This document shows, piece by piece, positions 1-64,000 of a stretch of 64,000 nucleotides of DNA; position 1 is the stretch's first letter, and every line of letters begins with the position of its first letter. The stretch lies in the NCBI GenBank assembly GCA_017429695.1, contig JAFROK010000052.1:26030-90029 (forward strand), in the 5' to 3' direction. A model generated the notes under the pieces. The model was not told the origin of the DNA and did not search any database. It worked only from the letters and a program-made list of their open reading frames with translations. The translations under genes were made by a program, and so were the position numbers. Source of the DNA: Clostridia bacterium. Lineage in GTDB: Bacteria > Bacillota > Clostridia > Christensenellales > Aristaeellaceae.

Positions 1-1
1 A

Positions 2-922
2 ATGGCAGAGATTGCCGGAAGACAGCGGCGGAAAAGGCACAGGGAACAGAACCGTGTGAGCGGATATCTGTTTACCGCACCGTACGCGCTGGTTTTCCTG
101 GTCTTTATCCTGGTGCCGGTACTCCTGGCGGTCGCATTGTCTTTTACGAATTTCAATGCCATTCAGTTTCCGCGCCTGGTAGGATTCCTGAATTATATTA
201 CGCTGCTGACCAGCGATGAAGTATTTATGCAGCACGTTCTGCCGAATACGGTGGTTTACGCGGTGGTGGTCGGCATCGGCGGATATATCCTGAGCTTCCT
301 GCTGGCCTGGCTGCTGTGCAACCTGACCCGGGGCGTAAGGACAGTGCTGGCGCTGATTATCTATTCCCCGTCCCTGACGGCAGGCGTGGCCATGACGGTA
401 CTGTGGAAGGTGATTTTCTCCGGTGACCAGACCGGGTTGCTGAATTCCTGGCTGCTGTCCCTGAATGTGATTGATGAGCCGATTGAGTGGCTGGTCAATA
501 CCAACTACCTTCTGCCGATTGTGATCATTATCGGCCTATGGTCCTCAATGGGAATCGGATTCCTGGCCATGATCGCCGGTATTGCCAATTCGGATGAATC
601 CCTTTATGAAGCAGGTGCGATTGACGGAATCAGCAACCGCTTCCAGGAAATGATCTACATTACGATTCCCCAGATGAAACCGCAGATGCTGTTTGCCGCA
701 GTTATGGCAGTTGTGAATGCTTTCCAGAACGGCGCAGTAAGCGCCATGCTGACAGGCAATCCATCCCCGGGATACGCAGCGCAGCTGATTGTGAACCACA
801 TTGAGGATTATGGCTTCCTGCGATATGAGATGGGGTACGCGGCAACGGTTTCCGTGGCGCTGCTGCTGATTGTCCAGATTTTCTCCCGGGCAGCCAACCG
901 GCTGCTGACGGAAAAGGATTAA
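2..922 (+). CDS. Sugar ABC transporter permease (MalF/UgpA type)
   Basis: Integral membrane subunit of a carbohydrate importer. The 306-residue protein has a basic N-terminus followed by about six hydrophobic segments (near residues 21-45, 79-103, 109-131, 168-190, 221-245 and 276-298). A permease EAA-type loop (EAGAIDG, near residue 203) contacts the ATPase. Length and layout fit the MalF/UgpA/LacF family. The ATG lies at the second base of the window, so its ribosome site cannot be seen and an upstream start is possible. It is followed after 18 bases by its partner permease. The substrate is inferred from the downstream arabinofuranosidase, not from this protein. Confidence 0.9.
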
Positions 923-940
923 GGAAAGGAGGGACGGCGG

Positions 941-1810
941 ATGGCATACAAGGGACGGCATATCAATCCCCAGCGGTTTGAGCGGGGGCAGATCAAGATT
1001 CTGCTGATTCTGCTGCCGCTGACGCTGTTTATGGCGCTGCCGATTGTTTTTATTATCAACCATGCCTTCAAGCCCATGGATGAACTCTTTGCTTTTCCGC
1101 CCACGTTCTTTGTCCGCAATCCGACGCTGGAAAACTTTACCAAACTGATCAAGTTTTCCCGCTCCGCCGGGATTCCGCTGACCCGGTATCTGTTCAATTC
1201 CCTGGTGGTCACCATACTGACAGTCGGACTGTCCCTGTTTCTGACCACATGCGCGGCGTTTGCATTTTCGAAAATCAAATTCCGCGGAAGGGCGCTTATG
1301 CTGCAGATTAACCAGATTGCCATCATGTTTGTGGCGACGGCGGTGCTGATTCCCCGCTACCTGGTTATCAGCAAGCTGGGACTGATCGACACGGTTCTCG
1401 GGCATGTGCTGCCGCTGGTGGCGATGCCGGTGGCCCTTTTCCTGGTGAAACAGTTTGTGGACCAGGTGCCGGACAGCCTGATTGAAGCGGCACACCTGGA
1501 CGGGGCGTCTGACATGAAGGTCTACTGGCATATTGTGCTTCCGGTGATCAAACCGGCGATTGCAACGGCCATGGTGCTGGTGTTCCAGCAGGTATGGACC
1601 AATATGGAAACATCCAATTACTTTACCAATGACGAGAGCATGAAGACGCTGACTTTCTACATGAACACGCTGGTCAGCACTTCCAACGGCGTTGCGGGAC
1701 AGGGTGTTTCAGCCGCGGCGTCCCTGATTATGTTTGTTCCCAACCTGATCCTGTTTATCATCTGCCAGAACGCGGTGATGAACACGATGGCATCATCCGG
1801 CATCAAATGA
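941..1810 (+). CDS. Sugar ABC transporter permease (MalG/UgpE type)
   Basis: Second membrane subunit of the importer begun by the preceding gene. It has 289 residues and about six membrane segments. The EAA loop (EAAHLDGAS, near residue 185) is followed by the usual LPVIKPAI stretch of MalG-like permeases. The start is an ATG preceded by GGAAAGGAGGGACGGCGG, a good ribosome site. The two permeases form the usual heterodimer. No ATPase gene lies in this operon. Confidence 0.92.
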   Translation: MAYKGRHINPQRFERGQIKILLILLPLTLFMALPIVFIINHAFKPMDELFAFPPTFFVRNPTLENFTKLIKFSRSAGIPLTRYLFNSLVVTILTVGLSLFLTTCAAFAFSKIKFRGRALMLQINQIAIMFVATAVLIPRYLVISKLGLIDTVLGHVLPLVAMPVALFLVKQFVDQVPDSLIEAAHLDGASDMKVYWHIVLPVIKPAIATAMVLVFQQVWTNMETSNYFTNDESMKTLTFYMNTLVSTSNGVAGQGVSAAASLIMFVPNLILFIICQNAVMNTMASSGIK

Positions 1811-1859
1811 CCTGATCGGCGGATTCCCGGATAACAAAGAGGCGAAAGGAGGCGGACCG

Positions 1860-3890
1860 TTGAAAAAGCTTACAGCATTCCTGGCGATTGTTCTTGCGGC
1901 GATGATCCTGTCCGTCTGCGCTTTCGCTGCCACCCCCTATACAACATATACAGTCAACGGCTACGGGGATATCCAGGAAACGCAGACCGCATACCAGGCG
2001 GTACGGGCCATCACGAAGTTCGGCGCGGAGTATTTCAGCGGTCCCAGGGATCTGTTTGTTGCCGGAGACGGTACCATTTATGTGGCTGACACTCTGAACA
2101 AACGGATCCTGATCGGCAATGCGGACGGTGACCTGCTTGGCATTATCGGCAAGGGGACCCTGCAGACACCGGGCGGCGTATTCGTGACAGAAAACGGCCA
2201 CATTTATGTGGCGGACCGGGACGCACGGGCGGTGTTTGAGTTCGGAACGGACGGGGAACTGCTGCATACCTACGGCAAGCCGTCCAGTCCGCTTTACGGG
2301 GAGGAAATGGATTTCCTGCCCCTCAAGGTGGCGGTTAACGACGCCGGAATCCTGTTTGTCGTATGTGAGAAGAATATTAACGGCATTGCTGAAATATCCC
2401 CGATTGACGGCGGAACCTTCCTCGGGTATTTCGGAACCAATTTTGCCAAGGTTGATTTCCGGACTGTGCTGTACCGGGCAATTCTCACCAGGGAGCAGCG
2501 GGCCAAGATGGTCAGCAACAATCCGAGTACACCGGACAACCTGGCGATTGACGAGCGGGGCCTGGTTTATACCGTGACGCTGGGTGACGAAGACAAAACG
2601 GTCAAGCGGCTGAATATTGCCGGGTTGAATCTGATTGATTCCGCCGAGAAAGTGGATACCCCCGCGGCTGTGACTCCCGGAAACCACAACAACCTGTATG
2701 TGGCGGACCAGTCCGGCTTTATCTTTGAGTTCAATAACGAAGGCGAACTGATATTTGTTTTCGGCGGGAAGGATGACGGAAACAACCGGCTGGGGCTGCT
2801 GAAAACAGTATCCGCCATCGACGTGGACCGCTCCGACCGGCTGTATGTACTCGACTCCGCACTGAACATGATTCAGATTTTTAAGCCGACAGAGTTTACG
2901 GATAAGCTGCATGAAGCGCTGTACCTTTATTCCGTCGGACGGTATACGGAAAGCCGGGAACCGCTGCAGCGCGTGCTGGACATGAACAGCCTGTTCGACG
3001 TGGCCAACCGCGCCATGGGACGGGCCTGCTTCCAGGAAGAAAACTATGAGGAAGCGCTGCGCTATGCCCGCCTTGCGAAAGACCGGGAAGGATACTCTGA
3101 CGCATACTGGGAAATCCGGAACATATGGCTGAAAAACCATGTGGCGGGAATGCTGGGAATCCTGATTGCGCTGTTTATACTGATACGGATCCTGAAGACA
3201 CTGGACCGGCGGAAGGGCATTTTTGTTCCGGTGCGGAAGTTGCTGGGCAGGAAAAAGGAAAAAGGGCTGCGGGACAACCTGGGGTACGCGTTCCACTATA
3301 TGCGGCATCCGATTGACGCATCCTACGGGATCGCCCGGGAAGGACGGGCGAGCTGGCTGTCTTCCGGTATCATGCTGGGTGTGTTTATCCTGGAATTCCT
3401 GGTGAACAAGTACCTGTGCGGATTCCTCCAGAAGACCATCCAGGACGGGAGATACGAACTTTTCTCTGATGTGGGGATTATCCTGGCGGCAGTGCTGGGC
3501 CTGACGCTGTGCCATTACCTGGTATGTACAATCAATGACGGAGAAGGCCGGGTGAAGCAGATTTTCACTTATTTCTGCTACAGCCTGACACCGTATATCC
3601 TGCTGACGCCTGTGGTGTTCCTGCTTTCCCATGTGCTGACAATCAATGAGCAGTTCCTGATTACCTTCCTCCGGATCATTATCATCGGATGGATCATGGT
3701 GCTGATTGTGCTGGGAATCCGGGAAGTCAACAATTATACGGCAAAAGAAACGGCCAAGGTTATCCTGCTGACGCTGTTTACCGTGCTGATCATGGCGCTG
3801 ATTATCTTCATCCTGTATATCCTCTGGGCCCAGGTGATCGAATTCATCAGCGCGATTGGCGGGGAAATCGGGTACAGGGTCAGTGGCTAG
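1860..3890 (+). CDS. Secreted/membrane NHL-repeat protein with TPR-like region and Yip1-like membrane domain
   Basis: The protein of 676 residues starts at TTG, 5 bases after AAAGGAGG. A signal peptide (residues 1-23, ending AFAA) leads into an NHL beta-propeller (about 45-340) with repeated motifs such as IYVADTLNKRI, IYVADRDARAV and LYVLDSALNMI. A short TPR-like helical pair follows (about 352-410), then a membrane helix (about 425-445) and a multi-helix C-terminal Yip1-like membrane domain (about 480-670). Propeller and TPR part should face outward. Its place between permease genes suggests a role in capture or sensing of the glycan, but no activity is known to me. The gene ends in TAG inside a heptanucleotide repeat. 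Confidence 0.75.
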   Translation: MKKLTAFLAIVLAAMILSVCAFAATPYTTYTVNGYGDIQETQTAYQAVRAITKFGAEYFSGPRDLFVAGDGTIYVADTLNKRILIGNADGDLLGIIGKGTLQTPGGVFVTENGHIYVADRDARAVFEFGTDGELLHTYGKPSSPLYGEEMDFLPLKVAVNDAGILFVVCEKNINGIAEISPIDGGTFLGYFGTNFAKVDFRTVLYRAILTREQRAKMVSNNPSTPDNLAIDERGLVYTVTLGDEDKTVKRLNIAGLNLIDSAEKVDTPAAVTPGNHNNLYVADQSGFIFEFNNEGELIFVFGGKDDGNNRLGLLKTVSAIDVDRSDRLYVLDSALNMIQIFKPTEFTDKLHEALYLYSVGRYTESREPLQRVLDMNSLFDVANRAMGRACFQEENYEEALRYARLAKDREGYSDAYWEIRNIWLKNHVAGMLGILIALFILIRILKTLDRRKGIFVPVRKLLGRKKEKGLRDNLGYAFHYMRHPIDASYGIAREGRASWLSSGIMLGVFILEFLVNKYLCGFLQKTIQDGRYELFSDVGIILAAVLGLTLCHYLVCTINDGEGRVKQIFTYFCYSLTPYILLTPVVFLLSHVLTINEQFLITFLRIIIIGWIMVLIVLGIREVNNYTAKETAKVILLTLFTVLIMALIIFILYILWAQVIEFISAIGGEIGYRVSG

Positions 3891-3901
3891 TGGTTAGGGT
3901 G
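3881..3901 (+). repeat. Heptanucleotide array at stop codon (three units)
   Basis: Units CAGTGGC, TAGTGGT and TAGGGTG follow each other in phase. The second unit contains the TAG stop of the NHL gene. It is the shortest of five related arrays in the window and would not stand out without the others. Confidence 0.5.
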
Positions 3902-3943
3902 AACAAGGGAACTTTCAGTCCGGTCAGGGAAGGAGGGGTTTTT

Positions 3944-6202
3944 GTGCAGAAGAGGATCCGGGTTTTTTTGCTGGTTATTGTTTTGGCAATGGGCGGCATG
4001 ATGATAGCCGCGGCAGCGGAGAACGCTGACACCGATGCTGTTCCTTCTGCGGGGAACCCCCTGCCGGACAGCTATGCAGACTATGTCTTTGTTACGGCCA
4101 GCGACCAGTATGAAATGTATCTTTACGAGCCGCAGATTTCCGTTGTTTTGCGGAACCGGGAAACAGGCGCACTGATCGCATCCACCCTGAATGAAAATAC
4201 CAAAAAGGGTTCGCTGTCCGGTAAATGGCTTGGTTACGGTTTTTCAGGCGTTGTGCTGGATGTCCTGTCCGGCCCGAGCAAAAACTATGAACAGGTGGAT
4301 CCGGTGCAGAAGAAAAAAATGTCCAAGGATGTCAAAGATCCGCATACGCTGACATATACCTTTACGCCGGACGGATTTGACGCGGAACTGTACTTTACAG
4401 AGCGCGGCCTCGGACTGACCCTGCAGGTTCGGCTGCAGGGGGACGAACTGCTGATGACCATTCCGGATGAATCCATCCAGGAGGATATGCCGGACTCCTA
4501 TTTCGGAATGATCTCCCTGAGCCCGATGTTCGGCGCGACATATATGGACGACCATACCGGCTATATGCTGATTCCCGACGGAAACGGCGCGCTGATCTGG
4601 CTGACAGACAAGGAAAAGCGGTTCTCAACCGGCTATTCGCAGATGATCTACGGACAGGACGACGGATTTACGCAAAGATCCGCCGGGGAAGCGCTTTTCC
4701 GGGAAAGGTATCAGATGGTTGTTCCGCCGCACCCGGTGATTATGCCGGTATTCGGCATGGCGCATACAGACGAGGGAATCGGATATATCGCCATTGTGGA
4801 ACAGGGCGAAAAGCGCTGCTCCGTGGAAGCACATCCGAACGGCGCCATGATCGATTACAACCGCTGCTATGCCAAATTCCTGATCCGGGATGCGTACAAG
4901 CAGCCCCTGAACCAATCCGAATCCACCAAGATGGATATGCTGGAACAGGATCGCACCCATCACGACCTTGCAGTCCGTTACTGCCTGCTTTCAGGCGATG
5001 ACGCGACCTATGTCGGCATGGCCAGACGCTACCGGCAGCACCTGCTGGAAAACGGGATCCTGGTTCCGAGGGATACGACATACCGCACGCGGGTTGATTT
5101 CCTGGCGGAGGAACAGGAGAAATTCCTGGTGGGCACACGCCCGGTTGTAATGACGGATGTTGAAGAAATGCGGGCGATTATCGCGGACCTCCGGGAAGCC
5201 GGGGTGCAATCCGCGTTCAGCGAATACCGGGGATGGCAGAACGGCGGACTGTGGGCGGTACCGGTGGATTCCTTTGCTGCGGACAGCGCCATCGGCGGAA
5301 CAGGCGCCCTGAAAAACGCCATCGAAGAAGCAGCTTCACAGGATTACCTGATCTACCCGTATGTGGACGCCCTGCGGATGAATGCCGATCTGAACGCGTT
5401 TACCCATGACGCGGCGAAAATGGTGAACAAAACAACACTGAAGGACCAGACGGGCCGACAGGTTTACGAACTGTTCTACTATCTGCTTCCGGAGAAGACG
5501 ACGGAGAAACTGGGCCGGCTGACGGAAAGCCTGGAACGGAACGGTGTAGGCGGACTGGCACTTTCCGGCATCACGGACCATCTGTTCTCCTGGAGTTCAC
5601 GGAACAACTTCTATTCCCGGAACGACGGAGCGGACGCCTATGCCGGGATCCTGAAAGATATGGCCGGATCCCTTTCCCTGGCCATGGAGGAACCGTTCCA
5701 GTACCTGTGGCCGTATATGTCCGCTTTCCTGAATACACCGCTGGACGGATCGGACTACCTGTACGTTGATGAGGAAGTGCCATTCCTGACCATTACGCTG
5801 AAGGGAATCATTCCGATGTACTCCGATTACGTGAATTTTGAGGCCAACCGGACAGAAACATACCTCGCGCTGGCCGAAACAGGTGTGTACCCTTCCTTCT
5901 GCGTGACAAAGCAGGACACTTCCAGACTGATTTACACGAATTCAAGCGATATGTATTCTACCCAGTATGATGCATACCGGACCTCGATAATCGACTTTGA
6001 CCGGGAGTTCCGACAGATGGCGGAGAAAACAGCCGGCGCCCTGATTGCGGATTATGAAAAACTGGCAGGCAACGTCCGCAAGATTATCTATTCCAACGGA
6101 ACAATCGTTTATGTCAATTATTCCTGGGATCCGCGGACGGCAGACGGCATCGACCTGGCGCCTGAATCCTTTGCGGTTGTGGCGGGAGGTGATGCGCCGT
6201 GA
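3944..6202 (+). CDS. DUF5696 family secreted protein
   Basis: The GTG start at 3944 is chosen because GGAAGGAGG sits just upstream and the N-terminus then becomes a clean signal peptide (MQKRIRVFLLVIVLAMGG, then AAAAEN). An open frame reaches further upstream, but only through the preceding gene. The mature protein is about 725 residues, without further membrane segments. The beta-rich N-terminal part (VVLRNRETGALIAST) resembles the start of carbohydrate-active enzymes, and the later part looks like a barrel. The family name is from memory of similar operons. A role in binding or cutting the imported glycan is inference. Its stop overlaps the next start by four bases (GTGA), so the two are translationally coupled. 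Confidence 0.7.
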   Translation: MQKRIRVFLLVIVLAMGGMMIAAAAENADTDAVPSAGNPLPDSYADYVFVTASDQYEMYLYEPQISVVLRNRETGALIASTLNENTKKGSLSGKWLGYGFSGVVLDVLSGPSKNYEQVDPVQKKKMSKDVKDPHTLTYTFTPDGFDAELYFTERGLGLTLQVRLQGDELLMTIPDESIQEDMPDSYFGMISLSPMFGATYMDDHTGYMLIPDGNGALIWLTDKEKRFSTGYSQMIYGQDDGFTQRSAGEALFRERYQMVVPPHPVIMPVFGMAHTDEGIGYIAIVEQGEKRCSVEAHPNGAMIDYNRCYAKFLIRDAYKQPLNQSESTKMDMLEQDRTHHDLAVRYCLLSGDDATYVGMARRYRQHLLENGILVPRDTTYRTRVDFLAEEQEKFLVGTRPVVMTDVEEMRAIIADLREAGVQSAFSEYRGWQNGGLWAVPVDSFAADSAIGGTGALKNAIEEAASQDYLIYPYVDALRMNADLNAFTHDAAKMVNKTTLKDQTGRQVYELFYYLLPEKTTEKLGRLTESLERNGVGGLALSGITDHLFSWSSRNNFYSRNDGADAYAGILKDMAGSLSLAMEEPFQYLWPYMSAFLNTPLDGSDYLYVDEEVPFLTITLKGIIPMYSDYVNFEANRTETYLALAETGVYPSFCVTKQDTSRLIYTNSSDMYSTQYDAYRTSIIDFDREFRQMAEKTAGALIADYEKLAGNVRKIIYSNGTIVYVNYSWDPRTADGIDLAPESFAVVAGGDAP

Positions 6203-7227
6203 CGACAGTAAAGGCTGCGCACAACCGCCATGAAAACAGGATCCGGATCCGGCGGGGGCCGCTGGAGAAGCGGGAGGCAAGGGCCGGGCTGATGTTCGTG
6301 CTTCCCTGGATTATCGGTGCCGCGGTATTCCTGATTTACCCGCTGGGAATGTCGCTGTGGTATTCGCTGAACAATATCCGGCTGACTTCAGAGGGGATGA
6401 AGTTTACCTTTGTGGCCCAGGGCAATTTTACACAGATCCTCCTCAGTGATCCCGATTTCCTGCCGGACCTGGTGGACTACCTGATCAACACACTGGTTTC
6501 GGTACCTGTGATTGTGGTATTTGCCCTGATGATCGCGCTGATGCTGAATGAAAAAATCAGGGGCAAAAGCTTCTTCCGGCTGATCTTTTTCCTGCCTGTA
6601 ATCATTGTATCGGGACCGATCCTGAATTCCCTTACGGAACAGAACGCATCGACCATATCGATTGTGGACGCACAGGCGGTGACCGGTGCGATTGCCGCAT
6701 TCCTGCCGGAGATCATTGCCCGGCCTGTGTCGGAACTCTTTTCCAACATGGTAACGATCCTCTGGTATTCCGGCGTTCCGATCCTGATTTTCCTTTCATC
6801 GCTGCAGAAGATTGACCGGAGCCAGTATGAGGCGGCGTATGTGGACGGCGCATCGGGCTGGGAACGTTTCTGGAAAATCACCCTGCCGTCCGTGAAGCCC
6901 ATGATCCTGCTGAATTGTGTGTATACGGTGGTGTTCGTTTCATCCAATGATCAGAACCAGCTGATCGGCCTGATCAAATCCTCAATGTTTTCCGGAACAT
7001 CGGAAAAAGGATACGGATATGCATCCGCCATGGCGTGGGTATATTCTTTTGTGGTACTGCTGCTGGTGGGACTGTTTGCTCTTCTGTTTATGGCCCGGAA
7101 GGACAAATACGAACGGGAGGCAAAAAAACTGGACCGCGCGGCGAAGCGGGAACGGCGCCAGGTAATCCGAATTCAAAGGAGGCAGGCACGGCATGCAAAA
7201 AAGTATCACCGTCCCACCGTTCGCTGA
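6199..7227 (+). CDS. Sugar ABC transporter permease (MalF/UgpA type), second pair
   Basis: Membrane subunit of a second permease pair in the same operon, 342 residues. A basic N-terminus (about residues 1-30) precedes six or so membrane segments. The EAA loop reads EAAYVDGASGWERF (near residue 211) and the tail is long and very basic (about residues 300-342). The start is GTG in a GTGA overlap with the DUF5696 gene. The basic tail is longer than in most relatives and is odd. It may touch the shared ATPase or the membrane surface. Confidence 0.9.
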   Translation: MTTVKAAHNRHENRIRIRRGPLEKREARAGLMFVLPWIIGAAVFLIYPLGMSLWYSLNNIRLTSEGMKFTFVAQGNFTQILLSDPDFLPDLVDYLINTLVSVPVIVVFALMIALMLNEKIRGKSFFRLIFFLPVIIVSGPILNSLTEQNASTISIVDAQAVTGAIAAFLPEIIARPVSELFSNMVTILWYSGVPILIFLSSLQKIDRSQYEAAYVDGASGWERFWKITLPSVKPMILLNCVYTVVFVSSNDQNQLIGLIKSSMFSGTSEKGYGYASAMAWVYSFVVLLLVGLFALLFMARKDKYEREAKKLDRAAKRERRQVIRIQRRQARHAKKYHRPTVR

Positions 7228-8194
7228 GATGGAAAACCATCCGGACGTGAAAACCCGCCGCCTGTCCAGGGACCGGATCCGTAAATTCTTTATGGGATCC
7301 CGGGAGAAGAACGGACTGATCAAGCTTGTCATGATCTACGGGCTGCTGATCTGCATCGGATTTATATACCTGTATCCGATCCTGTACATGATCTCGGCAT
7401 CATTCATGACGCTGGATGACCTGCTGGATTCATCCATTCAGTGGATTCCTTCCTCCCTGAATTTTGCCAATTACCGCCAGGCAGGGCTTTCCATGGATTA
7501 CTGGAATTCGCTGCTTCAGTCATTGATGATAGCCGGCCTGCCGACACTGTGCAATCTTGTTTCCTGCGCATTGACCGGATACGGACTGGCCCGGTATAAA
7601 TTCCGCGGCAGGGGAGTTGTGATCGGCCTGATCATCCTGACGTTTGTGCTTCCCAGCCAGATCACGATGATTCCGACCTACAGCATGTACGCACGGCTGA
7701 AGATCCTGAACAAGGTATGGGCTTTCATTATTCCGGCACTGGTGGCCCAGGGACTGAATGCGCCGATCTTCATCATGATATTCTGGCAGTTTTTCCGGAC
7801 GGTGCCGCAGGCGCTGGTGGAGGCTTCCAAGATTGACGGTGCGGGACATCTTAAGAGCTTTTTTTCCATTGCGCTGCCCAGCGCAGCGCCGGCGTTTATC
7901 ACGGTTGCCCTGTTCTCCTTCGTATGGTACTGGAATGAATTCTACCTGACACAGCTTTTTGTGCATGGCGTACTGGTTGAGAGCAACCTGACGACACTGA
8001 TTATCCAGGTACAGAAATTCGGAACGAATTATTCGGCATATGCACAGACAGCGAAAAGCGGGGCAACCAACCTGAATGAATCCATCCGGATGGCCGGGAC
8101 GCTGATAGCGGTTCTGCCTCTGCTGATTCTGTATTTTGTGCTCCAGCGGCACTTTGTGGAAAGCATTGACCGGACGGGAATTACAGGAGAATAA
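7193..8194 (+). CDS. Sugar ABC transporter permease (MalG/UgpE type), second pair
   Basis: Partner of the preceding permease, 333 residues. Its first 35 bases overlap the end of the upstream gene. AAAGGAGG lies about 10 bases before the ATG. There is a cytoplasmic N-terminus of about 45 residues, then six membrane segments and the EAA loop (EASKIDGAG, near residue 210). It is followed by the binding-protein gene, so this pair, rather than the first, may be its direct partner. Confidence 0.9.
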   Translation: MQKSITVPPFAEMENHPDVKTRRLSRDRIRKFFMGSREKNGLIKLVMIYGLLICIGFIYLYPILYMISASFMTLDDLLDSSIQWIPSSLNFANYRQAGLSMDYWNSLLQSLMIAGLPTLCNLVSCALTGYGLARYKFRGRGVVIGLIILTFVLPSQITMIPTYSMYARLKILNKVWAFIIPALVAQGLNAPIFIMIFWQFFRTVPQALVEASKIDGAGHLKSFFSIALPSAAPAFITVALFSFVWYWNEFYLTQLFVHGVLVESNLTTLIIQVQKFGTNYSAYAQTAKSGATNLNESIRMAGTLIAVLPLLILYFVLQRHFVESIDRTGITGE

Positions 8195-8202
8195 CGGATC
8201 GG

Positions 8203-8250
8203 GGTTATTTAAGCAGAAGCTTAAACAATAAATCAATTTATTTCAAAAGG
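8203..8250 (+). promoter_or_regulatory. Double inverted-repeat leader, copy 1
   Basis: TTTAAGC (8208-8214) pairs with GCTTAAA (8219-8225) over a 4-base loop. AATAAA (8227-8232) then pairs with TTTATT (8237-8242). AAAAGGAGG follows before the binding-protein gene. The same block, with small changes, precedes the LamG gene at 9813. It could be an mRNA-stabilising or processing element that raises expression of the secreted proteins. An operator is also possible. Confidence 0.55.
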
Positions 8251-8260
8251 AGGAATCCCA

Positions 8261-9811
8261 ATGAGCAAGAAACTGGTATCCTGGCTCCTGGTTCTGGCCC
8301 TGCTGCTGGGCTGTGTCAGCCTGGCTGCTGCGGACGGTGTGTCCGGTGAAACGGAAGAGGTCGTCATTGACGGTATTACCTATCACAAGGCAACGGACAT
8401 GACGACAGATCCGATCGAACTGACGTATTTCCATTTCGACCAGGATGAAACCGTGAAGCTGCTGGCTGAGCGCTTCATGCAGATCTATCCAAACATCAAG
8501 GTGACGGTTCAGTATGAAAATGTATCCACCTATGACGATACCCTGCTGACCCTGATGGGTAACAGCGGCGGCGGACTGAAGCCGGATGTGATTATGTATT
8601 CCGACTGTGACTTCGCCCTTTCCAATATGCTGCTGCGCGATATTTCCGAATACTGGGATTCCGATCCGGAAACGCAGCAGATTGCTTCCACGATCAACAG
8701 CGCCGGCGTCGGTACATTTATGACGAAAGCCCGGTACGCAGTTCCTGTCAAGTTCTTCCCGACGGGCATGTATATCGACCTGAATGTGCTGGAAAACCTG
8801 AATATTGAAATGCCCGACCGCAACTGGACCTGGGAAGATATGATCCAGCTGATCAAAGACGCTACTGTTCCGAACTCTCCCGACGGAATTGCATACTATG
8901 GCTGCGGCTATTATAACCGGCTGGATTCTTATTACGGCATTGCCGCATCCCAGGACATTATCGGTGAGTTCGGCTTTGACGGAAAAGATTTTGACCTGTC
9001 CGTATGGGCTGTCGGCGAACAGGAATTCTCCGACCTGAAACTGGGCGGTTATATTGCCCCCTCCACAGAAACCCAGGAAATGGAAGACTGGCTGGATGAC
9101 TGGGAAGCCTGGTGCGGCGCTTCCGGACATGTGGCGCTGTTTACCGAAGCCTTCTGGACCTATCAGGGAACCTGGGCAACAGACGCCTACAAGCAGTACA
9201 ACCTGGACATCATTCCTTACGTTGTTCCCGCGGTCAGCGAGGAGGACGCTTCCAAGGACCATCACACGATCGCCACGATTGACTTCGGCGGAATTACACC
9301 CTCCTGTGAACATCCCAGGGAGGCCTATGAACTGCTGAAGTTCATGAGCTTCGGCATCGACGGTTGGAAGACCAGGATCCAGATCTATAACGACGAGAGC
9401 AAGACGAATGCCTCCGGCCTGGCGCTGAAGCACGACGTGATGCCGTGCCCGATCACGACGGACGAAGAGGTATGGAACGCCTACATTGACATGTACTGCA
9501 AGGGAATGGACGAGGAGCATGTGGAATGCTGGCGGGAATATTTTGCCAGCTGCATGCAGCCGATTCCCTATGGCTGGACCTCCATTGCCGGCTACTGGAA
9601 TTACTGTGATGAATACTTCAACAGCATCGGTATCCATGACCTGGTGGACAAGGGCAAGGCCAAGGCGGCGGATTATGCCGATGAAGCGACCCGGATGGCA
9701 AACCTGTACCACGCCACCGCGATGCTGCGCTACTTCGGACCGGACGGATACAACGTCCTGAGCGAAGACGAGATAGCGGAATATACACAGATGGTTGCGG
9801 ACAATTCGTAA
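8261..9811 (+). CDS. Sugar ABC transporter solute-binding protein
   Basis: Extracellular substrate-binding protein of the importer, 516 residues, family SBP_bac_1. The signal peptide ends near LAAADG. A Cys sits at residue 18 in LLGC, but the preceding residues are not a good lipobox, so release by signal peptidase I is at least as likely. Typical family features follow: ITYFHF-like first strand, YPNIKVTVQYE (about residue 75) and aromatic-rich ligand-site stretches. A strong ribosome site (AAAAGGAGG) and the double-hairpin leader suggest high expression. Confidence 0.9.
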   Translation: MSKKLVSWLLVLALLLGCVSLAAADGVSGETEEVVIDGITYHKATDMTTDPIELTYFHFDQDETVKLLAERFMQIYPNIKVTVQYENVSTYDDTLLTLMGNSGGGLKPDVIMYSDCDFALSNMLLRDISEYWDSDPETQQIASTINSAGVGTFMTKARYAVPVKFFPTGMYIDLNVLENLNIEMPDRNWTWEDMIQLIKDATVPNSPDGIAYYGCGYYNRLDSYYGIAASQDIIGEFGFDGKDFDLSVWAVGEQEFSDLKLGGYIAPSTETQEMEDWLDDWEAWCGASGHVALFTEAFWTYQGTWATDAYKQYNLDIIPYVVPAVSEEDASKDHHTIATIDFGGITPSCEHPREAYELLKFMSFGIDGWKTRIQIYNDESKTNASGLALKHDVMPCPITTDEEVWNAYIDMYCKGMDEEHVECWREYFASCMQPIPYGWTSIAGYWNYCDEYFNSIGIHDLVDKGKAKAADYADEATRMANLYHATAMLRYFGPDGYNVLSEDEIAEYTQMVADNS

Positions 9812-9812
9812 C

Positions 9813-9860
9813 GGTTATTTAAGCGTTAAGCTTAAACAATAAACAATTTATTTACGGAGG
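9813..9860 (+). promoter_or_regulatory. Double inverted-repeat leader, copy 2
   Basis: TTTAAGC (9818-9824) pairs with GCTTAAA (9830-9836), and AATAAACAATTTATT follows. It matches the block before the binding-protein gene almost base for base outside the first loop. It lies directly after the TAA of that gene and before GGAGGAGG of the LamG gene. Confidence 0.55.
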
Positions 9861-9871
9861 AGGAACCCACT

Positions 9872-11350
9872 ATGAAGAAATGGTTAGCCTTGATCCTGTG
9901 CGCAGCGATGATGCTGCTGGTGTGCAGCCTGGCTGCAGCCGAAGGAACCGATCTGCCGGAAGCCTTTGCCCACATCACGTTTGACGGTGAAGACGAAGGC
10001 TACAAAGCAATGACCAACGGCGAAAAAGATGACAATGATCCCCTGCTGGACGGCGCCAACAAGAGCGTGATCCCGGCGGAGGGTGTAACCTTCCAGTATG
10101 GCGAGGGCCCGGTCGGCAAAGCGCTGTTCCTGGACGGCACCTACGGCCTGGACCTGGGCCTGAAGCCCACCAACACCGACACCTGGACCGTGTCCTTCTG
10201 GGTAAACGCATCCCGGCTGTCTGACTACGGCCCGACCCTGCAGATCGGCTATAACATGGAAAGAGCCGATAACGCGGCCAACGTGACCTGGATGAACGTT
10301 ACCCAGACCAACTGGACCCCGAAGTATTTCCCGACAATCTGGAGCCGCAACGTGGCTTCCAATGCGGAAGACGGCACAGCCTGCTGGCCCTGGATGGCTC
10401 CCTTCGCAGATGACGGCGCCATGATCGGCAAGCGGGAATGGGCGCTGTTCACCATCGTCTGCTCCGGCGAGGAACAGGTTGGCAGCAACGGCCAGAAAAC
10501 GGTCGGCGCGCAGCTGTATGTGAACGGCGAACTCCGTTACGACTCCGCGGACAACTACGAAAACGGCACCTACTTCACCTATACCTGGGATGCCACGCTG
10601 GCTCCCAACATCATGAAGCCCGGCGATGATACCTTCGAGAGCTTCTTCGGCGTCAATTTCTGGGATACCATCTACAAGGGATATGTGGATGACCTGTATG
10701 TGTTCGATACCGCGCTGAACGCGGAACAGGTGGCGAAACTGTATGCCATGGGCAACCCGAACATCGAATCCCCCAAGGACGGTCCCGGCGCGGAAGCTGC
10801 ACCGGAAGAGCCTGCTGCTCCTGCGGTTGAAGTTGCGATTACCGGAACAGCGGTCGGCGCTACGGACCTGAGCACCGGCTTCTGGGGCGCCCATTCCGAC
10901 ATCTGGGCAGTGCCTGCGGGCGAATCTGCCAGCGTAACCTTTACGGACTATGTTCCTGCAGAAGGAAGCAACTGGAATACATTTGCCGTTGTGCTGCAGA
11001 ATACCCCCACCGGCCACGGCGCTGACCAGGCGGAAGGCTATGCCGAGTATGCTGTGGTGCGCTGCGACAACTTCGGATGGGGTGCCGGTTATGACGGAAA
11101 TGAGAACCTGGTGCTGGACTGCAACTGGAACTGGGATACCTTCATGACCGATATGAACGGCGCGAAAGTCGTTGTGACGGTTACGAACAACGGCGAAACC
11201 GCGGATGTGCTTGCCAATATCACCACGCTGGCCGGTGCTGAATACTACCAGAGCTACAAGGGCGTTGCAGTGACCGGCGACCTGTACTTCTGCCTGGTGG
11301 TTGACAACAGCTGCCTGGATATCCTGGAAGCACCTGCCGTTGCCCAGTAA
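9872..11350 (+). CDS. Secreted LamG/concanavalin-like domain protein
   Basis: Secreted protein of 492 residues. The signal peptide (residues 1-24) ends CSLAAAEG. Residues about 30-300 form a LamG/concanavalin-like jelly roll (ALFLDGTYGLDLG, WTVSFWVNAS, LYVNGELRYDS, GYVDDLYVFDTALNAEQV). A Pro/Glu/Ala-rich linker (about 300-318) leads to a second beta domain (about 320-490) rich in Trp and Asp, possibly carbohydrate binding. No catalytic residues are evident. It shares its leader with the binding protein, so it is probably made at a similar level. A glycan-capture role is inferred. Confidence 0.75.
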   Translation: MKKWLALILCAAMMLLVCSLAAAEGTDLPEAFAHITFDGEDEGYKAMTNGEKDDNDPLLDGANKSVIPAEGVTFQYGEGPVGKALFLDGTYGLDLGLKPTNTDTWTVSFWVNASRLSDYGPTLQIGYNMERADNAANVTWMNVTQTNWTPKYFPTIWSRNVASNAEDGTACWPWMAPFADDGAMIGKREWALFTIVCSGEEQVGSNGQKTVGAQLYVNGELRYDSADNYENGTYFTYTWDATLAPNIMKPGDDTFESFFGVNFWDTIYKGYVDDLYVFDTALNAEQVAKLYAMGNPNIESPKDGPGAEAAPEEPAAPAVEVAITGTAVGATDLSTGFWGAHSDIWAVPAGESASVTFTDYVPAEGSNWNTFAVVLQNTPTGHGADQAEGYAEYAVVRCDNFGWGAGYDGNENLVLDCNWNWDTFMTDMNGAKVVVTVTNNGETADVLANITTLAGAEYYQSYKGVAVTGDLYFCLVVDNSCLDILEAPAVAQ

Positions 11351-11373
11351 TCAGAACCAAGGATAACGGTAAT

Positions 11374-11410
11374 ATCCCGGGGAATGCTGTCCAGCGGCAT
11401 TCCCCGGGAT
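11374..11410 (+). other. Strong intercistronic hairpin, no U-run
   Basis: A perfect 14-base stem (ATCCCGGGGAATGC at 11374-11387 with GCATTCCCCGGGAT at 11397-11410) has a 9-base loop. No T-run follows, so it is not a classical terminator. It may protect the upstream mRNA end or lower transcription into the arabinofuranosidase gene. Confidence 0.7.
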
Positions 11411-11425
11411 CCGTCAAACCACTGA

Positions 11426-12955
<1,530 letters not shown>

Positions 12956-12976
12956 GCAAAATCAATATCGGTTACC

Positions 12977-13028
12977 AGGCTGCAGGCTGTGCCGGGGGAA
13001 AGTCCCGGCAGGGCCTGCAGCCTTTTTC
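12977..13028 (+). terminator. Intrinsic terminator of the arabinoside operon
   Basis: AGGCTGCAGGC (12977-12987) pairs with GCCTGCAGCCT (13013-13023). A nested TGCCGGG/CCCGGCA stem lies inside, and TTTTT follows. It separates the sugar operon from the purine island. Confidence 0.9.
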
Positions 13029-13047
13029 TGCGTCCGGTGAAAAACAG

Positions 13048-13076
13048 TTGACACATCCGGCAAATAAAGTTACATT
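13048..13076 (+). promoter_or_regulatory. Promoter of the adenine deaminase gene
   Basis: TTGACA (13048-13053), 17 bases, TACATT (13071-13076). A TATAAT at 13116-13121 lies nearer the gene but has no -35 partner at proper distance. The leader between promoter and start is about 90 bases. No riboswitch fold was recognised in it. Confidence 0.6.
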
Positions 13077-13171
13077 ATAACGAGAATATTCGGCGCTATC
13101 ATGACGGAAAAAAGATATAATCCTGCGGGCAGCAGATGGATTTGGCATAAGCAATATACGGAGGGAAAACC

Positions 13172-14881
13172 ATGGAACTGGAGAAATACATTGCCTGTTC
13201 GAAAGCATCCAGAAAACTGATTAAGGCGGACCTGGTGATTAAAAACGCCAGTATTGTCAATGTGTTTACGGACCGGGTCGAGCCGGGGAACATTGCCATC
13301 AAAAACGGCATGATCGTCGGGATCGGAGACGACTACCAGGGGGAAGAAGAACTGGATATCCACGGGCAATATGTAACGAGCGGATTCATCAATGCCCACC
13401 TCCACCTGGAATCCACGATGGTGAACCCGCAGGTGCTGATTGCCCAGGCTGCCATGCATGGAACGACGACTTTTATTGTGGATCCCCATGAGGCGGCGAA
13501 CGTATCCGGAAAGGACGGAATCGACTACATCCTGGACCAGACGAAGTATTCGCCTGCGCATGTTTATGTCATGATCGCTTCCTGCGTTCCCGCCACACCG
13601 ATCGACGACAACGGTTTCCGGCTGACAGCACGGGAAATGGAACCCTATATCAGGAACCGACGGGTACTCGGTCTCGGCGAGGTAATGGATACACAGGCTG
13701 TGATCAACGGAGATCCGGAAATGAATGCCAAGATCCAGCTGTTTGACGGAAAGATCAAAGACGGACATGCGCCTTATCTTTCCCCGGAGGACCTGGCAGC
13801 CTATGTGATGGCCGGTATCACCACCGACCATGAAGGCACGAGCTACGAATACATCATGCGGGAGCGCGCCATGGGCATGTTCTGCCTGATCCGGGAAGGC
13901 AGCGCCGCCAGGAGTCTGGAATCAATCGTCAGGGGCATTGTGGAAAACAATACCAATACGGAAGGATTCGGCTTCTGCACCGATGACCGCCATATCGATG
14001 ATATTATCCGGGAAGGGGATATTGACAACAACGTGCGGAAAGCGGTCAGCATGGGCATCAGCCCGATTGCCGCCATCAAGATGGCGACCATTCAGCCGGC
14101 CCGGTGCTACGGGCTGCGCCGGACCGGGGCGGTGGCTCCGGGCTATGACGCGGACCTGGTTGTATGGGATTCCCTGAAGGATTTCAATGCCCAGATTGTA
14201 TTTTACAACGGCCGCCGGATTGACGATATGCTCCGGATCAAGCCGGCTCCCTGCCCGCCGCAGCTGCTGGACACGATCCGGCTGGCACAGATTGATCCGG
14301 AAAAGCTTGTGATCCGGCCTGGCGACAAGCCGTTCCCTGTGATCCGAATGCTTCCGGGAGAAATACTGACGGAACGGGTTGACATGACACTTCCCGGAAC
14401 AGAAAACGGCGGCGTATTTATTCCGAACGGAGAAGTCAACAAGATTGCCACCTTTGAACGGCACCATTACACAGGGAAAATCGGCGCCGGCGCTGTTGTC
14501 GGATTCGGGATCCGCGGAGGCGCAATCGCCTCATCGGTTTCCCATGACAGCCATAACATTATTGCCATCGGCGACAATGACGAGGATATCCTCCTGGCGG
14601 TGCGGGAACTGGAGAGAACACACGGCGGATATACCGTTGTGGAAAACGGGGAAGTATTCGACACACTGGAGCTTCCGGTGATGGGCCTCATCTCTGACAA
14701 AAGCTACAGCTATGTGAGCAAAAAGGTGCGGCGGATGACATCGAAGGCACATAAGATGGGCGTACCGAAAGATATGGAGCCTTTCATTACGCTGTCCTTT
14801 ATGGCGCTGCCGGTAATTCCCGAGATTCGCTGTACCCCGCGGGGAATCTTCTCTGTTACGGAATGGCGGATGCTGACATAA
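13172..14881 (+). CDS. ade: Adenine deaminase
   Basis: Converts adenine to hypoxanthine and ammonia in the cytoplasm, the entry of adenine into purine breakdown. The metal-dependent amidohydrolase has 569 residues. The HxH-type metal motif is in GFINAHLHLESTMV (about residues 71-84). A further His is in TTFIVDPHEAANVSG, and the C-terminal domain contains SVSHDSHNIIAIGDND, a hallmark of the bacterial AdeC family. ACGGAGGG precedes the ATG. It has its own promoter and opens the purine island. Length matches the family. Confidence 0.95.
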   Translation: MELEKYIACSKASRKLIKADLVIKNASIVNVFTDRVEPGNIAIKNGMIVGIGDDYQGEEELDIHGQYVTSGFINAHLHLESTMVNPQVLIAQAAMHGTTTFIVDPHEAANVSGKDGIDYILDQTKYSPAHVYVMIASCVPATPIDDNGFRLTAREMEPYIRNRRVLGLGEVMDTQAVINGDPEMNAKIQLFDGKIKDGHAPYLSPEDLAAYVMAGITTDHEGTSYEYIMRERAMGMFCLIREGSAARSLESIVRGIVENNTNTEGFGFCTDDRHIDDIIREGDIDNNVRKAVSMGISPIAAIKMATIQPARCYGLRRTGAVAPGYDADLVVWDSLKDFNAQIVFYNGRRIDDMLRIKPAPCPPQLLDTIRLAQIDPEKLVIRPGDKPFPVIRMLPGEILTERVDMTLPGTENGGVFIPNGEVNKIATFERHHYTGKIGAGAVVGFGIRGGAIASSVSHDSHNIIAIGDNDEDILLAVRELERTHGGYTVVENGEVFDTLELPVMGLISDKSYSYVSKKVRRMTSKAHKMGVPKDMEPFITLSFMALPVIPEIRCTPRGIFSVTEWRMLT

Positions 14882-14906
14882 TGATCCGTTTTTGCCTGCC
14901 CTGTAT

Positions 14907-14935
14907 TTGCTTTTCAGTCGATTGTTTTGTATAAT
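14907..14935 (+). promoter_or_regulatory. Promoter of the guanine deaminase transcription unit
   Basis: TTGCTT (14907-14912), 17 bases, TATAAT (14930-14935). The -10 is perfect and the -35 weak. It would drive the guanine deaminase gene and possibly the long set of same-strand genes behind it. Confidence 0.6.
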
Positions 14936-15006
14936 AAGAAGAAATCAGACAGACAGAAGCAACATATACCTGGCATCCATTACAACCGGATTTTTCCGGG
15001 AAGGGA

Positions 15007-16299
15007 ATGTACTTCAATTTGAGCAGAAGTTTCGTAATTAAAGGGCATATATGCCATACACCGGAGGCCGGACGCCTTGAAATACGGGAAAATGCCTTTG
15101 CTGTCTGTGAAGAGGGAATCTGCCGGGGAATTTTCGATGAATTTCCGGAACGCTTCCGGAACCTGGAAATGATTGACTGCAGCGGGGAGCTGATCCTGCC
15201 GGGCATGACGGACCTGCATATCCACGCGCCCCAGTTTGCCTACCGCGGAACCGGTATGGACTATGAGCTGCTGGACTGGCTGGACCAGGTTGCGTTTCCG
15301 GAAGAAAGCCGCTACGCGGACACGGCGTATGCCGAGGCGGCTTACAGGATATTTGCCCGGAAAATGAAGCAGAGCGCCACCACCCGGGCGGTCATCTTCG
15401 GCACCATTCATACGGAATCCACCCTGATCCTGATGAACAAGATGGAAGAAACCGGCCTGGTCAGCTTTGTGGGCAAGGTCAGCATGGACCGGAATTCGCC
15501 TCCGGAACTGACGGAACAGAATGCCCGGGAAGCCGCAAAGGAAGAACGGCGCTTTATTACGGAAAGCATCAAAGCTGGATACCGCAGGACGAAGCCGGTG
15601 GTTACACCCCGGTTTGTGCCCAGCTGTACGCAGGAACTGATGGCAGAGCTGGGGAAGATCCGGCGGGAATACGGTCTTCCGGTTCAGTCCCATCTTTCGG
15701 AGAATCCCGGGGAAATAGAACTGGTTGCAGAGCTGGAACCGGAGGCCGCCTTCTACGGGGACGCCTACGACCGTTACGGTCTGTTCGGCCGGGATGGCAA
15801 CACGGTGATGGCCCACTGCGTATACTCCTCTCCGGAGGAAATACAGAGAATTAAAGCCAACGGGGTATGGGTGGCCCACTGCCCATCCTCCAACATGAAC
15901 ATCGCTTCGGGAATCGCGCCGGTCCGGCGGTACCTGGAGCAGGGAATTCGGATCGGACTGGGGACGGACGTTGCGGGCGGAACATCGGAATCCATGTTCC
16001 GGGCGGTGACGGACGCGATCCAGGTGTCCAAACTGTACTGGCGGCTTGTGGACCGGACGGCTAAGCCCCTGACATTCCCGGAAAGCTTCTACCTGGCGAC
16101 GAAGGGCGGCGGCGCTTTCTTCGGAAAGGCAGGGAGCTTTGAAGAGGGATATGCCTTTGACGCGGTGGTGCTGGACGATTCGGTGGAGCCGAGCGCACGG
16201 CCGCTTCCGGTACGGGACAGGCTTGAACGCGCGTTCTACCTGCAGCTGGACCGGCAGGGAATCACAATGAAAATTGCAGACGGGCAAATCATTATTTAA
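15007..16299 (+). CDS. guaD: Guanine deaminase
   Basis: Hydrolyses guanine to xanthine and ammonia. The amidohydrolase has 430 residues. The metal motif MTDLHIHAPQ lies at about residue 68, followed by FAYRGTGMDYELLDWL, a guanine-deaminase signature. Further ligands are in HCVYSSPEE and in GLGTDVAGG. Ribosome-site spacing to the ATG is short (AAGGGA directly before it). A TTG four codons later would have better spacing, but the ATG keeps the usual family start. Beside adenine deaminase, it lets both purine bases reach the xanthine/hypoxanthine level. Confidence 0.92.
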   Translation: MYFNLSRSFVIKGHICHTPEAGRLEIRENAFAVCEEGICRGIFDEFPERFRNLEMIDCSGELILPGMTDLHIHAPQFAYRGTGMDYELLDWLDQVAFPEESRYADTAYAEAAYRIFARKMKQSATTRAVIFGTIHTESTLILMNKMEETGLVSFVGKVSMDRNSPPELTEQNAREAAKEERRFITESIKAGYRRTKPVVTPRFVPSCTQELMAELGKIRREYGLPVQSHLSENPGEIELVAELEPEAAFYGDAYDRYGLFGRDGNTVMAHCVYSSPEEIQRIKANGVWVAHCPSSNMNIASGIAPVRRYLEQGIRIGLGTDVAGGTSESMFRAVTDAIQVSKLYWRLVDRTAKPLTFPESFYLATKGGGAFFGKAGSFEEGYAFDAVVLDDSVEPSARPLPVRDRLERAFYLQLDRQGITMKIADGQIII

Positions 16300-16328
16300 G
16301 AGCGGTTGTTCCGCAGGAGGGAAAAAAC

Positions 16329-17798
16329 ATGATTAACCTGACAATCAACGAACAGGGAAGAGCCAACAACATTCAGCGGGCCAAGGAACAGCATATCATC
16401 ATTCCGACGATTGCGCAGATGAAGGATCCTCAGACCATTCCGGAAAAGATCCGGGACCAGCTCAGGAACGTGGGCCTGTGGGACGTGAATCCGCTCAATC
16501 TGTTCCGTATCACCTGGAAGAATGAACCGAAGGAATCGGGCGGACTGTTCGGAAAGCCGAACTTCATCGTCCTGCCGCCTGAACTGACGGGCGTCAAGGC
16601 AAAGATTATGCTGATGGTCGGCAAGTATTTTCCGACAGGGTGCCACAAGGTTGGCGCATCCTTCGGCTGCCTTGTGCCGCGGCTGGTGACCGGCCAGTTT
16701 GACTCTTCCATGCACCGGGCCGTATGGCCCTCCACGGGCAATTACTGCCGGGGCGGCGCATTCAATTCCAAACTTCTGAGCTGCCATTCTGTGGCGATTC
16801 TTCCTGAGGGAATGAGCAAGGAACGCTTTGAGTGGCTGAAGACAGTGGCCAGCGAGATTATCGCGACGCCCGGAACCGAATCCAACGTGAAAGAAATCTT
16901 TGACAAGACCCATGAACTGGAACAGGAACCGGACTGCATCATCTTCAACCAGTTCGCTGAAATGGGCAATTATATGTGGCACTATCATGTGACCGGCAAC
17001 GCCATTGCCGAGGCATTCAGGGAGATCAGCGGAGAAGGCGACCAGCTCTTCGGAGCCATATTCACCTCCGGCTCCGCCGGGACCATGGCGGCCGGCGACC
17101 GCATCAAAGACCTGTATCCGAAGGCCAAACTGGGCGTGGGCGAAGCGTTGCAGTGCCCGACGCTGCTGGAGAACGGCTTCGGCGCCCACCGGATCGAGGG
17201 AATCGGGGACAAGCATGTTCCGTGGATTCACAATGTGAAGAACACCGACCTGGTGGTCGATATCGATGACGAGGATTCCCAGAAGGTGCTGCGCCTGTTC
17301 AACGAGCCGGTCGGACGCGAATACCTGAAGAGCGCGGGCGTTCCGGAAGAGACGCTGAACAGCCTGGAACTCTTCGGAATATCCGGTATTGCCAACATGC
17401 TGTGCGCCATCAAGATGGCCAAATATTACGAACTGACCGAGCACGATGTGGTTGCCTCCGTAATGACGGATTCCGCGGTGATGTATGCCTCCCGCGTAAA
17501 GGAACTGCAGGAAGAGGACGGCGCATACACCCGGGAGATGGCAGCTGTTGATTTCCACACCCATATCCTGGGCGAAAAGACCGACAACATGCTGGAGCTG
17601 ACCTATCAGCAGCGGAAACGGGTGCATAACCTGAAATACTATACCTGGGTTGAACAGCAGGGCAAGACTTCCGAGGAACTGCAGAGCCTGTGGTATGACA
17701 CCGCGCATACCTGGGACAGCGTGAAAGCGGACGCGGAAAAGGTGGATGAGCTGATCAACCAGTTCAACGAGGATACCGGACTGCTGAAGAACCTGTAA
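16329..17798 (+). CDS. PLP-dependent fold-type-II enzyme, TrpB/threonine-synthase-like
   Basis: Cytoplasmic PLP enzyme of 489 residues. The lysine likely to bind PLP is about K107 in PTGCHKVGAS. The His-Lys pair resembles TrpB-type enzymes rather than the SLKDR form of cysteine and threonine synthases. The glycine-rich phosphate loop is TSGSAGTMAAG (about 246-256). The N-terminal 90 residues and the C-terminal helical tail (about 400-489) are not familiar to me. AGGAGGG lies 8 bases before the ATG. It is followed after 12 bases by another fold-type-II enzyme. Its place in the purine island suggests beta-elimination of an amino acid end product, such as 2,3-diaminopropionate. That is inference; the substrate is unknown. 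Confidence 0.7.
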   Translation: MINLTINEQGRANNIQRAKEQHIIIPTIAQMKDPQTIPEKIRDQLRNVGLWDVNPLNLFRITWKNEPKESGGLFGKPNFIVLPPELTGVKAKIMLMVGKYFPTGCHKVGASFGCLVPRLVTGQFDSSMHRAVWPSTGNYCRGGAFNSKLLSCHSVAILPEGMSKERFEWLKTVASEIIATPGTESNVKEIFDKTHELEQEPDCIIFNQFAEMGNYMWHYHVTGNAIAEAFREISGEGDQLFGAIFTSGSAGTMAAGDRIKDLYPKAKLGVGEALQCPTLLENGFGAHRIEGIGDKHVPWIHNVKNTDLVVDIDDEDSQKVLRLFNEPVGREYLKSAGVPEETLNSLELFGISGIANMLCAIKMAKYYELTEHDVVASVMTDSAVMYASRVKELQEEDGAYTREMAAVDFHTHILGEKTDNMLELTYQQRKRVHNLKYYTWVEQQGKTSEELQSLWYDTAHTWDSVKADAEKVDELINQFNEDTGLLKNL

Positions 17799-17810
17799 GG
17801 AGGGGTACGC

Positions 17811-19067
17811 ATGGCGCTGCGGAATGTTACGGGGGCAAGGTGCACGATCTGCGGCCGGGTGACTCCCGCTGAACCGGAGACGACCGTATGCCCGCACTGC
17901 GGCGGGATCCTGGACATCGAATATGACTACGACTATATCCGTTCCTGCTTCCGGAAGCAGCCGCTCACGGAGCGGAACGATCCGACCATGTGGCGCTACC
18001 TGGAGCTGCTGCCGGTGGAAGGCCTGGGCACCCGGCCGCGCCTGCGGGTGGGCGGATCTCCCCTGTACCAGGCGGACGCATTGGGAAAAGAACTGGGCAT
18101 CCGGGAGCTTTGGATCAAGGATGACGGGCAGAATCCCACCGCATCACTGAAGGACCGGGCTTCCGCCATGGCTGTGATCAAAGCCGGCGAGGCAGGGAAA
18201 ACCACCATTGCCTGCTCCTCCACGGGCAATGCCGCCAGTTCGCTGGCGGGCAACGCAGCGGCTGCGGGACTGTCCACATTCATCTTTGTTCCTTCCCGGG
18301 CGCCGAAGGGCAAGGTGGCCCAGCTGATGATGTTCGGCGCGACGGTCATCCTGGTGGAAGGAAGCTATGAGGATACCTTCCGGATTTCCGCGGAGGCGAT
18401 TGACCGGTGGGGTTGGTATAACCGGAACGCGGCCATCAATCCCTACCTGATGGAGGGAAAGAAGACGGTTTCGCTGGAGATTGCGGAACAGCTCGGCTTC
18501 AGGATGCCGGATTATGTGGCTGTTTCCGTGGGCGACGGCTGTACCATCGGCGGCGTATGGAAGGGATTCAAAGACCTGTACCAGGCCGGGATGATCGACC
18601 GGCTACCCCGCATCATCAGCGTGCAGGCCAGCGGCTGCTGCCCGATCAATACAGCTGCGGCCGCGGGTACCATGGAATGGGTTCCGCAGGAGGAGAACAC
18701 GCTGGCGGACTCCATTGCGGTCGGTGTACCACGGAATCCTGTCAAGGCCCTGCGGGCGATCAGCGAATCAAACGGCGTAATTGTGAATGTCAGCGATGAG
18801 GAGATCATGGCGGCCATGCGGCTGCTCGGCAGACGGGCGGGCGTCTTTGCGGAACCGGCCGGTGCCGCCGGTACGGCAGGCGTCAAAAAAGCCATTGAGA
18901 CCGGGCTGATCGAAAAGGATGCGTCGGTGGTGTCCATCGTGACCGGGAACGGCCTGAAGGACGTCAACAACGCGATCCGGGCTGCCGGGGAACCGATGAG
19001 CATCCGGCCGGAACTGGACGCGCTGCTGGAGGCGTTTGAGGCGCGGGACATCAAAATACCGGAATAA
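17811..19067 (+). CDS. Threonine-synthase-like PLP enzyme
   Basis: Fold-type-II PLP enzyme of 418 residues. An N-terminal zinc ribbon (C11, C14, C27, C30) precedes the catalytic domain. The PLP lysine is about K114 in TASLKDRAS and the phosphate loop is STGNAASSLAG. GNGLKDVNN near the C-terminus is common in threonine synthases. Classical threonine synthase makes threonine from O-phosphohomoserine. Here, without other threonine genes and beside purine genes, a different beta-replacement or elimination reaction is plausible. AAGGAGG precedes the ATG. Confidence 0.75.
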   Translation: MALRNVTGARCTICGRVTPAEPETTVCPHCGGILDIEYDYDYIRSCFRKQPLTERNDPTMWRYLELLPVEGLGTRPRLRVGGSPLYQADALGKELGIRELWIKDDGQNPTASLKDRASAMAVIKAGEAGKTTIACSSTGNAASSLAGNAAAAGLSTFIFVPSRAPKGKVAQLMMFGATVILVEGSYEDTFRISAEAIDRWGWYNRNAAINPYLMEGKKTVSLEIAEQLGFRMPDYVAVSVGDGCTIGGVWKGFKDLYQAGMIDRLPRIISVQASGCCPINTAAAAGTMEWVPQEENTLADSIAVGVPRNPVKALRAISESNGVIVNVSDEEIMAAMRLLGRRAGVFAEPAGAAGTAGVKKAIETGLIEKDASVVSIVTGNGLKDVNNAIRAAGEPMSIRPELDALLEAFEARDIKIPE

Positions 19068-19128
19068 CAGGAATACAGAACAGCGCCAGAAAGATGGCGG
19101 GTATGATCAAAAGAAGGGAGAACTGCCT

Positions 19129-21414
19129 GTGTATACGGGACAGAGTATCAAAAGGGTAGACGCCCTGGACAAAGTGACCGGGCGGACCAAGTATACGGAC
19201 GACCTGTGCGACCGGAAGGCATATATTGCCAGGGTACTGCATTCCACCATTGCCAACGGGAAGGTGCTGTCCTTTGACCTGTCCGAAGCAGAGAAGGTGC
19301 CAGGCGTGGTGAAAATCCTGACCTGCTTTGACGTGAAGGAGAAACATTATTTTCCGACGGCCGGGCATCCCTGGTCCACGGATCCGGGACACCAGGATGT
19401 GGCGGACCGGCTGGTGCTGACGGACCGGGTGCTCTTCTACGGGGACGATATCGCCGCCGTGGTGGCGGAGGATGAGGTTGCTGCTGCCCAGGCCCTGCGG
19501 CTGATCCGGGTGGAATATGAGGAATACCCGTTTGTGCTGGATGTGCAGAAGGCCATGGAAGACGGGGCGCCCCTGCTGCATGAGAATTATCCCAATAATA
19601 TCCTGAAGCATACCACGATCCGGAACGGCGACTATGAAAAAGCCATTCAGGAACCGGGCCTGATAAAGGTCGAAGGCTGGTATGAAACGCCGGTGGTGCA
19701 GCACTGCCACATTGAAAACTTCATCTGCTTTGCCGAAAAAGAGGGCGAGCGGATCACAGTGGTCAGTTCCACCCAGATACCGCATATTGTGCGCCGGATC
19801 GTCGGACAGGCGCTCGGCACCGGCTGGGGAAATATCCGGGTAATCAAGCCTTATATTGGCGGCGGATTCGGCAACAAACAGGATATCCTGTATGAACCGC
19901 TGTGCGCCTGGCTGAGCCTGCAGGTCGGCGGACACCTGGTGAAGCTGGACGTTCCCCGGGAGGAAACCTTCGTCTGTAACCGGACGCGGCACTCCATCCG
20001 CAACCATATTATCTCCTGGGTGCGGCCTGACGGGACCTATGCGGCCCGGAAACTGGAAGCATTTTCCGACCAGGGCGCATATGCGTCCCACGGACACAGC
20101 ATCTGCGCCAAAGGCGCCGGCGCTTTCCCGCAGCTTTATCCCTGTCCTAACGTGGAGGTGGACGCCTATACAGTGTTTACCAACAAACCGGTGGCAGGCG
20201 CTATGCGGGGCTACGGCATTCCCCAGTCCATGTGGGCGGTGGAGTCCCACACGGAGGATGTGTGCGCGGCCATCGGCGCGGATCCGATTGAATTCCGCCG
20301 GCGCAACCTGATGCCGGTGGGCTATACGGACGGATTCTCCAAAAACGAGAACTATTTCGATTCCTTCAACCAGTGCCTGGACAAGGCCATGAAGGCGATT
20401 GATTACGAGCGGAAATACAAGGAGTACCAGAACCAGACGGGAGATATCCGCCGGGGGATCGGTGTGGCGGTATTCTGGTACAACACAGCGGTATGGCCCA
20501 TCTCGCTGGAATCCACATCCTGCCGGATGGTGCTGAACCAGGACGGGTCTTTCCAGCTGCAGCTGGGAGAAACCGAGATCGGCCAGGGAGCGGACACGGC
20601 CTTTGCCCAGATGGCAGCTGATGTGGTCGGCGTTCCGGTTGAAAAGGTTCATGTGGTTTCCTGCCAGGATACGGACGTGACACCTTTCGGCACCAGCGCC
20701 TATGCATCGCGGCAGACTTATGTGGCCGGATTTTCCATCCGGCAGACGGGCCTGCAGCTGAAGGAAAAGATCCTGGATTATGCCCACCTGCTGACCCGGA
20801 TGCCAGCGTTCAACCTGGATATCCGGGAGGGAAATATCGTCCGCATTCCGGACGGGCGGGTGCTGATGAACCTGGAAGAGCTGGCGACCGAAGCGCTGTA
20901 CAGCCTGGATAACAGCCGGCATATTACGGCAGAGAGCACCTACCAGGTGAAGTCCAACGCCTACTCCTTCGGCTGCACCATTGCCGAGGTGGAAGTGGAC
21001 ATTCCGATGTGCCGCGCAAAGCTGCTTAACATTGTCAACTGCCATGACGCGGGCAAACTGATCAATCCCGCCCTGGCCGAGGCCCAGGTGCACGGCGGCA
21101 TGAGCATGGGCATCGGTTTCGGACTGAGCGAGAAACTGATGTTTGACGAAAAGACGGGACGGCCGCTGAACAACAACCTGCTTGACTATAAACTATCCAC
21201 ATTCCTGGACCATCCGACGCTGAAAGCCGAATTTGTGGAAAACGCCGAACCGACCAGCGCATTCGGGACGAAAGGCCTGGGCGAACCGCCGGCCTGCTCT
21301 CCCGCGCCGGCGATCCGGAACGCGATCTACCATGCCACGGGCGTAGGCGTGAAGAACGCGCCGGCAAATCCGCACAACCTGTTCAAGGCGTTCTCCGAAG
21401 CAGGGCTGATTTAA
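19129..21414 (+). CDS. xdhA: Molybdenum hydroxylase, molybdopterin-binding large subunit (XdhA type)
   Basis: Catalytic subunit of a xanthine-dehydrogenase family enzyme, 761 residues. GTG at 19129 is chosen since AAGGGAG lies 8 bases upstream and the domain begins at once (VYTGQSIKRVDALDKVTG). Cofactor motifs are GGGFGNKQD (about residue 243), GAMRGYG (about 360), EIGQGADT (about 484) and the catalytic Glu in KGLGEPPACS (about 716). Known members hydroxylate purines such as hypoxanthine or xanthine. The FAD and iron-sulfur subunits follow directly, and the SelD/YqeB/YqeC neighbours point to a selenium-dependent form. The exact substrate is not readable from sequence. Confidence 0.88.
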   Translation: MYTGQSIKRVDALDKVTGRTKYTDDLCDRKAYIARVLHSTIANGKVLSFDLSEAEKVPGVVKILTCFDVKEKHYFPTAGHPWSTDPGHQDVADRLVLTDRVLFYGDDIAAVVAEDEVAAAQALRLIRVEYEEYPFVLDVQKAMEDGAPLLHENYPNNILKHTTIRNGDYEKAIQEPGLIKVEGWYETPVVQHCHIENFICFAEKEGERITVVSSTQIPHIVRRIVGQALGTGWGNIRVIKPYIGGGFGNKQDILYEPLCAWLSLQVGGHLVKLDVPREETFVCNRTRHSIRNHIISWVRPDGTYAARKLEAFSDQGAYASHGHSICAKGAGAFPQLYPCPNVEVDAYTVFTNKPVAGAMRGYGIPQSMWAVESHTEDVCAAIGADPIEFRRRNLMPVGYTDGFSKNENYFDSFNQCLDKAMKAIDYERKYKEYQNQTGDIRRGIGVAVFWYNTAVWPISLESTSCRMVLNQDGSFQLQLGETEIGQGADTAFAQMAADVVGVPVEKVHVVSCQDTDVTPFGTSAYASRQTYVAGFSIRQTGLQLKEKILDYAHLLTRMPAFNLDIREGNIVRIPDGRVLMNLEELATEALYSLDNSRHITAESTYQVKSNAYSFGCTIAEVEVDIPMCRAKLLNIVNCHDAGKLINPALAEAQVHGGMSMGIGFGLSEKLMFDEKTGRPLNNNLLDYKLSTFLDHPTLKAEFVENAEPTSAFGTKGLGEPPACSPAPAIRNAIYHATGVGVKNAPANPHNLFKAFSEAGLI

Positions 21415-21426
21415 GGAGGAAGGATT

Positions 21427-22314
21427 ATGTACGATATTAAAGCACTGTATGAGGCGGAGAGCGTTGCGGACGCGATCCGGCTGCTGCAGGAACATCCGGA
21501 AGCACAGATTATTGCCGGCGGCAGCGATGTGCTGGTGCAGGTCCGTGAAGGGAAACGGGCCGGCGCAGAGCTGGTGAGCATCTACGGGATTGACGCGATG
21601 CGCGGCGTGACCTATGACGAAGAAGGCGCGATCCGGATCGGTTCACTGACCAGCTTTTCCCATATTGCCGCAGATCCGATCATCCGGGAAAAAATCCCGG
21701 TGCTTGGCGAAGCGGTGAGCCTGGTGGGCGGTCCCCAGATCCGGAATATCGGCACCATCGGCGGAAACACCTGCAACGGCGTGACCAGTGCGGATTCAGC
21801 ATCCACGCTGTTTGCCTGGGACGCGATTGTGGAACTGACCGGCCCGGACGGAATCAGGAAGGTACCCATTCAGGAATTCTATATCAAAGCGGGCAAAGTG
21901 GACCTGCGGCCGGCAGAACTGCAGACGGCCATTATCATTCCGAAAAAGGCATATGAAGGCTATTTCGGAAATTATATCAAGTATGCCATGCGGGAAGCGA
22001 TGGACATTGCCACCCTCGGCTGCTCGGTCAATGTCTGCCTGACGGAAGACAAAACCGGGATCCGGGACGCCCGGATCGCTTACGGCGTAGCCGGACCGGT
22101 GCCGATGCGGGTTCCGACGGCGGAAGCGGCGGCCAAAGGCCAGCCGGTGTGCCGGGAAACGGTTGAGACATTTGCAAAGTCCGTGCTGGAAGACATCCAT
22201 CCCCGGGACAGCTGGAGAGCAGCCAAAGCCTTCCGTGAACATATCGCGGTCGAAATGGCGAAGCGGGCGCTGACGAAGTCCATTGAACTGGCGGGAGGTG
22301 AAATCCGTGAGTAA
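21427..22314 (+). CDS. xdhB: Molybdenum hydroxylase, FAD-binding subunit (XdhB type)
   Basis: Middle subunit that passes electrons from the iron-sulfur centres to NAD or another acceptor through FAD. It has 295 residues, as usual for CoxM/XdhB. FAD-binding motifs are IIAGGSDVLVQVREG (near residue 30) and NIGTIGGNTCNGVTSAD (near 108). AAGGAGGAAGG stands before the ATG. The end overlaps the ribosome site and start of the iron-sulfur subunit. Confidence 0.92.
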   Translation: MYDIKALYEAESVADAIRLLQEHPEAQIIAGGSDVLVQVREGKRAGAELVSIYGIDAMRGVTYDEEGAIRIGSLTSFSHIAADPIIREKIPVLGEAVSLVGGPQIRNIGTIGGNTCNGVTSADSASTLFAWDAIVELTGPDGIRKVPIQEFYIKAGKVDLRPAELQTAIIIPKKAYEGYFGNYIKYAMREAMDIATLGCSVNVCLTEDKTGIRDARIAYGVAGPVPMRVPTAEAAAKGQPVCRETVETFAKSVLEDIHPRDSWRAAKAFREHIAVEMAKRALTKSIELAGGEIRE

Positions 22315-22798
22315 ACAGTACAAGCAGATTCACTGCGTGATCAACGGCAAGGAACGGGAAGCCATGGTGGACGTTCGCGCCTCCCTGACCGATCTGCTGC
22401 GAAATGATTTCCGCCTGACCAGCGTCAAGAAAGGATGCGAGGTCGGTGAATGCGGCGCATGCAATGTGCTGATTAACGGGGAATGTTTCAATTCCTGCAT
22501 TTACCTGGCGGTATGGGCGGACGGAAAAGAAATCCTGACGCTGGAAGGTCTGGAAGGACCGAACGGCGAGATTTCCGATATCCAGCAGGCATTCATAGAC
22601 GAAGCAGCTGTACAGTGCGGCTTCTGCACGCCGGGTGCAATCATGAGCGCGGTGGAAATCCTGAACGAAGGCCGGGAACTGAGCGACGAGGAAATCCGGA
22701 TCCGGATGTCCGGCCATCTGTGCCGCTGCACCGGATATGAGAACATTTTCCGGGCAGTAAAGAAAACCATGCGCAAGCGGCTTGGACTCGACGGCTGA
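22307..22798 (+). CDS. xdhC: Molybdenum hydroxylase, [2Fe-2S] subunit (XdhC/CoxS type)
   Basis: Small subunit of 163 residues with two [2Fe-2S] clusters. The plant-ferredoxin-type cluster uses the cysteines of GCEVGECGACNVL and the Cys of NGECFNSC. The second uses QCGFCTPG and HLCRCTGYENI. The GTG at 22307 is preferred: GGGAGGT lies 8 bases upstream and it overlaps the preceding stop region. An in-frame ATG at 22283 lies inside the previous gene without a ribosome site. It completes a three-gene hydroxylase. Confidence 0.92.
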   Translation: MSKQYKQIHCVINGKEREAMVDVRASLTDLLRNDFRLTSVKKGCEVGECGACNVLINGECFNSCIYLAVWADGKEILTLEGLEGPNGEISDIQQAFIDEAAVQCGFCTPGAIMSAVEILNEGRELSDEEIRIRMSGHLCRCTGYENIFRAVKKTMRKRLGLDG

Positions 22799-22815
22799 AA
22801 AAAGAGGTGGATAAG

Positions 22816-24141
22816 ATGCTGCTGATCGGAAACGGACAGGTGATTACCCGGAACCCGGAGATGCCGTACCTGAAGAACGGCGCGGTCGTTACAGAGGGAA
22901 CAAAGATCATTGCTGTGGGCGACAGCGATACACTGCTGAAGGCATATCCGGACGCGGAGTTTGTGGACGCGGCACGCGGCGTTATCATGCCCGGCCTGAT
23001 CAATGCCCATACCCATATCTATTCCGGACTGGCCAGGGGACTGTCGATCAAAGGACACAATCCCACCAACTTCCTGGAGATCCTGGAAGGCATGTGGTGG
23101 CATATTGACCGGCACCTGACGCTGGACGGGACGAAGGCCAGCGCCTATGCGACAATCCTGGACTGCATCCGCAACGGCGTGACCACGATATTCGATCATC
23201 ATGCCAGTTTCTGTGAGATTCCGGGGTCCCTGTTTGCCATCCGGGATGTGGCCCGGGAGACCGGAATGCGCGCATGCCTCTGCTACGAGGTGTCGGAGCG
23301 GGACGGCGAGGAGAAAACCCTGGAGGGCATCCGGGAAAACGTCGATTTCGCCAAGTGGGCCCTGGAAGCCGATGATCCCATGATCAAAGCGATGTTCGGC
23401 GGCCATGCGCTCTTTACGATCTCCGACAAAACATTTGAAAAAATGGTCGAAGCCAACAACGGCATGACCGGTTTCCATATCCATGTGGCGGAAGGCATGA
23501 ACGACGTTTACGACAGCCTCCGGAAATACGGCTGCCGCCCGGTGAACAGGCTGCTGTACAATGGGATCCTGGGCGAGAAGACACTGCTGGGCCACTGCAT
23601 CCATGTGAGCCCGGCTGAAATGGATATCATCAAAGAAACCGGCACCATGGTGGTGAACAATCCGGAATCCAACATGGGCAATGCCGTGGGGTGCGCGCCG
23701 GTGCTGCAGATGATGCAGAAAGGAATTACCGTGGGCATGGGCACGGATGCCTACACCCACGATATGCTGGAAAGCATGAAGGTGTTCCTGATTATCCAGC
23801 GGCATAACGCGGCGCTTCCGAATGTGGCCTGGGGCGAAGATGTTACGATGCAGTTTGTGAACAACCGGGCCATTGCGGAGAAATATTTCGGCGTGCCCCT
23901 CGGCATCCTGAAGGAAGGCGCGGGGGCGGACGTCATCGTGATGGATTACAAGCCATTTACGCCCTTTGACGATTCCAATATCGACGGCCACATGCTGTTC
24001 GGGATGAACGGGCGGAACTGCCGAACTACAATCATCAACGGACGGCTGCTGTATCATGACCGCCGGTTTGTCGACCTGGATGAGGAACGGATCAACGCGT
24101 GGACACTGGAACAGAGCAAACTGCTCTGGGCGGAACTGTAA
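22816..24141 (+). CDS. ssnA: SsnA-type putative aminohydrolase
   Basis: Metal-dependent amidohydrolase of the SsnA family, a regular member of selenium-linked purine clusters. It has 441 residues. Motifs are MPGLINAHTHIYSGLARG (about residues 57-74), GFHIHVAEG, LLGHCIHVSP and GMGTDAYTHDML. The ATG at 22816 has AGAGGTGG five bases upstream; the GTG at 22807 lies inside that site. A likely task is hydrolytic opening of a reduced oxopurine ring after YgfK. That role is inferred from cluster context and homologous systems. Confidence 0.9.
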   Translation: MLLIGNGQVITRNPEMPYLKNGAVVTEGTKIIAVGDSDTLLKAYPDAEFVDAARGVIMPGLINAHTHIYSGLARGLSIKGHNPTNFLEILEGMWWHIDRHLTLDGTKASAYATILDCIRNGVTTIFDHHASFCEIPGSLFAIRDVARETGMRACLCYEVSERDGEEKTLEGIRENVDFAKWALEADDPMIKAMFGGHALFTISDKTFEKMVEANNGMTGFHIHVAEGMNDVYDSLRKYGCRPVNRLLYNGILGEKTLLGHCIHVSPAEMDIIKETGTMVVNNPESNMGNAVGCAPVLQMMQKGITVGMGTDAYTHDMLESMKVFLIIQRHNAALPNVAWGEDVTMQFVNNRAIAEKYFGVPLGILKEGAGADVIVMDYKPFTPFDDSNIDGHMLFGMNGRNCRTTIINGRLLYHDRRFVDLDEERINAWTLEQSKLLWAEL

Positions 24142-24159
24142 TTCAAAGGGAGGGATTCC

Positions 24160-27150
24160 ATGAGTGATGTGATGCGGCCTATGCCTTTCGGGCAGCTGAT
24201 GAACTGGGCCCTGGAGGAATACCGGAAAAACGACAGCCTGTTCGGCGTTTCCAATCCCGTGAAGCACAGGGACGGCCAGGCACTGCCGATCTTTGATGAA
24301 AAGATTGAAGCACCTTTCGGCCCGGCAGCCGGACCTCACACCCAGCTGGCGCAGAATATCATTGCTGCCTATGCAGCAGGGGCCCGTTTTTTTGAGCTGA
24401 AGACGGTGCAGGTCATGGACGGTCCCGAACTGGCAAAATGCGTGAACAAGCCGTGTATCACAGCAGGGGATGAATGCTATAACTGCGAATGGTCCACAGA
24501 ACTGTATGTGACCCAGGCGTTCGGGGAGTATGTCAAGGCCTGGGTGGCCTGCAAACTGCTGGCGAAAGAATTCGGCCTGGGTGATCCGGACGGATTTGTG
24601 TTCAACATGTCGGTCGGCTACGACCTGGCCGGGATCAAAAGCGAAAAGATCAATGCCTTTATTGACGGCATGATCGAGGCAAAGGACACAGAAGCATTCC
24701 GGGAGTGTATTGCGTGGGCCCGGGAAAACACCGGCCTGTTCACCAACGTGGATGAAGCGTATGCAGCGGGCATCAGTTCCCGCATCTCCTGTTCGATTAC
24801 GGAGTCCACGCTGCACGGATGCCCGCCGGATGAAATTGAACGGATTGCCACCTACCTGATTACGGAGAAACACCTGAACACATATATCAAGCTGAATCCG
24901 ACGCTGCTGGGCTATGAATATGCCAGGAACCGGCTGGACAGCCTGGGATTTGACTATGTTCATTTTGACGACCGGCATTTCCGGGAAGACCTGCAATGGA
25001 AGGATGCCGTACCGATGCTGGAACGCCTGTCGGCGTTGGCCAAAGGAAAGGGCCTTGAGTTCGGCGTCAAACTGACGAACACATTCCCGGTGGATGTGAC
25101 CCAGGGAGAACTGCCCAGTGAAGAAATGTACATGGCCGGGCGGGCACTTTTCCCGCTGACGATCCACCTGGCTGCCAGAATCAGCGAAACCTTCGGCGGA
25201 AAGCTGCGCATCTCCTGGTCGGGCGGTGCGGATATCCACAACATCGCGGATCTTTTCAAAGCCGGCATTTGGCCGATTACCATGGCAACTGCGATCCTGA
25301 AACCGGGCGGGTACCAGCGGATGAACCAGATTGCGGAGAGCTTCGCAGGCTGCGGCAGCGAACCGTTCCGGGGCGTGGATGTACAGGCGGTCAAGGCGCT
25401 GGATGAAGGCGTTGCTGAAACCGATTATTACCGGAAACCGGTGAAACCGCTGCCGGACAGGAAGACCGGCAGGGCCCTGCCCCTGTTTGACTGCTTCACC
25501 GCCCCGTGCCGGGACGGATGCCCTATCGGGCAGGATATTCCGGCCTACCTGCAGGCCATGCTGGATGAGGAGCCGGAGAAAGCGCTGCGCATTATCCTGG
25601 AGCGGAATCCGCTTCCGTTCATTACGGGAACCATCTGCCCCCATCACTGCGGGGACAAATGTATGCGAAACTATTATGAGGAGACGCTGCAAATCCGCGG
25701 GACTAAGCTGGAAGCGGCGATGCAGGCATTTGATGCCGTTCTTCCGTCCCTGCGCGCAGGACAGGCCGCAGGCGGCAAAAAGGTTGCTGTGGTCGGCGCG
25801 GGCCCGGCTGGCCTCGCGGCTGCCATGTTCCTGTCCAGGGCGGGGGTACCGGTAACGGTATTTGAACGCAGGCAAGCCCCCGGCGGCGTGGTTGCCCATA
25901 TCATTCCCGATTTCCGGATCAGCATGGAGACGATTGAAAAGGATATCGCCATCTGCAAAGCGTTCGGCGCAGAGATCGTATGCGGAAGGGAAATCACCTC
26001 CGTTGCGGCGCTGAAAGCGGAAGGCTATACTGACGTAATTGTGGCCGTTGGCGCCTGGAAGCATGGCCGGAATCCGCTGGCGGAGGGCGAATGCCTGGAC
26101 GCGCTGACATTCCTGGAAAAGTTCAAGGCGGATCCGGCGTCGGTCAATGCCGGACAGAATATTGCCGTGCTGGGCGGCGGCAACACCGCTATGGATGTGG
26201 CCCGGGCGGCCCGGAGACTGCCCGGCAGCCCAAAGGTACGGCTGGTCTACCGCCGGACAAGACGGTATATGCCGGCGGATGAAGAAGAGTTGCAGATGGC
26301 GCTGGCGGATGGCGTGGAATTTATGGAACTGCTGGCGCCCGAAAAACTGAAGGGCGGGCAGTTGATCTGCCATGTGATGGAACTAGGCGCCCCGGACAAA
26401 TCCGGCAGGCGCTCGCCGGTGGATACAGGCGAGGTCCGGAACATCCCGGCGGATACCGTGATTGCTGCCGTGGGCGAACGGGTGGATACCGCGCTGTTTG
26501 AATCGGCAGGCTGCACGATCAGCGAAAAAGGCCTGCCGGTGGTTGACGCGGGAATGAAGACCAGCACGGAAGGCGTTTATGCCATCGGCGACGCACGCCG
26601 GGGACCGGCGACCGTTGTGGAAGGTATTGCCGACGCACAGGCCGCCGCGGCAGCCATCGCGGGGATCCGGTTTGACGGATGCGAAGCAGAGAACAGTGCG
26701 GCCCATGAAAGCCAGTACCTGTTCAAGAAGGGCCGGGTGGCGGAGGATACATCGGCCTTGCCGGACTGGCGGTGCCTTGGGTGTCCGACGGTTTGTGAAG
26801 TGTGCGCGGATGTATGCCCGAACCGGGCAAATGTAGCCATTCACGTACCCGGCAAATGCCAGGCACAGATCATCCATGTGGACGGCATGTGCAACGAATG
26901 CGGCAACTGCGCCGTATTCTGCCCGTACAGCGGCAAACCCTACCGGGATAAGTTCACCCTGTTCTGGTCGGAGGAGGACTTTGCGGACAGCGAAAACGAG
27001 GGCTTCCTGCCGGTCGGGAAGGACAGCGTGAAGCTGCGGATGGACGGAAAGGTACAGACGGTGTCGGTCAGCGAACTGGACCGGATTTCTGAAGACGCTG
27101 CCGGCATCATCCGGACAGTGATCAGTGAATACGGATACCTGATTCCATAG
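24160..27150 (+). CDS. ygfK: YgfK-type iron-sulfur/FAD reductase
   Basis: Large soluble oxidoreductase of 996 residues, often named putative selenate reductase subunit. Residues about 1-430 resemble a dihydroorotate/dihydropyrimidine dehydrogenase-type FMN barrel (GPAAGPHTQLAQN, STLHGCPPDEIE). From about 445 there is a glutamate-synthase-like region with iron-sulfur cysteines (APCRDGCPIGQDIP, GTICPHHCGDKC). FAD and NAD(P) sites are GAGPAGLAAA (about 546) and LGGGNTAMDVARAARRLPG (about 670). The C-terminus has two ferredoxin-type motifs (CPTVCEVCADVCPN, about 875, and MCNECGNCAVFCPYSG, about 912). The likely reaction is reduction of an oxopurine ring before hydrolysis, by likeness to dihydropyrimidine dehydrogenase. 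The stop is TAG, in phase with a heptanucleotide array. Confidence 0.92.
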   Translation: MSDVMRPMPFGQLMNWALEEYRKNDSLFGVSNPVKHRDGQALPIFDEKIEAPFGPAAGPHTQLAQNIIAAYAAGARFFELKTVQVMDGPELAKCVNKPCITAGDECYNCEWSTELYVTQAFGEYVKAWVACKLLAKEFGLGDPDGFVFNMSVGYDLAGIKSEKINAFIDGMIEAKDTEAFRECIAWARENTGLFTNVDEAYAAGISSRISCSITESTLHGCPPDEIERIATYLITEKHLNTYIKLNPTLLGYEYARNRLDSLGFDYVHFDDRHFREDLQWKDAVPMLERLSALAKGKGLEFGVKLTNTFPVDVTQGELPSEEMYMAGRALFPLTIHLAARISETFGGKLRISWSGGADIHNIADLFKAGIWPITMATAILKPGGYQRMNQIAESFAGCGSEPFRGVDVQAVKALDEGVAETDYYRKPVKPLPDRKTGRALPLFDCFTAPCRDGCPIGQDIPAYLQAMLDEEPEKALRIILERNPLPFITGTICPHHCGDKCMRNYYEETLQIRGTKLEAAMQAFDAVLPSLRAGQAAGGKKVAVVGAGPAGLAAAMFLSRAGVPVTVFERRQAPGGVVAHIIPDFRISMETIEKDIAICKAFGAEIVCGREITSVAALKAEGYTDVIVAVGAWKHGRNPLAEGECLDALTFLEKFKADPASVNAGQNIAVLGGGNTAMDVARAARRLPGSPKVRLVYRRTRRYMPADEEELQMALADGVEFMELLAPEKLKGGQLICHVMELGAPDKSGRRSPVDTGEVRNIPADTVIAAVGERVDTALFESAGCTISEKGLPVVDAGMKTSTEGVYAIGDARRGPATVVEGIADAQAAAAAIAGIRFDGCEAENSAAHESQYLFKKGRVAEDTSALPDWRCLGCPTVCEVCADVCPNRANVAIHVPGKCQAQIIHVDGMCNECGNCAVFCPYSGKPYRDKFTLFWSEEDFADSENEGFLPVGKDSVKLRMDGKVQTVSVSELDRISEDAAGIIRTVISEYGYLIP

Positions 27151-27175
27151 GGGAAAGATATCAGGTGTCAGGAGA
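27148..27175 (+). repeat. Heptanucleotide array at stop codon
   Basis: Read from the TAG stop of ygfK, the units are TAGGGGA, AAGATAT, CAGGTGT and CAGGAGA. The last two match the array at 43287 (CAGGTAT, CAGGAGA). Confidence 0.55.
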
Positions 27176-27310
27176 TCTCGTGAAGAGCATTATAGCCTGA
27201 GAACGTACGGGGGAGATCCTTGCTCTGCATGTGATCTGTTACCCAAATCATAGATTTGGACAGATCATCATTGCTTCGCTCAGGATGACAGGCGGAGGCC
27301 AGGGGTTATT
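27176..27310 (-). repeat. Intergenic repeat-like element with stem-loop
   Basis: The 216-base gap between ygfK and ygeY holds no gene. A stem-loop pairs TGATCTGT (27232-27239) with ACAGATCA (27260-27267), with CAAATC/GATTTG nested inside over a 3-base loop. Read on the minus strand, CTGTCATCCTGAGCGAAGCA resembles a core found, as far as I recall, in dispersed intergenic repeats of many Firmicutes. Copy number in this genome cannot be seen here. Confidence 0.45.
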
Positions 27311-27366
27311 CCTGAATGTGGAAAGAACAGAGTGACAGATATCAGTCAGAAGGGAGAAATATCAGT

Positions 27367-28746
27367 ATGGTACCAGATTACAAGGCAATTCAGAAGGCAG
27401 CTGAGGGATACAAAGACGATATGGTTCGTTTCCTGCGCAAGATGATTTCCTATCCCAGCGAAAGCTGCGAGGAAAAGGAAGTCGTTGCCTGCATCAAAGC
27501 GGAAATGGAAAAGCTCGGCTATGACAAGGTCGAAGTGGACGGACTGGGCAATGTGATCGGCTGGATGGGCGAAGGGGAGAAGATCATCGCGATCGACTCC
27601 CATATCGACACGGTCGGCATCGGAAACCGGGAAAACTGGACGGCGGATCCCTATGAAGGGTATGAGACCGACGAGATCATCTACGGCCGCGGCGGTTCCG
27701 ACCAGGAAGGCGGAATGGCCAGCGCGGCTTACAGCGGCCGGATTATGAAGGACATGGGCCTGATTCCCGAAGGATATAAGCTGATGGTTGTCGGATCGGT
27801 CCAGGAAGAGGACTGCGACGGCATGTGCTGGCAGTATATTGTGAACAAGGACGGCATCCGACCTGAATTTGTCATTTCCACAGAACCCACGGACGGCGGT
27901 ATCTACCGCGGACACCGGGGCCGGATGGAGATCCGGGTGGATGTAAAGGGTGTTTCCTGCCATGGCAGCGCGCCGGAGCGCGGTGACAACGCCATCTATA
28001 AAATGGCGGATATCCTGCAGAACATCCGCGCGCTGAATGCCAATGGCTGCGATGAGAATACGGAGATCAAGGGCCTGGTCAAGATGCTTGATCCGAAGTA
28101 CAATCCCGAGCACTATGAGGATGCCCGGTTCCTGGGCAGGGGCACCTGCACGGTATCCCAGATCTTCTATACTTCCCCCAGCCGCTGCGCGGTGGCGGAT
28201 TCCTGCGCCATCTCCGTTGACCGCCGCATGACCGCCGGGGAAACCTGGGAAAGCTGCCTGCAGGAGATCCGGGACCTGCCGGCGGTGAAGAAGTACGGCG
28301 ACGATGTCCAGGTGTCCATGTACATGTATGACCGGCCCTCCTGGACCGGAGAGGTTTATGAGACGGAGGCCTATTTCCCCACATGGATCAACCGGGAGAA
28401 CGCGGCTCATGTGAAAGCGCTTGTGGATGCGCACAAGGCGCTCTTCGGTGAGAAACGCATCGGCGCGCCCAGCGCGATGAGTACCCGGGAAGGGCGGCCG
28501 CTGACGGACAAGTGGACCTTCTCCACCAACGGCGTGGCCATCCAGGGCCGGTACGGCATTCCCTGCGTGGGCTTTGGGCCCGGCGCGGAAAGCCAGGCAC
28601 ACGCGCCCAATGAAATCACATGGAAACAAGACCTGGTAACCTGCGCGGCGCTGTATGCGGCGGCCATCAGCCTCTATCCCGACGAGGAAAAGACCGGGGA
28701 TGTGACCCAGTTCCGTGCAGGAAAAACCAATAATGATATTCAGTAA
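27367..28746 (+). CDS. ygeY: YgeY-type selenium-metabolism-linked M20 hydrolase
   Basis: Zinc-dependent M20 family amidohydrolase of 459 residues, regular partner of YgeW and SsnA in anaerobic purine clusters. Metal ligands are H79 and D81 in IDSHIDTVG, Asp of [10 protein letters not shown] (about 115), the catalytic and metal Glu pair of VQEEDCDG (about 148) and STEPTDGG (about 176). The ATG at 27367 has AGAAGGGAG about 10 bases upstream. An earlier in-frame ATG at 27316 lacks this and would add unrelated residues. It probably cleaves a ureido or amide product of the opened ring. The substrate is inferred. Confidence 0.92.
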
Positions 28747-28761
28747 AGGAGGATAAACCCT

Positions 28762-29961
28762 ATGGGACTGAAAGTGCAAAGTTATATTGACAGACTGAAC
28801 CGGCTGAAATTCAGCAATATGTATGACGGTGATTTTTTCCTGACCTGGGAAAAGACCGACGAGGAACTGGAAGCCGTATTTACGGTAGCGGACGCGCTGC
28901 GCTGCATGCGGGAAAACAATATTTCCACCAAGATTTTTGAGTCCGGCCTGGGAATCTCCCTGTTCCGCGACAATTCCACCCGGACCCGGTTCTCGTTCGC
29001 TTCCGCCTGCAACCTGCTGGGCCTGGAGGTTCAGGACCTGGACGAGGGAAAGAGCCAGATTGCCCACGGGGAGACCGTACGGGAGACAGCCAATATGGTT
29101 TCCTTTATGGCGGACGCGATCGGCATCCGGGACGATATGTACATTGGCAAGGGCAACAAATATATGCACGACGTGGTGAACGCCGTGACAGAGGGACACC
29201 GGCAGGGTGTGCTGGAGCAGAAACCCACGCTGGTGAACCTGCAGTGCGACATTGACCATCCGACCCAGTGCATGGCGGACATGCTGCATGTGATTCATGA
29301 ATTCGGCGGCGTGGAAAACCTGAAAGGGAAAAAGATTGCCATGACCTGGGCCTATTCTCCCAGCTATGGCAAACCGCTTTCAGTGCCCCAGGGCGTAATC
29401 GGCCTGATGACCCGCTTCGGCATGGACGTCGTGCTGGCCCATCCGGAAGGATACGAAGTGATGCCCGAGGTAGAGACAGTGGCCAGGGCAAACGCCGCAA
29501 AGAGCGGCGGCAGCTTCCGCAAGACAAACTCCATGGCGGACGCCTTCCGGGACGCGGATATCGTTTATCCCAAGAGCTGGGCGCCCTTTGCCGCAATGGA
29601 AAAGCGCACAGACCTCTACGGGAAGGGCGACACCGACGGCATCAAGGCGCTGGAAAAAGAACTGCTGGCACAGAATGCCGAGCACAAGGACTGGTGCTGT
29701 ACAGAAGAACTGATGGCCACCACCCGCGGGGGCAAGGCGCTGTACCTGCACTGCCTGCCGGCCGATATCAACGATATCAGCTGCAAAGACGGGGAAGTGG
29801 CGGCTTCTGTGTTTGACCGGTACCGCACCCCGCTGTACAAGCAGGCCAGCTTCAAACCCTATATTATTGCCGCCATGATCTTCCTGGCAAAGGTCAGGGA
29901 TCCGCAGGCAACCCTGAAAGCCCTTGAGGAGCGCGGCGTTGATCGGTTCTTCCAGAAATAA
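28762..29961 (+). CDS. ygeW: YgeW-type carbamoyltransferase
   Basis: Member of the knotted aspartate/ornithine carbamoyltransferase fold, 399 residues. The carbamoyl-phosphate motif is FRDNSTRTRFSF (about residues 69-80) and the second is LHCLPADI (about 328). In this cluster the enzyme most likely runs in the phosphorolytic direction, giving carbamoyl phosphate from a ureido compound, with carbamate kinase next door making ATP. The direction and substrate are inferred from context. AAAGGAGG precedes the ATG 14 bases after ygeY. Confidence 0.93.
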   Translation: MGLKVQSYIDRLNRLKFSNMYDGDFFLTWEKTDEELEAVFTVADALRCMRENNISTKIFESGLGISLFRDNSTRTRFSFASACNLLGLEVQDLDEGKSQIAHGETVRETANMVSFMADAIGIRDDMYIGKGNKYMHDVVNAVTEGHRQGVLEQKPTLVNLQCDIDHPTQCMADMLHVIHEFGGVENLKGKKIAMTWAYSPSYGKPLSVPQGVIGLMTRFGMDVVLAHPEGYEVMPEVETVARANAAKSGGSFRKTNSMADAFRDADIVYPKSWAPFAAMEKRTDLYGKGDTDGIKALEKELLAQNAEHKDWCCTEELMATTRGGKALYLHCLPADINDISCKDGEVAASVFDRYRTPLYKQASFKPYIIAAMIFLAKVRDPQATLKALEERGVDRFFQK

Positions 29962-29972
29962 GACGGCATAGC

Positions 29973-30008
29973 GGAAGCTTTCCGGAATTTGGTTTCCGGA
30001 CGGCTTCC
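29973..30008 (+). other. Intercistronic hairpin between ygeW and carbamate kinase
   Basis: Outer arms GGAAGC (29973-29978) and GCTTCC (30003-30008) enclose inner arms TCCGGAA (29981-29987) and TTCCGGA (29994-30000). Only a short TTT follows, so it is a weak terminator or a stabilising hairpin. Confidence 0.6.
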
Positions 30009-30031
30009 TGCCTTTATAAGGAGATTTTTCC

Positions 30032-30970
30032 ATGGGCAAAAGAATCGTGATTGCCCTTGGCGGGAACGCGCTGGGAAGCAACCTGCCGGAGCAGATGAAA
30101 GCAGTCAAAATCACAGCCAGGGCAATTGTGGACCTGATTGAAGATGGCAACGAGGTTGTGATCTGCCATGGAAACGGACCGCAGGTGGGGATGATCCAGA
30201 ACGCAATGGCGGAACTGACGCGGTCCGATCCGGAAAAGTTTATTCCCTGTCCGCTGTCGGTATGCGTGGCGATGAGCCAGGGTTATATCGGTTATGACCT
30301 GCAGAACGCCATGCGGGAGGAAATGCTGGACCGGGGCATCAGCAAAGGCGCAGCCACCGTGCTGACCCAGGTGGAGGTGGATCCGGAGGATCCGGCTTTC
30401 CTGAACCCGACGAAACCCATCGGCCCGTTTATGACCGAGGCAGAGGCTCGCATGCTGGAAAAGGAACGCGACTACCATGTGAAGGAGGACGCGGGCCGGG
30501 GATGGCGCCGGGTGGTGGCCAGCCCCGAACCAAAGGGAATCGTTGAGATTGATACGATCCGTTCGCTGGTGGAAACCGATCATATCGTTGTTGCCTGCGG
30601 CGGAGGCGGAATACCGGTTTTCCGGACAGAAGGCCATCACCTTAAAGGCGCCGCGGCCGTGATTGACAAGGATTTTGCGGCGGCAGTACTGGCTAAACAG
30701 CTGAATGCCGACCTGCTGATTATCCTGACAGCTGTGGAAAAGGTGGCCATCCATTTCGGCAAGCCGGACCAGCAGGAACTGGACACACTGACTGCCGAAG
30801 AGGCGAGGAAGTATATTGCAGACGGGGAGTTCGCACCCGGATCGATGCTGCCGAAAGTGGAGGCAGCGCTGTCCTTTGCGGAATCCGCCCCGGGGCGGAA
30901 AACCCTGATTACCCTGCTGGAAAAAGCCCGGGACGGGATCAACGGAAAGACCGGCACCATTATCATTTAA
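30032..30970 (+). CDS. arcC: Carbamate kinase
   Basis: Transfers phosphate from carbamoyl phosphate to ADP, giving ATP, ammonia and carbon dioxide. It has 312 residues, the family length. Motifs are ALGGNALG at the N-terminus, CHGNGPQVGM (about residue 48), VVACGGGGIPV (about 190) and the nucleotide-binding DKDFAAAVLA (about 211). TAAGGAG stands before the ATG. Directly after ygeW, it is the energy-conserving step of purine breakdown. Confidence 0.95.
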   Translation: MGKRIVIALGGNALGSNLPEQMKAVKITARAIVDLIEDGNEVVICHGNGPQVGMIQNAMAELTRSDPEKFIPCPLSVCVAMSQGYIGYDLQNAMREEMLDRGISKGAATVLTQVEVDPEDPAFLNPTKPIGPFMTEAEARMLEKERDYHVKEDAGRGWRRVVASPEPKGIVEIDTIRSLVETDHIVVACGGGGIPVFRTEGHHLKGAAAVIDKDFAAAVLAKQLNADLLIILTAVEKVAIHFGKPDQQELDTLTAEEARKYIADGEFAPGSMLPKVEAALSFAESAPGRKTLITLLEKARDGINGKTGTIII

Positions 30971-30998
30971 TTATCTTGACTACTGATCAGGGGGACCT

Positions 30999-33578
30999 AT
31001 GTCAGAATTATTTCAGTTTACAGTCAACGGCATACCGCGTGAGACAGAAGAAGACAAACCGCTGCTGCGGTACCTGAGGGACGATCTGCATCTGCATTCC
31101 GTCAAGGACGGATGCAGTGAAGGGGCCTGCGGTACCTGCACGGTGATTGTTGACGGAAAGGCAACAAAAGCCTGTATCCTGACCACCCGGAAAGCTGCCG
31201 GGAAAACGATCCAGACGGTGGAAGGACTGAACGATTTTGAAAAAGAGGCATTTGTGTATGCCTTCGGAACCAGCGGATCGGTTCAGTGCGGCTTCTGTAC
31301 ACCGGGGATGGTCATGGCCGGAAAAGCATTGCTGGATCGGAATCCGAATCCTTCCGAGGAGGAAATCCGGACAGCGTTGAAGGGAAATATCTGCCGGTGT
31401 ACCGGCTACCGGAAAATCATTGACGGAATCCGGCTCACAGCATCCATCCTCCGGGGAGAGACAAAGATTGATCCGCAGGCGGAAGCCGGGGAACGGTACG
31501 GCGTTGGGGAACGGGCATTCCGCGTTGACGTGCGGGATAAGGTGCTGGGCACCGGCAAATATCCGGATGACATCGAAATGGAAGGCATGCTGCATCTGTC
31601 CGCGGTGCGTTCGGAATACGCCAGGGCACGGGTGCTGTCCATCGACGCATCGGAAGCGCTGGCCATGGAAGGCGTGGCCGGTGTGCTGACGGCAAAGGAT
31701 GTGCCGCATAACAAGGTGGGACATCTCCAGCAGGACTGGGATGTGATGATTGCCGAGGGCGATATCACCCGATGCGTGGGCGATGCCATCTGCCTGGTGG
31801 CTGCGGAAAATGAAAAGATCCTGGCGGAAGCCAAAAAGAAAATCAAAATTGAATATGAGGTGCTGAAACCTGTCACATCGATTGCTGAGGCGATGGCGCC
31901 GGACGCGCCGAAGGTACACAGCAGCGGGAACCTGTGCCAGACGCGGCACGTGACCCGCGGCAACGCGGCGGCTGCCCTTGCAGAATCCGCCTATACGGTG
32001 ACAAAATCCTTCAGTACGCCTTTTACCGAGCATGCATTCCTGGAGCCGGAATGCGCGGTTGCTTTCCCGTATAAAGACGGCGTGAAAATCCTGAGTACGG
32101 ACCAGGGCGTATATGATACCCGCAAAGAAACGGCGATCATGTTCGGGTGGGAACCGGAGCGGATTGTGGTTGAAAACCAGCTGGTCGGCGGCGGGTTCGG
32201 CGGAAAGGAAGACGTATCGGTTCAGCATATCGCGGCACTGGCGGCATGGATTTTCAAGCGCCCGGTGAAAGCCCGGTTCAGCCGGCAGGAATCCATCCGG
32301 TTCCATCCGAAACGGCATGCCATGGAAGGCACCTTTACCCTGGGATGCGACAAGGACGGCATCTTTACGGCGCTGGACTGTGATATCTATTTTGACACAG
32401 GCGCCTACGCGTCCCTGTGCGGACCGGTACTGGAACGGGCATGTACTCATTCCGTGGGCCCTTACTGCTACCAGAACACGGATATCCGCGGATATGGGTA
32501 CTACACCAACAATCCGCCGGCGGGCGCCTTCCGGGGCTTCGGTGTCAGCCAGAGCGAGTTTGCGCTGGAAGCCATGATTAACCTGCTGGCGGAAAAAGTC
32601 GGGATTTCCCCGTGGGAGATTCGATTCCGGAATGCCATTGAACCGGGTAAAGTGCTTCCGAACGGACAGATTGCTGACTGTTCCACCGCCCTGAAGGAAA
32701 CACTGCTGGCAGTAAAGGACGTATATGAAGCCAACCGTTCCCATGCGGGGATCGCCTGCGCTATGAAGAATTCAGGCGTTGGCGTGGGCCTTCCGGACAA
32801 GGGACGGGCCAGGCTGGTGATTGAAAACGGGGAGTGTGTGATATACTGCGCCGCATCGGATATCGGGCAGGGCTGCCTGACGGTATTCTGCCAGGATGTG
32901 GCCCAGGCCACCGGGCTTCCGCTGTCCAGGATCCGCAACGGCAGCGGCAGCACGGAAACAGCGCCGGATTCGGGAACAACTTCCGGATCCCGGCAGACGT
33001 TGCTGTCCGGTGAAGCTGTACGGCAGGCAGCGCTGCAGCTGAACGAAGCCCTGCAGGAAGCCGACGGCGACCTGGCGGCGCTTAACGGACGTGAATTCTA
33101 TTACGAATATTTCGAACCGACCGACAAGCTTGGCGCGGACCTGCCCAATCCGAAAAGCCACATTGCCTACGGGTATGCGACGCATGTGGTGATCCTGGAT
33201 GACGACGGCCGGGTAAAGGAAATCTACGCGGCGCACGATTCCGGAAAGGTGGTCAATCCGATTTCCATCCAGGGACAGATTGAGGGCGGCGTGCTGATGA
33301 GCATGGGCTATGCCCTGACTGAGGACTTCCCGCTGGAGAACGGTGTTCCGAAAGCGAAATTCGGCACGCTGGGCCTGCTGCGTGCCCCGCAGATTCCGGA
33401 TATCCATGCTATCTATGTGGAGAAGGAAGAACTGCTGCCGGTTGCGTACGGTGCGAAGGGAATCGGGGAGATTGCTGCGATTCCGACGGCACCGGCCGTC
33501 CAGGGTGCTTACTATGCACTGGACGGGATTTTCCGGACGAAACTGCCTATGGAGAATACGTGGTACCGGAAAGGGTAG
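30999..33578 (+). CDS. xdhD: Fused selenium-dependent xanthine-dehydrogenase-like molybdenum hydroxylase (XdhD type)
   Basis: Single-chain enzyme of 859 residues joining an iron-sulfur part and a molybdenum part, without an FAD domain. N-terminal [2Fe-2S] cysteines are C39, C44 and C47 (CSEGACGTC). The second cluster is QCGFCTPGM (about 97) and NICRCTGYRK (about 130). The molybdenum part starts near 165 and includes GGGFGGKEDVS (about 398), GAFRGFG (about 507), DIGQGCLTVF (about 625) and the catalytic Glu of GAKGIGEIAA (about 819). The layout is that of the selenium-dependent xanthine dehydrogenase family. Electron transfer must use another flavoprotein, perhaps the FAD subunit at 21427 or YgfK. 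The stop is TAG within a heptanucleotide array. Confidence 0.9.
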   Translation: MSELFQFTVNGIPRETEEDKPLLRYLRDDLHLHSVKDGCSEGACGTCTVIVDGKATKACILTTRKAAGKTIQTVEGLNDFEKEAFVYAFGTSGSVQCGFCTPGMVMAGKALLDRNPNPSEEEIRTALKGNICRCTGYRKIIDGIRLTASILRGETKIDPQAEAGERYGVGERAFRVDVRDKVLGTGKYPDDIEMEGMLHLSAVRSEYARARVLSIDASEALAMEGVAGVLTAKDVPHNKVGHLQQDWDVMIAEGDITRCVGDAICLVAAENEKILAEAKKKIKIEYEVLKPVTSIAEAMAPDAPKVHSSGNLCQTRHVTRGNAAAALAESAYTVTKSFSTPFTEHAFLEPECAVAFPYKDGVKILSTDQGVYDTRKETAIMFGWEPERIVVENQLVGGGFGGKEDVSVQHIAALAAWIFKRPVKARFSRQESIRFHPKRHAMEGTFTLGCDKDGIFTALDCDIYFDTGAYASLCGPVLERACTHSVGPYCYQNTDIRGYGYYTNNPPAGAFRGFGVSQSEFALEAMINLLAEKVGISPWEIRFRNAIEPGKVLPNGQIADCSTALKETLLAVKDVYEANRSHAGIACAMKNSGVGVGLPDKGRARLVIENGECVIYCAASDIGQGCLTVFCQDVAQATGLPLSRIRNGSGSTETAPDSGTTSGSRQTLLSGEAVRQAALQLNEALQEADGDLAALNGREFYYEYFEPTDKLGADLPNPKSHIAYGYATHVVILDDDGRVKEIYAAHDSGKVVNPISIQGQIEGGVLMSMGYALTEDFPLENGVPKAKFGTLGLLRAPQIPDIHAIYVEKEELLPVAYGAKGIGEIAAIPTAPAVQGAYYALDGIFRTKLPMENTWYRKG

Positions 33579-33624
33579 TGGATAGTGGTTAGTGATTAGT
33601 GATTAGTTGTTAGTTGTCAGTTTG
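33576..33624 (+). repeat. Heptanucleotide array at stop codon (seven units)
   Basis: Seven units run in phase from the TAG stop: TAGTGGA, TAGTGGT, TAGTGAT, TAGTGAT, TAGTTGT, TAGTTGT and CAGTTTG. It is the clearest of the five arrays. Confidence 0.75.
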
Positions 33625-33658
33625 AAGAAAGCGTTGAAATATTAAATCGGAAGAGTGG

Positions 33659-35047
33659 ATGGGAACGATGAGGACGCTGGTTCGCGGGGGAATGGTTGTT
33701 ACCGAGGCGGGAACTGTTTCGGGGAATATCCTGATTAAGGACGGGCGGATCCTGGGGATTACGGAAGCTCAGGATGCCGATGCGGTGATTGACGCGGCGG
33801 GAAAGATTGTGATGCCCGGTGCGGTGGATATTCACACGCATATGGACCTGGACGTCGGCATTGCCCGGGTGATTGATGATTTCTACTCCGGCACGGCTGC
33901 AGCTGCCTGCGGTGGGACCACCACGATTGTGGACCACCTGGCCTTCGGCCCGAAGGGATGCAGTCCGTGGCACCAGATCCGGGAATACCACCGGCTGGCG
34001 GACGGCAATGCCGCCGTGGACTACGGGTTTCACGGGGTGCTGCAGCATGTGAACGATGAAGCGCTGGATGACATGGCCGCGATTGCCCGGGAGGAAGGAA
34101 TTACCAGCTTTAAGGCATATATGACATATGACGGCCGGCTGGAGGACCTGGACCTGATGAAAGTGCTTGAACGCGCGGCCAGGGAACATATCCTGATTGC
34201 CGTTCACTGTGAGAACCATGGAATTGTTACCTATTACCGGGAACGGTTTGTCCGGGAGGGGAAAACCCAGACCAGGTGGCATCCTGCCAGCCGGCCTGCG
34301 GAAGCGGAAGCGGAGGCGGTGAACCGGCTGCTTTACCTGGCCCGGGCGGCCGGGGAAGCGCCGGTATATATCGTCCATCTTTCCACCCACTCCGGGCTGG
34401 AGGAAGTGCGGAGGGCCCGGGCAGCCGGACAGATCCGTTTCGGGGTGGAAACATGCCCCCAGTACCTGCTGCTGGATGAGAAAATGTATGATGATCCGAA
34501 AGAAGGCCTGAAAGCCGTGATGGCGCCGCCGCTGCGCAGGCAGGCGGACCGGGAGGCACTCTGGGAAGCGCTGGCCGGAAACGAGCTGGATACGGTGGCC
34601 ACGGATCACTGCCCCTTTACATTTGCAGAACAGAAACAGCTGGGGGCACAGGATTTCACCAAATGCCCCAGCGGTGCGCCGGGCGTTGAGGAAAGGCTGA
34701 TCCTGCTGTACTCCGAAGGCGTACGAAAAGGCCGGATTACCCTGCCGCAGCTGGTGAAATATGCTTGCACGAATCCGGCCCGGGTGGCCGGGATTTATCC
34801 GAAGAAAGGCACCATCGCAGCCGGCTCGGATGCGGACCTGGTGATCCTGGATCCGGACCGGGAATGGACGATGACGACAGGCCGGCTGCACGGGAATGCG
34901 GATTATACCTGCTATGAAGGAATGAAGATCCAGGGTGCCGTTGAACAGGTGCTGCTGCGGGGCAGGACCATTGTCCGGGACGGCGTGTTTACCGGTGCCC
35001 GGGGAGACGGACAGTACCTGCACCGCGGAATCAGTTCGCTGGCATGA
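33659..35047 (+). CDS. hyuA: Dihydropyrimidinase/D-hydantoinase (HyuA/HydA)
   Basis: Zinc amidohydrolase of 462 residues that opens cyclic ureides. The metal motif VDIHTHMDLD is near residue 57, and the lysine normally carbamylated is in TSFKAYMTY (about 152). Further ligands are in VHCENHG, YIVHLSTHSG and TVATDHCPF. In purine clusters it probably hydrolyses a hydantoin-like or dihydropyrimidine-like intermediate after SsnA. The start is ATG at 33659 with GGAAGAG close upstream. An ATG three codons later is possible. Confidence 0.92.
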   Translation: MGTMRTLVRGGMVVTEAGTVSGNILIKDGRILGITEAQDADAVIDAAGKIVMPGAVDIHTHMDLDVGIARVIDDFYSGTAAAACGGTTTIVDHLAFGPKGCSPWHQIREYHRLADGNAAVDYGFHGVLQHVNDEALDDMAAIAREEGITSFKAYMTYDGRLEDLDLMKVLERAAREHILIAVHCENHGIVTYYRERFVREGKTQTRWHPASRPAEAEAEAVNRLLYLARAAGEAPVYIVHLSTHSGLEEVRRARAAGQIRFGVETCPQYLLLDEKMYDDPKEGLKAVMAPPLRRQADREALWEALAGNELDTVATDHCPFTFAEQKQLGAQDFTKCPSGAPGVEERLILLYSEGVRKGRITLPQLVKYACTNPARVAGIYPKKGTIAAGSDADLVILDPDREWTMTTGRLHGNADYTCYEGMKIQGAVEQVLLRGRTIVRDGVFTGARGDGQYLHRGISSLA

Positions 35048-35057
35048 GGAAGACGGC

Positions 35058-35663
35058 ATGAACAGAAACATTCAGCAGATCGGCTGTATCCTGATGGCTT
35101 CCGGTCTTTCTGTCCGGTACGGGAAGAACAAGCTTCTGGAGAAGCTGGACGGCAGGGAAATCATCCTGCATACGGCCGGTCGCCTTGCGGAGGCGGGAAT
35201 GAAGCCGCTGGCCGTGACCCGCAGCGAAGAAGTGAAAACCCTGCTGGACCGGGAAGGAATCGCCTGCATCATTCATAACGGACCACTCAAGAGCGATACC
35301 ATCCATGAAGGCATCCGATACCTGAAACCCGATGCAGCAGGATACCTGTTTATGCCGGCGGACCAGCCGCTGATCAAGTCATCATCCCTGCAGCGAATGG
35401 CAGAACAGTTTTTCCGGAACCCGGAGCGGGCTGTGCGGCTGGCATGGGGCGATATACCCGGCAGCCCGGTGCTGTTTCCGGCCTCCTGCAGGGAAGCATT
35501 GCTGGCCTACCGGGGTGACCGGGGCGGGATGGATGTGATCCGGCAGCAGGGGATTCCCTGCGATCCTGTTCAGGCTGAATACGAATGGGAACTGTGGGAC
35601 GCCGATACACCGGAGAAAATGGCAGAAATCCGGGCAATATATTCAAGGACCGGCCGATTCTGA
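35058..35663 (+). CDS. MobA-like molybdenum cofactor nucleotidyltransferase (YgfJ/MocA type)
   Basis: Cytidylyl/guanylyl transferase that matures molybdopterin, 201 residues. The start of the domain (IGCILMASGLSVRYGKNKL) carries the LxAGxSxRxGxxK-type nucleotide motif, with Met in place of Ala. MPADQPLIKSS (about residue 97) and GSPVLFP are typical of MocA/YgfJ proteins. Cytosine dinucleotide cofactor is usual in xanthine-dehydrogenase family enzymes. The ATG at 35058 with GAGGAAG upstream is chosen. An open frame reaching back into hyuA has no support. Confidence 0.88.
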   Translation: MNRNIQQIGCILMASGLSVRYGKNKLLEKLDGREIILHTAGRLAEAGMKPLAVTRSEEVKTLLDREGIACIIHNGPLKSDTIHEGIRYLKPDAAGYLFMPADQPLIKSSSLQRMAEQFFRNPERAVRLAWGDIPGSPVLFPASCREALLAYRGDRGGMDVIRQQGIPCDPVQAEYEWELWDADTPEKMAEIRAIYSRTGRF

Positions 35664-35670
35664 CCGGCCC

Positions 35671-35701
35671 TTGACAATGACTGGCTGATATAGTATATAA
35701 T
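35671..35701 (+). promoter_or_regulatory. Promoter of the ModE-like/selD transcription unit
   Basis: TTGACA (35671-35676), then TATATA at 17 bases (35694-35699) or TATAAT at 19 bases (35696-35701). It starts a second transcription unit inside the island. Confidence 0.7.
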
Positions 35702-35762
35702 TCCTATCGTTATTTTTCTTAAAACATAACGCATTGCTTTTTTACGGGAAAAGGAGAAAACC

Positions 35763-36143
35763 GTGGGTGAGGACATGAGCGGGAAACGACCTGTTACTGC
35801 CAGGGTGAAGCTGACAATCTGCACAGAAGAACGTTTTTTCGGGCCGGGCGTGTGTGAACTGCTGGAGAGAATCCGGGAAACCGGGTCGATCCAGGCAGCT
35901 GCCGCGCGGATGGAAATGTCCTACACAAAAGCCTGGAAAATTCTGAACCGTGCCGAGGAAGAAATCGGAACTGCGTTGATTACGCGGATGACCGGCGGAA
36001 AAAACGGCGGCAGTTCAACCCTGACGGAAGCAGGGGAAACAGCCGTGCGTGATTTCCGGGAAATTGAGGGTGAACTGTCCTCATATGCGGGCCGGCTGAT
36101 GGAAACCCACTACCGCGCTTTTATGCCGGAGGAAAGGAAATAA
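35763..36143 (+). CDS. ModE-like winged-helix regulator, DNA-binding domain only
   Basis: Small DNA-binding protein of 126 residues. The LysR/ModE-type helix-turn-helix covers about residues 30-90 (TGSIQAAAARMEMSYTKAWK) with a winged end (ITRMTGGKNGGSSTLTEAG), which is the ModE hallmark. It lacks the molybdate-binding Mop/TOBE domains of full ModE, so the signal it senses is unclear. The GTG start has AAAAGGAG six bases upstream; an ATG four codons later is possible. It probably governs molybdate uptake or cofactor genes nearby. Confidence 0.82.
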   Translation: MGEDMSGKRPVTARVKLTICTEERFFGPGVCELLERIRETGSIQAAAARMEMSYTKAWKILNRAEEEIGTALITRMTGGKNGGSSTLTEAGETAVRDFREIEGELSSYAGRLMETHYRAFMPEERK

Positions 36144-36148
36144 CAGGA

Positions 36149-37192
36149 ATGGAAACAGAAGCAAGGCTGACAAAACTGGCATCCTGCGCCGGATGCGGCG
36201 CCAAGGTCGGCGCGGGAACACTATCCAAACTGCTGCAAGATTTTAAAACACGGACGGATCCCCGGCTGGTTGTGGGGTTTGACAAGAGTGACGATGCCAG
36301 CGTCTATGTGGTCAACGATGAAACGGCACTGATCCAGACAGTGGATTTTTTCCCGCCGATTGTGGATGATCCATACCTTTTCGGACAGATTGCCGCCACC
36401 AACGCAATTTCGGATATCTACGCCATGGGCGGGGAACCGCGGCTGGCGCTGAATGTGCTGTGCGTGACGGAAACGATGGAAGAAGAATGGATCCGTGAAA
36501 TCCTGCACGGGGGTTATGACAAAGCATACGAGGCCGGGGTGATCATTTCCGGTGGCCATACGATCCACGGCAGCGAACCGCTTTACGGCCTGGCGGTGAC
36601 CGGATTTGCCAGGCCGGACAAGATCCGGAAAAACGACGCGGCAGAACCCGGTGATATGCTGATCCTGACCAAACCCCTGGGCGTCGGCATCCTGACAACC
36701 GCCGCCAAGGCCGGCATGATGACGGATGATGCCGTGATGAAACGGATTTACCAGCAGATGACCATGCTGAACGGCGAAGCCTGCCGGATTATGCAGAAAT
36801 ACCGGGTGCACAGCTGTACGGATGTGACCGGATTCGGGCTGATGGGACACAGCTGCGAAATGGCCCAGGGAAGCGGGTGTACCCTTCATATCCAGACCGG
36901 CAGGATCCCGTTCCATCCGGAAGCACAGGAAATGGCGGATATGGGGCTGGTGCCGGCCGGGGCCTACCGGAACCGGGATTTTGCTGAAAAGGCCGTGTCG
37001 CTGCGGGGAAATATCTCCAGGGCGATGCAGGATATCCTGTATGACCCGCAGACCAGCGGGGGCCTCCTGATTGCTGTGGATGAGCGGGACGGGGAAGCCT
37101 TGCTGCGGGAACTGCAGGACCATATTCCCGATGCAGCCGGAATCGGATATGTTACAGAACGGGAAGAAAAGGAACTGATGATTGAAGCATGA
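36149..37192 (+). CDS. selD: Selenide, water dikinase
   Basis: Makes selenophosphate from selenide and ATP, the activated selenium donor. It has 347 residues. The catalytic Cys is C16 and the conserved Lys K19 in SCAGCGAKVG; there is no in-frame UGA, so it is the cysteine form. Other motifs are VVGFDKSDDASVY (about 35), TVDFFPPIVDDP (about 66), ATNAISDIYAMGG and SGGHTIHG. It lies next to YqeB and YqeC. No selA, selB or tRNA-Sec was seen in the window, so its product may serve only the labile selenium of the hydroxylases. The stop overlaps the next start (ATGA). Confidence 0.96.
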   Translation: METEARLTKLASCAGCGAKVGAGTLSKLLQDFKTRTDPRLVVGFDKSDDASVYVVNDETALIQTVDFFPPIVDDPYLFGQIAATNAISDIYAMGGEPRLALNVLCVTETMEEEWIREILHGGYDKAYEAGVIISGGHTIHGSEPLYGLAVTGFARPDKIRKNDAAEPGDMLILTKPLGVGILTTAAKAGMMTDDAVMKRIYQQMTMLNGEACRIMQKYRVHSCTDVTGFGLMGHSCEMAQGSGCTLHIQTGRIPFHPEAQEMADMGLVPAGAYRNRDFAEKAVSLRGNISRAMQDILYDPQTSGGLLIAVDERDGEALLRELQDHIPDAAGIGYVTEREEKELMIEA

Positions 37193-38004
37193 AACACCTG
37201 ATTATTGTACGCGGCGCGGGGGACATCAGCACCGGAACCATTCACCGGCTTTTCCGCGCCGGTTTTCCGGTGCTGGCCCTTGAAACAGCGTATCCATCCG
37301 CGATCCGGCGGAAAGTTGCTTTTTCGGAAGCGGTCTATGACGGGACGGCTACGGTGGAAAATGTCACGGCTGTACGCATCGGCAGCGCAGCAGAAGTGGA
37401 GACAATCCTGGCACAGGGGAAAATCCCGTTGCTTGTGGATCCCGAAGGAAAAAGCATCCGGAGCCTGAAGCCGAAGATCGTTGTGGACGCGATCCTGGCG
37501 AAAAAAAACCTCGGGACTTCCATGGCAATGGCGGAGCTGACCATTGCGCTGGGCCCGGGATTTGAGGCGGGGAAGGACGTTCACTATGTGGTTGAAACCA
37601 TGCGGGGTCACGATCTCGGAAGGATTATCTCTTCAGGCTGTGCCATGGCGAACACCGGCGTTCCCGGCGTAATCGGCGGTTACGGCGCTGAGCGGGTAAT
37701 CCGCGCGCCAGAGGCAGGATATTTTCGCACAATCCGGGAGATCGGGGATACCGTAGCGGCGGGAGAAACCATCGGCACGATCCGGGGACCGGAAGGAAAA
37801 ATTCCGGTGTGTTCCAACATTTCCGGTATCCTGCGGGGCATTATCCGGGACGGATACCCGGTGATCAAAGGTTTCAAGCTGGCGGACACGGATCCCCGGC
37901 CGGGGGAACTGAAGAACTGTTTTACCATTTCCGACAAAGCCCGCTGCATTGCGGGCAGCGTGCTGGAGCTGGTATGTCAGTATGAAGCGAGGGAACAGGG
38001 ATAG
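37189..38004 (+). CDS. yqeB: YqeB-type selenium-dependent molybdenum hydroxylase maturation protein
   Basis: Accessory protein of 271 residues found with selenium-dependent hydroxylases. The N-terminus IIVRGAGDISTGTIHRLFRAG (split by a Rossmann-like GxGD motif) is characteristic, followed by VLALETAYPSAIRRKVAFSE. It may help insert or hold the selenium ligand; the chemistry is not established. Its ATG overlaps the selD stop. The end runs 28 bases into the opposite-strand yqeC gene. The stop is TAG, but without a heptanucleotide array. Confidence 0.9.
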   Translation: MKHLIIVRGAGDISTGTIHRLFRAGFPVLALETAYPSAIRRKVAFSEAVYDGTATVENVTAVRIGSAAEVETILAQGKIPLLVDPEGKSIRSLKPKIVVDAILAKKNLGTSMAMAELTIALGPGFEAGKDVHYVVETMRGHDLGRIISSGCAMANTGVPGVIGGYGAERVIRAPEAGYFRTIREIGDTVAAGETIGTIRGPEGKIPVCSNISGILRGIIRDGYPVIKGFKLADTDPRPGELKNCFTISDKARCIAGSVLELVCQYEAREQG

Positions 38005-38693
38005 GCATCCTTCCGGATCAGATTGCAAAGGCGAACAGCAGTTTCCGGATCCGGGAGAGTGTCAACCTGGTTAACCAGATAACAATCCGCCAGGTTTTCC
38101 CGGTTCAGCATAGCTGCGATATGCGCTTCCGTTACCGCCTGATCCGGCCGGATACCGGCCAGGGAAGAAAATAACTCCGGACAGTGGCAGGCTTCGGAAA
38201 CCGGTTTTCCGATGCCGGAAGCGCCGGCCAGGCAGACTGTGAGATCCGAACAGGCCGGGATGACCGGTTCCCAGGGCCGGTGGGCCTTGAGGGGACGTCC
38301 GGCAGCGCCGTCTGCTTCCACGAGGATATAATCTGCAACGGTCTGCAGATCTTCAAAGGGAATCACAGGAGAAGGATCGGCCAGTTTTCCCGATGGTTCC
38401 GCTTTTCCCAGGCAGACTACCCGGCTGCGAGACATGGCGGAGCGGAGCTCCCGGAGAATACGGTCACGGTTTTCCGGGGAACCGGCATCACCGGTTTCCA
38501 CCAGGGGCATACCGGGAAAAGGAAAGATATGGGTTGAGGTAGTCAGGATCACGGTGCCGGGCAGGCGGCCGGACAGAAAACGGAGAAATGTGGTTTTTCC
38601 TCCGCTGCCGATGACGGAAACACATTTTCCCTCAACCTGAAAACGATCAAAAGGCCTGTACATTCGGCGGACCTCCGTCAGAAGAGAATTCAT
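37977..38693 (-). CDS. yqeC: YqeC-type selenium-dependent hydroxylase accessory protein
   Basis: Putative P-loop-like accessory protein of 238 residues on the minus strand. It contains VIGSGGKTTFLRFL (about residues 27-40), TTSTHIFPFP (about 52) and VEADGAAGRPLKAH, all typical of this family. It is convergent with yqeB, with which it shares 28 bases, and divergent from the XdhC-like gene. Being on the other strand from its functional partners is unusual. A -10-like TATAAT on the minus strand (38717-38722) may be part of its promoter, but a good -35 is lacking. Confidence 0.9.
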   Translation of the reverse strand: MNSLLTEVRRMYRPFDRFQVEGKCVSVIGSGGKTTFLRFLSGRLPGTVILTTSTHIFPFPGMPLVETGDAGSPENRDRILRELRSAMSRSRVVCLGKAEPSGKLADPSPVIPFEDLQTVADYILVEADGAAGRPLKAHRPWEPVIPACSDLTVCLAGASGIGKPVSEACHCPELFSSLAGIRPDQAVTEAHIAAMLNRENLADCYLVNQVDTLPDPETAVRLCNLIRKDAYPCSLASY

Positions 38694-38743
38694 CCTGATA
38701 TCCGGGATTATCTGTATTATAGAGCATGAGGAGCGATCAGTCC

Positions 38744-39760
38744 ATGCCGGGTTTCTTTGAATTGATTGAAAATAAAAAAGCGGACGGTACGTTGCTGGCG
38801 GCCTGGATCACCGCCGGGGAAAATGCCGGCGCAAAGGCGCTGTTTGACCATGGCGAGCTGCTTTACCGGGATGAATTATTCCAGGCAGAACTGGCAGGGC
38901 AAATCCGGGGACAGAAACCGGGCCCGGAGGGAATCCGGGATTACGGGGATATGCGGGTCTTCCTGGAACGGATATCCGGGAAGAAAAAGCTCGTTATCTG
39001 CGGCGCGGGCCATGTGGCCCTGGCACTGATCCGTTTCGCTACATCCATTGGCTATCATGTGACCGTGATTGAGGACAGGGAAGCTTTTGCCGGGAGAGCC
39101 CGGGAAGCCGGTGCGCACCGGGTTATATGCCAGCCTTTCGGGGAAACCCTGGACAGCATTCCGGGAGATCCTTCGACCGCGTTTGTCATTATGACTCGGG
39201 AACATGCCCACGATGTGGAATGCCTGCGGAGAATCCTTCCCAAAACATATGTCTATGCCGGCATGATGGGAAGCCAGAGCCGGTCAGAGAATATCCGGCA
39301 GCAACTGATCGAGGAAGGGGCGGATGCCGGACGGGTGGCGGAAGTGCATATGCCGATCGGCCTGCCGATCGGATCGCGTACGCCGGAAGAAATAGCCGTA
39401 TCCGTTATTGCAGAACTGATTCAGGTTATGAATGCGGCGGATCCGGGGGAAGGCTGGCCGGAAGGAATGACAGCGGAACTGGCGACGCTGGACGAAACAG
39501 ATACTGTAAAAGGTGTTCTGGCGATGATTATCGAGAAAAACGGGGAGGCACCCCGCAGGCCGGGCACCCGGATGTGGGTCCGCAGGGACGGGAGTTTCCT
39601 GGGAACCGTCGGCGGCGGGTATGCCGAGGCTGTGATCCTGGAAACCGCAGGAAAGATGATGCGGGAAAACTGCCGGGAAAGCCGGACGGTCCGGGTCAGC
39701 ATGAAAAAAGGTACGATGTACTGCGGCGGGGATATTTCGGTGCTGATGATGCCGCTTTAG
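38744..39760 (+). CDS. XdhC/CoxI-family molybdenum hydroxylase maturation protein
   Basis: Accessory protein of 338 residues that in related systems binds molybdenum cofactor and supports its maturation before insertion. The Rossmann-type site is VICGAGHVALALIRFA (about residues 85-100). The family core continues with FVIMTREHAHDVECL, YAGMMGSQSR and PIGLPIGSRTPEEIAVS. The C-terminal part (about 245-338) is the second XdhC/CoxI domain, with GTVGGGYAE. The ATG at 38744 is preferred because GAGGAG ends 10 bases before it. An ATG at 38726 overlaps that site. The TAG stop starts a heptanucleotide array. Confidence 0.88.
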   Translation: MPGFFELIENKKADGTLLAAWITAGENAGAKALFDHGELLYRDELFQAELAGQIRGQKPGPEGIRDYGDMRVFLERISGKKKLVICGAGHVALALIRFATSIGYHVTVIEDREAFAGRAREAGAHRVICQPFGETLDSIPGDPSTAFVIMTREHAHDVECLRRILPKTYVYAGMMGSQSRSENIRQQLIEEGADAGRVAEVHMPIGLPIGSRTPEEIAVSVIAELIQVMNAADPGEGWPEGMTAELATLDETDTVKGVLAMIIEKNGEAPRRPGTRMWVRRDGSFLGTVGGGYAEAVILETAGKMMRENCRESRTVRVSMKKGTMYCGGDISVLMMPL

Positions 39761-39792
39761 TTGGCAGTTGTCAGTTTTCAGTTATCAGTTGT
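39758..39792 (+). repeat. Heptanucleotide array at stop codon (five units)
   Basis: Units from the TAG stop are TAGTTGG, CAGTTGT, CAGTTTT, CAGTTAT and CAGTTGT, ending directly before the AAAGGAG of the next gene. Confidence 0.7.
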
Positions 39793-39810
39793 TAAAGGAG
39801 AAAAAACGGG

Positions 39811-40839
39811 ATGAAACTAATCAGGACGGAAGAGGCGGTCGGGCATGTGCTTTGCCACGACATGACGCAGATTATTCCCGGTGTGTATAAAGACGCCCGG
39901 TTCCGCAAAGGACATATTGTTACGGCGGAGGATATACCGGTGCTGCTTTCTATGGGGAAGGAGAACCTGTATGTATGGGAAAAAACGGTGGGAATGCTCC
40001 ATGAGGATGAAGCCGCCCTGCGGCTTCGGGATCTCTGCATCAGCGACCATATGCACTGCACGGCTGTGAAAGAAGGCAAGGTGGAGCTGATTGCGGATAA
40101 GGACGGGCTGTTCGAAGTGAATACGGAACGGCTGTTTGCAGTCAACAGCCAGGAAGAACTGATGATTGCTACCCGGCACACAAACACGGTGGTACATCCC
40201 GGGGATAAGCTGGCCGGCATGCGGGTGATTCCGCTGGTAATCGCGGAAGAAAAACTGAAAAGGGCGGAGGAGGCAGCCGGAAAAGAACCGCTGATTCGCA
40301 TTACGCCATGGAAGCTGCAAACGGCTGCGATTATCACAACCGGTAGCGAGGTCGCCAAGGGACTGATTGAGGACAAGTTCACACCGGTTGTCAAAGATAA
40401 GCTGGCGGCTTTCGGCATTCAAACCATATCCCATACCCTGAGCGGAGATGACAGGGAAAGGATCCGCGACGCAATCGTGAAAGCCCATGACGAAGGCATC
40501 GACCTGATCTGCTGCACCGGCGGCATGAGCGTGGATCCGGATGACAAGACACCCGGCGCCATTGCGGAAAGCGGCGTGAAAATCGTCACCTATGGCGCAC
40601 CGACACTGCCCGGGGCGATGTTCTGCCTCGGATACTTTGAGGACGGAACACCGGTGACCGGGCTGCCGGGATGCGTGATGTATGCCAAAGCCACCATTTT
40701 TGACCTGGTGCTGCCCCGGATTGCCGCGGGAAAGCAGCTGACGCGGACGGATTTTGTGAAACTCGGACACGGCGGACTGTGCCTTGGCTGCGGGGAGTGC
40801 CATTATCCGGTGTGCCCGTTCGGGAAAGAAGGAACCTGA
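39811..40839 (+). CDS. MoeA-like molybdopterin-binding protein with Cys-rich tail
   Basis: MoeA/MogA-fold protein of 342 residues. The molybdopterin-binding domain (about 165-310) has ITTGSEVAKGLIEDKF, HTLSGDDRERIRDAI and CCTGGMSVDPDDKTPGAI. It is shorter than full MoeA (about 400) and lacks the usual domain order, matching a family linked to selenium-dependent hydroxylases. The C-terminus ends in four cysteines (CLGCGECHYPVC, about residues 328-339), a pattern able to bind metal or an iron-sulfur cluster. It follows the heptanucleotide array, and moaA begins 3 bases after its stop. Confidence 0.85.
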   Translation: MKLIRTEEAVGHVLCHDMTQIIPGVYKDARFRKGHIVTAEDIPVLLSMGKENLYVWEKTVGMLHEDEAALRLRDLCISDHMHCTAVKEGKVELIADKDGLFEVNTERLFAVNSQEELMIATRHTNTVVHPGDKLAGMRVIPLVIAEEKLKRAEEAAGKEPLIRITPWKLQTAAIITTGSEVAKGLIEDKFTPVVKDKLAAFGIQTISHTLSGDDRERIRDAIVKAHDEGIDLICCTGGMSVDPDDKTPGAIAESGVKIVTYGAPTLPGAMFCLGYFEDGTPVTGLPGCVMYAKATIFDLVLPRIAAGKQLTRTDFVKLGHGGLCLGCGECHYPVCPFGKEGT

Positions 40840-40842
40840 GAT

Positions 40843-41817
40843 ATGCTGAAGGATCCTTTTGGCCGGACGATCAACTATATGCGGATTTCCGTTACCGACC
40901 GGTGCAACCTGCGGTGCAGGTACTGCATGCCGGACGGTATTACATGTGTTCCCATGCGGGAATTGCTGATTTATGAGGAGATTGCGTTTGTGTGCAGGCA
41001 GGCGGCAGACCTGGGCATCAACCGGTTCCGGATTACCGGCGGCGAACCGCTGGTGCGAAAGGACTGCGCAAAGCTGGTCGCCATGCTGCGGAAGATTCCG
41101 GGCGAAAACCGGATTGCGATGACGACGAACGGCGTGCTGCTGGGGACCTTCCTGGATGAATTACTGGAAGCGGGCCTTGACGCGGTCAATATCAGCCTGG
41201 ATACCATGGACCGCAGGCAGTATGCCGATATTACGGGGGCGGATGAACTGAAGAAGGTGCTTGACTCCGTTTACCGGGCTGCCGGCAGGCTGCCGGTGAA
41301 GATCAACTGTGTGGTGCAGAACGGCGTGAACGAGGATGCGCCGCTGCAGCTGATGCCCCTGGCCAGGGATCTGCCGGTGGATGTCCGGTTTATTGAACTG
41401 ATGCCAGTCGGAACCGGAAAAGAGTTTAATCCAGTTCCCAATGATGTCATTCTTGCGCAGATTGAGGAAAAATACGGGAAGTCCCGGGAGGATTGTTCGG
41501 AACGGGGAAGCGGGCCGGCTGTTTACCGCCGCCTGGATGGCTTTGCCGGCCGGGTGGGACTGATCAGCGCCGTACACGGGAAATTCTGCGGAAGCTGCAA
41601 CCGGCTCCGCCTGACTTCCACGGGGGAACTGAAGCCCTGCCTCTGTTACGGGGATACGATTCCGCTGCGGGAAATCCTCCGGGATGATCTGCCTGAAAAG
41701 GATAAACGGATCCGGGAGAAGATCCGTGAGGCTGTGCGAATGAAACCGCAGGCCCATTCATTTGAAGATCGGACCGGTGTGACCGAAAACCGGAGTATGG
41801 CGCAGATCGGCGGATAA
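40843..41817 (+). CDS. moaA: GTP 3',8-cyclase
   Basis: Radical SAM enzyme for the first step of molybdopterin synthesis, 324 residues. The N-terminal [4Fe-4S] cysteines are C21, C25 and C28 (CNLRCRYC). The C-terminal cluster uses FCGSCNRLRL and the Cys of LKPCLC. ITGGEPLVRKDC holds the SAM-binding GGE. The chain ends in GG, the conserved C-terminal pair required by the family. The start is ATG four bases after the MoeA-like stop. Confidence 0.96.
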   Translation: MLKDPFGRTINYMRISVTDRCNLRCRYCMPDGITCVPMRELLIYEEIAFVCRQAADLGINRFRITGGEPLVRKDCAKLVAMLRKIPGENRIAMTTNGVLLGTFLDELLEAGLDAVNISLDTMDRRQYADITGADELKKVLDSVYRAAGRLPVKINCVVQNGVNEDAPLQLMPLARDLPVDVRFIELMPVGTGKEFNPVPNDVILAQIEEKYGKSREDCSERGSGPAVYRRLDGFAGRVGLISAVHGKFCGSCNRLRLTSTGELKPCLCYGDTIPLREILRDDLPEKDKRIREKIREAVRMKPQAHSFEDRTGVTENRSMAQIGG

Positions 41818-41844
41818 TGCTGAAAGCAGAAAGGACAGGGAGTC

Positions 41845-42336
41845 ATGAAGTTTACCCATTTTGACCCGGGCGGCGGTGCCTGGATGGTGGACGTGAGCGA
41901 AAAGGAAGACACCCGGCGGGAGGCGACAGCAGAGGGCCTGATCCGCATGAGCCGAGAATGCTTTGACCTGGTTGCGGCGGGAAACATGGAAAAAGGAGAT
42001 GTGCTGGGTACGGCCAGGATTGCCGGCATCATGGGCGCAAAAAAAACGCCGGACCTGATCCCACTGTGCCACATCCTGAACCTGACCGGGGTATCTGTCC
42101 GCTTTGAAATGCTGAAGGATGAACCTGCCATCCGTGCGGTATGTACTGTGCGGACCGTCGGAAAAACAGGGGCAGAAATGGAAGCACTGACGGGCGTCAG
42201 CTGTGCACTGCTGGCGATTTATGATATGTGCAAGGCCGTGGACAAAACGATGGAAATCGGCGGGATCATGCTGGCGGAAAAGAGCGGCGGAAAAAGCGGG
42301 AACTTTATCAATCCAAATGCAAACCGGAGAGGGTGA
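41845..42336 (+). CDS. moaC: Cyclic pyranopterin monophosphate synthase
   Basis: Second enzyme of molybdopterin synthesis, 163 residues, usual length. Family stretches are MVDVSEKEDTRREA, AGIMGAKKTPDLIPLCH, GAEMEALTGVSCALLAIYD and the catalytic-lysine region MCKAVDKTM. GGACAGGGAG precedes the ATG. It lies between moaA and a MOSC-MogA fusion in one operon. Confidence 0.96.
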   Translation: MKFTHFDPGGGAWMVDVSEKEDTRREATAEGLIRMSRECFDLVAAGNMEKGDVLGTARIAGIMGAKKTPDLIPLCHILNLTGVSVRFEMLKDEPAIRAVCTVRTVGKTGAEMEALTGVSCALLAIYDMCKAVDKTMEIGGIMLAEKSGGKSGNFINPNANRRG

Positions 42337-43289
42337 ACGTTCAGGTGGAACTGCGGGGAACGATCCGGGCGGTCTGTATCAGCCCGGAAAAAGGAACTGT
42401 CAAGCGGCCGGTGGAAAAGGGAATCCTGGTGAAAGACTACGGGATTCAGAGTGACGCGCATGCCGGAAAATGGCACCGGCAAGTGAGCCTGCTTTCCTGG
42501 GAGCGCGTAGAGGAATTCAACCGGAAAGGCGGCGGCGTGACGGACGGCGACTTTGGCGAAAACCTGCTGGTGGAAGGAATGAACCTGAAAAGCCTGCCGG
42601 TGGGAACACTGCTGAAAACCGGAACGGCTGTACTCCGGATTACCCAGATCGGCAAGGAATGCCACAGCGACTGTGAGATCCGCCGGCGGACGGGTGACTG
42701 CATTATGCCGCGGGAAGGCATTTTTGCGGAAGTGCTGGAAGGCGGAGAAATCCGGCCGGGGGATATCCTGACAGCGCAGCTGCCGGATGCGGATCGTCCC
42801 TTCCGTACAGCGGTCATCACGCTGAGCGACAAAGGCGCACGGGGTGAACGGAAAGACGAGAGCGGTCCTGCTGCTGCACAGATGCTTGCGGATGCCGGAT
42901 ATGAAATCCTGGAGACGATTCTGCTGCCGGATGAGCCGGAACTGCTGAAAAAAGAACTCTGCCGCCTGGCAGATCAGCGACAGGCCGACCTGGTGATCAC
43001 CAGCGGTGGGACGGGTTTTTCACCCCGGGATAGGACGCCGGAGGCAACGATGGCTGTTGCCGACCGGAATGTGCCGGGCATCGCGGAATATATCCGGATG
43101 CGGTCTATGGAAGTGACCAAACGGGCCATGCTGGGACGAGGTGTATCCGTGATACGGAAAAACACACTGATCATCAACCTGCCGGGAAGTCCGAAAGCAG
43201 TGCGGGAAAGCCTGGGATTTATCCTGGATTCCCTGGATCACGGGCTGAAGGTTCTGCGAAACAGCGTATCGGAATGCGGGAGTGTTTAG
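42333..43289 (+). CDS. MOSC domain-MogA/MoaB fusion protein
   Basis: Two-domain molybdenum cofactor protein of 318 residues. Residues about 5-150 form a MOSC domain (AVCISPEKGTVKRPV, IQSDAHAGKWHRQVSLLS, FGENLLVEG, with Cys in KECHSDCEI). Residues about 153-318 form a MogA/MoaB molybdopterin adenylyltransferase-like domain (ITLSDKGARGERKDESGP, LVITSGGTGFSPRDRTPEA). The GTG at 42333 gives a GTGA overlap with moaC. A GTG at 42345 would also suit the ribosome site GGAGAGGG. The TAG stop begins a heptanucleotide array. Confidence 0.88.
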   Translation: MNVQVELRGTIRAVCISPEKGTVKRPVEKGILVKDYGIQSDAHAGKWHRQVSLLSWERVEEFNRKGGGVTDGDFGENLLVEGMNLKSLPVGTLLKTGTAVLRITQIGKECHSDCEIRRRTGDCIMPREGIFAEVLEGGEIRPGDILTAQLPDADRPFRTAVITLSDKGARGERKDESGPAAAQMLADAGYEILETILLPDEPELLKKELCRLADQRQADLVITSGGTGFSPRDRTPEATMAVADRNVPGIAEYIRMRSMEVTKRAMLGRGVSVIRKNTLIINLPGSPKAVRESLGFILDSLDHGLKVLRNSVSECGSV

Positions 43290-43307
43290 GTGTCAGGTAT
43301 CAGGAGA
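43287..43307 (+). repeat. Heptanucleotide array at stop codon (three units)
   Basis: Units from the TAG stop are TAGGTGT, CAGGTAT and CAGGAGA. They resemble the array at 27162. Confidence 0.6.
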
Positions 43308-43376
43308 TGATGGGTGTTATACCGCTTTTCTGGACAGGAAATCTGAAAACGAAAACAAAAAAAGGAGGATTTGGAA

Positions 43377-44216
43377 ATGAATATCAAAAGAACGGTGGCT
43401 TTTGTACTGGCGGGATTGATGATGGTGATGGCCTGCATGGCTTCGGCGGAGGCGCCGAAAACAGAAGTGGTTGTATTCGCGGCAGCTTCGCTGACGGAAA
43501 CCCTGACGGCGATTGAAGCGCTGTATGAGGAGGAAAACCCGGATATTGACCTGATTTTCAGCTTTGATTCCTCCGGCACCCTGAAGACCCAGATCCAGGA
43601 AGGCGCCGTGTGCGACGTGTTCATTTCCGCCGCACAGAAGCAGATGAACCAGCTGGATATTACTGCGGGCGAAGAAAAGAATCCGGACGGACTGGACTAT
43701 GTGCTGGAAGGAAGCCGGATCGACCTGCTGGAGAACAAGGTGGCGCTGGTGACCCCGGAAGACAATCCGAAAGGAATTGACAGCTTTGACACCCTGGCGG
43801 AGATGCTTAAGGACGCCGGCAATTTCCTGATGGCCATGGGCAATTCCGATGTGCCGGTCGGACAGTATACCCAAAAAATCCTCGCCTTCTATGGACTGGA
43901 CGAGGCGGAACTGGCAAAGGCCGGTAAAATTACCTATGGCACCAACGTCAAAGAAGTGACCACCCAGGTGGTGGAAGGAAGCGTGGACTGCGGTGTGGTT
44001 TACGCGACTGACGCATTCAGCGCCGGGCTGGGCGTGATCGATACGGCGACCATGGAAATGTGCGGCCAGGTGATTTATCCCGCGGCTGTGATGAAGAACA
44101 GCACTGTTCCGGAAGCGGCACAGGCGTTCCTGGATTATCTCCGGGACGAGGAAGCGGCAAAGATTTTTGAAAGCGTCGGATTTACAGCCATTCCGGCAGA
44201 AATACCTGAAACATGA
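43377..44216 (+). CDS. modA: Molybdate ABC transporter binding protein
   Basis: Extracellular molybdate-binding protein, 279 residues. The signal peptide ends near ACMASAEA. Molybdate-family motifs are VVVFAAASLTETLTAIE (about 28-44), FSFDSSGTLKTQI with the Ser ligands, and CDVFISAAQKQM. The ATG at 43377 has AAAGGAGG eight bases upstream; a TTG two codons earlier is less likely. It supplies molybdenum for the hydroxylases. The stop overlaps modB (ATGA). Confidence 0.94.
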   Translation: MNIKRTVAFVLAGLMMVMACMASAEAPKTEVVVFAAASLTETLTAIEALYEEENPDIDLIFSFDSSGTLKTQIQEGAVCDVFISAAQKQMNQLDITAGEEKNPDGLDYVLEGSRIDLLENKVALVTPEDNPKGIDSFDTLAEMLKDAGNFLMAMGNSDVPVGQYTQKILAFYGLDEAELAKAGKITYGTNVKEVTTQVVEGSVDCGVVYATDAFSAGLGVIDTATMEMCGQVIYPAAVMKNSTVPEAAQAFLDYLRDEEAAKIFESVGFTAIPAEIPET

Positions 44217-44896
44217 ACGACATGGATCTGTTTCCGCTTTACAATTCATTGCGGATCGCCGCGGCCAGCAGCGTGATTGTGTTTTTCGCGGGCATCTTTG
44301 CTGCTTATAAAGTGGCAAAGATGCCCCGCATCGTCAAAGGCATCCTGGACGTCATCCTGACGCTGCCGATGGTGCTGCCGCCGACGGTATGCGGCTATTT
44401 CCTGCTGCTCCTTTTCGGGAGACGCCGGCCGCTGGGCATGTTTCTGGAAGATCTGGGAATTAAACTGGTGATGAACTGGCCGGGCGGAATTTCGGCGGCT
44501 GTGGTGGTATCTTTTCCGCTGATGTACCGGACGGCCCGGGGGGCTTTTGAAAGCTTTGACCGGGACCTGGCCTGGGCCGGGCAGACACTGGGACTTTCCA
44601 ACACCTGGATCTTCTGGCGGGTGCGGATGCGCACCTGCCGCCAGGGAATACTGGCCGGAATTGTGCTCGCCTTTGCCCGGGCGCTGGGTGAATACGGCGC
44701 GACCAGTATGCTGATCGGTTATACGCCGGGAAGGACTGCAACGGTATCGACCACGGTATATCAACTCTGGCGGACCAACGATGAAAGCGGCGCTTTCTTC
44801 TGGGTGATGGTCAACCTGGCCATTTCAGCGGTCGTGCTGCTGGCGGTGAACCTGCTGGAGAAGCGGAACAGGAGTACAAAATGGCGCTTGAAGTAG
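44213..44896 (+). CDS. modB: Molybdate ABC transporter permease
   Basis: Membrane subunit of the molybdate importer, 227 residues, with five or so membrane segments. The EAA-type loop lies in LAWAGQTLGLSNTWIFWRV (about residue 120). TLPMVLPPTVCGYFLLLLFG is typical of ModB. It starts in an ATGA overlap with modA and ends inside the start of modC. Confidence 0.95.
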   Translation: MNDMDLFPLYNSLRIAAASSVIVFFAGIFAAYKVAKMPRIVKGILDVILTLPMVLPPTVCGYFLLLLFGRRRPLGMFLEDLGIKLVMNWPGGISAAVVVSFPLMYRTARGAFESFDRDLAWAGQTLGLSNTWIFWRVRMRTCRQGILAGIVLAFARALGEYGATSMLIGYTPGRTATVSTTVYQLWRTNDESGAFFWVMVNLAISAVVLLAVNLLEKRNRSTKWRLK

Positions 44897-45924
44897 ATAT
44901 TGAGAAACAGCTGGGACCATTCCACCTCCGGGCTGCTTTTTCCTGCGAAAGTGGTTTTACGGGAATTCTCGGCGCCTCCGGCAGCGGGAAAAGCATGACG
45001 CTGAAATGCATTGCCGGCATTGAGAAGCCGGACAGGGGAAGCATTGTGCTGGACGGCAGGGTGCTGTTTGACTCCGAAAAAAAGATCAACCTGCCGCCCC
45101 AGAAGCGGCATGTCGGATACCTGTTTCAGCATTACGCGCTTTTTCCGGGTATGACGGTGCGGCAGAATATCATGTGCGGGCTCCATGATGTTAAAGACAG
45201 GCAGGAGCGGGAAGCACAGGCGGATGCGATGATGGACATGCTGCAGATCCGGGATATTGCCTCCCTGCGGCCTGAAGCACTCTCCGGCGGCCAGGCCCAG
45301 CGGACAGCCCTGGGCAGGATCCTGGTGAACAAACCAGACCTGCTGATGCTGGACGAGCCTTTTTCCGCGTTGGATACGCATCTGCGGCTGAAGCTGCAGG
45401 CGGAACTGAAGGAACTGCTGGGCGGATACGGCAAGGGAATCATTATGGTCACCCATGACCGGGACGAGGCGTACCGCATGTGCGACCGGCTGGGTATCAT
45501 GGACCGGGGACAGATGCAGGCCGTGAAGGAAAAGAAAGAAATGTTTGCAGAACCTGAAACCCGGGCTGCCGCTTTGCTGACGGGATGCAAGAACATTGCG
45601 GAAGCCCGGAAAACGGGGGAACGTGAGGTTTATGTACCCGCATGGAATATTCACCTGAAAACCCGGGAAACCGTCCGGGACGGCCTGCAGGCTGTCGGGA
45701 TCCGGGCACACAGTTTCCGGCCCGATGAGAAGGACAATGCTTATCCCGTGCAGATAATACGGGAAACGGAAGAACCTTTTGAATGGATCGGCGAATTCAG
45801 ATTTGACGGCCAGGCTCCGGACACCGCGCCTGTCTGGTGGCGGTATCCGAAAGAGCTCAGGCAGAAAAAACCGCCGAAGAAACTTGGCGTTCCTCCGGCC
45901 GATGTGCTACTGCTTTATGAATAG
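44881..45924 (+). CDS. modC: Molybdate ABC transporter ATPase
   Basis: ATP-binding subunit, 347 residues. Walker A is GASGSGKSM (about 34-42), the signature LSGGQAQRTALGR (about 137) and Walker B LLMLDEPFSALD (about 159), with the switch His in VTHDRDEAYRM. The C-terminal part (about 230-347) is shorter than usual, with a TOBE-like stretch. It overlaps modB by 16 bases and ends only 10 bases from the convergent selenium-carrier operon. Confidence 0.95.
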   Translation: MALEVDIEKQLGPFHLRAAFSCESGFTGILGASGSGKSMTLKCIAGIEKPDRGSIVLDGRVLFDSEKKINLPPQKRHVGYLFQHYALFPGMTVRQNIMCGLHDVKDRQEREAQADAMMDMLQIRDIASLRPEALSGGQAQRTALGRILVNKPDLLMLDEPFSALDTHLRLKLQAELKELLGGYGKGIIMVTHDRDEAYRMCDRLGIMDRGQMQAVKEKKEMFAEPETRAAALLTGCKNIAEARKTGEREVYVPAWNIHLKTRETVRDGLQAVGIRAHSFRPDEKDNAYPVQIIRETEEPFEWIGEFRFDGQAPDTAPVWWRYPKELRQKKPPKKLGVPPADVLLLYE

Positions 45925-45934
45925 ACGCAGCATA

Positions 45935-46171
45935 TCAGAAATATGAATACAGAATCCGGTAGCCGTCAGCCTGCTCCAGCGCGATCTGCTCCGTTTCCTC
46001 GGTGCGCGGAATCATTTCGGCGTCCGGCGCCTCAATCCGGACACAGGTTCCGCAGCTACTGCTGAGCTTTCGGGGAACCGGCATCATCCTGGCGGGCATA
46101 CCGGCCTGGTCGCACAGCTTTTTGCAGTGCATTGCCCCAAAATGGGAAAAGAACGTAGCAATGTAAATCAT
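45935..46171 (-). CDS. DUF3343 small protein, putative Se/S carrier
   Basis: Protein of 78 residues, last gene of a three-gene minus-strand operon. It begins MIYIATFFSHFGAMHCKKLC and carries a Cys pair in SSSCGTCVRIEA. Such proteins are often found beside TusA/YedF-like genes and selenium or molybdenum hydroxylase clusters. A sulfur or selenium carrier role is suggested by context, not shown. Its start overlaps the stop of the TusA-like gene. Confidence 0.8.
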   Translation of the reverse strand: MIYIATFFSHFGAMHCKKLCDQAGMPARMMPVPRKLSSSCGTCVRIEAPDAEMIPRTEETEQIALEQADGYRILYSYF

Positions 46172-46374
46172 TTTGTGATCTTCAGCGTGAATTCCCTGTC
46201 TGATTCGGTGACGGATACGGTATATCCCTGGTGCTCCGCATACCGGGTTACGTTTTCCCGGGAAACCCTGTTGTCCACTTTGATTTCGTATTCACTGTCC
46301 CCGCTCTTCATGGCCTGGCTGATCATGATGACCGGTTCAGGACAGGAAAGGCCGCACGCATCCAGTTTTGTCAT
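46168..46374 (-). CDS. TusA/YedF-like sulfur (selenium) carrier protein
   Basis: TusA-fold protein of 68 residues. The Cys-Pro-x-Pro motif is CGLSCPEPVI with the active Cys at C11. Only the TusA-like domain of YedF is present. It probably carries sulfur or selenium as a persulfide or selenosulfide, between the desulfurase-like enzyme at 47667 and SelD or the hydroxylases. Minus strand, between the YedE-like transporter and the DUF3343 gene. Confidence 0.87.
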   Translation of the reverse strand: MTKLDACGLSCPEPVIMISQAMKSGDSEYEIKVDNRVSRENVTRYAEHQGYTVSVTESDREFTLKITK

Positions 46375-46409
46375 AATGGTTATCTCCTTTGCTTTGATGA
46401 TCCGGACGA

Positions 46410-46438
46410 CTGACAGGGAACCCTGTCAGCCTTTTTTT
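46410..46438 (+). terminator. Plus-strand intrinsic terminator inside the minus-strand operon
   Basis: CTGACAGG (46410-46417) pairs with CCTGTCAG (46422-46429) over a 4-base loop, followed by CC and seven T on the + strand. It overlaps the stop of the YedE-like gene. On the minus strand no U-run follows, so it should stop + strand transcription coming from modABC, about 490 bases past modC. Confidence 0.75.
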
Positions 46439-47517
46439 CTGTTGGAACGGATGTTGCATTCACCGATGATGATCACGATGACCAGGCCGATGATCACCGC
46501 AATCTTGCCTGCATCCGTCGGGCCCTTTGCGCTGGAAGCCAGACCGAAATTATGCGCGAAAGCGGCGCCGAGCAGGAGGCCGATCACAGTGATGGCACTG
46601 TCCGAATTGCCTTCGCCGGCAAGCACCAGCTGGCGGAGCGGACAGCCACCCAGCAGCACGCAGGCAAAACCGACGAGGAGCATTCCGAGCGCATTCCAGA
46701 GCCCATCCATATGGGCAACTGCCTGGCCCTCAAAAGCCAGTTTGAAATAGGTTCCGTCCGTCGTTGCGGTAAGGATCAGGTTGGTGACCAGCGCGGCAAG
46801 GAAGATGGCGACAAATCCCAGCAGGAGTTTGAATTCCTTAAACAGGATTGCATCACGGATGCCGCCTACCATGCAGAGACGGGTCCGCTGTGCCAGTGCG
46901 CCGACGATCAGGCCGGCCAGGAGGCTGATCCAGACAGCCGCATGTTTTGCGCCGGGGCCGGCACCCGCTTCTGAGAAGATCAGCAGGGAAGGAACGGCCA
47001 GCAGAATCACCAGCAGGGCCACGGTGGTTGCGGGGAAAGCGGCGCCTTCGGATGCGGGCAGCCGGTAGGTACGCTTCAGGGAATAGCCTCGTTTCAGGTA
47101 CAGGATACCACAACCGATACCGGCTGCAAAGCCGACCAGGCCGAGGATCGCATTCAGATCACCGCCGGCCAGGCGGAGAATCATCCGGAAGGGACAGCCG
47201 AGGAACATCAGGCAGCCGATCATGGCAAAAAAACCCAGAATCAGGCGCGTCATGGGAGAACTGCCGCCCCGCGGGGAAAATTCTTTCTTTGCAAGGGACA
47301 GAAGAAAACTTCCCAGGACAATGCCGATGATTTCCGGGCGGACATACTGAACGGCGGCCGCCTTATGAAGCCCCAGCGAACCGGCGGTATCGCGGATAAA
47401 GCAGGCGATACAGAATCCCATGTTGGCGGGATTGCCGAGAAGAACCAGGACGGACGCGATGACGCCGATGATCAGCCCGGCAAGGATGATGTACCATTTT
47501 TCCTTTGACATTTTCAC
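46426..47517 (-). CDS. yedE: YedE-family (YeeE/YedE) selenium-linked membrane transporter
   Basis: Polytopic membrane protein of 363 residues with about ten hydrophobic segments. Conserved cysteines lie in GFCIACFIRDTAGSLG, MFLGCPFRMILRLAGGD, QRTRLCMVGGIRD and LLGGCPLRQLVLAGEG, the repeat marks of the YedE/YeeE family. It is thought to move sulfur or selenium compounds across the membrane. GTG at 47517 is chosen, as GGGAG lies 8 bases before it; ATG at 47532 precedes that site and ATG at 47511 is also possible. It heads the minus-strand operon divergent from the desulfurase-like gene. Confidence 0.88.
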   Translation of the reverse strand: MKMSKEKWYIILAGLIIGVIASVLVLLGNPANMGFCIACFIRDTAGSLGLHKAAAVQYVRPEIIGIVLGSFLLSLAKKEFSPRGGSSPMTRLILGFFAMIGCLMFLGCPFRMILRLAGGDLNAILGLVGFAAGIGCGILYLKRGYSLKRTYRLPASEGAAFPATTVALLVILLAVPSLLIFSEAGAGPGAKHAAVWISLLAGLIVGALAQRTRLCMVGGIRDAILFKEFKLLLGFVAIFLAALVTNLILTATTDGTYFKLAFEGQAVAHMDGLWNALGMLLVGFACVLLGGCPLRQLVLAGEGNSDSAITVIGLLLGAAFAHNFGLASSAKGPTDAGKIAVIIGLVIVIIIGECNIRSNRKKG

Positions 47518-47616
47518 AGTGATCACTCCCATAATGATATATGCGGAATATCAGTTTCCTGATTGAATACAGAATACCATCGACGGGCGGACAAGTCTAA
47601 TATCATTTATCAGGAT

Positions 47617-47644
47617 TTGATTTCGATTTATTATGTGGTATAAT
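47617..47644 (+). promoter_or_regulatory. Promoter of the desulfurase-like/LysR unit
   Basis: TTGATT (47617-47622), 16 bases, then TGG and TATAAT (47639-47644), an extended -10. It lies in the divergent region shared with the YedE-like gene, a natural place for control by the LysR protein encoded downstream. Confidence 0.75.
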
Positions 47645-47666
47645 AAAAGCGGAGAGTGATATCAGC

Positions 47667-48857
47667 ATGCAGAAAATATACCTGGACCAGGCCAGCACCA
47701 GTTTTCCGAAAGCACCCGGCACTGCGGAAGCGGTATATCGGTATATGACGGACTGCGGATGCAATGTGGGCCGCGGCGGATACGCAGGCGCCTATTCCGC
47801 GGAGGAACTGGTCTATGATACGCGGGCCTTGATCTGCCGGATGTTCGGCGGTTCAGGCGGGACCATCCAGCCGAAAAACGTCCTGTTTACGAAAAACGTC
47901 ACTGAAAGCCTCAATATCCTGATCAAAGGCCTTCTCCGGCCGGGAGACCATGTGCTTGTCTCCTCCATGGAGCATAACGCCGTGATGCGGCCGCTGGTTC
48001 AGATGGAAAAGCAGGGGATCCGTTTTACACGGGTGCCGTGTGCAGAAGACGGGACGATGGATCCAGCTGAAGCGGAGGCCCGGATCGAAGCGCAGACAAA
48101 GGCATTTATTATGCTGCATGCCAGCAACGTATGCGGAACGGTGCTGCCGGCTGCGGAAATCGGCGCGCTCTGTCGCGCACATGGGATCTGTTTTATCCTG
48201 GATACAGCCCAGACGGCCGGGGTACTGCCTTTGGATATGGAAGCTATGCATATCGATGCACTCGCCTTCACAGGGCACAAAGGCCTGCTGGGACCACAGG
48301 GAACAGGGGGATTCCTGATCCGGGATGAACTGATCGGGGAAATGGAACCGCTGATTGCCGGCGGTACCGGCAGCATCAGCCATACGGAAGACATTCCGGA
48401 TTTCCTGCCGGACCGGTTTGAAGCAGGAACGCTGAACCTGCCCGGGATTGCGGGGCTTCATGCATCGGTTGAATGGCTTCTGGCCCAGCCGGAGGGATCG
48501 ATATTCGCACATGAAAAGCGCCTGACGGAGCATTTTCTTTCCGGACTGAAACCGCTGGAAGACGGCGGGATGCTCCGGATTGTCGGGAAGCACGATACGG
48601 AACAGCGGACCAGCGTCGTATCGGTTGTTCCGCTCCATTCGGATCCGGCGGAAGTGGCATTCCGCCTGGACGAAAAGTACGGAATCGCGACGCGGGTAGG
48701 GCTGCACTGTGCACCTTCAGCCCACAGGACGCTGAGAACATTTCCGACGGGAACGATCCGGTTTTCTTTCGGATATGCCAATACAGAAAGCGAAGCGGAT
48801 GCGGCAGTGACGGCACTGAAGGCGCTGTGCTGCCCGGAAAGGAAGACATGGAACTGA
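47667..48857 (+). CDS. Class V aminotransferase, cysteine desulfurase/selenocysteine-lyase-like
   Basis: PLP enzyme of 396 residues. PLP-site features are [40 protein letters not shown] and the Schiff-base lysine about K205 in [13 protein letters not shown] Cys near the C-terminus ([12 protein letters not shown]) takes the place of the active-site Cys. The family is a regular companion of selenium-dependent molybdenum hydroxylases and may supply selenium or sulfur from cysteine or selenocysteine. The ATG has GGAGAG upstream. Its last bases overlap the LysR gene. Confidence 0.9.
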
Positions 48858-49747
48858 AACACCTGATTTCATACGCCACTGTGGTCCGGCTGGGGAGCTT
48901 CAGCCGGGCTGCTGAAGAACTGTATATTGCCCAGCCGACCATCAGCCTGCATATCCGGCAGCTGGAGGAAGAACTGGGAACCCAGTTGCTGGTCCGGACA
49001 ACCAAAAGTATTGAAATGACCGAAAAAGGGCGGGAAGTATACGAATGCGCCGTCAGCATTCTCCAGCTCAGGGACCGGATTGCAGAAAAGTGCTCGGGCG
49101 GAGAAAGACGGATTATCCGCCTCTGCGCATCTACGATCCCGTCCGCCTATATCCTGCCGGAAGTACTGCCGGCATATGTAAAAAACCATCCTGAGACCTA
49201 TTTTACCATTGACCAGGGGGACAGCCGTTCTGTGACGGAAAAGGTGGCGGAAGGCCTTACGGATATCGGCCTTGTGGGAATGAAACCCGCCTCATCCGAT
49301 ATTACGGCCGAGCCGTTTTATGAAGATTCCGTTGTGATTATTACCCCGGTACGGGAGCCGTTCCTGACCATGAAGGAACAGCATTCCGCTACACTGGAAA
49401 AACTGTTTGAGCAGCCGGTGATCCTGCGCGAAAAGGGGAGCGGAAGCCTGAAGGCCGCCGATACATTCCTGGCCAATGCCGGATATTCCGGAAGCGATCT
49501 CCATGTTGCCGCGCGGACGAATGACCCGGAAGCCATCAAGAATCTTGTCGTGAGCGGACTCGGCATTTCTATGATTTCATCCAAAGCAGCGGAGGATTAC
49601 AGCCGGGAGAACCGCCTGCTTGTATTCTCGTTTCCGGAAATATCCAGCCGCCGTCAGTTCTACATTTTGAAGCGAAAGAAGACTGTTTTACCGGAATGTG
49701 TCAGGGATTTTGTGCAATATCTCAGACAGTTTTACAGCAAAAAATGA
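48848..49747 (+). CDS. LysR-family transcriptional regulator
   Basis: Regulator of 299 residues. The N-terminal helix-turn-helix is at about 15-60 ([20 protein letters not shown]). The effector-binding domain follows from about 90 to 290. ATG at 48848 is chosen, with GGAAAGGAAG upstream; it overlaps the end of the desulfurase-like gene. As last gene of the island next to the divergent promoter at 47617, it may control selenium carriers or purine genes. Effector unknown; the effector domain resembles CysB/CysL-like members only in general. Confidence 0.9.
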
Positions 49748-49775
49748 AATATGATTTCGCAATTTTTTAAAAAGA

Positions 49776-49804
49776 TTGAAAAGAACCGGATGTTATGATA
49801 TAAT
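49776..49804 (+). promoter_or_regulatory. Promoter of the TIR-like gene
   Basis: TTGAAA (49776-49781), 17 bases including TGA just before TATAAT (49799-49804), an extended -10. Close to consensus. Confidence 0.8.
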
Positions 49805-49862
49805 TCATTCCTACCCGTATAACTATATTTCAGATGCCTGAAGAAAGGAGTGGAAAAGGGCT

Positions 49863-50480
49863 GTGAAGAAGCCTTATTGCGGGAACGATAAACCGTATAT
49901 TCTGGCGCTTTTCCATGAGAGCGACAGGCAGAAAACAATGCCGGTACTCGAAAAACTGGAAAAGACCGGACTGGAACTGTACGGGTTCGACGGAAAAATC
50001 CGAAAATTCAAAGCCGCAAAGGCCTGCGCTTTCGTTGCCTTTGTTTCCGAAAAATTCCCGGAGAATCCTGAACGGATGGAAATGCTCAGTTTTGCCGGGA
50101 TGAAAAACATCCCTGTAATTGCCGTTCAGATGGACGCGGAAATGCCGCAGGTAATAAAAGCGTTTGTGGAAAGGCAGAAGGAAAGCGGCCGGCCGGAGAA
50201 CCTGACGGTCGTTCTGGCTGAAAACCTGAATGTCGACGAGTTAAGCACGCAGATTCTTCAGGCGGACGTGCTGGATCCTCCTGCTGTGACAGAACAGCAG
50301 AGAAAGTGCGCGCGGATCCGTTTCGCGGTGCTGTCCGCCGTAATCCTGGGCGTTATTATCGCGGGCGTTGTTTCCTTTGGCGTCAGAACGCAGGGATGGT
50401 TCTCCCCACAGGCGAAGCGGCTGATGCTTCGCTCCTGGATGCGCGGAGATTTAACAATTTTGGAACAACTTCTCCATTGA
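49863..50480 (+). CDS. TIR-like domain protein with one membrane helix
   Basis: Protein of 205 residues, GTG start with GAAAGGAG about 13 bases upstream. The N-terminal part (about 10-115) alternates strands and helices in the manner of a TIR-like fold: YILALFHESDRQKT, LELYGFDGKIRKF, CAFVAFVSEKFPEN and IPVIAVQMD. I do not see a clear catalytic Glu in TIR position, so NAD cleavage is doubtful. One membrane helix lies near 154-174, followed by a short basic tail. It has its own strong promoter between the purine island and xpt. No function is claimed. A receptor or scaffold role is possible. Confidence 0.45.
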   Translation: MKKPYCGNDKPYILALFHESDRQKTMPVLEKLEKTGLELYGFDGKIRKFKAAKACAFVAFVSEKFPENPERMEMLSFAGMKNIPVIAVQMDAEMPQVIKAFVERQKESGRPENLTVVLAENLNVDELSTQILQADVLDPPAVTEQQRKCARIRFAVLSAVILGVIIAGVVSFGVRTQGWFSPQAKRLMLRSWMRGDLTILEQLLH

Positions 50481-50505
50481 AATATACGGTTATTTAGCGT
50501 ATAAT
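50477..50505 (+). promoter_or_regulatory. Promoter of xpt
   Basis: TTGAAA (50477-50482), 17 bases, TATAAT (50500-50505). The start of transcription would fall about 36 bases before the xpt start, too close for a purine riboswitch. Confidence 0.8.
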
Positions 50506-50547
50506 TCTTTCATTCCCAGCAATAATGTTCGTTTTTTGGAGGCGCCT

Positions 50548-51132
50548 GTGGAAGAATTACGCAAGATGATCCTGGAACAGGGTCAGGGAATCGGAGCGGA
50601 CATCGTGAAGGTGGATATTTTTCTGAATCACCGGATCGATACGAAGCTCCTTTTTGCCATGGGAAAGGTCTGGGCTGATGAGTTCCGCGATGAAAAGCCC
50701 GATCTGGTGCTGACGGTTGAAGCCAGCGGGATCGCGATGGCCGTTGCCGCAGCGCATGCGCTGGGCGACCTTCCGGTCGTGTTTGCCAAGAAAAGCAACA
50801 CAGCTGTGCTGAACAACGAAACGGTTCAGGCTGAAGTTTATTCTTTTACGCATAAGACACAGAACACCATCCGGATTGAGCGCCGGTACCTGCCGGAAGG
50901 CAGCCGCGTGCTGATCATTGACGACTTCCTGGCGGACGGACAGGCGGCACATGGTTTGCTGACCCTGTGCGAAAAACAGAAAGCCACTGTGGTCGGCATT
51001 GGTGTTGCTGTGGAAAAGGGGTTCCAGCCGGGCGGAAAAGCGCTGCGGGACGCCGGAATTCACCTTAAGTCATTGGCGATCGTTGACCGGATTGAGGATG
51101 GTAAAATCATTCTCCGGCCGGATGACGATTGA
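50548..51132 (+). CDS. xpt: Xanthine phosphoribosyltransferase
   Basis: Salvages xanthine to XMP with PRPP. It has 194 residues, as in Bacillus Xpt. The PRPP site is VLIIDDFLADGQAAHGL (about residues 123-139), and FLNHRIDTKLL and VLTVEASGIAMAVA are family stretches. GTG at 50548 is chosen since TGGAGG ends 5 bases before it; a TTG at 50536 overlaps that site. It competes with the purine-degrading island for xanthine and is followed by a nucleoside-type ABC transporter. Confidence 0.93.
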   Translation: MEELRKMILEQGQGIGADIVKVDIFLNHRIDTKLLFAMGKVWADEFRDEKPDLVLTVEASGIAMAVAAAHALGDLPVVFAKKSNTAVLNNETVQAEVYSFTHKTQNTIRIERRYLPEGSRVLIIDDFLADGQAAHGLLTLCEKQKATVVGIGVAVEKGFQPGGKALRDAGIHLKSLAIVDRIEDGKIILRPDDD

Positions 51133-51186
51133 CCCAATAAAAAACGGGTTTCAACAGATCCGACAACAACAAGGAGGGCAAACCAT

Positions 51187-52386
51187 ATGAAAAAGATTCT
51201 AGCTCTGGTTCTGGCACTGGTCATGTGCCTGTGTGTCGTTTCTTCCCTGGCCACAGAGAAGGAAGACATCAAAATCGGCGTTATCCTGCTGCACGACGAA
51301 GATTCCACCTATGACCTGAACTTCATCAACGGCGTGAAGGATGCCGCTGCGAACCTGGGCCTGGCCGAAGACCAGGTGATCATTGTCCGGAACATTCCGG
51401 AATCCAACGAATGCTACGAAGCGGCGATGGACCTGGTGGACGAAGGCTGCCAGATCATCTTTGCCGACAGCTTCGGCCATGAAGATTTCATGATCAAGGC
51501 GGCGAAGGAAGCTCCCGAAGTTCAGTTCTGCCATGCGACCGGTACCAAGGCGCACACGGAAGGCCTGGACAATTTCCACAATGCGTTTGCTTCCATCTAT
51601 GAAGGCCGTTACCTGGCCGGTGTTGCTGCCGGACTGAAACTGAACGAGATCAAAGAAGCCGGAAAGCTGAAGGGCGAAGTTCCCGTGATGGGCTATGTCG
51701 GCGCCTTCACCTACGCGGAAGTGGTTTCCGGCTATAGCAGCTTCTATCTGGGCGCGAAGAGCGTATGCCCCGATGTTGTGATGAACGTACAGTTCACCGG
51801 TTCCTGGTACGATGAGATCGCGGAAAAGAATGCTGCGGAAGCCCTGATCGCCGGCGGCGCCGACCTGATCAGCCAGCACGCGGACTCCATGGGCGCTCCC
51901 ACTGCCTGCGAAAATGCCGGCATCCCGGACGTCAGCTACAACGGATCCACCGTGGCCAACTGCCCCAATACCTTCATTGTTGCCAGCCGTATTGACTGGG
52001 CTCCCTACTTTGAATACCTCGTCAACCAGACGATTGCCGGTGAGGCGATTGCAAAAGACTGGACCGGCACCATCGAGACCGGTTCCGTAAAACTGACGGA
52101 TGTGAACGAAGCGGCGGCCGCTGCCGGCACCGTTGAGAAGATCGAAGAAGTCAAGGCTGAACTGCTGGCCGGCACCCGCAAGGTGTTCGACACCGCGACC
52201 GAAGGCTTCATCACTGTCGGCGGTGCTGCGCTGGACAGCTATATGGCTGACGTGGACACAGATCCGGCCTACACCCCGGACACCGAAGTGGTTTCCGATG
52301 GATTCTTCCATGAATCTGAATACCGCTCTGCGCCGTACTTCGACGTGCAGATCGACGGTATCACACTGGTGAACCAGATGTATTAA
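51187..52386 (+). CDS. BMP-family ABC transporter binding protein (nucleoside/purine type)
   Basis: Extracellular binding protein of 399 residues, BMP/Med family. The signal peptide ends near VVSSLATEKED, without a good lipobox. Family marks are IGVILLHDEDSTYDLNFINGV (about residues 27-47), ADSFGHEDFM, GRYLAGVAAGLKL and DLISQHADSMGAP. AAGGAGGG precedes the ATG. Known relatives bind nucleosides. Beside xpt and the purine island, purine nucleosides or bases are likely ligands, but this is inferred. Confidence 0.88.
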   Translation: MKKILALVLALVMCLCVVSSLATEKEDIKIGVILLHDEDSTYDLNFINGVKDAAANLGLAEDQVIIVRNIPESNECYEAAMDLVDEGCQIIFADSFGHEDFMIKAAKEAPEVQFCHATGTKAHTEGLDNFHNAFASIYEGRYLAGVAAGLKLNEIKEAGKLKGEVPVMGYVGAFTYAEVVSGYSSFYLGAKSVCPDVVMNVQFTGSWYDEIAEKNAAEALIAGGADLISQHADSMGAPTACENAGIPDVSYNGSTVANCPNTFIVASRIDWAPYFEYLVNQTIAGEAIAKDWTGTIETGSVKLTDVNEAAAAAGTVEKIEEVKAELLAGTRKVFDTATEGFITVGGAALDSYMADVDTDPAYTPDTEVVSDGFFHESEYRSAPYFDVQIDGITLVNQMY

Positions 52387-52413
52387 TCCGGATAATTCAA
52401 CATGACCCGGTGC

Positions 52414-52443
52414 CGGACTGCCGCTCATCTCAGCGGCAGTCCG
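52414..52443 (+). other. Intercistronic hairpin after the BMP binding-protein gene
   Basis: A 12-base stem (CGGACTGCCGCT at 52414-52425 with AGCGGCAGTCCG at 52432-52443) has a 6-base loop, followed by TATCCTTTTATT. The weak T-run suggests partial termination, which keeps ATPase and permeases below the binding protein, or mRNA end protection. Confidence 0.75.
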
Positions 52444-52473
52444 TATCCTTTTATTAGCTTTGGAGGAACGGAC

Positions 52474-54177
52474 GTGGAAAAAGAGCTGGCGCTTCAGATG
52501 CGGGGAATCACGAAACGATTCGGCCCGGTGGTTGCCAACCACAACGTCGACCTGGACGTATACCGTGGCGAAATCCTGGCAATCCTTGGCGAGAACGGCT
52601 GCGGAAAAACGACGCTGATGAATATGATTTCCGGAATATACTATCCGGATGAAGGCCAAATTATTATCGGCGGGAAAGAAGCGGTCATCCGTTCTCCGAA
52701 GGATGCCTTTGCCCACGGAATCGGCATGATTCATCAGCACTTTAAACTGGTGGATTTGTTTACCGCGGCTGAAAACATTGTTCTGGGCCTGAACGAGAAG
52801 GAACGGTACAGCCTGAAATCGGTGAACAGCAAGGTGGCCCAGATTACCGAACGGTACGGTTTCCGGCTGGATCCGGCCAAAAAGATCTATGACATGTCCG
52901 TGTCTGAAAAGCAAACCGTGGAAATTATCAAGGTGCTGTACCGGGAAGCGGATATCCTGATCCTGGACGAGCCTACGGCTGTGCTGACGCCGCAGGAAAT
53001 CACGCGGCTGTTTGAAGTGCTGCGCCGGATGCGGGACGACGGAAAGAGCATTATCATCATTACCCACAAGCTGAATGAGGTGCTGGAGGTCAGCGACAGG
53101 GTGACGATTCTTCGCCGCGGCGAGCATATTGCAACCGTGAATACGGCAGATACCTGTGAAGCGGAACTGACTGAGATGATGGTCGGCAAAAAGGTGAGCC
53201 TGAATATTGACAGAACAATGCCTGTCAATCCGGTTCCCCGGCTGGAAGTGAAAGGCCTGAACCTTTACAACAGGGAAGGCATCCATGTGCTGAAGGATAT
53301 CACTTTTACCGCAAACAGCGGTGAAATCCTGGGGATTGCCGGCATCGCCGGCAGCGGACAGCGGGAACTGCTGGAAGCCATCTACGGACTGCAGCCGGCG
53401 GAAAGCGGAACGATCCTGTTCAACGATCCCAAAAAAGGCCAGCCGGTCAGCCTGGACAGAACGAGCTTGCTGCAGCTGAAAAAACTGGCAGCTGACGGTG
53501 CGCTCCAGGATGCAGATATGAACCCGGTGTCCTTTAAAAACATGGACAGCAAAACGATCCGGAAACAGGTTGAAAACGGGAATGTCCTGTACCGGGAGGA
53601 TGAAGTGGTCAATCTGCGGGAGAAGACACCGCTGCAGATCCGGCAGATGGGTATCAACCTGAGCTTCGTGCCGGAGGACCGGCTGGGCATGGGCCTGATC
53701 GGCAACATGAACATTACAGATAATATGATGCTTCGCAGTTACCGGAGCGGACGCGCAGGTTTCCTGAACCGGCGGAATCCCAAAACCCAGGCAGAGCAGA
53801 TTATTAAAGAACTGGAAGTGGCCACCACCGGCACCACGATACCGGTCAGGCGCCTTTCCGGCGGTAACGTTCAGAAGGTGCTGGTAGGACGTGAAATCGC
53901 CTGCGCGCCGAAGGTGTTGATGGCCGCCTATCCGGTACGGGGACTGGATATCAACAGCAGCTACACGATCTATAATCTGCTGAACCGGCAGAAGGAAGAC
54001 GGCGTAGCGGTGATTTTTGTCGGCGAGGACCTGGATGTATTGCTGGAACTGTGTGACCGGATTATGGTGATTAACAGCGGCGCGGTGACCGGCATTGTGG
54101 ACGCGCGGAGCGCAACGAAGGAAGAAATCGGCTTGTTGATGACAAAGACTGAAGAAAGAAAGGAGGCTGCGCAATGA
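52474..54177 (+). CDS. BMP-type ABC transporter ATPase, two nucleotide-binding domains, with insertion
   Basis: Energy subunit of the nucleoside-type importer, 567 residues. Domain 1 has Walker A GENGCGKTT (about 43-51), signature DMSVSEKQTVEI and Walker B LILDEPTAVL. Domain 2 has a degenerate Walker A (GIAGSGQREL, about 290) and signature LSGGNVQKVLVGRE, with VLMAAYPVRGLD in place of Walker B, as normal for this family. About 55-60 extra residues lie near 316-378, making it longer than the usual 510 or so. GTG at 52474 has TGGAGG 7 bases upstream. It overlaps the next gene (ATGA). Confidence 0.9.
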   Translation: MEKELALQMRGITKRFGPVVANHNVDLDVYRGEILAILGENGCGKTTLMNMISGIYYPDEGQIIIGGKEAVIRSPKDAFAHGIGMIHQHFKLVDLFTAAENIVLGLNEKERYSLKSVNSKVAQITERYGFRLDPAKKIYDMSVSEKQTVEIIKVLYREADILILDEPTAVLTPQEITRLFEVLRRMRDDGKSIIIITHKLNEVLEVSDRVTILRRGEHIATVNTADTCEAELTEMMVGKKVSLNIDRTMPVNPVPRLEVKGLNLYNREGIHVLKDITFTANSGEILGIAGIAGSGQRELLEAIYGLQPAESGTILFNDPKKGQPVSLDRTSLLQLKKLAADGALQDADMNPVSFKNMDSKTIRKQVENGNVLYREDEVVNLREKTPLQIRQMGINLSFVPEDRLGMGLIGNMNITDNMMLRSYRSGRAGFLNRRNPKTQAEQIIKELEVATTGTTIPVRRLSGGNVQKVLVGREIACAPKVLMAAYPVRGLDINSSYTIYNLLNRQKEDGVAVIFVGEDLDVLLELCDRIMVINSGAVTGIVDARSATKEEIGLLMTKTEERKEAAQ

Positions 54178-55349
54178 CGGAGAAAAAACGAGGCGGCGAA
54201 GGCCGTGAACCGCTGATCCACCTGAGCAAGCGAGCAGCCATTCCTTTCTGGCATGCGTGGCTGATCCGCATCGCGGCCGTTGCATTGGGCATGGTTGCCT
54301 GCGGCCTGGTGGCGTATCTGCTGAGTGACAAGCTGCAGAATGGTAAAAAAACACTGAGCGATTTTTATGAGACCTTTATTACCGGCTCTTTCGGCAGTGA
54401 ACGGAAGTTATGGAAATTCCTGAAAGACGTTGCTGTTTTGCTGTGCATTTCCCTGGCCCTTGTTCCGGCATTCAAGATGCGGTTCTGGAATATCGGCGGG
54501 GAAGGGCAGACCCTGGTAAGCGTACTGGGAGCTGTTGCCGTTGCGTTTTACCTGCAGGATCAGGAAAATATCCCGGAATGGCTGCTGCTTCTGCTGATGT
54601 GCTTAGGCGCACTGGTGAGCGGTGCAATCTGGGCCCTGATACCGGCTCTGTTCCGGGCTAAATGGGGAACAAACGAAACTTTGTTTACCCTGATGATGAA
54701 CTATGTGGCGACATACCTGGTTTCTTTGATGCTGATTGTATGGATCCCGAACGGCCAGACATCGCTGGGCACGCTGAAACGCGGCGCGCTGCGGTCTGTT
54801 ACCGAACAGGTGATCAACAAAAATGATTTCAAGGATTTCATAGTTGATTATATTCCGATTATCCTGATTGCAATTATTCTGTCTGCACTGCTGTTTATTT
54901 ACCTGCGGTATACCAAACATGGATATGAGATCAGCGTGGTCGGTGAAAGCATCAATACAGCCCGGTATATCGGCATTAATGAGAAGAAGGTTATCATCCG
55001 GACAATGCTGCTGAGCGGTATGCTGTGCGGAATTGCCGGATTCCTGATTGCGGCGGGACTTGACCAGACTGTGAACGTGGATTCCGCCCAGGGATACGGA
55101 TTTACCGGGATTATGGTTGCGTGGCTGGGCAAGTTCAACCCGCTGATAATGCTGCTGACCGCGGGAATTATCCAGCTGCTGGATCACGGCGCAGCGCAGA
55201 TTTCCAAGGACTTTAACGTCCGGGGCGCATTTCCGGAAGTGATTGTCGGTATTATCCTGTTCTTCATCATCGGCAGCGAATTCTTCATTAACTACCAGGT
55301 TCATTTCCGTAAATTCCGCAAAAAGACAGGAAAGGAGGCGGTCCAATGA
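54174..55349 (+). CDS. BMP-type ABC transporter permease 1
   Basis: Membrane subunit of the BPD_transp_2 family, 391 residues, with about nine hydrophobic segments after an N-terminal cytoplasmic stretch of 35 residues. Family marks are FWNIGGEGQTLVSVLGA and GTNETLFTLMMNYVA, with GESINTARYIGINEKKVII near 260-280. It pairs with the next gene; both starts lie in ATGA overlaps. Confidence 0.92.
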   Translation: MTEKKRGGEGREPLIHLSKRAAIPFWHAWLIRIAAVALGMVACGLVAYLLSDKLQNGKKTLSDFYETFITGSFGSERKLWKFLKDVAVLLCISLALVPAFKMRFWNIGGEGQTLVSVLGAVAVAFYLQDQENIPEWLLLLLMCLGALVSGAIWALIPALFRAKWGTNETLFTLMMNYVATYLVSLMLIVWIPNGQTSLGTLKRGALRSVTEQVINKNDFKDFIVDYIPIILIAIILSALLFIYLRYTKHGYEISVVGESINTARYIGINEKKVIIRTMLLSGMLCGIAGFLIAAGLDQTVNVDSAQGYGFTGIMVAWLGKFNPLIMLLTAGIIQLLDHGAAQISKDFNVRGAFPEVIVGIILFFIIGSEFFINYQVHFRKFRKKTGKEAVQ

Positions 55350-56389
55350 AGAAACTGGGAATCGGCTTCTTCCTGGGATTCCTGATTGCAGGCATTCTTT
55401 GTATGCTGTTTGATATGACCTCATGGATGGGATTTATCGTGGATTCGCTGGCCTTCGGCGCCGTATTCGTATATGGTTCCACCGGTGAGATCCTGACAGA
55501 AAAAGCAGGGCATCTGAACCTGGGCGTACCAGGCATTATGTGCATGGGTGGTGCCGGCGGATGCTATGTGATCAATGAAGCGGTTAAAAGCGGCGCCTCA
55601 CCGATGATGATCGTCATTCTCGGTATTCTCGGCGCACTGGTTGCTTCCATGCTTTGCGGCCTGCTTTATTCATTCATTACGGTCACGTTGCGCGGCAACC
55701 AGAACGTAACCGGCCTGGCGCTGACGATTTTCGGCGTTGGCCTGTCCAAAGTGATTATGAGCCTGAGCACAGTGAGTTCCGAACTGTATCTCGGCGCCAA
55801 TGACGGACCGAAAATGTTTTTCAGGTGGCCGTTTGACCAGCCGTTGACATTTACTCAGCTCACGAGATTCGGTGTGATGTTCTTCCTTGCCATTGCAATC
55901 GCCATGGCAGCCGGATGGGTACTGTTCCGGACACGGGTCGGCCTGAACCTGCGGGCAGTCGGTGAAAACCCGGCGACGGCTGACGCCGCCGGCATCAACG
56001 TGACCCGGTACAAATACCTGGCCACCTGTATCGGCAGCGGGATCTCCGGACTGGGCGGATTGTACTACATCATGGACTACATGCAGAGCCCGGAAGCATA
56101 CAAGACCATTGAAGCGCTGGGATGGATGAGCGTTGCGCTGGTGATTTTCGCCCTGTGGCGGCCGCCGCTGACGATTGTCGGCTCCGCGGTATTCGGAATT
56201 CTGTTCTCCTGTTCTGATTTTATCTCCCATCTGGAATGGATCCAGACCAACATGATTACCAAATACCTGCTGCAGATGCTGCCGTATGCGGTGACCATTC
56301 TGGTGCTGATTATTACCAGCATCAAGGGGAAAAAGGAAAATCAGCCGCCGGCCAGCCTGGGCCTGAGTTATTTCCGGGAGGAACGGTAA
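55346..56389 (+). CDS. BMP-type ABC transporter permease 2
   Basis: Second permease of the BPD_transp_2 family, 347 residues. Marks are STGEILTEKAGHLNLGVPG (about residues 47-65) and TVTLRGNQNVTGLALTIFG. The loop GLNLRAVGENPATADAAGIN contacts the ATPase. It follows its partner in an ATGA overlap. Confidence 0.92.
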   Translation: MKKLGIGFFLGFLIAGILCMLFDMTSWMGFIVDSLAFGAVFVYGSTGEILTEKAGHLNLGVPGIMCMGGAGGCYVINEAVKSGASPMMIVILGILGALVASMLCGLLYSFITVTLRGNQNVTGLALTIFGVGLSKVIMSLSTVSSELYLGANDGPKMFFRWPFDQPLTFTQLTRFGVMFFLAIAIAMAAGWVLFRTRVGLNLRAVGENPATADAAGINVTRYKYLATCIGSGISGLGGLYYIMDYMQSPEAYKTIEALGWMSVALVIFALWRPPLTIVGSAVFGILFSCSDFISHLEWIQTNMITKYLLQMLPYAVTILVLIITSIKGKKENQPPASLGLSYFREER

Positions 56390-56396
56390 ACATTAT

Positions 56397-57239
56397 ATGA
56401 AAATCAGAATTTCTGCAGACAGTACGTGTGACCTGAGTCCGGAACTGATCCGGAAGTACAATATCGGCATCACGCCGCTGAGCGTCATTATTGACGGACA
56501 GGTATTCCACGATGGGGTGGACGTGACGCCCCGGGATATTTTCCGGGCATCCGACGCGGGAAAGTCTATCCGGACGGCCGCCGTGAACACCTTTGAATAC
56601 CGTGAGTTTTTCGAAGAACAGCTGAAGACATACGACCAGGTGGTGCATATCTGCATCAGCAGTGAGTTTTCCACCTGTTATTCGGATGCCTGCGAAGCTT
56701 CTGCGAAGATGGACAATGTGTTTATTGTTGACAGCCGGAACCTGTCCACCGGCAGTGGCCTGCTCGTGCTGGAAGGCGCGGAGATGGCCGCAAAGGGCAT
56801 GGACGGGAAAGAAATCGCTGAAACGCTGAAGGCACGGACCGGACTGGTGGATGCCAGCTTTGTCGTGCGTACAGTGGAATACCTGCGCCGCGGCGGCCGA
56901 TGCAGCGGAATGGAGGCGCTTGGCGCCAAGATGCTGCATATCCGTCCGTCGATTATTGTGGCGGATGGGAAAATGCACCCCGGCGAGAAATACCGGGGAC
57001 GGTATGAGCATTACCTGAAGCACTATATTGAAGATACGCTGGCGAACGACAGCACGATTGATTTCAACCGGGTATTCATTACCCATTCTCCCAGCGAAGA
57101 AGGACTGGTCAGCTTTGCCATCGACAAGGTGAAGAGCTACGGGCTGTTCCGCGAGGTGCTTGAGACCATGGCAGGGTGTACGGTGTGCTGCCACTGTGGT
57201 CCGGATACACTGGGAATTCTGTTTATGAGGAAACCATGA
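56397..57239 (+). CDS. DegV family fatty-acid-binding protein
   Basis: DegV proteins bind a fatty acid for fatty-acid kinase. It has 280 residues, normal length. It starts IRISADSTCDLSPELI and continues TPLSVIIDGQVFHDGVD. The fatty-acid site stretch is ISSEFSTCYSDAC, and the C-terminal domain has YLRRGGRCSGMEALGAKML. It lies 7 bases behind the permease gene, though a direct link to transport is not expected. It overlaps the next gene by four bases. Confidence 0.92.
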   Translation: MKIRISADSTCDLSPELIRKYNIGITPLSVIIDGQVFHDGVDVTPRDIFRASDAGKSIRTAAVNTFEYREFFEEQLKTYDQVVHICISSEFSTCYSDACEASAKMDNVFIVDSRNLSTGSGLLVLEGAEMAAKGMDGKEIAETLKARTGLVDASFVVRTVEYLRRGGRCSGMEALGAKMLHIRPSIIVADGKMHPGEKYRGRYEHYLKHYIEDTLANDSTIDFNRVFITHSPSEEGLVSFAIDKVKSYGLFREVLETMAGCTVCCHCGPDTLGILFMRKP

Positions 57240-57631
57240 CGAAGAATCCGAAAATCATTGCCGGGATTGCCGGACTGGCGATTTTGCTGGGCGGGCTGAT
57301 ATTCATGCTGACACAGGTGATTCCGATGAGCGCGGATGTTCAGCTTGAAATGAGCCTGACGCCGACGCCGCTTCCGCCCGCACCGGATACGATCCGGGCA
57401 GATTCCCGGCCGGAAATTGCGGAAGGTGACTGGGGACTGGAAGTGGAGGACATGCAGCGGCGACTGCTGGAACTGGGATATTTTACAGACAGTGTGGACG
57501 GGCAGTTCGGCCCGATCACAAAGGAAGCGGTGATTGCTTTCCAAGCGGCAAACCATCTTCCTGCGAACGGCGTGATTGACCAGAAGACCCGGGAAGTTCT
57601 CCTGTCCCAAAGCGCAATACCGAAACAGTGA
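57236..57631 (+). CDS. Membrane-anchored peptidoglycan-binding domain protein
   Basis: Small envelope protein of 131 residues. A membrane helix (about 7-28) is followed by a Pro/Thr-rich linker (about 40-55) and a PG_binding_1 domain (about 63-125: VEDMQRRLLELGYFTDSVDG, then FGPITKEAVIAFQ). ATG at 57236 overlaps the degV stop (ATGA). It probably sits in the membrane with the domain in the wall. Target unknown. Confidence 0.82.
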   Translation: MTKNPKIIAGIAGLAILLGGLIFMLTQVIPMSADVQLEMSLTPTPLPPAPDTIRADSRPEIAEGDWGLEVEDMQRRLLELGYFTDSVDGQFGPITKEAVIAFQAANHLPANGVIDQKTREVLLSQSAIPKQ

Positions 57632-57641
57632 ATACATACTG

Positions 57642-57671
57642 AAAAACGCCATGCCGGTGCATGACGTTTTT
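57642..57671. terminator. Bidirectional terminator between convergent genes
   Basis: AAAAACG (57642-57648) pairs with CGTTTTT (57665-57671), with CATGC/GCATG inside, one mismatch and a short loop. A/T-runs on both sides serve both strands. It lies between the peptidoglycan-binding gene and the convergent O-antigen-ligase-like gene. Confidence 0.8.
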
Positions 57672-59085
57672 ATTTTTCCGGTGGGGTATCTTCCCCGACA
57701 CAGATGCCCAGGGTGACCCAGAACATGGGGGCAACCATCGGCACCGAGAAGGAGAAGAAGGCCTGGACAGCATAGCACAGCACCGCAACCGCCCAGGGAG
57801 AAAGGACATTCAGGCGATCCGCCGGCGGTTTCAGCTTCGATCCCTTCGGATATCTCCGGCGGAAGAAAGCGGCTGCGATGATCAGTGCAATGAACAGGAG
57901 CACAGCCGGCAAGCCGTGGTTGATCAGATGGGCAACGTATTCATTGTGGGGTGTATCGAAGGAATTGGGCAGGGGAACACCATTCTGCTCCGTGGGGATT
58001 TCCAGGCCGTTTGCCCGGATAAACTCATTAAACCGGAAACGGAAGGTGTCCGAACCGCCGCCGGTCAGCAGGCGTTGTGGCGCAAGCCTCATACTGTAGA
58101 CCCAGACGGCCAGCCGGTTGCTGCCGAAGGACAGCTGTGGGCGGCCGTGGAGGATTTCCTTCAGTTCCCAGATTCCGCCGTTTTGGCCTGGCCAGAACCA
58201 GACCACCGCCAGCACCAGGACAACCAGCGCCAGCAGGAACCACTTCCGCCGGGTGCAGGGGATGAACCGGAACACCGTGATCAGCAGCAGGAATGCCAGT
58301 GTGATGGCGCCGAATTGAACGTCCATGGTGATCACCAGGTAAACGGCTGCCAGCAATGCCGCCAGGAACAGCAGGGGATAAAGCAGGCGGTGGACCAGCA
58401 TAGCGCCTTTGAGCTCCTGCACATCAGCACGTACCCAGGTTCCCGGATGCCGAGGCGCTTCGGCAGGCTTTTTTTTCGTGCGGAGTTCACGGAGCAAAGC
58501 GGATATTTCAGCAATCAGCTCCGGGAGGAAGAGGGCGGCCATCAGGCAGAGATAACCGTTGTCCATATCGATATTGCCGATGGTTCCCTGGAATGCCGGC
58601 GCATTTTCATAACTGTGGCCGGCCGGATAAAGCCCGAGGGCATTGATGCCGGACCGCTGGAGGAGAACAACGACCAGGAAACACAGCATACCGGCCGCGG
58701 CTGAAATCATGACTGGCTTGCGGGAAACGCGGACCCAAGGAGATGCAAACATGAAAAACAATCCCAGATAGCACAGCTGGGACAGGAATCCTTCCATGCG
58801 GTAGGTTCCGCCGAAGAACCAGACGATGAAACCGTAAGGGCTGAACAGGTTGGAAAAGATGATCCAGAAAAGCAACGCGCAGGCGATGCTGACCGGGGGA
58901 CGGGGAGGAGGCAGTCCTTTTCTTTTCCGCTTTTCCGGGACCGGCTTCCGGCCGATGATGCTGAAAACGGTCAGGCAGACAAGCAGCAGCATGATTGTCC
59001 ATTTGTTATAGGTGATCGTTTGATAGGTGCCGAACTGAAGCAAAGGGAAAAGTCCCAGCCACAGGCACGCACAGACGGTCATCAT
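57670..59085 (-). CDS. O-antigen ligase/Wzy-like polytopic membrane protein
   Basis: Membrane protein of 471 residues with about eleven hydrophobic segments. A large outer loop (about 270-390) contains the family stretch FDTPHNEYVAHLINHGLPAV near 395-415. Members ligate or polymerise surface polysaccharide or attach glycans. The start is one of two adjacent ATGs (59085 or 59082); a longer open frame upstream crosses the promoter and is not supported. It has a consensus promoter and stands alone on the minus strand. Confidence 0.82.
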   Translation of the reverse strand: MMTVCACLWLGLFPLLQFGTYQTITYNKWTIMLLLVCLTVFSIIGRKPVPEKRKRKGLPPPRPPVSIACALLFWIIFSNLFSPYGFIVWFFGGTYRMEGFLSQLCYLGLFFMFASPWVRVSRKPVMISAAAGMLCFLVVVLLQRSGINALGLYPAGHSYENAPAFQGTIGNIDMDNGYLCLMAALFLPELIAEISALLRELRTKKKPAEAPRHPGTWVRADVQELKGAMLVHRLLYPLLFLAALLAAVYLVITMDVQFGAITLAFLLLITVFRFIPCTRRKWFLLALVVLVLAVVWFWPGQNGGIWELKEILHGRPQLSFGSNRLAVWVYSMRLAPQRLLTGGGSDTFRFRFNEFIRANGLEIPTEQNGVPLPNSFDTPHNEYVAHLINHGLPAVLLFIALIIAAAFFRRRYPKGSKLKPPADRLNVLSPWAVAVLCYAVQAFFSFSVPMVAPMFWVTLGICVGEDTPPEK

Positions 59086-59133
59086 CGCTCCGAATCCCCT
59101 TGAATCACAAGTATTTTCGTGATAGTATACATT

Positions 59134-59162
59134 ATTATATGAACCGGACAAAATGATGTCAA
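59134..59162 (-). promoter_or_regulatory. Consensus promoter of the O-antigen-ligase-like gene
   Basis: On the minus strand, TTGACA (59157-59162), exactly 17 bases, TATAAT (59134-59139): a perfect match to the housekeeping consensus. Confidence 0.9.
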
Positions 59163-59186
59163 GACGATGCAAAGGGAGCGGTAGAC

Positions 59187-60272
59187 ATGAAAGTAGTGCT
59201 CGAGAACCTGACAAAGCGCTTTCCCTCCAGAAACAAAAAAGGGGAAGACGTGATTGCTGTCAACAATTTCAACTTTGAAATACCGGACGGACAGCTGATC
59301 GGCCTGTTGGGCCCCAGCGGATGCGGCAAGAGCACCACACTGAACCTGATCAGCGGACTGGAAACGCCGACCTCGGGGAAAATCTATTTCGGCGATGAGG
59401 ATGTAACCAACCTGCCGCCGGAGGCCCGGGGCGTCGGACTGGTTTTCCAGAACTACGCGCTCTATCCACACCTGACGGTGGAGGAAAACATCATCTTCCC
59501 CCTGCAGAACCTGAAGGGTGACAAGAAGATGACAAAAGAAGCCATGCATGATAAGGCAGTTGAGACTGCGAAGCTGGTGCAGATTGACGGCCTGATGGAA
59601 CGGAAACCGAAAGAGCTTTCCGGCGGCCAGCAGCAACGCGTGGCCATTGCCCGGGCCCTGGTCAAGATTCCCCGGGTACTGCTGCTGGACGAACCGCTGA
59701 GTAACCTGGACGCCCGGCTGAGGCTGCAGACCCGGGAGGAACTGCGGCGGATTCAGCGGGATACCGGCGTAACGACCATCTTTGTGACCCATGACCAGGA
59801 AGAGGCCATGAGCATCAGTGACCTGATCATCGTGATGAAGGATGGGGTTGTGCATCAGATCGGCAAACCGCAGGACGTATACGATGAACCGGCAAACCTG
59901 TTTGTTGCCCAGTTCCTGGGGACACCGCAGATCAATGTGTTCGAAGGCCGGATCCAGGGCGGGAAGGTATGGATCGGGAACGAGGCTGTACTGGATGTAC
60001 CGGGAAAGGCAGACCGGGACGTATGGGTCGGTATCCGGCCGGAGGGCTTTATTCCGGACGAGAATGGTCCGTTTACATGCAAGATGGACCGGGTTGAGGT
60101 GATGGGCCGGGACGTGAGCGTCGTTTCCACCCACGAGAAGATGACCGGCAAGAGCATCCGCTCCATCGTCAGCGCGGAGAATAAATTCAAACCCGGCCAG
60201 GAAGCGGTCCGGTTCAGCCTGAAGCCTTACAAGGTGTTCCTGTTCGACCGGGAGAGTGAGGAACGGGTATGA
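59187..60272 (+). CDS. Sugar ABC transporter ATPase (MsmX/UgpC type)
   Basis: ATPase for carbohydrate importers, 361 residues. Walker A is GPSGCGKST (about 39-47), signature LSGGQQQRVAIARAL (about 144) and Walker B VLLLDEPLSNLD (about 167), with VTHDQEEAMSI and a C-terminal TOBE/MalK-type domain from about 240. MsmX-type ATPases commonly serve several transporters. Since the first operon of the window has none, this protein may also drive those. AAAGGGAG precedes the ATG and the stop overlaps the next start. Confidence 0.93.
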   Translation: MKVVLENLTKRFPSRNKKGEDVIAVNNFNFEIPDGQLIGLLGPSGCGKSTTLNLISGLETPTSGKIYFGDEDVTNLPPEARGVGLVFQNYALYPHLTVEENIIFPLQNLKGDKKMTKEAMHDKAVETAKLVQIDGLMERKPKELSGGQQQRVAIARALVKIPRVLLLDEPLSNLDARLRLQTREELRRIQRDTGVTTIFVTHDQEEAMSISDLIIVMKDGVVHQIGKPQDVYDEPANLFVAQFLGTPQINVFEGRIQGGKVWIGNEAVLDVPGKADRDVWVGIRPEGFIPDENGPFTCKMDRVEVMGRDVSVVSTHEKMTGKSIRSIVSAENKFKPGQEAVRFSLKPYKVFLFDRESEERV

Positions 60273-61153
60273 AAAAGAAAAACAACATGAAAGCCTGGCT
60301 GTACCTGCTGCCGGCCATCCTGTTCCTGGGTGTGTTCATGGTATACCCGCTGATTGACGTGTGCATCTATTCCCTGGAGGAAAGCTATGCGGCAGACGGA
60401 ACTGTGGCAAGCATCGGACTTGGGAATTTTCGGGATGTGCTGTGTGACAAATTCTTTATCCAGGCACTTAAAAATACATTTATCCTGGTGATTATCACTG
60501 TACCGCTCAGCACAGGCCTCAGCCTGCTGATTGCCCTGGGACTGAGTTCTATCAAGACAGTGAAAAAAGCATTCCAGACGATCTATTTCCTGCCTTACGT
60601 TACGAATACGCTGGCGGTCGGCTTGGTTTTCATGTATCTGTTTGATAAAACAGACCGGACCAGCGGCCTTGTCAATATGCTGCTGGGGACAGATATTGAC
60701 TTTATTGACGGGGAATACTGGATGAAGATGTTGGTGACCAGCCTGTATACCGTCTGGATTGTCATGCCATTCAAAATCCTGATCCTGACCAGCGCACTGG
60801 CCAGCGTGAACCAGGATTATTACAAGGCGGCCAAGGTGGACGGGGCTTCCAGCGCAAGGATTTTCCGGAAAATTACCCTGCCTATGATCAGCCCGACGGT
60901 TTTCTACCTGATTATCACAGGATTCATCGGTGCCTTCAAGGCATACAGCGATGAAGTTGCGCTCTTTGGCAGCAAGCTGAACGTTGCGGGGATGAATACC
61001 ATCGTCGGATATGTATACGATATGCTGTATGACCAGCCGGGCGGCGGTGATTTCGGCAACGCTTCCGCAGCTGCGCTGATCCTGTTTGCCATTGTGTTTA
61101 CGATTACCGTGATCAACCTGAGGTTCAGCCGGAACAAGGTTCAGTATATGTGA
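60269..61153 (+). CDS. Sugar ABC transporter permease (MalF/UgpA type)
   Basis: Membrane subunit of 294 residues with six membrane segments. The EAA-like loop reads YYKAAKVDGASSARIFRKI (about residues 187-205), with Lys in place of the first Glu. It starts within the stop of the ATPase gene (ATGA). Confidence 0.92.
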   Translation: MKKKNNMKAWLYLLPAILFLGVFMVYPLIDVCIYSLEESYAADGTVASIGLGNFRDVLCDKFFIQALKNTFILVIITVPLSTGLSLLIALGLSSIKTVKKAFQTIYFLPYVTNTLAVGLVFMYLFDKTDRTSGLVNMLLGTDIDFIDGEYWMKMLVTSLYTVWIVMPFKILILTSALASVNQDYYKAAKVDGASSARIFRKITLPMISPTVFYLIITGFIGAFKAYSDEVALFGSKLNVAGMNTIVGYVYDMLYDQPGGGDFGNASAAALILFAIVFTITVINLRFSRNKVQYM

Positions 61154-61169
61154 GGCAGGAGGATGGCTT

Positions 61170-62048
61170 ATGATTGAAAAAAAGAATGCCCGCCTGTCCC
61201 GGGTACTGATCTACTTCTTCCTGGTGATATGGGCGGTTATCGTGCTGTTTCCGTTCTACTGGATGGTGATGACCAGCGTCAAGAAAACCAGCGCATACGA
61301 TTCGGAACTTACACCGAAAATGATAGCGGAAGAACCGACACTGGAAAACTATGAGAATGCCTTCAAATTCCGGGAAGGAACCCAGGGAAAGGAAGGCAGC
61401 CTGGGACGGTATTTCATCAATACCATCATCTTTACTGTGGTAACGACAGGCTTGATGATGCTGGTGATTGTTCCGGCGGCTTTCGCGTTTGCAAGGCTTC
61501 AGTTCTACGGAAAGAAGGCACTGTTTGCCCTGTTCCTGAGCCTGATGATGATTCCGTCGGAACTGGTGATTATCACGAACTACGCAACCGTGGTCGGACT
61601 AGGTATGAACAAGGGCAACATGACGTACCTGGGACTGATCCTGCCCTCGGTGACTAGCGTGTTTTATATCTACCTGCTGAAGGAAAACTTTGAGGCGATT
61701 CCGGATGAGCTGTACAACGCGGCCCGGGTGGACGGCACCAGCGACCTGAAGTACCTGCTCAAAGTCATGGTGCCTATCAGCCAGCCGACGATTGTGACAA
61801 TTGTGATCCTGAAGGTCATTGAATGCTGGAACAGCTTTGTATGGCCGCGCCTGATCCTGCAGGGCAACAAACCGTACTACCTGGTTTCCAACGGAATCCA
61901 ATCTATCCGGGAGAACGGTTTCGGAAGACAGGATGTGCCGGCAATGATGGCTGCGGTAGTGTTGGTCAGCCTGCCGCTGATTGTGCTGTTCCTTGTATTC
62001 AGGGATAAAATCATGGCCGGTGTTTCCAGAGGAGGGACCAAAGGATGA
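61170..62048 (+). CDS. Sugar ABC transporter permease (MalG/UgpE type)
   Basis: Partner permease, 292 residues, six membrane segments. The EAA-like loop is LYNAARVDGTSDLKYLLK (about residues 183-200). GGCAGGAGG stands before the ATG. The stop overlaps the binding-protein start (ATGA). Confidence 0.92.
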   Translation: MIEKKNARLSRVLIYFFLVIWAVIVLFPFYWMVMTSVKKTSAYDSELTPKMIAEEPTLENYENAFKFREGTQGKEGSLGRYFINTIIFTVVTTGLMMLVIVPAAFAFARLQFYGKKALFALFLSLMMIPSELVIITNYATVVGLGMNKGNMTYLGLILPSVTSVFYIYLLKENFEAIPDELYNAARVDGTSDLKYLLKVMVPISQPTIVTIVILKVIECWNSFVWPRLILQGNKPYYLVSNGIQSIRENGFGRQDVPAMMAAVVLVSLPLIVLFLVFRDKIMAGVSRGGTKG

Positions 62049-63733
62049 AAAAAATCAGGATTCCGCTGGTTTTGCTCATGCTGCTGGCAGGTGTTTTCCT
62101 GCTGAGCGGATGTCACCGGATTGCGATGGGCAGCACATATACGGCCGTGCCTTCCGAAATGGATGAAACGAAAACGATTGAGCTGGCATTCTGGGCAAAG
62201 AACGATACAAACAAAGTTCAGACGGCTGTTTATACGAAAGCAATCGAAGATTTTGAGAAACTGTATCCGAATATCAAAATCAACCTGAACCTGTACGCCG
62301 ATTACGACCGCCTTTACAAGGACGTGCTGACAAACCTCAGCACCCAGACACCACCCAATATCTGCATTACTTATCCGGACCATATTGCAACCTATATCGC
62401 GAAGCACAATGCGGTGCTGGAACTGGACGACTGGATGACTGACAGCCGTTTCGGACTTGGCGGCAGGGAAGTGAAGTTTGATTCACCGACCGTGGAAGAC
62501 ATGGTGCCCGAATTCCTGGAAGAATGCAGGCTGGACGGCCATTATTACGCGATTCCCTATATGCGTTCGACTGAAGCACTTTATATTAACCAGGATCTGG
62601 TTGAGAAGCTCGGGTACGAGCTGCCGGATGTGCTGACATGGGATTTCGTCTGGGAAGTCAGCGAAAAAGCGATGGCAATGAATCCGGACGGCACATATCA
62701 GCTGAATGGTCAGACGACGCTGATTCCGTTTATTTACAAGAGTACGGACAATATGATGATCACCATGCTGAAGCAGCTGAATGCGCCGTATTCCACTGAG
62801 AACGGAGAAGTGCTGATTTTTAACGATACAACGGCATCGCTGCTCCAGGAAATCTATACCCACGCAAAAAGCAAATCGTTTTCCACGTTTGCCATCAGCA
62901 GTTATCCCGGCAACTTCCTGAATGCAGGGCAGTGCATTTTCGCGATCGATTCCACGGCAGGCGCCACTTGGATGGGCGGAGACGCACCGATGCAGGATAT
63001 CCATGAAGAACAGCTGACGTCCTTCAGGATTGCGGTTCGTCCGATTCCCCAGTTTGATCCGGAACATATGCAGATGATCAGCCAGGGCCCCAGTATCTGC
63101 ATATTCAACCAGGAGGATCCGCAGACGGTGCTGGCCAGCTGGCTGTTTGTCCAGTACCTGGTTACCAACGAAGTACAGCTTGGATATGCCGAAACGGAAG
63201 GATACCTGCCGGTGACGCTGAAAGCGCAGCAAAGCAGGGAATACCAGGATTATCTGAGCCGGAAGGGCGAGGACAACAACGAGCATTATTTCGTTAAGAT
63301 CGAAGCCAGCGAGCTGCTGATGAATCACACGTCAGAAACGTTTGTGACACCGGTTTTCAGCGGCAGCGCCAGCCTGCGGAATGCGGCCGGACAGCTGATT
63401 GAAGAGGCGTGTAAAAATGCCCGGCGGAATAAGGAACTGCAGATTGATGAGCTTTACGACAGGATTAACGGCCTTTTCCAGCTTGATGAAATTGAGGTAA
63501 AACAGAAAGAACCTGCCGTACCGGAAACGCAGGAAGAGGATGCCTCTGAACAGAAAAGCGGGACGGCAGAAACTGAAGAAACGGGAGACGCGCCGGTAAC
63601 CTCTGTGAAAGATGTCAGCAACAAGGAACTGCCTGCAGAGAGCAAAGCGCTGCTGATCGGACTCCCGGTCGTGTGGCTGGGAATCGGCGGATATGCGCTG
63701 CTGGAAAAGAAGAAAACAAAAAAGAAAAAATGA
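62045..63733 (+). CDS. Sugar ABC transporter binding lipoprotein with C-terminal membrane helix
   Basis: Solute-binding protein of the SBP_bac_1 family, 562 residues. A true lipobox (LLSGC, lipidated C23) contrasts with the other binding proteins of the window. The binding domain runs from about 45 to 480 (YPNIKINLNLYADYDRL, YMRSTEALYINQDLVEKLG). Then comes an acidic, Glu/Thr-rich linker (about 485-533) and a membrane helix (about 535-552) before a very basic tail (KKKTKKKK). The protein thus has two anchors, which is unusual for the family. It is the last gene of the operon, followed by a terminator. Confidence 0.88.
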   Translation: MKKIRIPLVLLMLLAGVFLLSGCHRIAMGSTYTAVPSEMDETKTIELAFWAKNDTNKVQTAVYTKAIEDFEKLYPNIKINLNLYADYDRLYKDVLTNLSTQTPPNICITYPDHIATYIAKHNAVLELDDWMTDSRFGLGGREVKFDSPTVEDMVPEFLEECRLDGHYYAIPYMRSTEALYINQDLVEKLGYELPDVLTWDFVWEVSEKAMAMNPDGTYQLNGQTTLIPFIYKSTDNMMITMLKQLNAPYSTENGEVLIFNDTTASLLQEIYTHAKSKSFSTFAISSYPGNFLNAGQCIFAIDSTAGATWMGGDAPMQDIHEEQLTSFRIAVRPIPQFDPEHMQMISQGPSICIFNQEDPQTVLASWLFVQYLVTNEVQLGYAETEGYLPVTLKAQQSREYQDYLSRKGEDNNEHYFVKIEASELLMNHTSETFVTPVFSGSASLRNAAGQLIEEACKNARRNKELQIDELYDRINGLFQLDEIEVKQKEPAVPETQEEDASEQKSGTAETEETGDAPVTSVKDVSNKELPAESKALLIGLPVVWLGIGGYALLEKKKTKKKK

Positions 63734-63757
63734 CCGGAATGGGCGGAGTATCTATGG

Positions 63758-63783
63758 CCCGGCGAAGCGATTCGCCGGGTTTT
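63758..63783 (+). terminator. Intrinsic terminator of the sugar transporter operon
   Basis: CCCGGCGAA (63758-63766) pairs perfectly with TTCGCCGGG (63771-63779) over GCGA, followed by TTTT and further T-rich sequence. Confidence 0.92.
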
Positions 63784-63802
63784 CATTTTTTCAATTTTTT
63801 GC

Positions 63803-63831
63803 TTGACATATGGGGACGGCTCATGTATTAT
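63803..63831 (+). promoter_or_regulatory. tRNA operon promoter
   Basis: TTGACA (63803-63808), 17 bases, TATTAT (63826-63831). It lies about 30 bases before the first tRNA. Confidence 0.85.
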
Positions 63832-63862
63832 ATCCCTTGCCGCTTGCGAGAGCGGAAGATGA

Positions 63863-63938
63863 CGCGGGGTGGAGCAGCTGGCAGCTCGTCGGGCTCATAA
63901 CCCGGAGGTCGGGGGTTCAAATCCCTCCCCCGCAACCA
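63863..63938 (+). tRNA. Initiator tRNA-fMet (CAT)
   Basis: The 76-base gene includes encoded CCA. It shows the two initiator marks: an unpaired first base (C1 against A72) and three G-C pairs in the anticodon stem (GGGCTCATAACCC). The T-loop is GGTTCAAATCC. Confidence 0.96.
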
Positions 63939-63941
63939 CAT

Positions 63942-64000
63942 GGCTCAATAGCTCAGTTGGCTAGAGCATTCGGTTCATACCCGGAGTGTCATAGGTTCGA
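63942..64000 (+). tRNA. Elongator tRNA-Met (CAT), cut by window end
   Basis: Only the first 59 bases are present, through GGTTCGA of the T-arm. The acceptor 5' strand is GGCTCAA, the D-stem GCTC/GAGC and the anticodon loop TTCATAC. The body resembles elongator tRNA-Met of Clostridia. A tRNA-Ile with modified CAT is less likely but not excluded, since the 3' half is missing. Confidence 0.88.

Follow-up and report, generated by a model that had tools for sequence, protein, structure and literature searches.

PLPa and PLPb, a probable two-enzyme substitute for YgeX in a purine-degradation island of a Clostridia bacterium

The window analysed here is a 64,000-nucleotide stretch of contig JAFROK010000052.1 from a Clostridia bacterium. 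NCBIfam and Pfam scans bear out the purine-degradation island that an earlier note had read from the letters of the window, and put the number of genes from 13172 to 49747 at 31, 28 on the + strand and 3 on the - strand, where the note had given about 27. Between them the genes cover deamination, a pair of molybdenum hydroxylases, the reductive urate pathway as published, and the supply of molybdenum and selenium. The note was also right to place catabolism, molybdenum uptake, cofactor synthesis, selenium activation (selD, yqeB, yqeC, YedE/YedF) and regulators in one segment. In the list that follows, paired scores (x/y bits) give the model match and the curated cut-off.

13172..14881, +: ade, adenine deaminase (TIGR01178, 520/472 bits)
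15007..16299, +: guanine deaminase-like amidohydrolase (TIGR02967, 343 bits, cut-off 375 not reached)
16329..17798, +: PLPa (P0001, 489 aa), divergent fold-type-II PLP enzyme (CysK, 78 bits; PF00291, 34/35)
17811..19067, +: PLPb (P0002, 418 aa), threonine-synthase-like PLP enzyme (NF006050, 312/303 bits)
19132..21414 (start approximate, ORF from 19036), +: xdhA, Mo-binding subunit of XdhABC (NF043082, 1195 bits)
21427..22314, +: xdhB, FAD subunit (NF043083, 430 bits)
22319..22798 (start approximate, ORF from 22283), +: xdhC, 2Fe-2S subunit (NF043084, 250 bits)
22807..24141, +: ssnA, ring-opening aminohydrolase (TIGR03314, 563/455 bits)
24160..27150, +: ygfK, reductive dearomatisation flavoenzyme (TIGR03315, 1321/835 bits)
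27151..27315, +: ygfK-ygeY gap, the ygeX slot of genomes G778, G761, G723 and G679
27316..28746, +: ygeY, M20 ureido hydrolase, about 40 residues beyond the model (TIGR03526, 618/321 bits)
28762..29961, +: ygeW, carbamoyltransferase (TIGR03316, 787/500 bits)
30032..30970, +: arcC, carbamate kinase (TIGR00746, 388/358 bits)
30999..33578, +: Se-dependent XDH with fused Fe-S and Mo domains (TIGR03311, 1240/830 bits; Pfam domains)
33659..35047, +: hyuA, D-hydantoinase type (TIGR02033, 519/393 bits)
35037..35663 (start approximate), +: mocA/ygfJ-like nucleotidyltransferase (TIGR03310, 93 bits, cut-off 186; PF12804, 94 bits)
35763..36143, +: ModE-type N-terminal regulator domain (TIGR00637, 68 bits, cut-off 98.5 not reached)
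36149..37192, +: selD, selenophosphate synthetase (TIGR00476, 397/125 bits)
37189..38004, +: yqeB, Se-cofactor protein (TIGR03309, 356/220 bits)
37977..38693, -: yqeC, Se-cofactor protein (TIGR03172, 133/73 bits)
38726..39760, +: XdhC/CoxI-family Mo-hydroxylase maturation factor (PF13478, PF02625)
39811..40839, +: molybdopterin-binding (MoCF) protein (PF00994, 86 bits)
40843..41817, +: moaA (TIGR02666, 332/284 bits)
41845..42336, +: moaC (TIGR00581, 196/141 bits)
42330..43289 (start approximate), +: MOSC and MoaB/MogA fusion (PF03473, PF00994)
43371..44216, +: modA (TIGR01256, 121/62 bits)
44213..44896, +: modB (TIGR02141, 197/183 bits)
44881..45924, +: modC-type ABC ATPase adjoining modAB (TIGR02142, 207 bits, cut-off 285 not reached)
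46168..46386 (start approximate), -: YedF-like sulfurtransferase domain (TIGR03527, 55 bits, cut-off 110 not reached)
46426..47532, -: YedE-type putative selenium transporter (TIGR04112, 501/200 bits)
47667..48857, +: cysteine desulfurase / SclA-like PLP enzyme (TIGR01977, 431/377; SclA model 403, cut-off 525)
48827..49747, +: LysR regulator, selenium-metabolism family (NF040786, 299/250 bits)
50536..51132, +: xpt, xanthine phosphoribosyltransferase (NF006671, 229/177 bits)
51187..56389, +: Bmp/PnrA-type ABC uptake system of four genes (PF02608, ABC ATPase, two PF02653 permeases)

Matches are strong for XdhA, YgfK, Se_dep_XDH and YgeW, and likewise for SsnA, YgeY, SelD, YqeB, ModB and LysR_Sec; those of the guanine deaminase-like, MocA/YgfJ-like, ModE, ModC and YedF genes lie below the NCBIfam cut-offs. 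A + strand ORF at 46127-46750, opposite the YedF-like gene and the YedE-type transporter, has no family match in NCBIfam or Pfam. The functional block seems to run beyond the island up to 56389, where xanthine phosphoribosyltransferase and the Bmp-type (PnrA-like) transporter, itself a probable importer of nucleosides or purines, probably serve purine salvage and uptake.

Urate is broken down anaerobically to pyruvate and ammonia by a reductive pathway via 2,8-dioxopurine (PMC12507026; PMC12990295), in which the molybdenum hydroxylase converting urate to 2,8-dioxopurine is of the XdhD or XdhAC type (PMC12507026). Such clusters are recognised by SsnA as marker enzyme together with YgfK (or UacX), HyuA, YgeW (or UacY) and YgeY (PMC12507026); SsnA, YgfK, HyuA, YgeW and YgeY are all present in the island above cut-off, and selD, yqeB and yqeC, likewise above cut-off, accompany the molybdenum hydroxylase genes as in selenium-dependent molybdenum hydroxylase systems. 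YgeX, which belongs to the same published set (PMC12507026), is the exception: neither the island nor the genome, which is 88% complete, yielded a canonical YgeX, the best TIGR03528 match (40.7 bits) being PLPb. The earlier note's word "complete" thus does not hold in the published sense, with two other PLP enzymes in the cluster.

Clusters of this kind are already known; the new point would be PLPa and PLPb in YgeX's stead. The Escherichia coli K-12 reductive urate cluster (ygeW-ygeX-ygeY-hyuA-yqeA ... ygfK-ssnA-ygfM-xdhD) shares SsnA, YgfK, HyuA, YgeW, YgeY and carbamate kinase with the island, all as strong family matches. Unlike that cluster, the island has PLPa and PLPb where YgeX was not found, a fused Se-dependent XDH for XdhD-YgfM, and molybdenum uptake, MoaA/MoaC and SelD within the segment itself. 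In Enterococcus faecalis EF2563-EF2582, the portion of the source available to us places the Mo hydroxylase EF_2570 with yqeB, yqeC, ygeW, ygeY, ygfK and ssnA in one region (PMC2276186), and EF2570 is described, again in the available portion, as a selenium-dependent XDH (PMC11448449). The logic is that of the island, but the region includes YgeX (EF_2579), and the part of its gene table at hand lists neither PLPa nor PLPb. As far as the accessible text on Clostridioides difficile goes, its uricolytic genes combine the SsnA, HyuA and YgeY logic with selenium dependence, as in the island; there UacX and UacY replace YgfK and YgeW while YgeX is kept, whereas here YgfK and YgeW are kept and YgeX appears to be replaced.

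YgeX (TIGR03528), PLPa and PLPb are all fold-type-II PLP enzymes with the same proposed place in the pathway. PLPa has a CysK/CBS-like core with a conserved C-terminal extension and no Pfam or NCBIfam model above its cut-off, and TIGR03528 is absent from its 8 NCBIfam matches (E 0.001). PLPb carries an N-terminal four-Cys ribbon and passes threonine synthase models (NF006050, as listed; TIGR00260, 214/167 bits), with diaminopropionate ammonia-lyase models under their cut-offs (NF006058, 67/276; TIGR03528, 40.7 vs 532.25). It is not the genome's sole threonine synthase-like protein, since a second threonine synthase (ThrC, 235 bits) lies on contig C40, and threonine synthesis from phosphohomoserine can therefore be filled without PLPb. 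Each family keeps the Schiff-base lysine without exception (Lys107 of PLPa in 28 of 28 rows; PLPb in 9 of 9). Both have Thr at the place of YgeX Asp120, a residue whose weight here comes from the mechanism as we presume it to be; Thr or Ser at this place is common in related enzymes.

Are the genes scattered in close relatives, as the earlier note had allowed they might be? Not in four same-genus genomes (G731, G786, G619 and G778), each of which carries most of the island in one segment and in much the same order, with 70-99% protein identity in the catabolic core, and the series is therefore more than chance. No moaA, moaC, MOSC or MoCF gene was seen in the island segment of G731 and G786. 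The islands of G731, G786 and G619 read xdhC-PLPa-PLPb-ssnA, and YgeX was not found anywhere in these genomes. G778 has an otherwise similar island in the order ygfK-ygeX-ygeY, with no PLPa or PLPb in the 40 kb read; in the own-genus islands read, the pair is thus present or absent as a unit.

The note's further suggestion of a transferable module fared less evenly. SsnA is indeed unevenly distributed in the genus (5 sampled genomes have it and at least 20 do not), but no mobile-element gene is among the genes scanned in the window, which are a subset of its ORFs, and the island's GC content (0.571) does not depart from the spread across the genome sample (0.541, s.d. 0.048). We regard a recently acquired mobile element as very unlikely. 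The xpt, bmp-like and degV genes are kept to the right of the G731 island, and old presence with repeated loss would fit equally; this question of origin is compatible with any reading of the pair.

Across three samples, 60 SsnA genomes divide into 37 with YgeX, 22 with PLPa and PLPb without YgeX, and 1 with neither, and YgeX and PLPb share 0 of the 60; these counts are taken on related genomes, with a genome-wide PLPb search covering 36 genomes, while in 19 YgeX-positive family genomes PLPa was given no genome-wide search and PLPb was searched for only indirectly. Within the own-order sample, 18 of 20 genomes with SsnA carry PLPa, against 0 of 228 SsnA-negative ones, and PLPb is in all 13 SsnA genomes that have PLPa and no YgeX. 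On the SsnA tree (41 rows), parsimony needs YgeX to have been gained or lost at least 7 times.

Some observations run the other way. Because PLPa coexists with a divergent YgeX in five SsnA genomes (G004, G021, G048, G070 and G147), it is not simply half a substitute; these YgeX proteins are altered at 11 otherwise conserved positions, including Phe71, Thr119, Gln188 and Trp192. Counting against replacement are also 3 of 80 named loci (L104, L105 and L155) with a canonical-motif YgeX plus PLPa and PLPb, the order's family f10, where 9 of 12 genomes have ssnA and PLPa on separate contigs, the class sample, where 12 of 15 SsnA genomes outside the order are without PLPa, and genome G315, with PLPa and PLPb and no SsnA found. 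In the stretch examined, loci L121 and L147 likewise combine PLPa with a canonical-motif YgeX.

In light of this, how might purine breakdown end here? Adenine and guanine would first be deaminated, and XdhABC and the fused Se-dependent hydroxylase would interconvert hypoxanthine, xanthine, urate and 2,8-dioxopurine, the fused enzyme being the candidate urate to 2,8-dioxopurine reductase. YgfK would then reduce the ring, SsnA and HyuA would carry out the two ring openings, YgeW and carbamate kinase would yield ATP from one carbamoyl group, and YgeY would remove the second ureido group to leave 2,3-diaminopropionate, these steps being assigned by homology to enzymes characterised elsewhere. YgeX turns this compound into pyruvate, acting alone on both enantiomers (PMC12507026; PMC12990295). 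We propose, from genome evidence, that PLPa and PLPb probably replace it together, jointly converting diaminopropionate to pyruvate and ammonia. As to the division of labour, the likeliest inference is that PLPb would be an L-specific ammonia-lyase, leaving the other enantiomer to PLPa for turnover or racemisation.

Alternatively, PLPb alone might be a diverged but fully sufficient diaminopropionate ammonia-lyase, with PLPa as an accessory in another role. We consider this unlikely, even though none of the 60 SsnA genomes combines PLPb with YgeX, PLPa being found alongside either, profile comparison ties PLPb to YgeX (98.7%, E 1.8e-16) far above PLPa (45.9%), PLPb weakly matches NF006058, and ssnA adjoins PLPb with PLPa on another contig in four f10 genomes (G010, G099, G223 and G234). 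PLPb was not seen without PLPa (22 of 22 SsnA genomes, plus G315), the SsnA genomes bearing canonical YgeX (12 class-level, 1 order-level) yielded no PLPa, and the own-genus islands have the pair as a unit or not at all. Quite unlikely, in our estimate, is a different end reaction. PLPa might, for instance, bring in sulfide or some other nucleophile in place of diaminopropionate's beta-amino group (or phosphoserine's phosphate), with the product passing to PLPb or to the divergent YgeX, so that the pathway could supply serine or cysteine instead of leading directly to pyruvate. The nearest solved relatives of PLPa are indeed cysteine synthases and cystathionine beta-synthases, and the YgeX of the five PLPa genomes is altered, but changed stereospecificity would explain that divergence equally. 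Near PLPa, serC (phosphoserine transaminase) occurs in 7 of 80 loci and a serA-like (phosphoglycerate-dehydrogenase-like) gene in 6, 8 loci in all; such neighbours could point toward serine or cysteine chemistry, but 72 of the 80 have neither in the stretch examined.

A place outside the purine route altogether, where the pair would travel with the island for, e.g., sulfur or selenium amino-acid chemistry for the molybdenum hydroxylases and an unrecognised enzyme would dispose of diaminopropionate, seems highly improbable. It would suit 11 of the 46 PLPa loci that are 15 kb or longer, where none of eight pathway genes is seen (4 more have only matches below 40% identity), and the inspected f10 genomes, where PLPa's neighbours look unrelated and PLPa stands alone in some. 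Set against this are the absence of PLPa from the SsnA-negative genomes of the order sample, the exchange of the pair for ygeX in similar islands, and the presence of ygeW and of ygeY near PLPa, each in 33 of 80 loci; an NCS2 nucleobase permease is near it in 6 of 80.

Replacement of YgeX by PLPa and PLPb would matter beyond this genome. Gut bacteria that degrade urate reductively affect urate in the host, according to the available portion of PMC12507026, and recognition of urate degraders leans on YgeX and its neighbours. A published neighbourhood analysis defines YgeX by PF00291, which also matches PLPb, and therefore a PLPa and PLPb variant could pass as YgeX. Such an ending would be easily overlooked, PLPb reading as threonine synthase or (through PF00291) YgeX and PLPa as cysteine synthase; if the pair does replace YgeX, many anaerobes with a complete route would be missed by a YgeX-based survey, or counted as having YgeX. 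Two enzyme families are thereby named with a specific function to assay, and the pair could help to settle in what order, and with what stereochemistry, the last ureido steps run, which is stated to be disputed (PMC12990295). We give about even odds to a two-enzyme ending that extends to several phyla, with PLPa converting diaminopropionate (stereochemically or chemically) for PLPb or a re-tooled YgeX. Treponema, Synergistota-type, Halanaerobium and Chloroflexi records also carry the two genes together, in several cases beside ygeY- or hyuA-like genes, and the 80 loci include Oscillospiraceae and rumen records.

We propose that PLPa (16329-17798) and PLPb (17811-19067), two fold-type-II PLP enzymes encoded in the purine island, probably act jointly in place of YgeX, the 2,3-diaminopropionate ammonia-lyase. 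The published reductive urate pathway converts urate to 2,8-dioxopurine, which YgfK reduces; SsnA and HyuA then open the rings, YgeW and YgeY take off the ureido groups, and YgeX cleaves 2,3-diaminopropionate to pyruvate and ammonia (PMC12507026, PMC12990295), E. coli YgeX accepting both enantiomers (PMC12507026). selD, yqeB and yqeC are tied to selenium-dependent molybdenum hydroxylases (PMC2276186, PMC11448449). Judged from sequence, the catabolic genes of the island correspond to this reductive urate pathway, and because its genes match this pathway and the selenium-dependent hydroxylase genes, the island as such is of a known kind.

As the earlier note had described, the island lies in one segment of the window (G000:C50:26030-90029, G000 being the bacterium's own genome, of 3.03 Mb in 60 contigs), where NCBIfam and Pfam scans placed 31 genes at 13172-49747, most of them separated by fewer than 100 bases, in this order:

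Left part: ade, a guanine deaminase-like gene, PLPa, PLPb, xdhABC, ssnA, ygfK, ygeY, ygeW, arcC
Middle: a fused Se-dependent XDH, hyuA, a mocA-like gene, a modE-like regulator, selD, yqeB, yqeC (minus strand)
Then: an XdhC-family factor, a MoCF protein, moaA, moaC, a MOSC-MoaB fusion, modABC
Right end: a YedF-like gene (minus strand), YedE (minus strand), an SclA/cysteine-desulfurase-like gene, a selenium-type LysR regulator

YgeY (27316-28746, plus strand) has 476 aa, its matched part being about 40 residues longer than the family model. The note had also called the island complete, which proved wrong in one informative respect: YgeX was searched for in the bacterium's own genome (88% complete) and none was found over the TIGR03528 cut-off. 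We therefore class the island as a variant of the reductive urate cluster and not as an ordinary member; that cluster has a defining YgeX, whereas the island of the window has PLPa and PLPb.

The best TIGR03528 match in the genome is PLPb itself, at 40.7 bits against a cut-off of 532. PLPb is a threonine-synthase-like protein of 418 aa (NF006050, 312/303 bits) with an N-terminal ribbon bearing four cysteines, and it reaches 67 of 276 bits on the diaminopropionate ammonia-lyase model NF006058. A housekeeping threonine synthase was rejected as its sole role, since the genome has a second ThrC over the cut-off (contig C40, 235 bits). PLPa (489 aa) is remote from all models (CysK 78 bits; PF00291 34 against a cut-off of 35), and among PDB entries its profile picks up cysteine synthases and, at 83 bits, cystathionine beta-synthase; it carries a lysine that is invariant in 28 of 28 aligned rows, and a distinctive C-terminal part that is conserved.

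Nine relatives were compared with the window over at most 40 kb each. The same-genus genomes G731, G786 and G619 keep most of the island, with 70-99% protein identity in the catabolic core, and carry PLPa-PLPb (92-95%) between xdhC and ssnA, with no ygeX. MoCF, moaA, moaC and MOSC genes were not seen in the island stretches of G786 and G731, nor an XdhC-like gene or modE in that of G731, nor ade beside the G619 island. The fourth same-genus genome, G778, shares the island but has ygeX in it (ygfK-ygeX-ygeY) and no PLPa-PLPb in the stretch compared (at most 40 kb). The comparison of gene order proposed in the earlier note thus finds most of the island in one segment in all four, and from these two layouts it follows that ygeX and the pair alternate in otherwise similar islands. 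Family members G761, G723 and G679 likewise have ygeX between ygfK and ygeY, and in G667 it adjoins ygfK at a contig end. Since PLPa-PLPb lies between guaD and xdhA in the window and between xdhC and ssnA in the relatives, the two genes have moved together. A goat rumen Clostridia MAG (L096), with the closest pair (87%, 90%) among the matches listed, has the order xdhC-like gene, PLPa, PLPb, guaD, a difference which implies that PLPa and PLPb change position inside islands of this kind. Parsimony on a maximum-likelihood tree built from 41 SsnA proteins requires at least 7 changes between presence and absence of YgeX, gain and loss being indistinguishable from counts; if only the well-supported branches are used, the YgeX-alone group still needs at least 4 changes and the PLPa+PLPb group at least 6, and the five genomes with both PLPa and YgeX form one supported group.

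In the order sample (248 genomes), where PLPa orthologues score at least 625 bits and the next match 76, PLPa occurs in 18 genomes and SsnA in 20, the 18 all lying within the 20 (Fisher p 1.8e-25, with genomes treated as unrelated and kinship uncorrected). YgeX is found in 6 of these 20 (E 1e-50) and PLPb in 13 others; for the last, G169, this sample gave no YgeX, PLPb or PLPa despite SsnA; it may have a third pathway ending or a decayed pathway. Its SsnA (L080) sits on a long branch. The class sample (293 genomes, at least 90% completeness requested, own genome included) has SsnA in 16 and PLPa in 5 (own, G337, G395, G411, G315). Its other 15 SsnA genomes comprise 12 with YgeX and no PLPa, two of which (G522, G345) have 35% and 31% matches to PLPb that were counted as other threonine-synthase-like genes, and 3 with PLPa and PLPb and no YgeX. 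G315, in which the class-sample search did not find SsnA, carries PLPb-ygeY-ygeW-PLPa together on an 18-kb contig (G315:C10, L286); its assembly may be incomplete, or the lower half of the pathway may be used alone. In the family sample (300 genomes), 19 of the 26 SsnA genomes have YgeX (17 over the cut-off, 2 as fragments at contig ends), and all 7 others (own included) have PLPa and PLPb.

Across the three samples, 60 distinct SsnA genomes divide into 37 with YgeX (5 also with PLPa), 22 with PLPa and PLPb without YgeX, and one with neither. YgeX and PLPb occur jointly in 0 of the 60 (Fisher p 1.6e-15, kinship uncorrected), a count in which the genome-wide PLPb search covered 36 genomes only and, for the 19 YgeX-positive family genomes, PLPb was sought only via weak TIGR03528 matches (three compared with PLPb: two at 31-32%, one without a match) and PLPa only near ssnA, in six. 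PLPb on its own might suffice, a reading to which this zero would also be congenial; with PLPa accompanying PLPb in all 22 genomes, we regard it as unlikely. PLPa alone as the replacement was rejected, given that PLPa and a divergent YgeX coexist in 5 of the 20 order-sample genomes with SsnA. In f10, a family of the same order, PLPa and ssnA lie on separate contigs in 9 of 12 genomes, which counts against a strict swap or against a pathway link, whereas PLPb adjoining ssnA in G010, G099, G223 and G234 supports the link; that the pair works outside the purine route seems to us very unlikely.

A PLPa search of genome contigs gave at least 594 confirmed relatives, the best 80 of which were taken as loci (L096-L175), with source titles naming Clostridia-type bacteria, Treponema, Acetomicrobium, Synergistaceae, Pyramidobacter, Halanaerobium, Chloroflexi/Anaerolineae and one deltaproteobacterial MAG. 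By tblastn, with some matches as weak as 26-33% identity, the neighbours of PLPa in these best 80 of at least 594 include PLPb (60/80), ygeW and ygeY (33 each), arcC (26), hyuA (16), ygfK (10), ssnA (9) and ygeX (5). When only the 46 loci that span 15 kb or more are considered, at least one gene out of a set of eight from the pathway is present in 35 (in 31 of them with 40% identity or higher), and none in the other 11. An NCS2 nucleobase permease near PLPa in 6 of the best 80 (one member checked) supports the pathway link; YgeX together with PLPa and PLPb (L104, L105, L155) or with PLPa (L121, L147) speaks against a strict swap. Among isolates, Oscillibacter ruminantium GH1 carries PLPa, and in Diplocloster modestus one locus holds ygeX together with PLPa and PLPb. 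In the same best 80, serC (phosphoserine transaminase) lies near PLPa in 7 loci and a serA-like gene in 6 (one each checked with NCBIfam; L098, L101, L107, L129, L130, L146, L147 and L155 have one or both), and these neighbours may link PLPa and PLPb with the metabolism of serine or cysteine. That the pair runs a different end reaction would sit well with such neighbours, which 72 of the best 80 loci lack in the stretch covered; we consider it quite unlikely. Unbiased clustering gave, as commonest extra neighbour, a YheO-type PAS/HTH regulator in 28 of the best 80 loci (Pfam gave PF08348 and PF13309 for the one member checked); in 27 of these it lies no more than 5 kb from PLPa, making it a candidate regulator of PLPa and PLPb. 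Other neighbours, pgi-, FtsW-, GNAT- and TIM-barrel-like by eye only, occur in 5-8 of the best 80 loci each, and several clusters looked like antisense artefacts.

If PLPa and PLPb jointly replace YgeX, how might they divide the work? PLPb would be the YgeX-equivalent partner and PLPa its companion. From crystal-structure work, we take Lys77 and Asp120 to be the two bases that explain the action of YgeX on both enantiomers. Thr occupies the Asp120 place in PLPa (28/28 aligned rows) and PLPb (9/9), and hence each enzyme is expected to be stereospecific; specificity for one enantiomer each would explain the need for two enzymes. Serine racemase has a hydroxyl residue at that position, as do non-racemases, so PLPa could equally be a racemase or a D-specific lyase. 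Asp189, a possible stereochemical marker in YgeX, is kept in all copies. In the five genomes that have both PLPa and YgeX, YgeX retains Lys77, Asp120 and Asp189 but is changed at 11 positions otherwise at least 93% fixed in 45 YgeX, including Phe71, Thr119, Gln188, Trp192 and Tyr195, which fits a partner whose substrate or stereoisomer may have changed where PLPa is present. In this subtype (L086, L087, L088, L091, L094) the motif VQDTAW reads V/I[L/P/A]DT[A/S][S/G/E]. Among order- and class-sample genomes with SsnA, YgeX scores 447-518 bits in the 5 with PLPa and 595-665 in the 13 without. As a mark of the subtype the score is weakened by some SsnA-negative genomes that fall below the cut-off yet have the canonical motif, and the motif changes were used instead to define the divergent YgeX.

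The legend of a published network figure takes PF00291 as the definition of YgeX in the neighbourhood of SsnA (PMC12507026). PLPb matches PF00291 at 256 bits and PLPa falls just below the cut-off, so that a PLPb neighbour would take the YgeX colour and PLPa would be absent from the figure; the PLPa+PLPb variant could be overlooked in such a survey. A literature search, with several key papers outside its coverage, found no description of PLPa or PLPb with this pathway.

Island GC (0.571) is close to that of the genome (0.541, s.d. 0.048, 5-kb pieces over 290 kb), so composition gives no sign of foreign origin and an argument for horizontal transfer from it was dropped. Left of the island there is an arabinosylfuranosidase gene, and on its right xpt and genes for a Bmp/PnrA-type ABC transporter carry the purine theme on up to 56389. 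Other features of the surroundings are:

3689-6202, plus strand: 837-aa protein left of the island, DUF5696 match (539 bits)
49863-50480, plus strand: 205-aa ORF, no match in Pfam or NCBIfam; a 34% match lies close to the island of same-genus G619 (L294)
57661-58704, plus strand: 347-aa ORF, likewise flanking the island and without a match in Pfam or NCBIfam
63863-64000, plus strand: tandem tRNA genes at the right window edge, tRNA-Met and a second one cut by the window end
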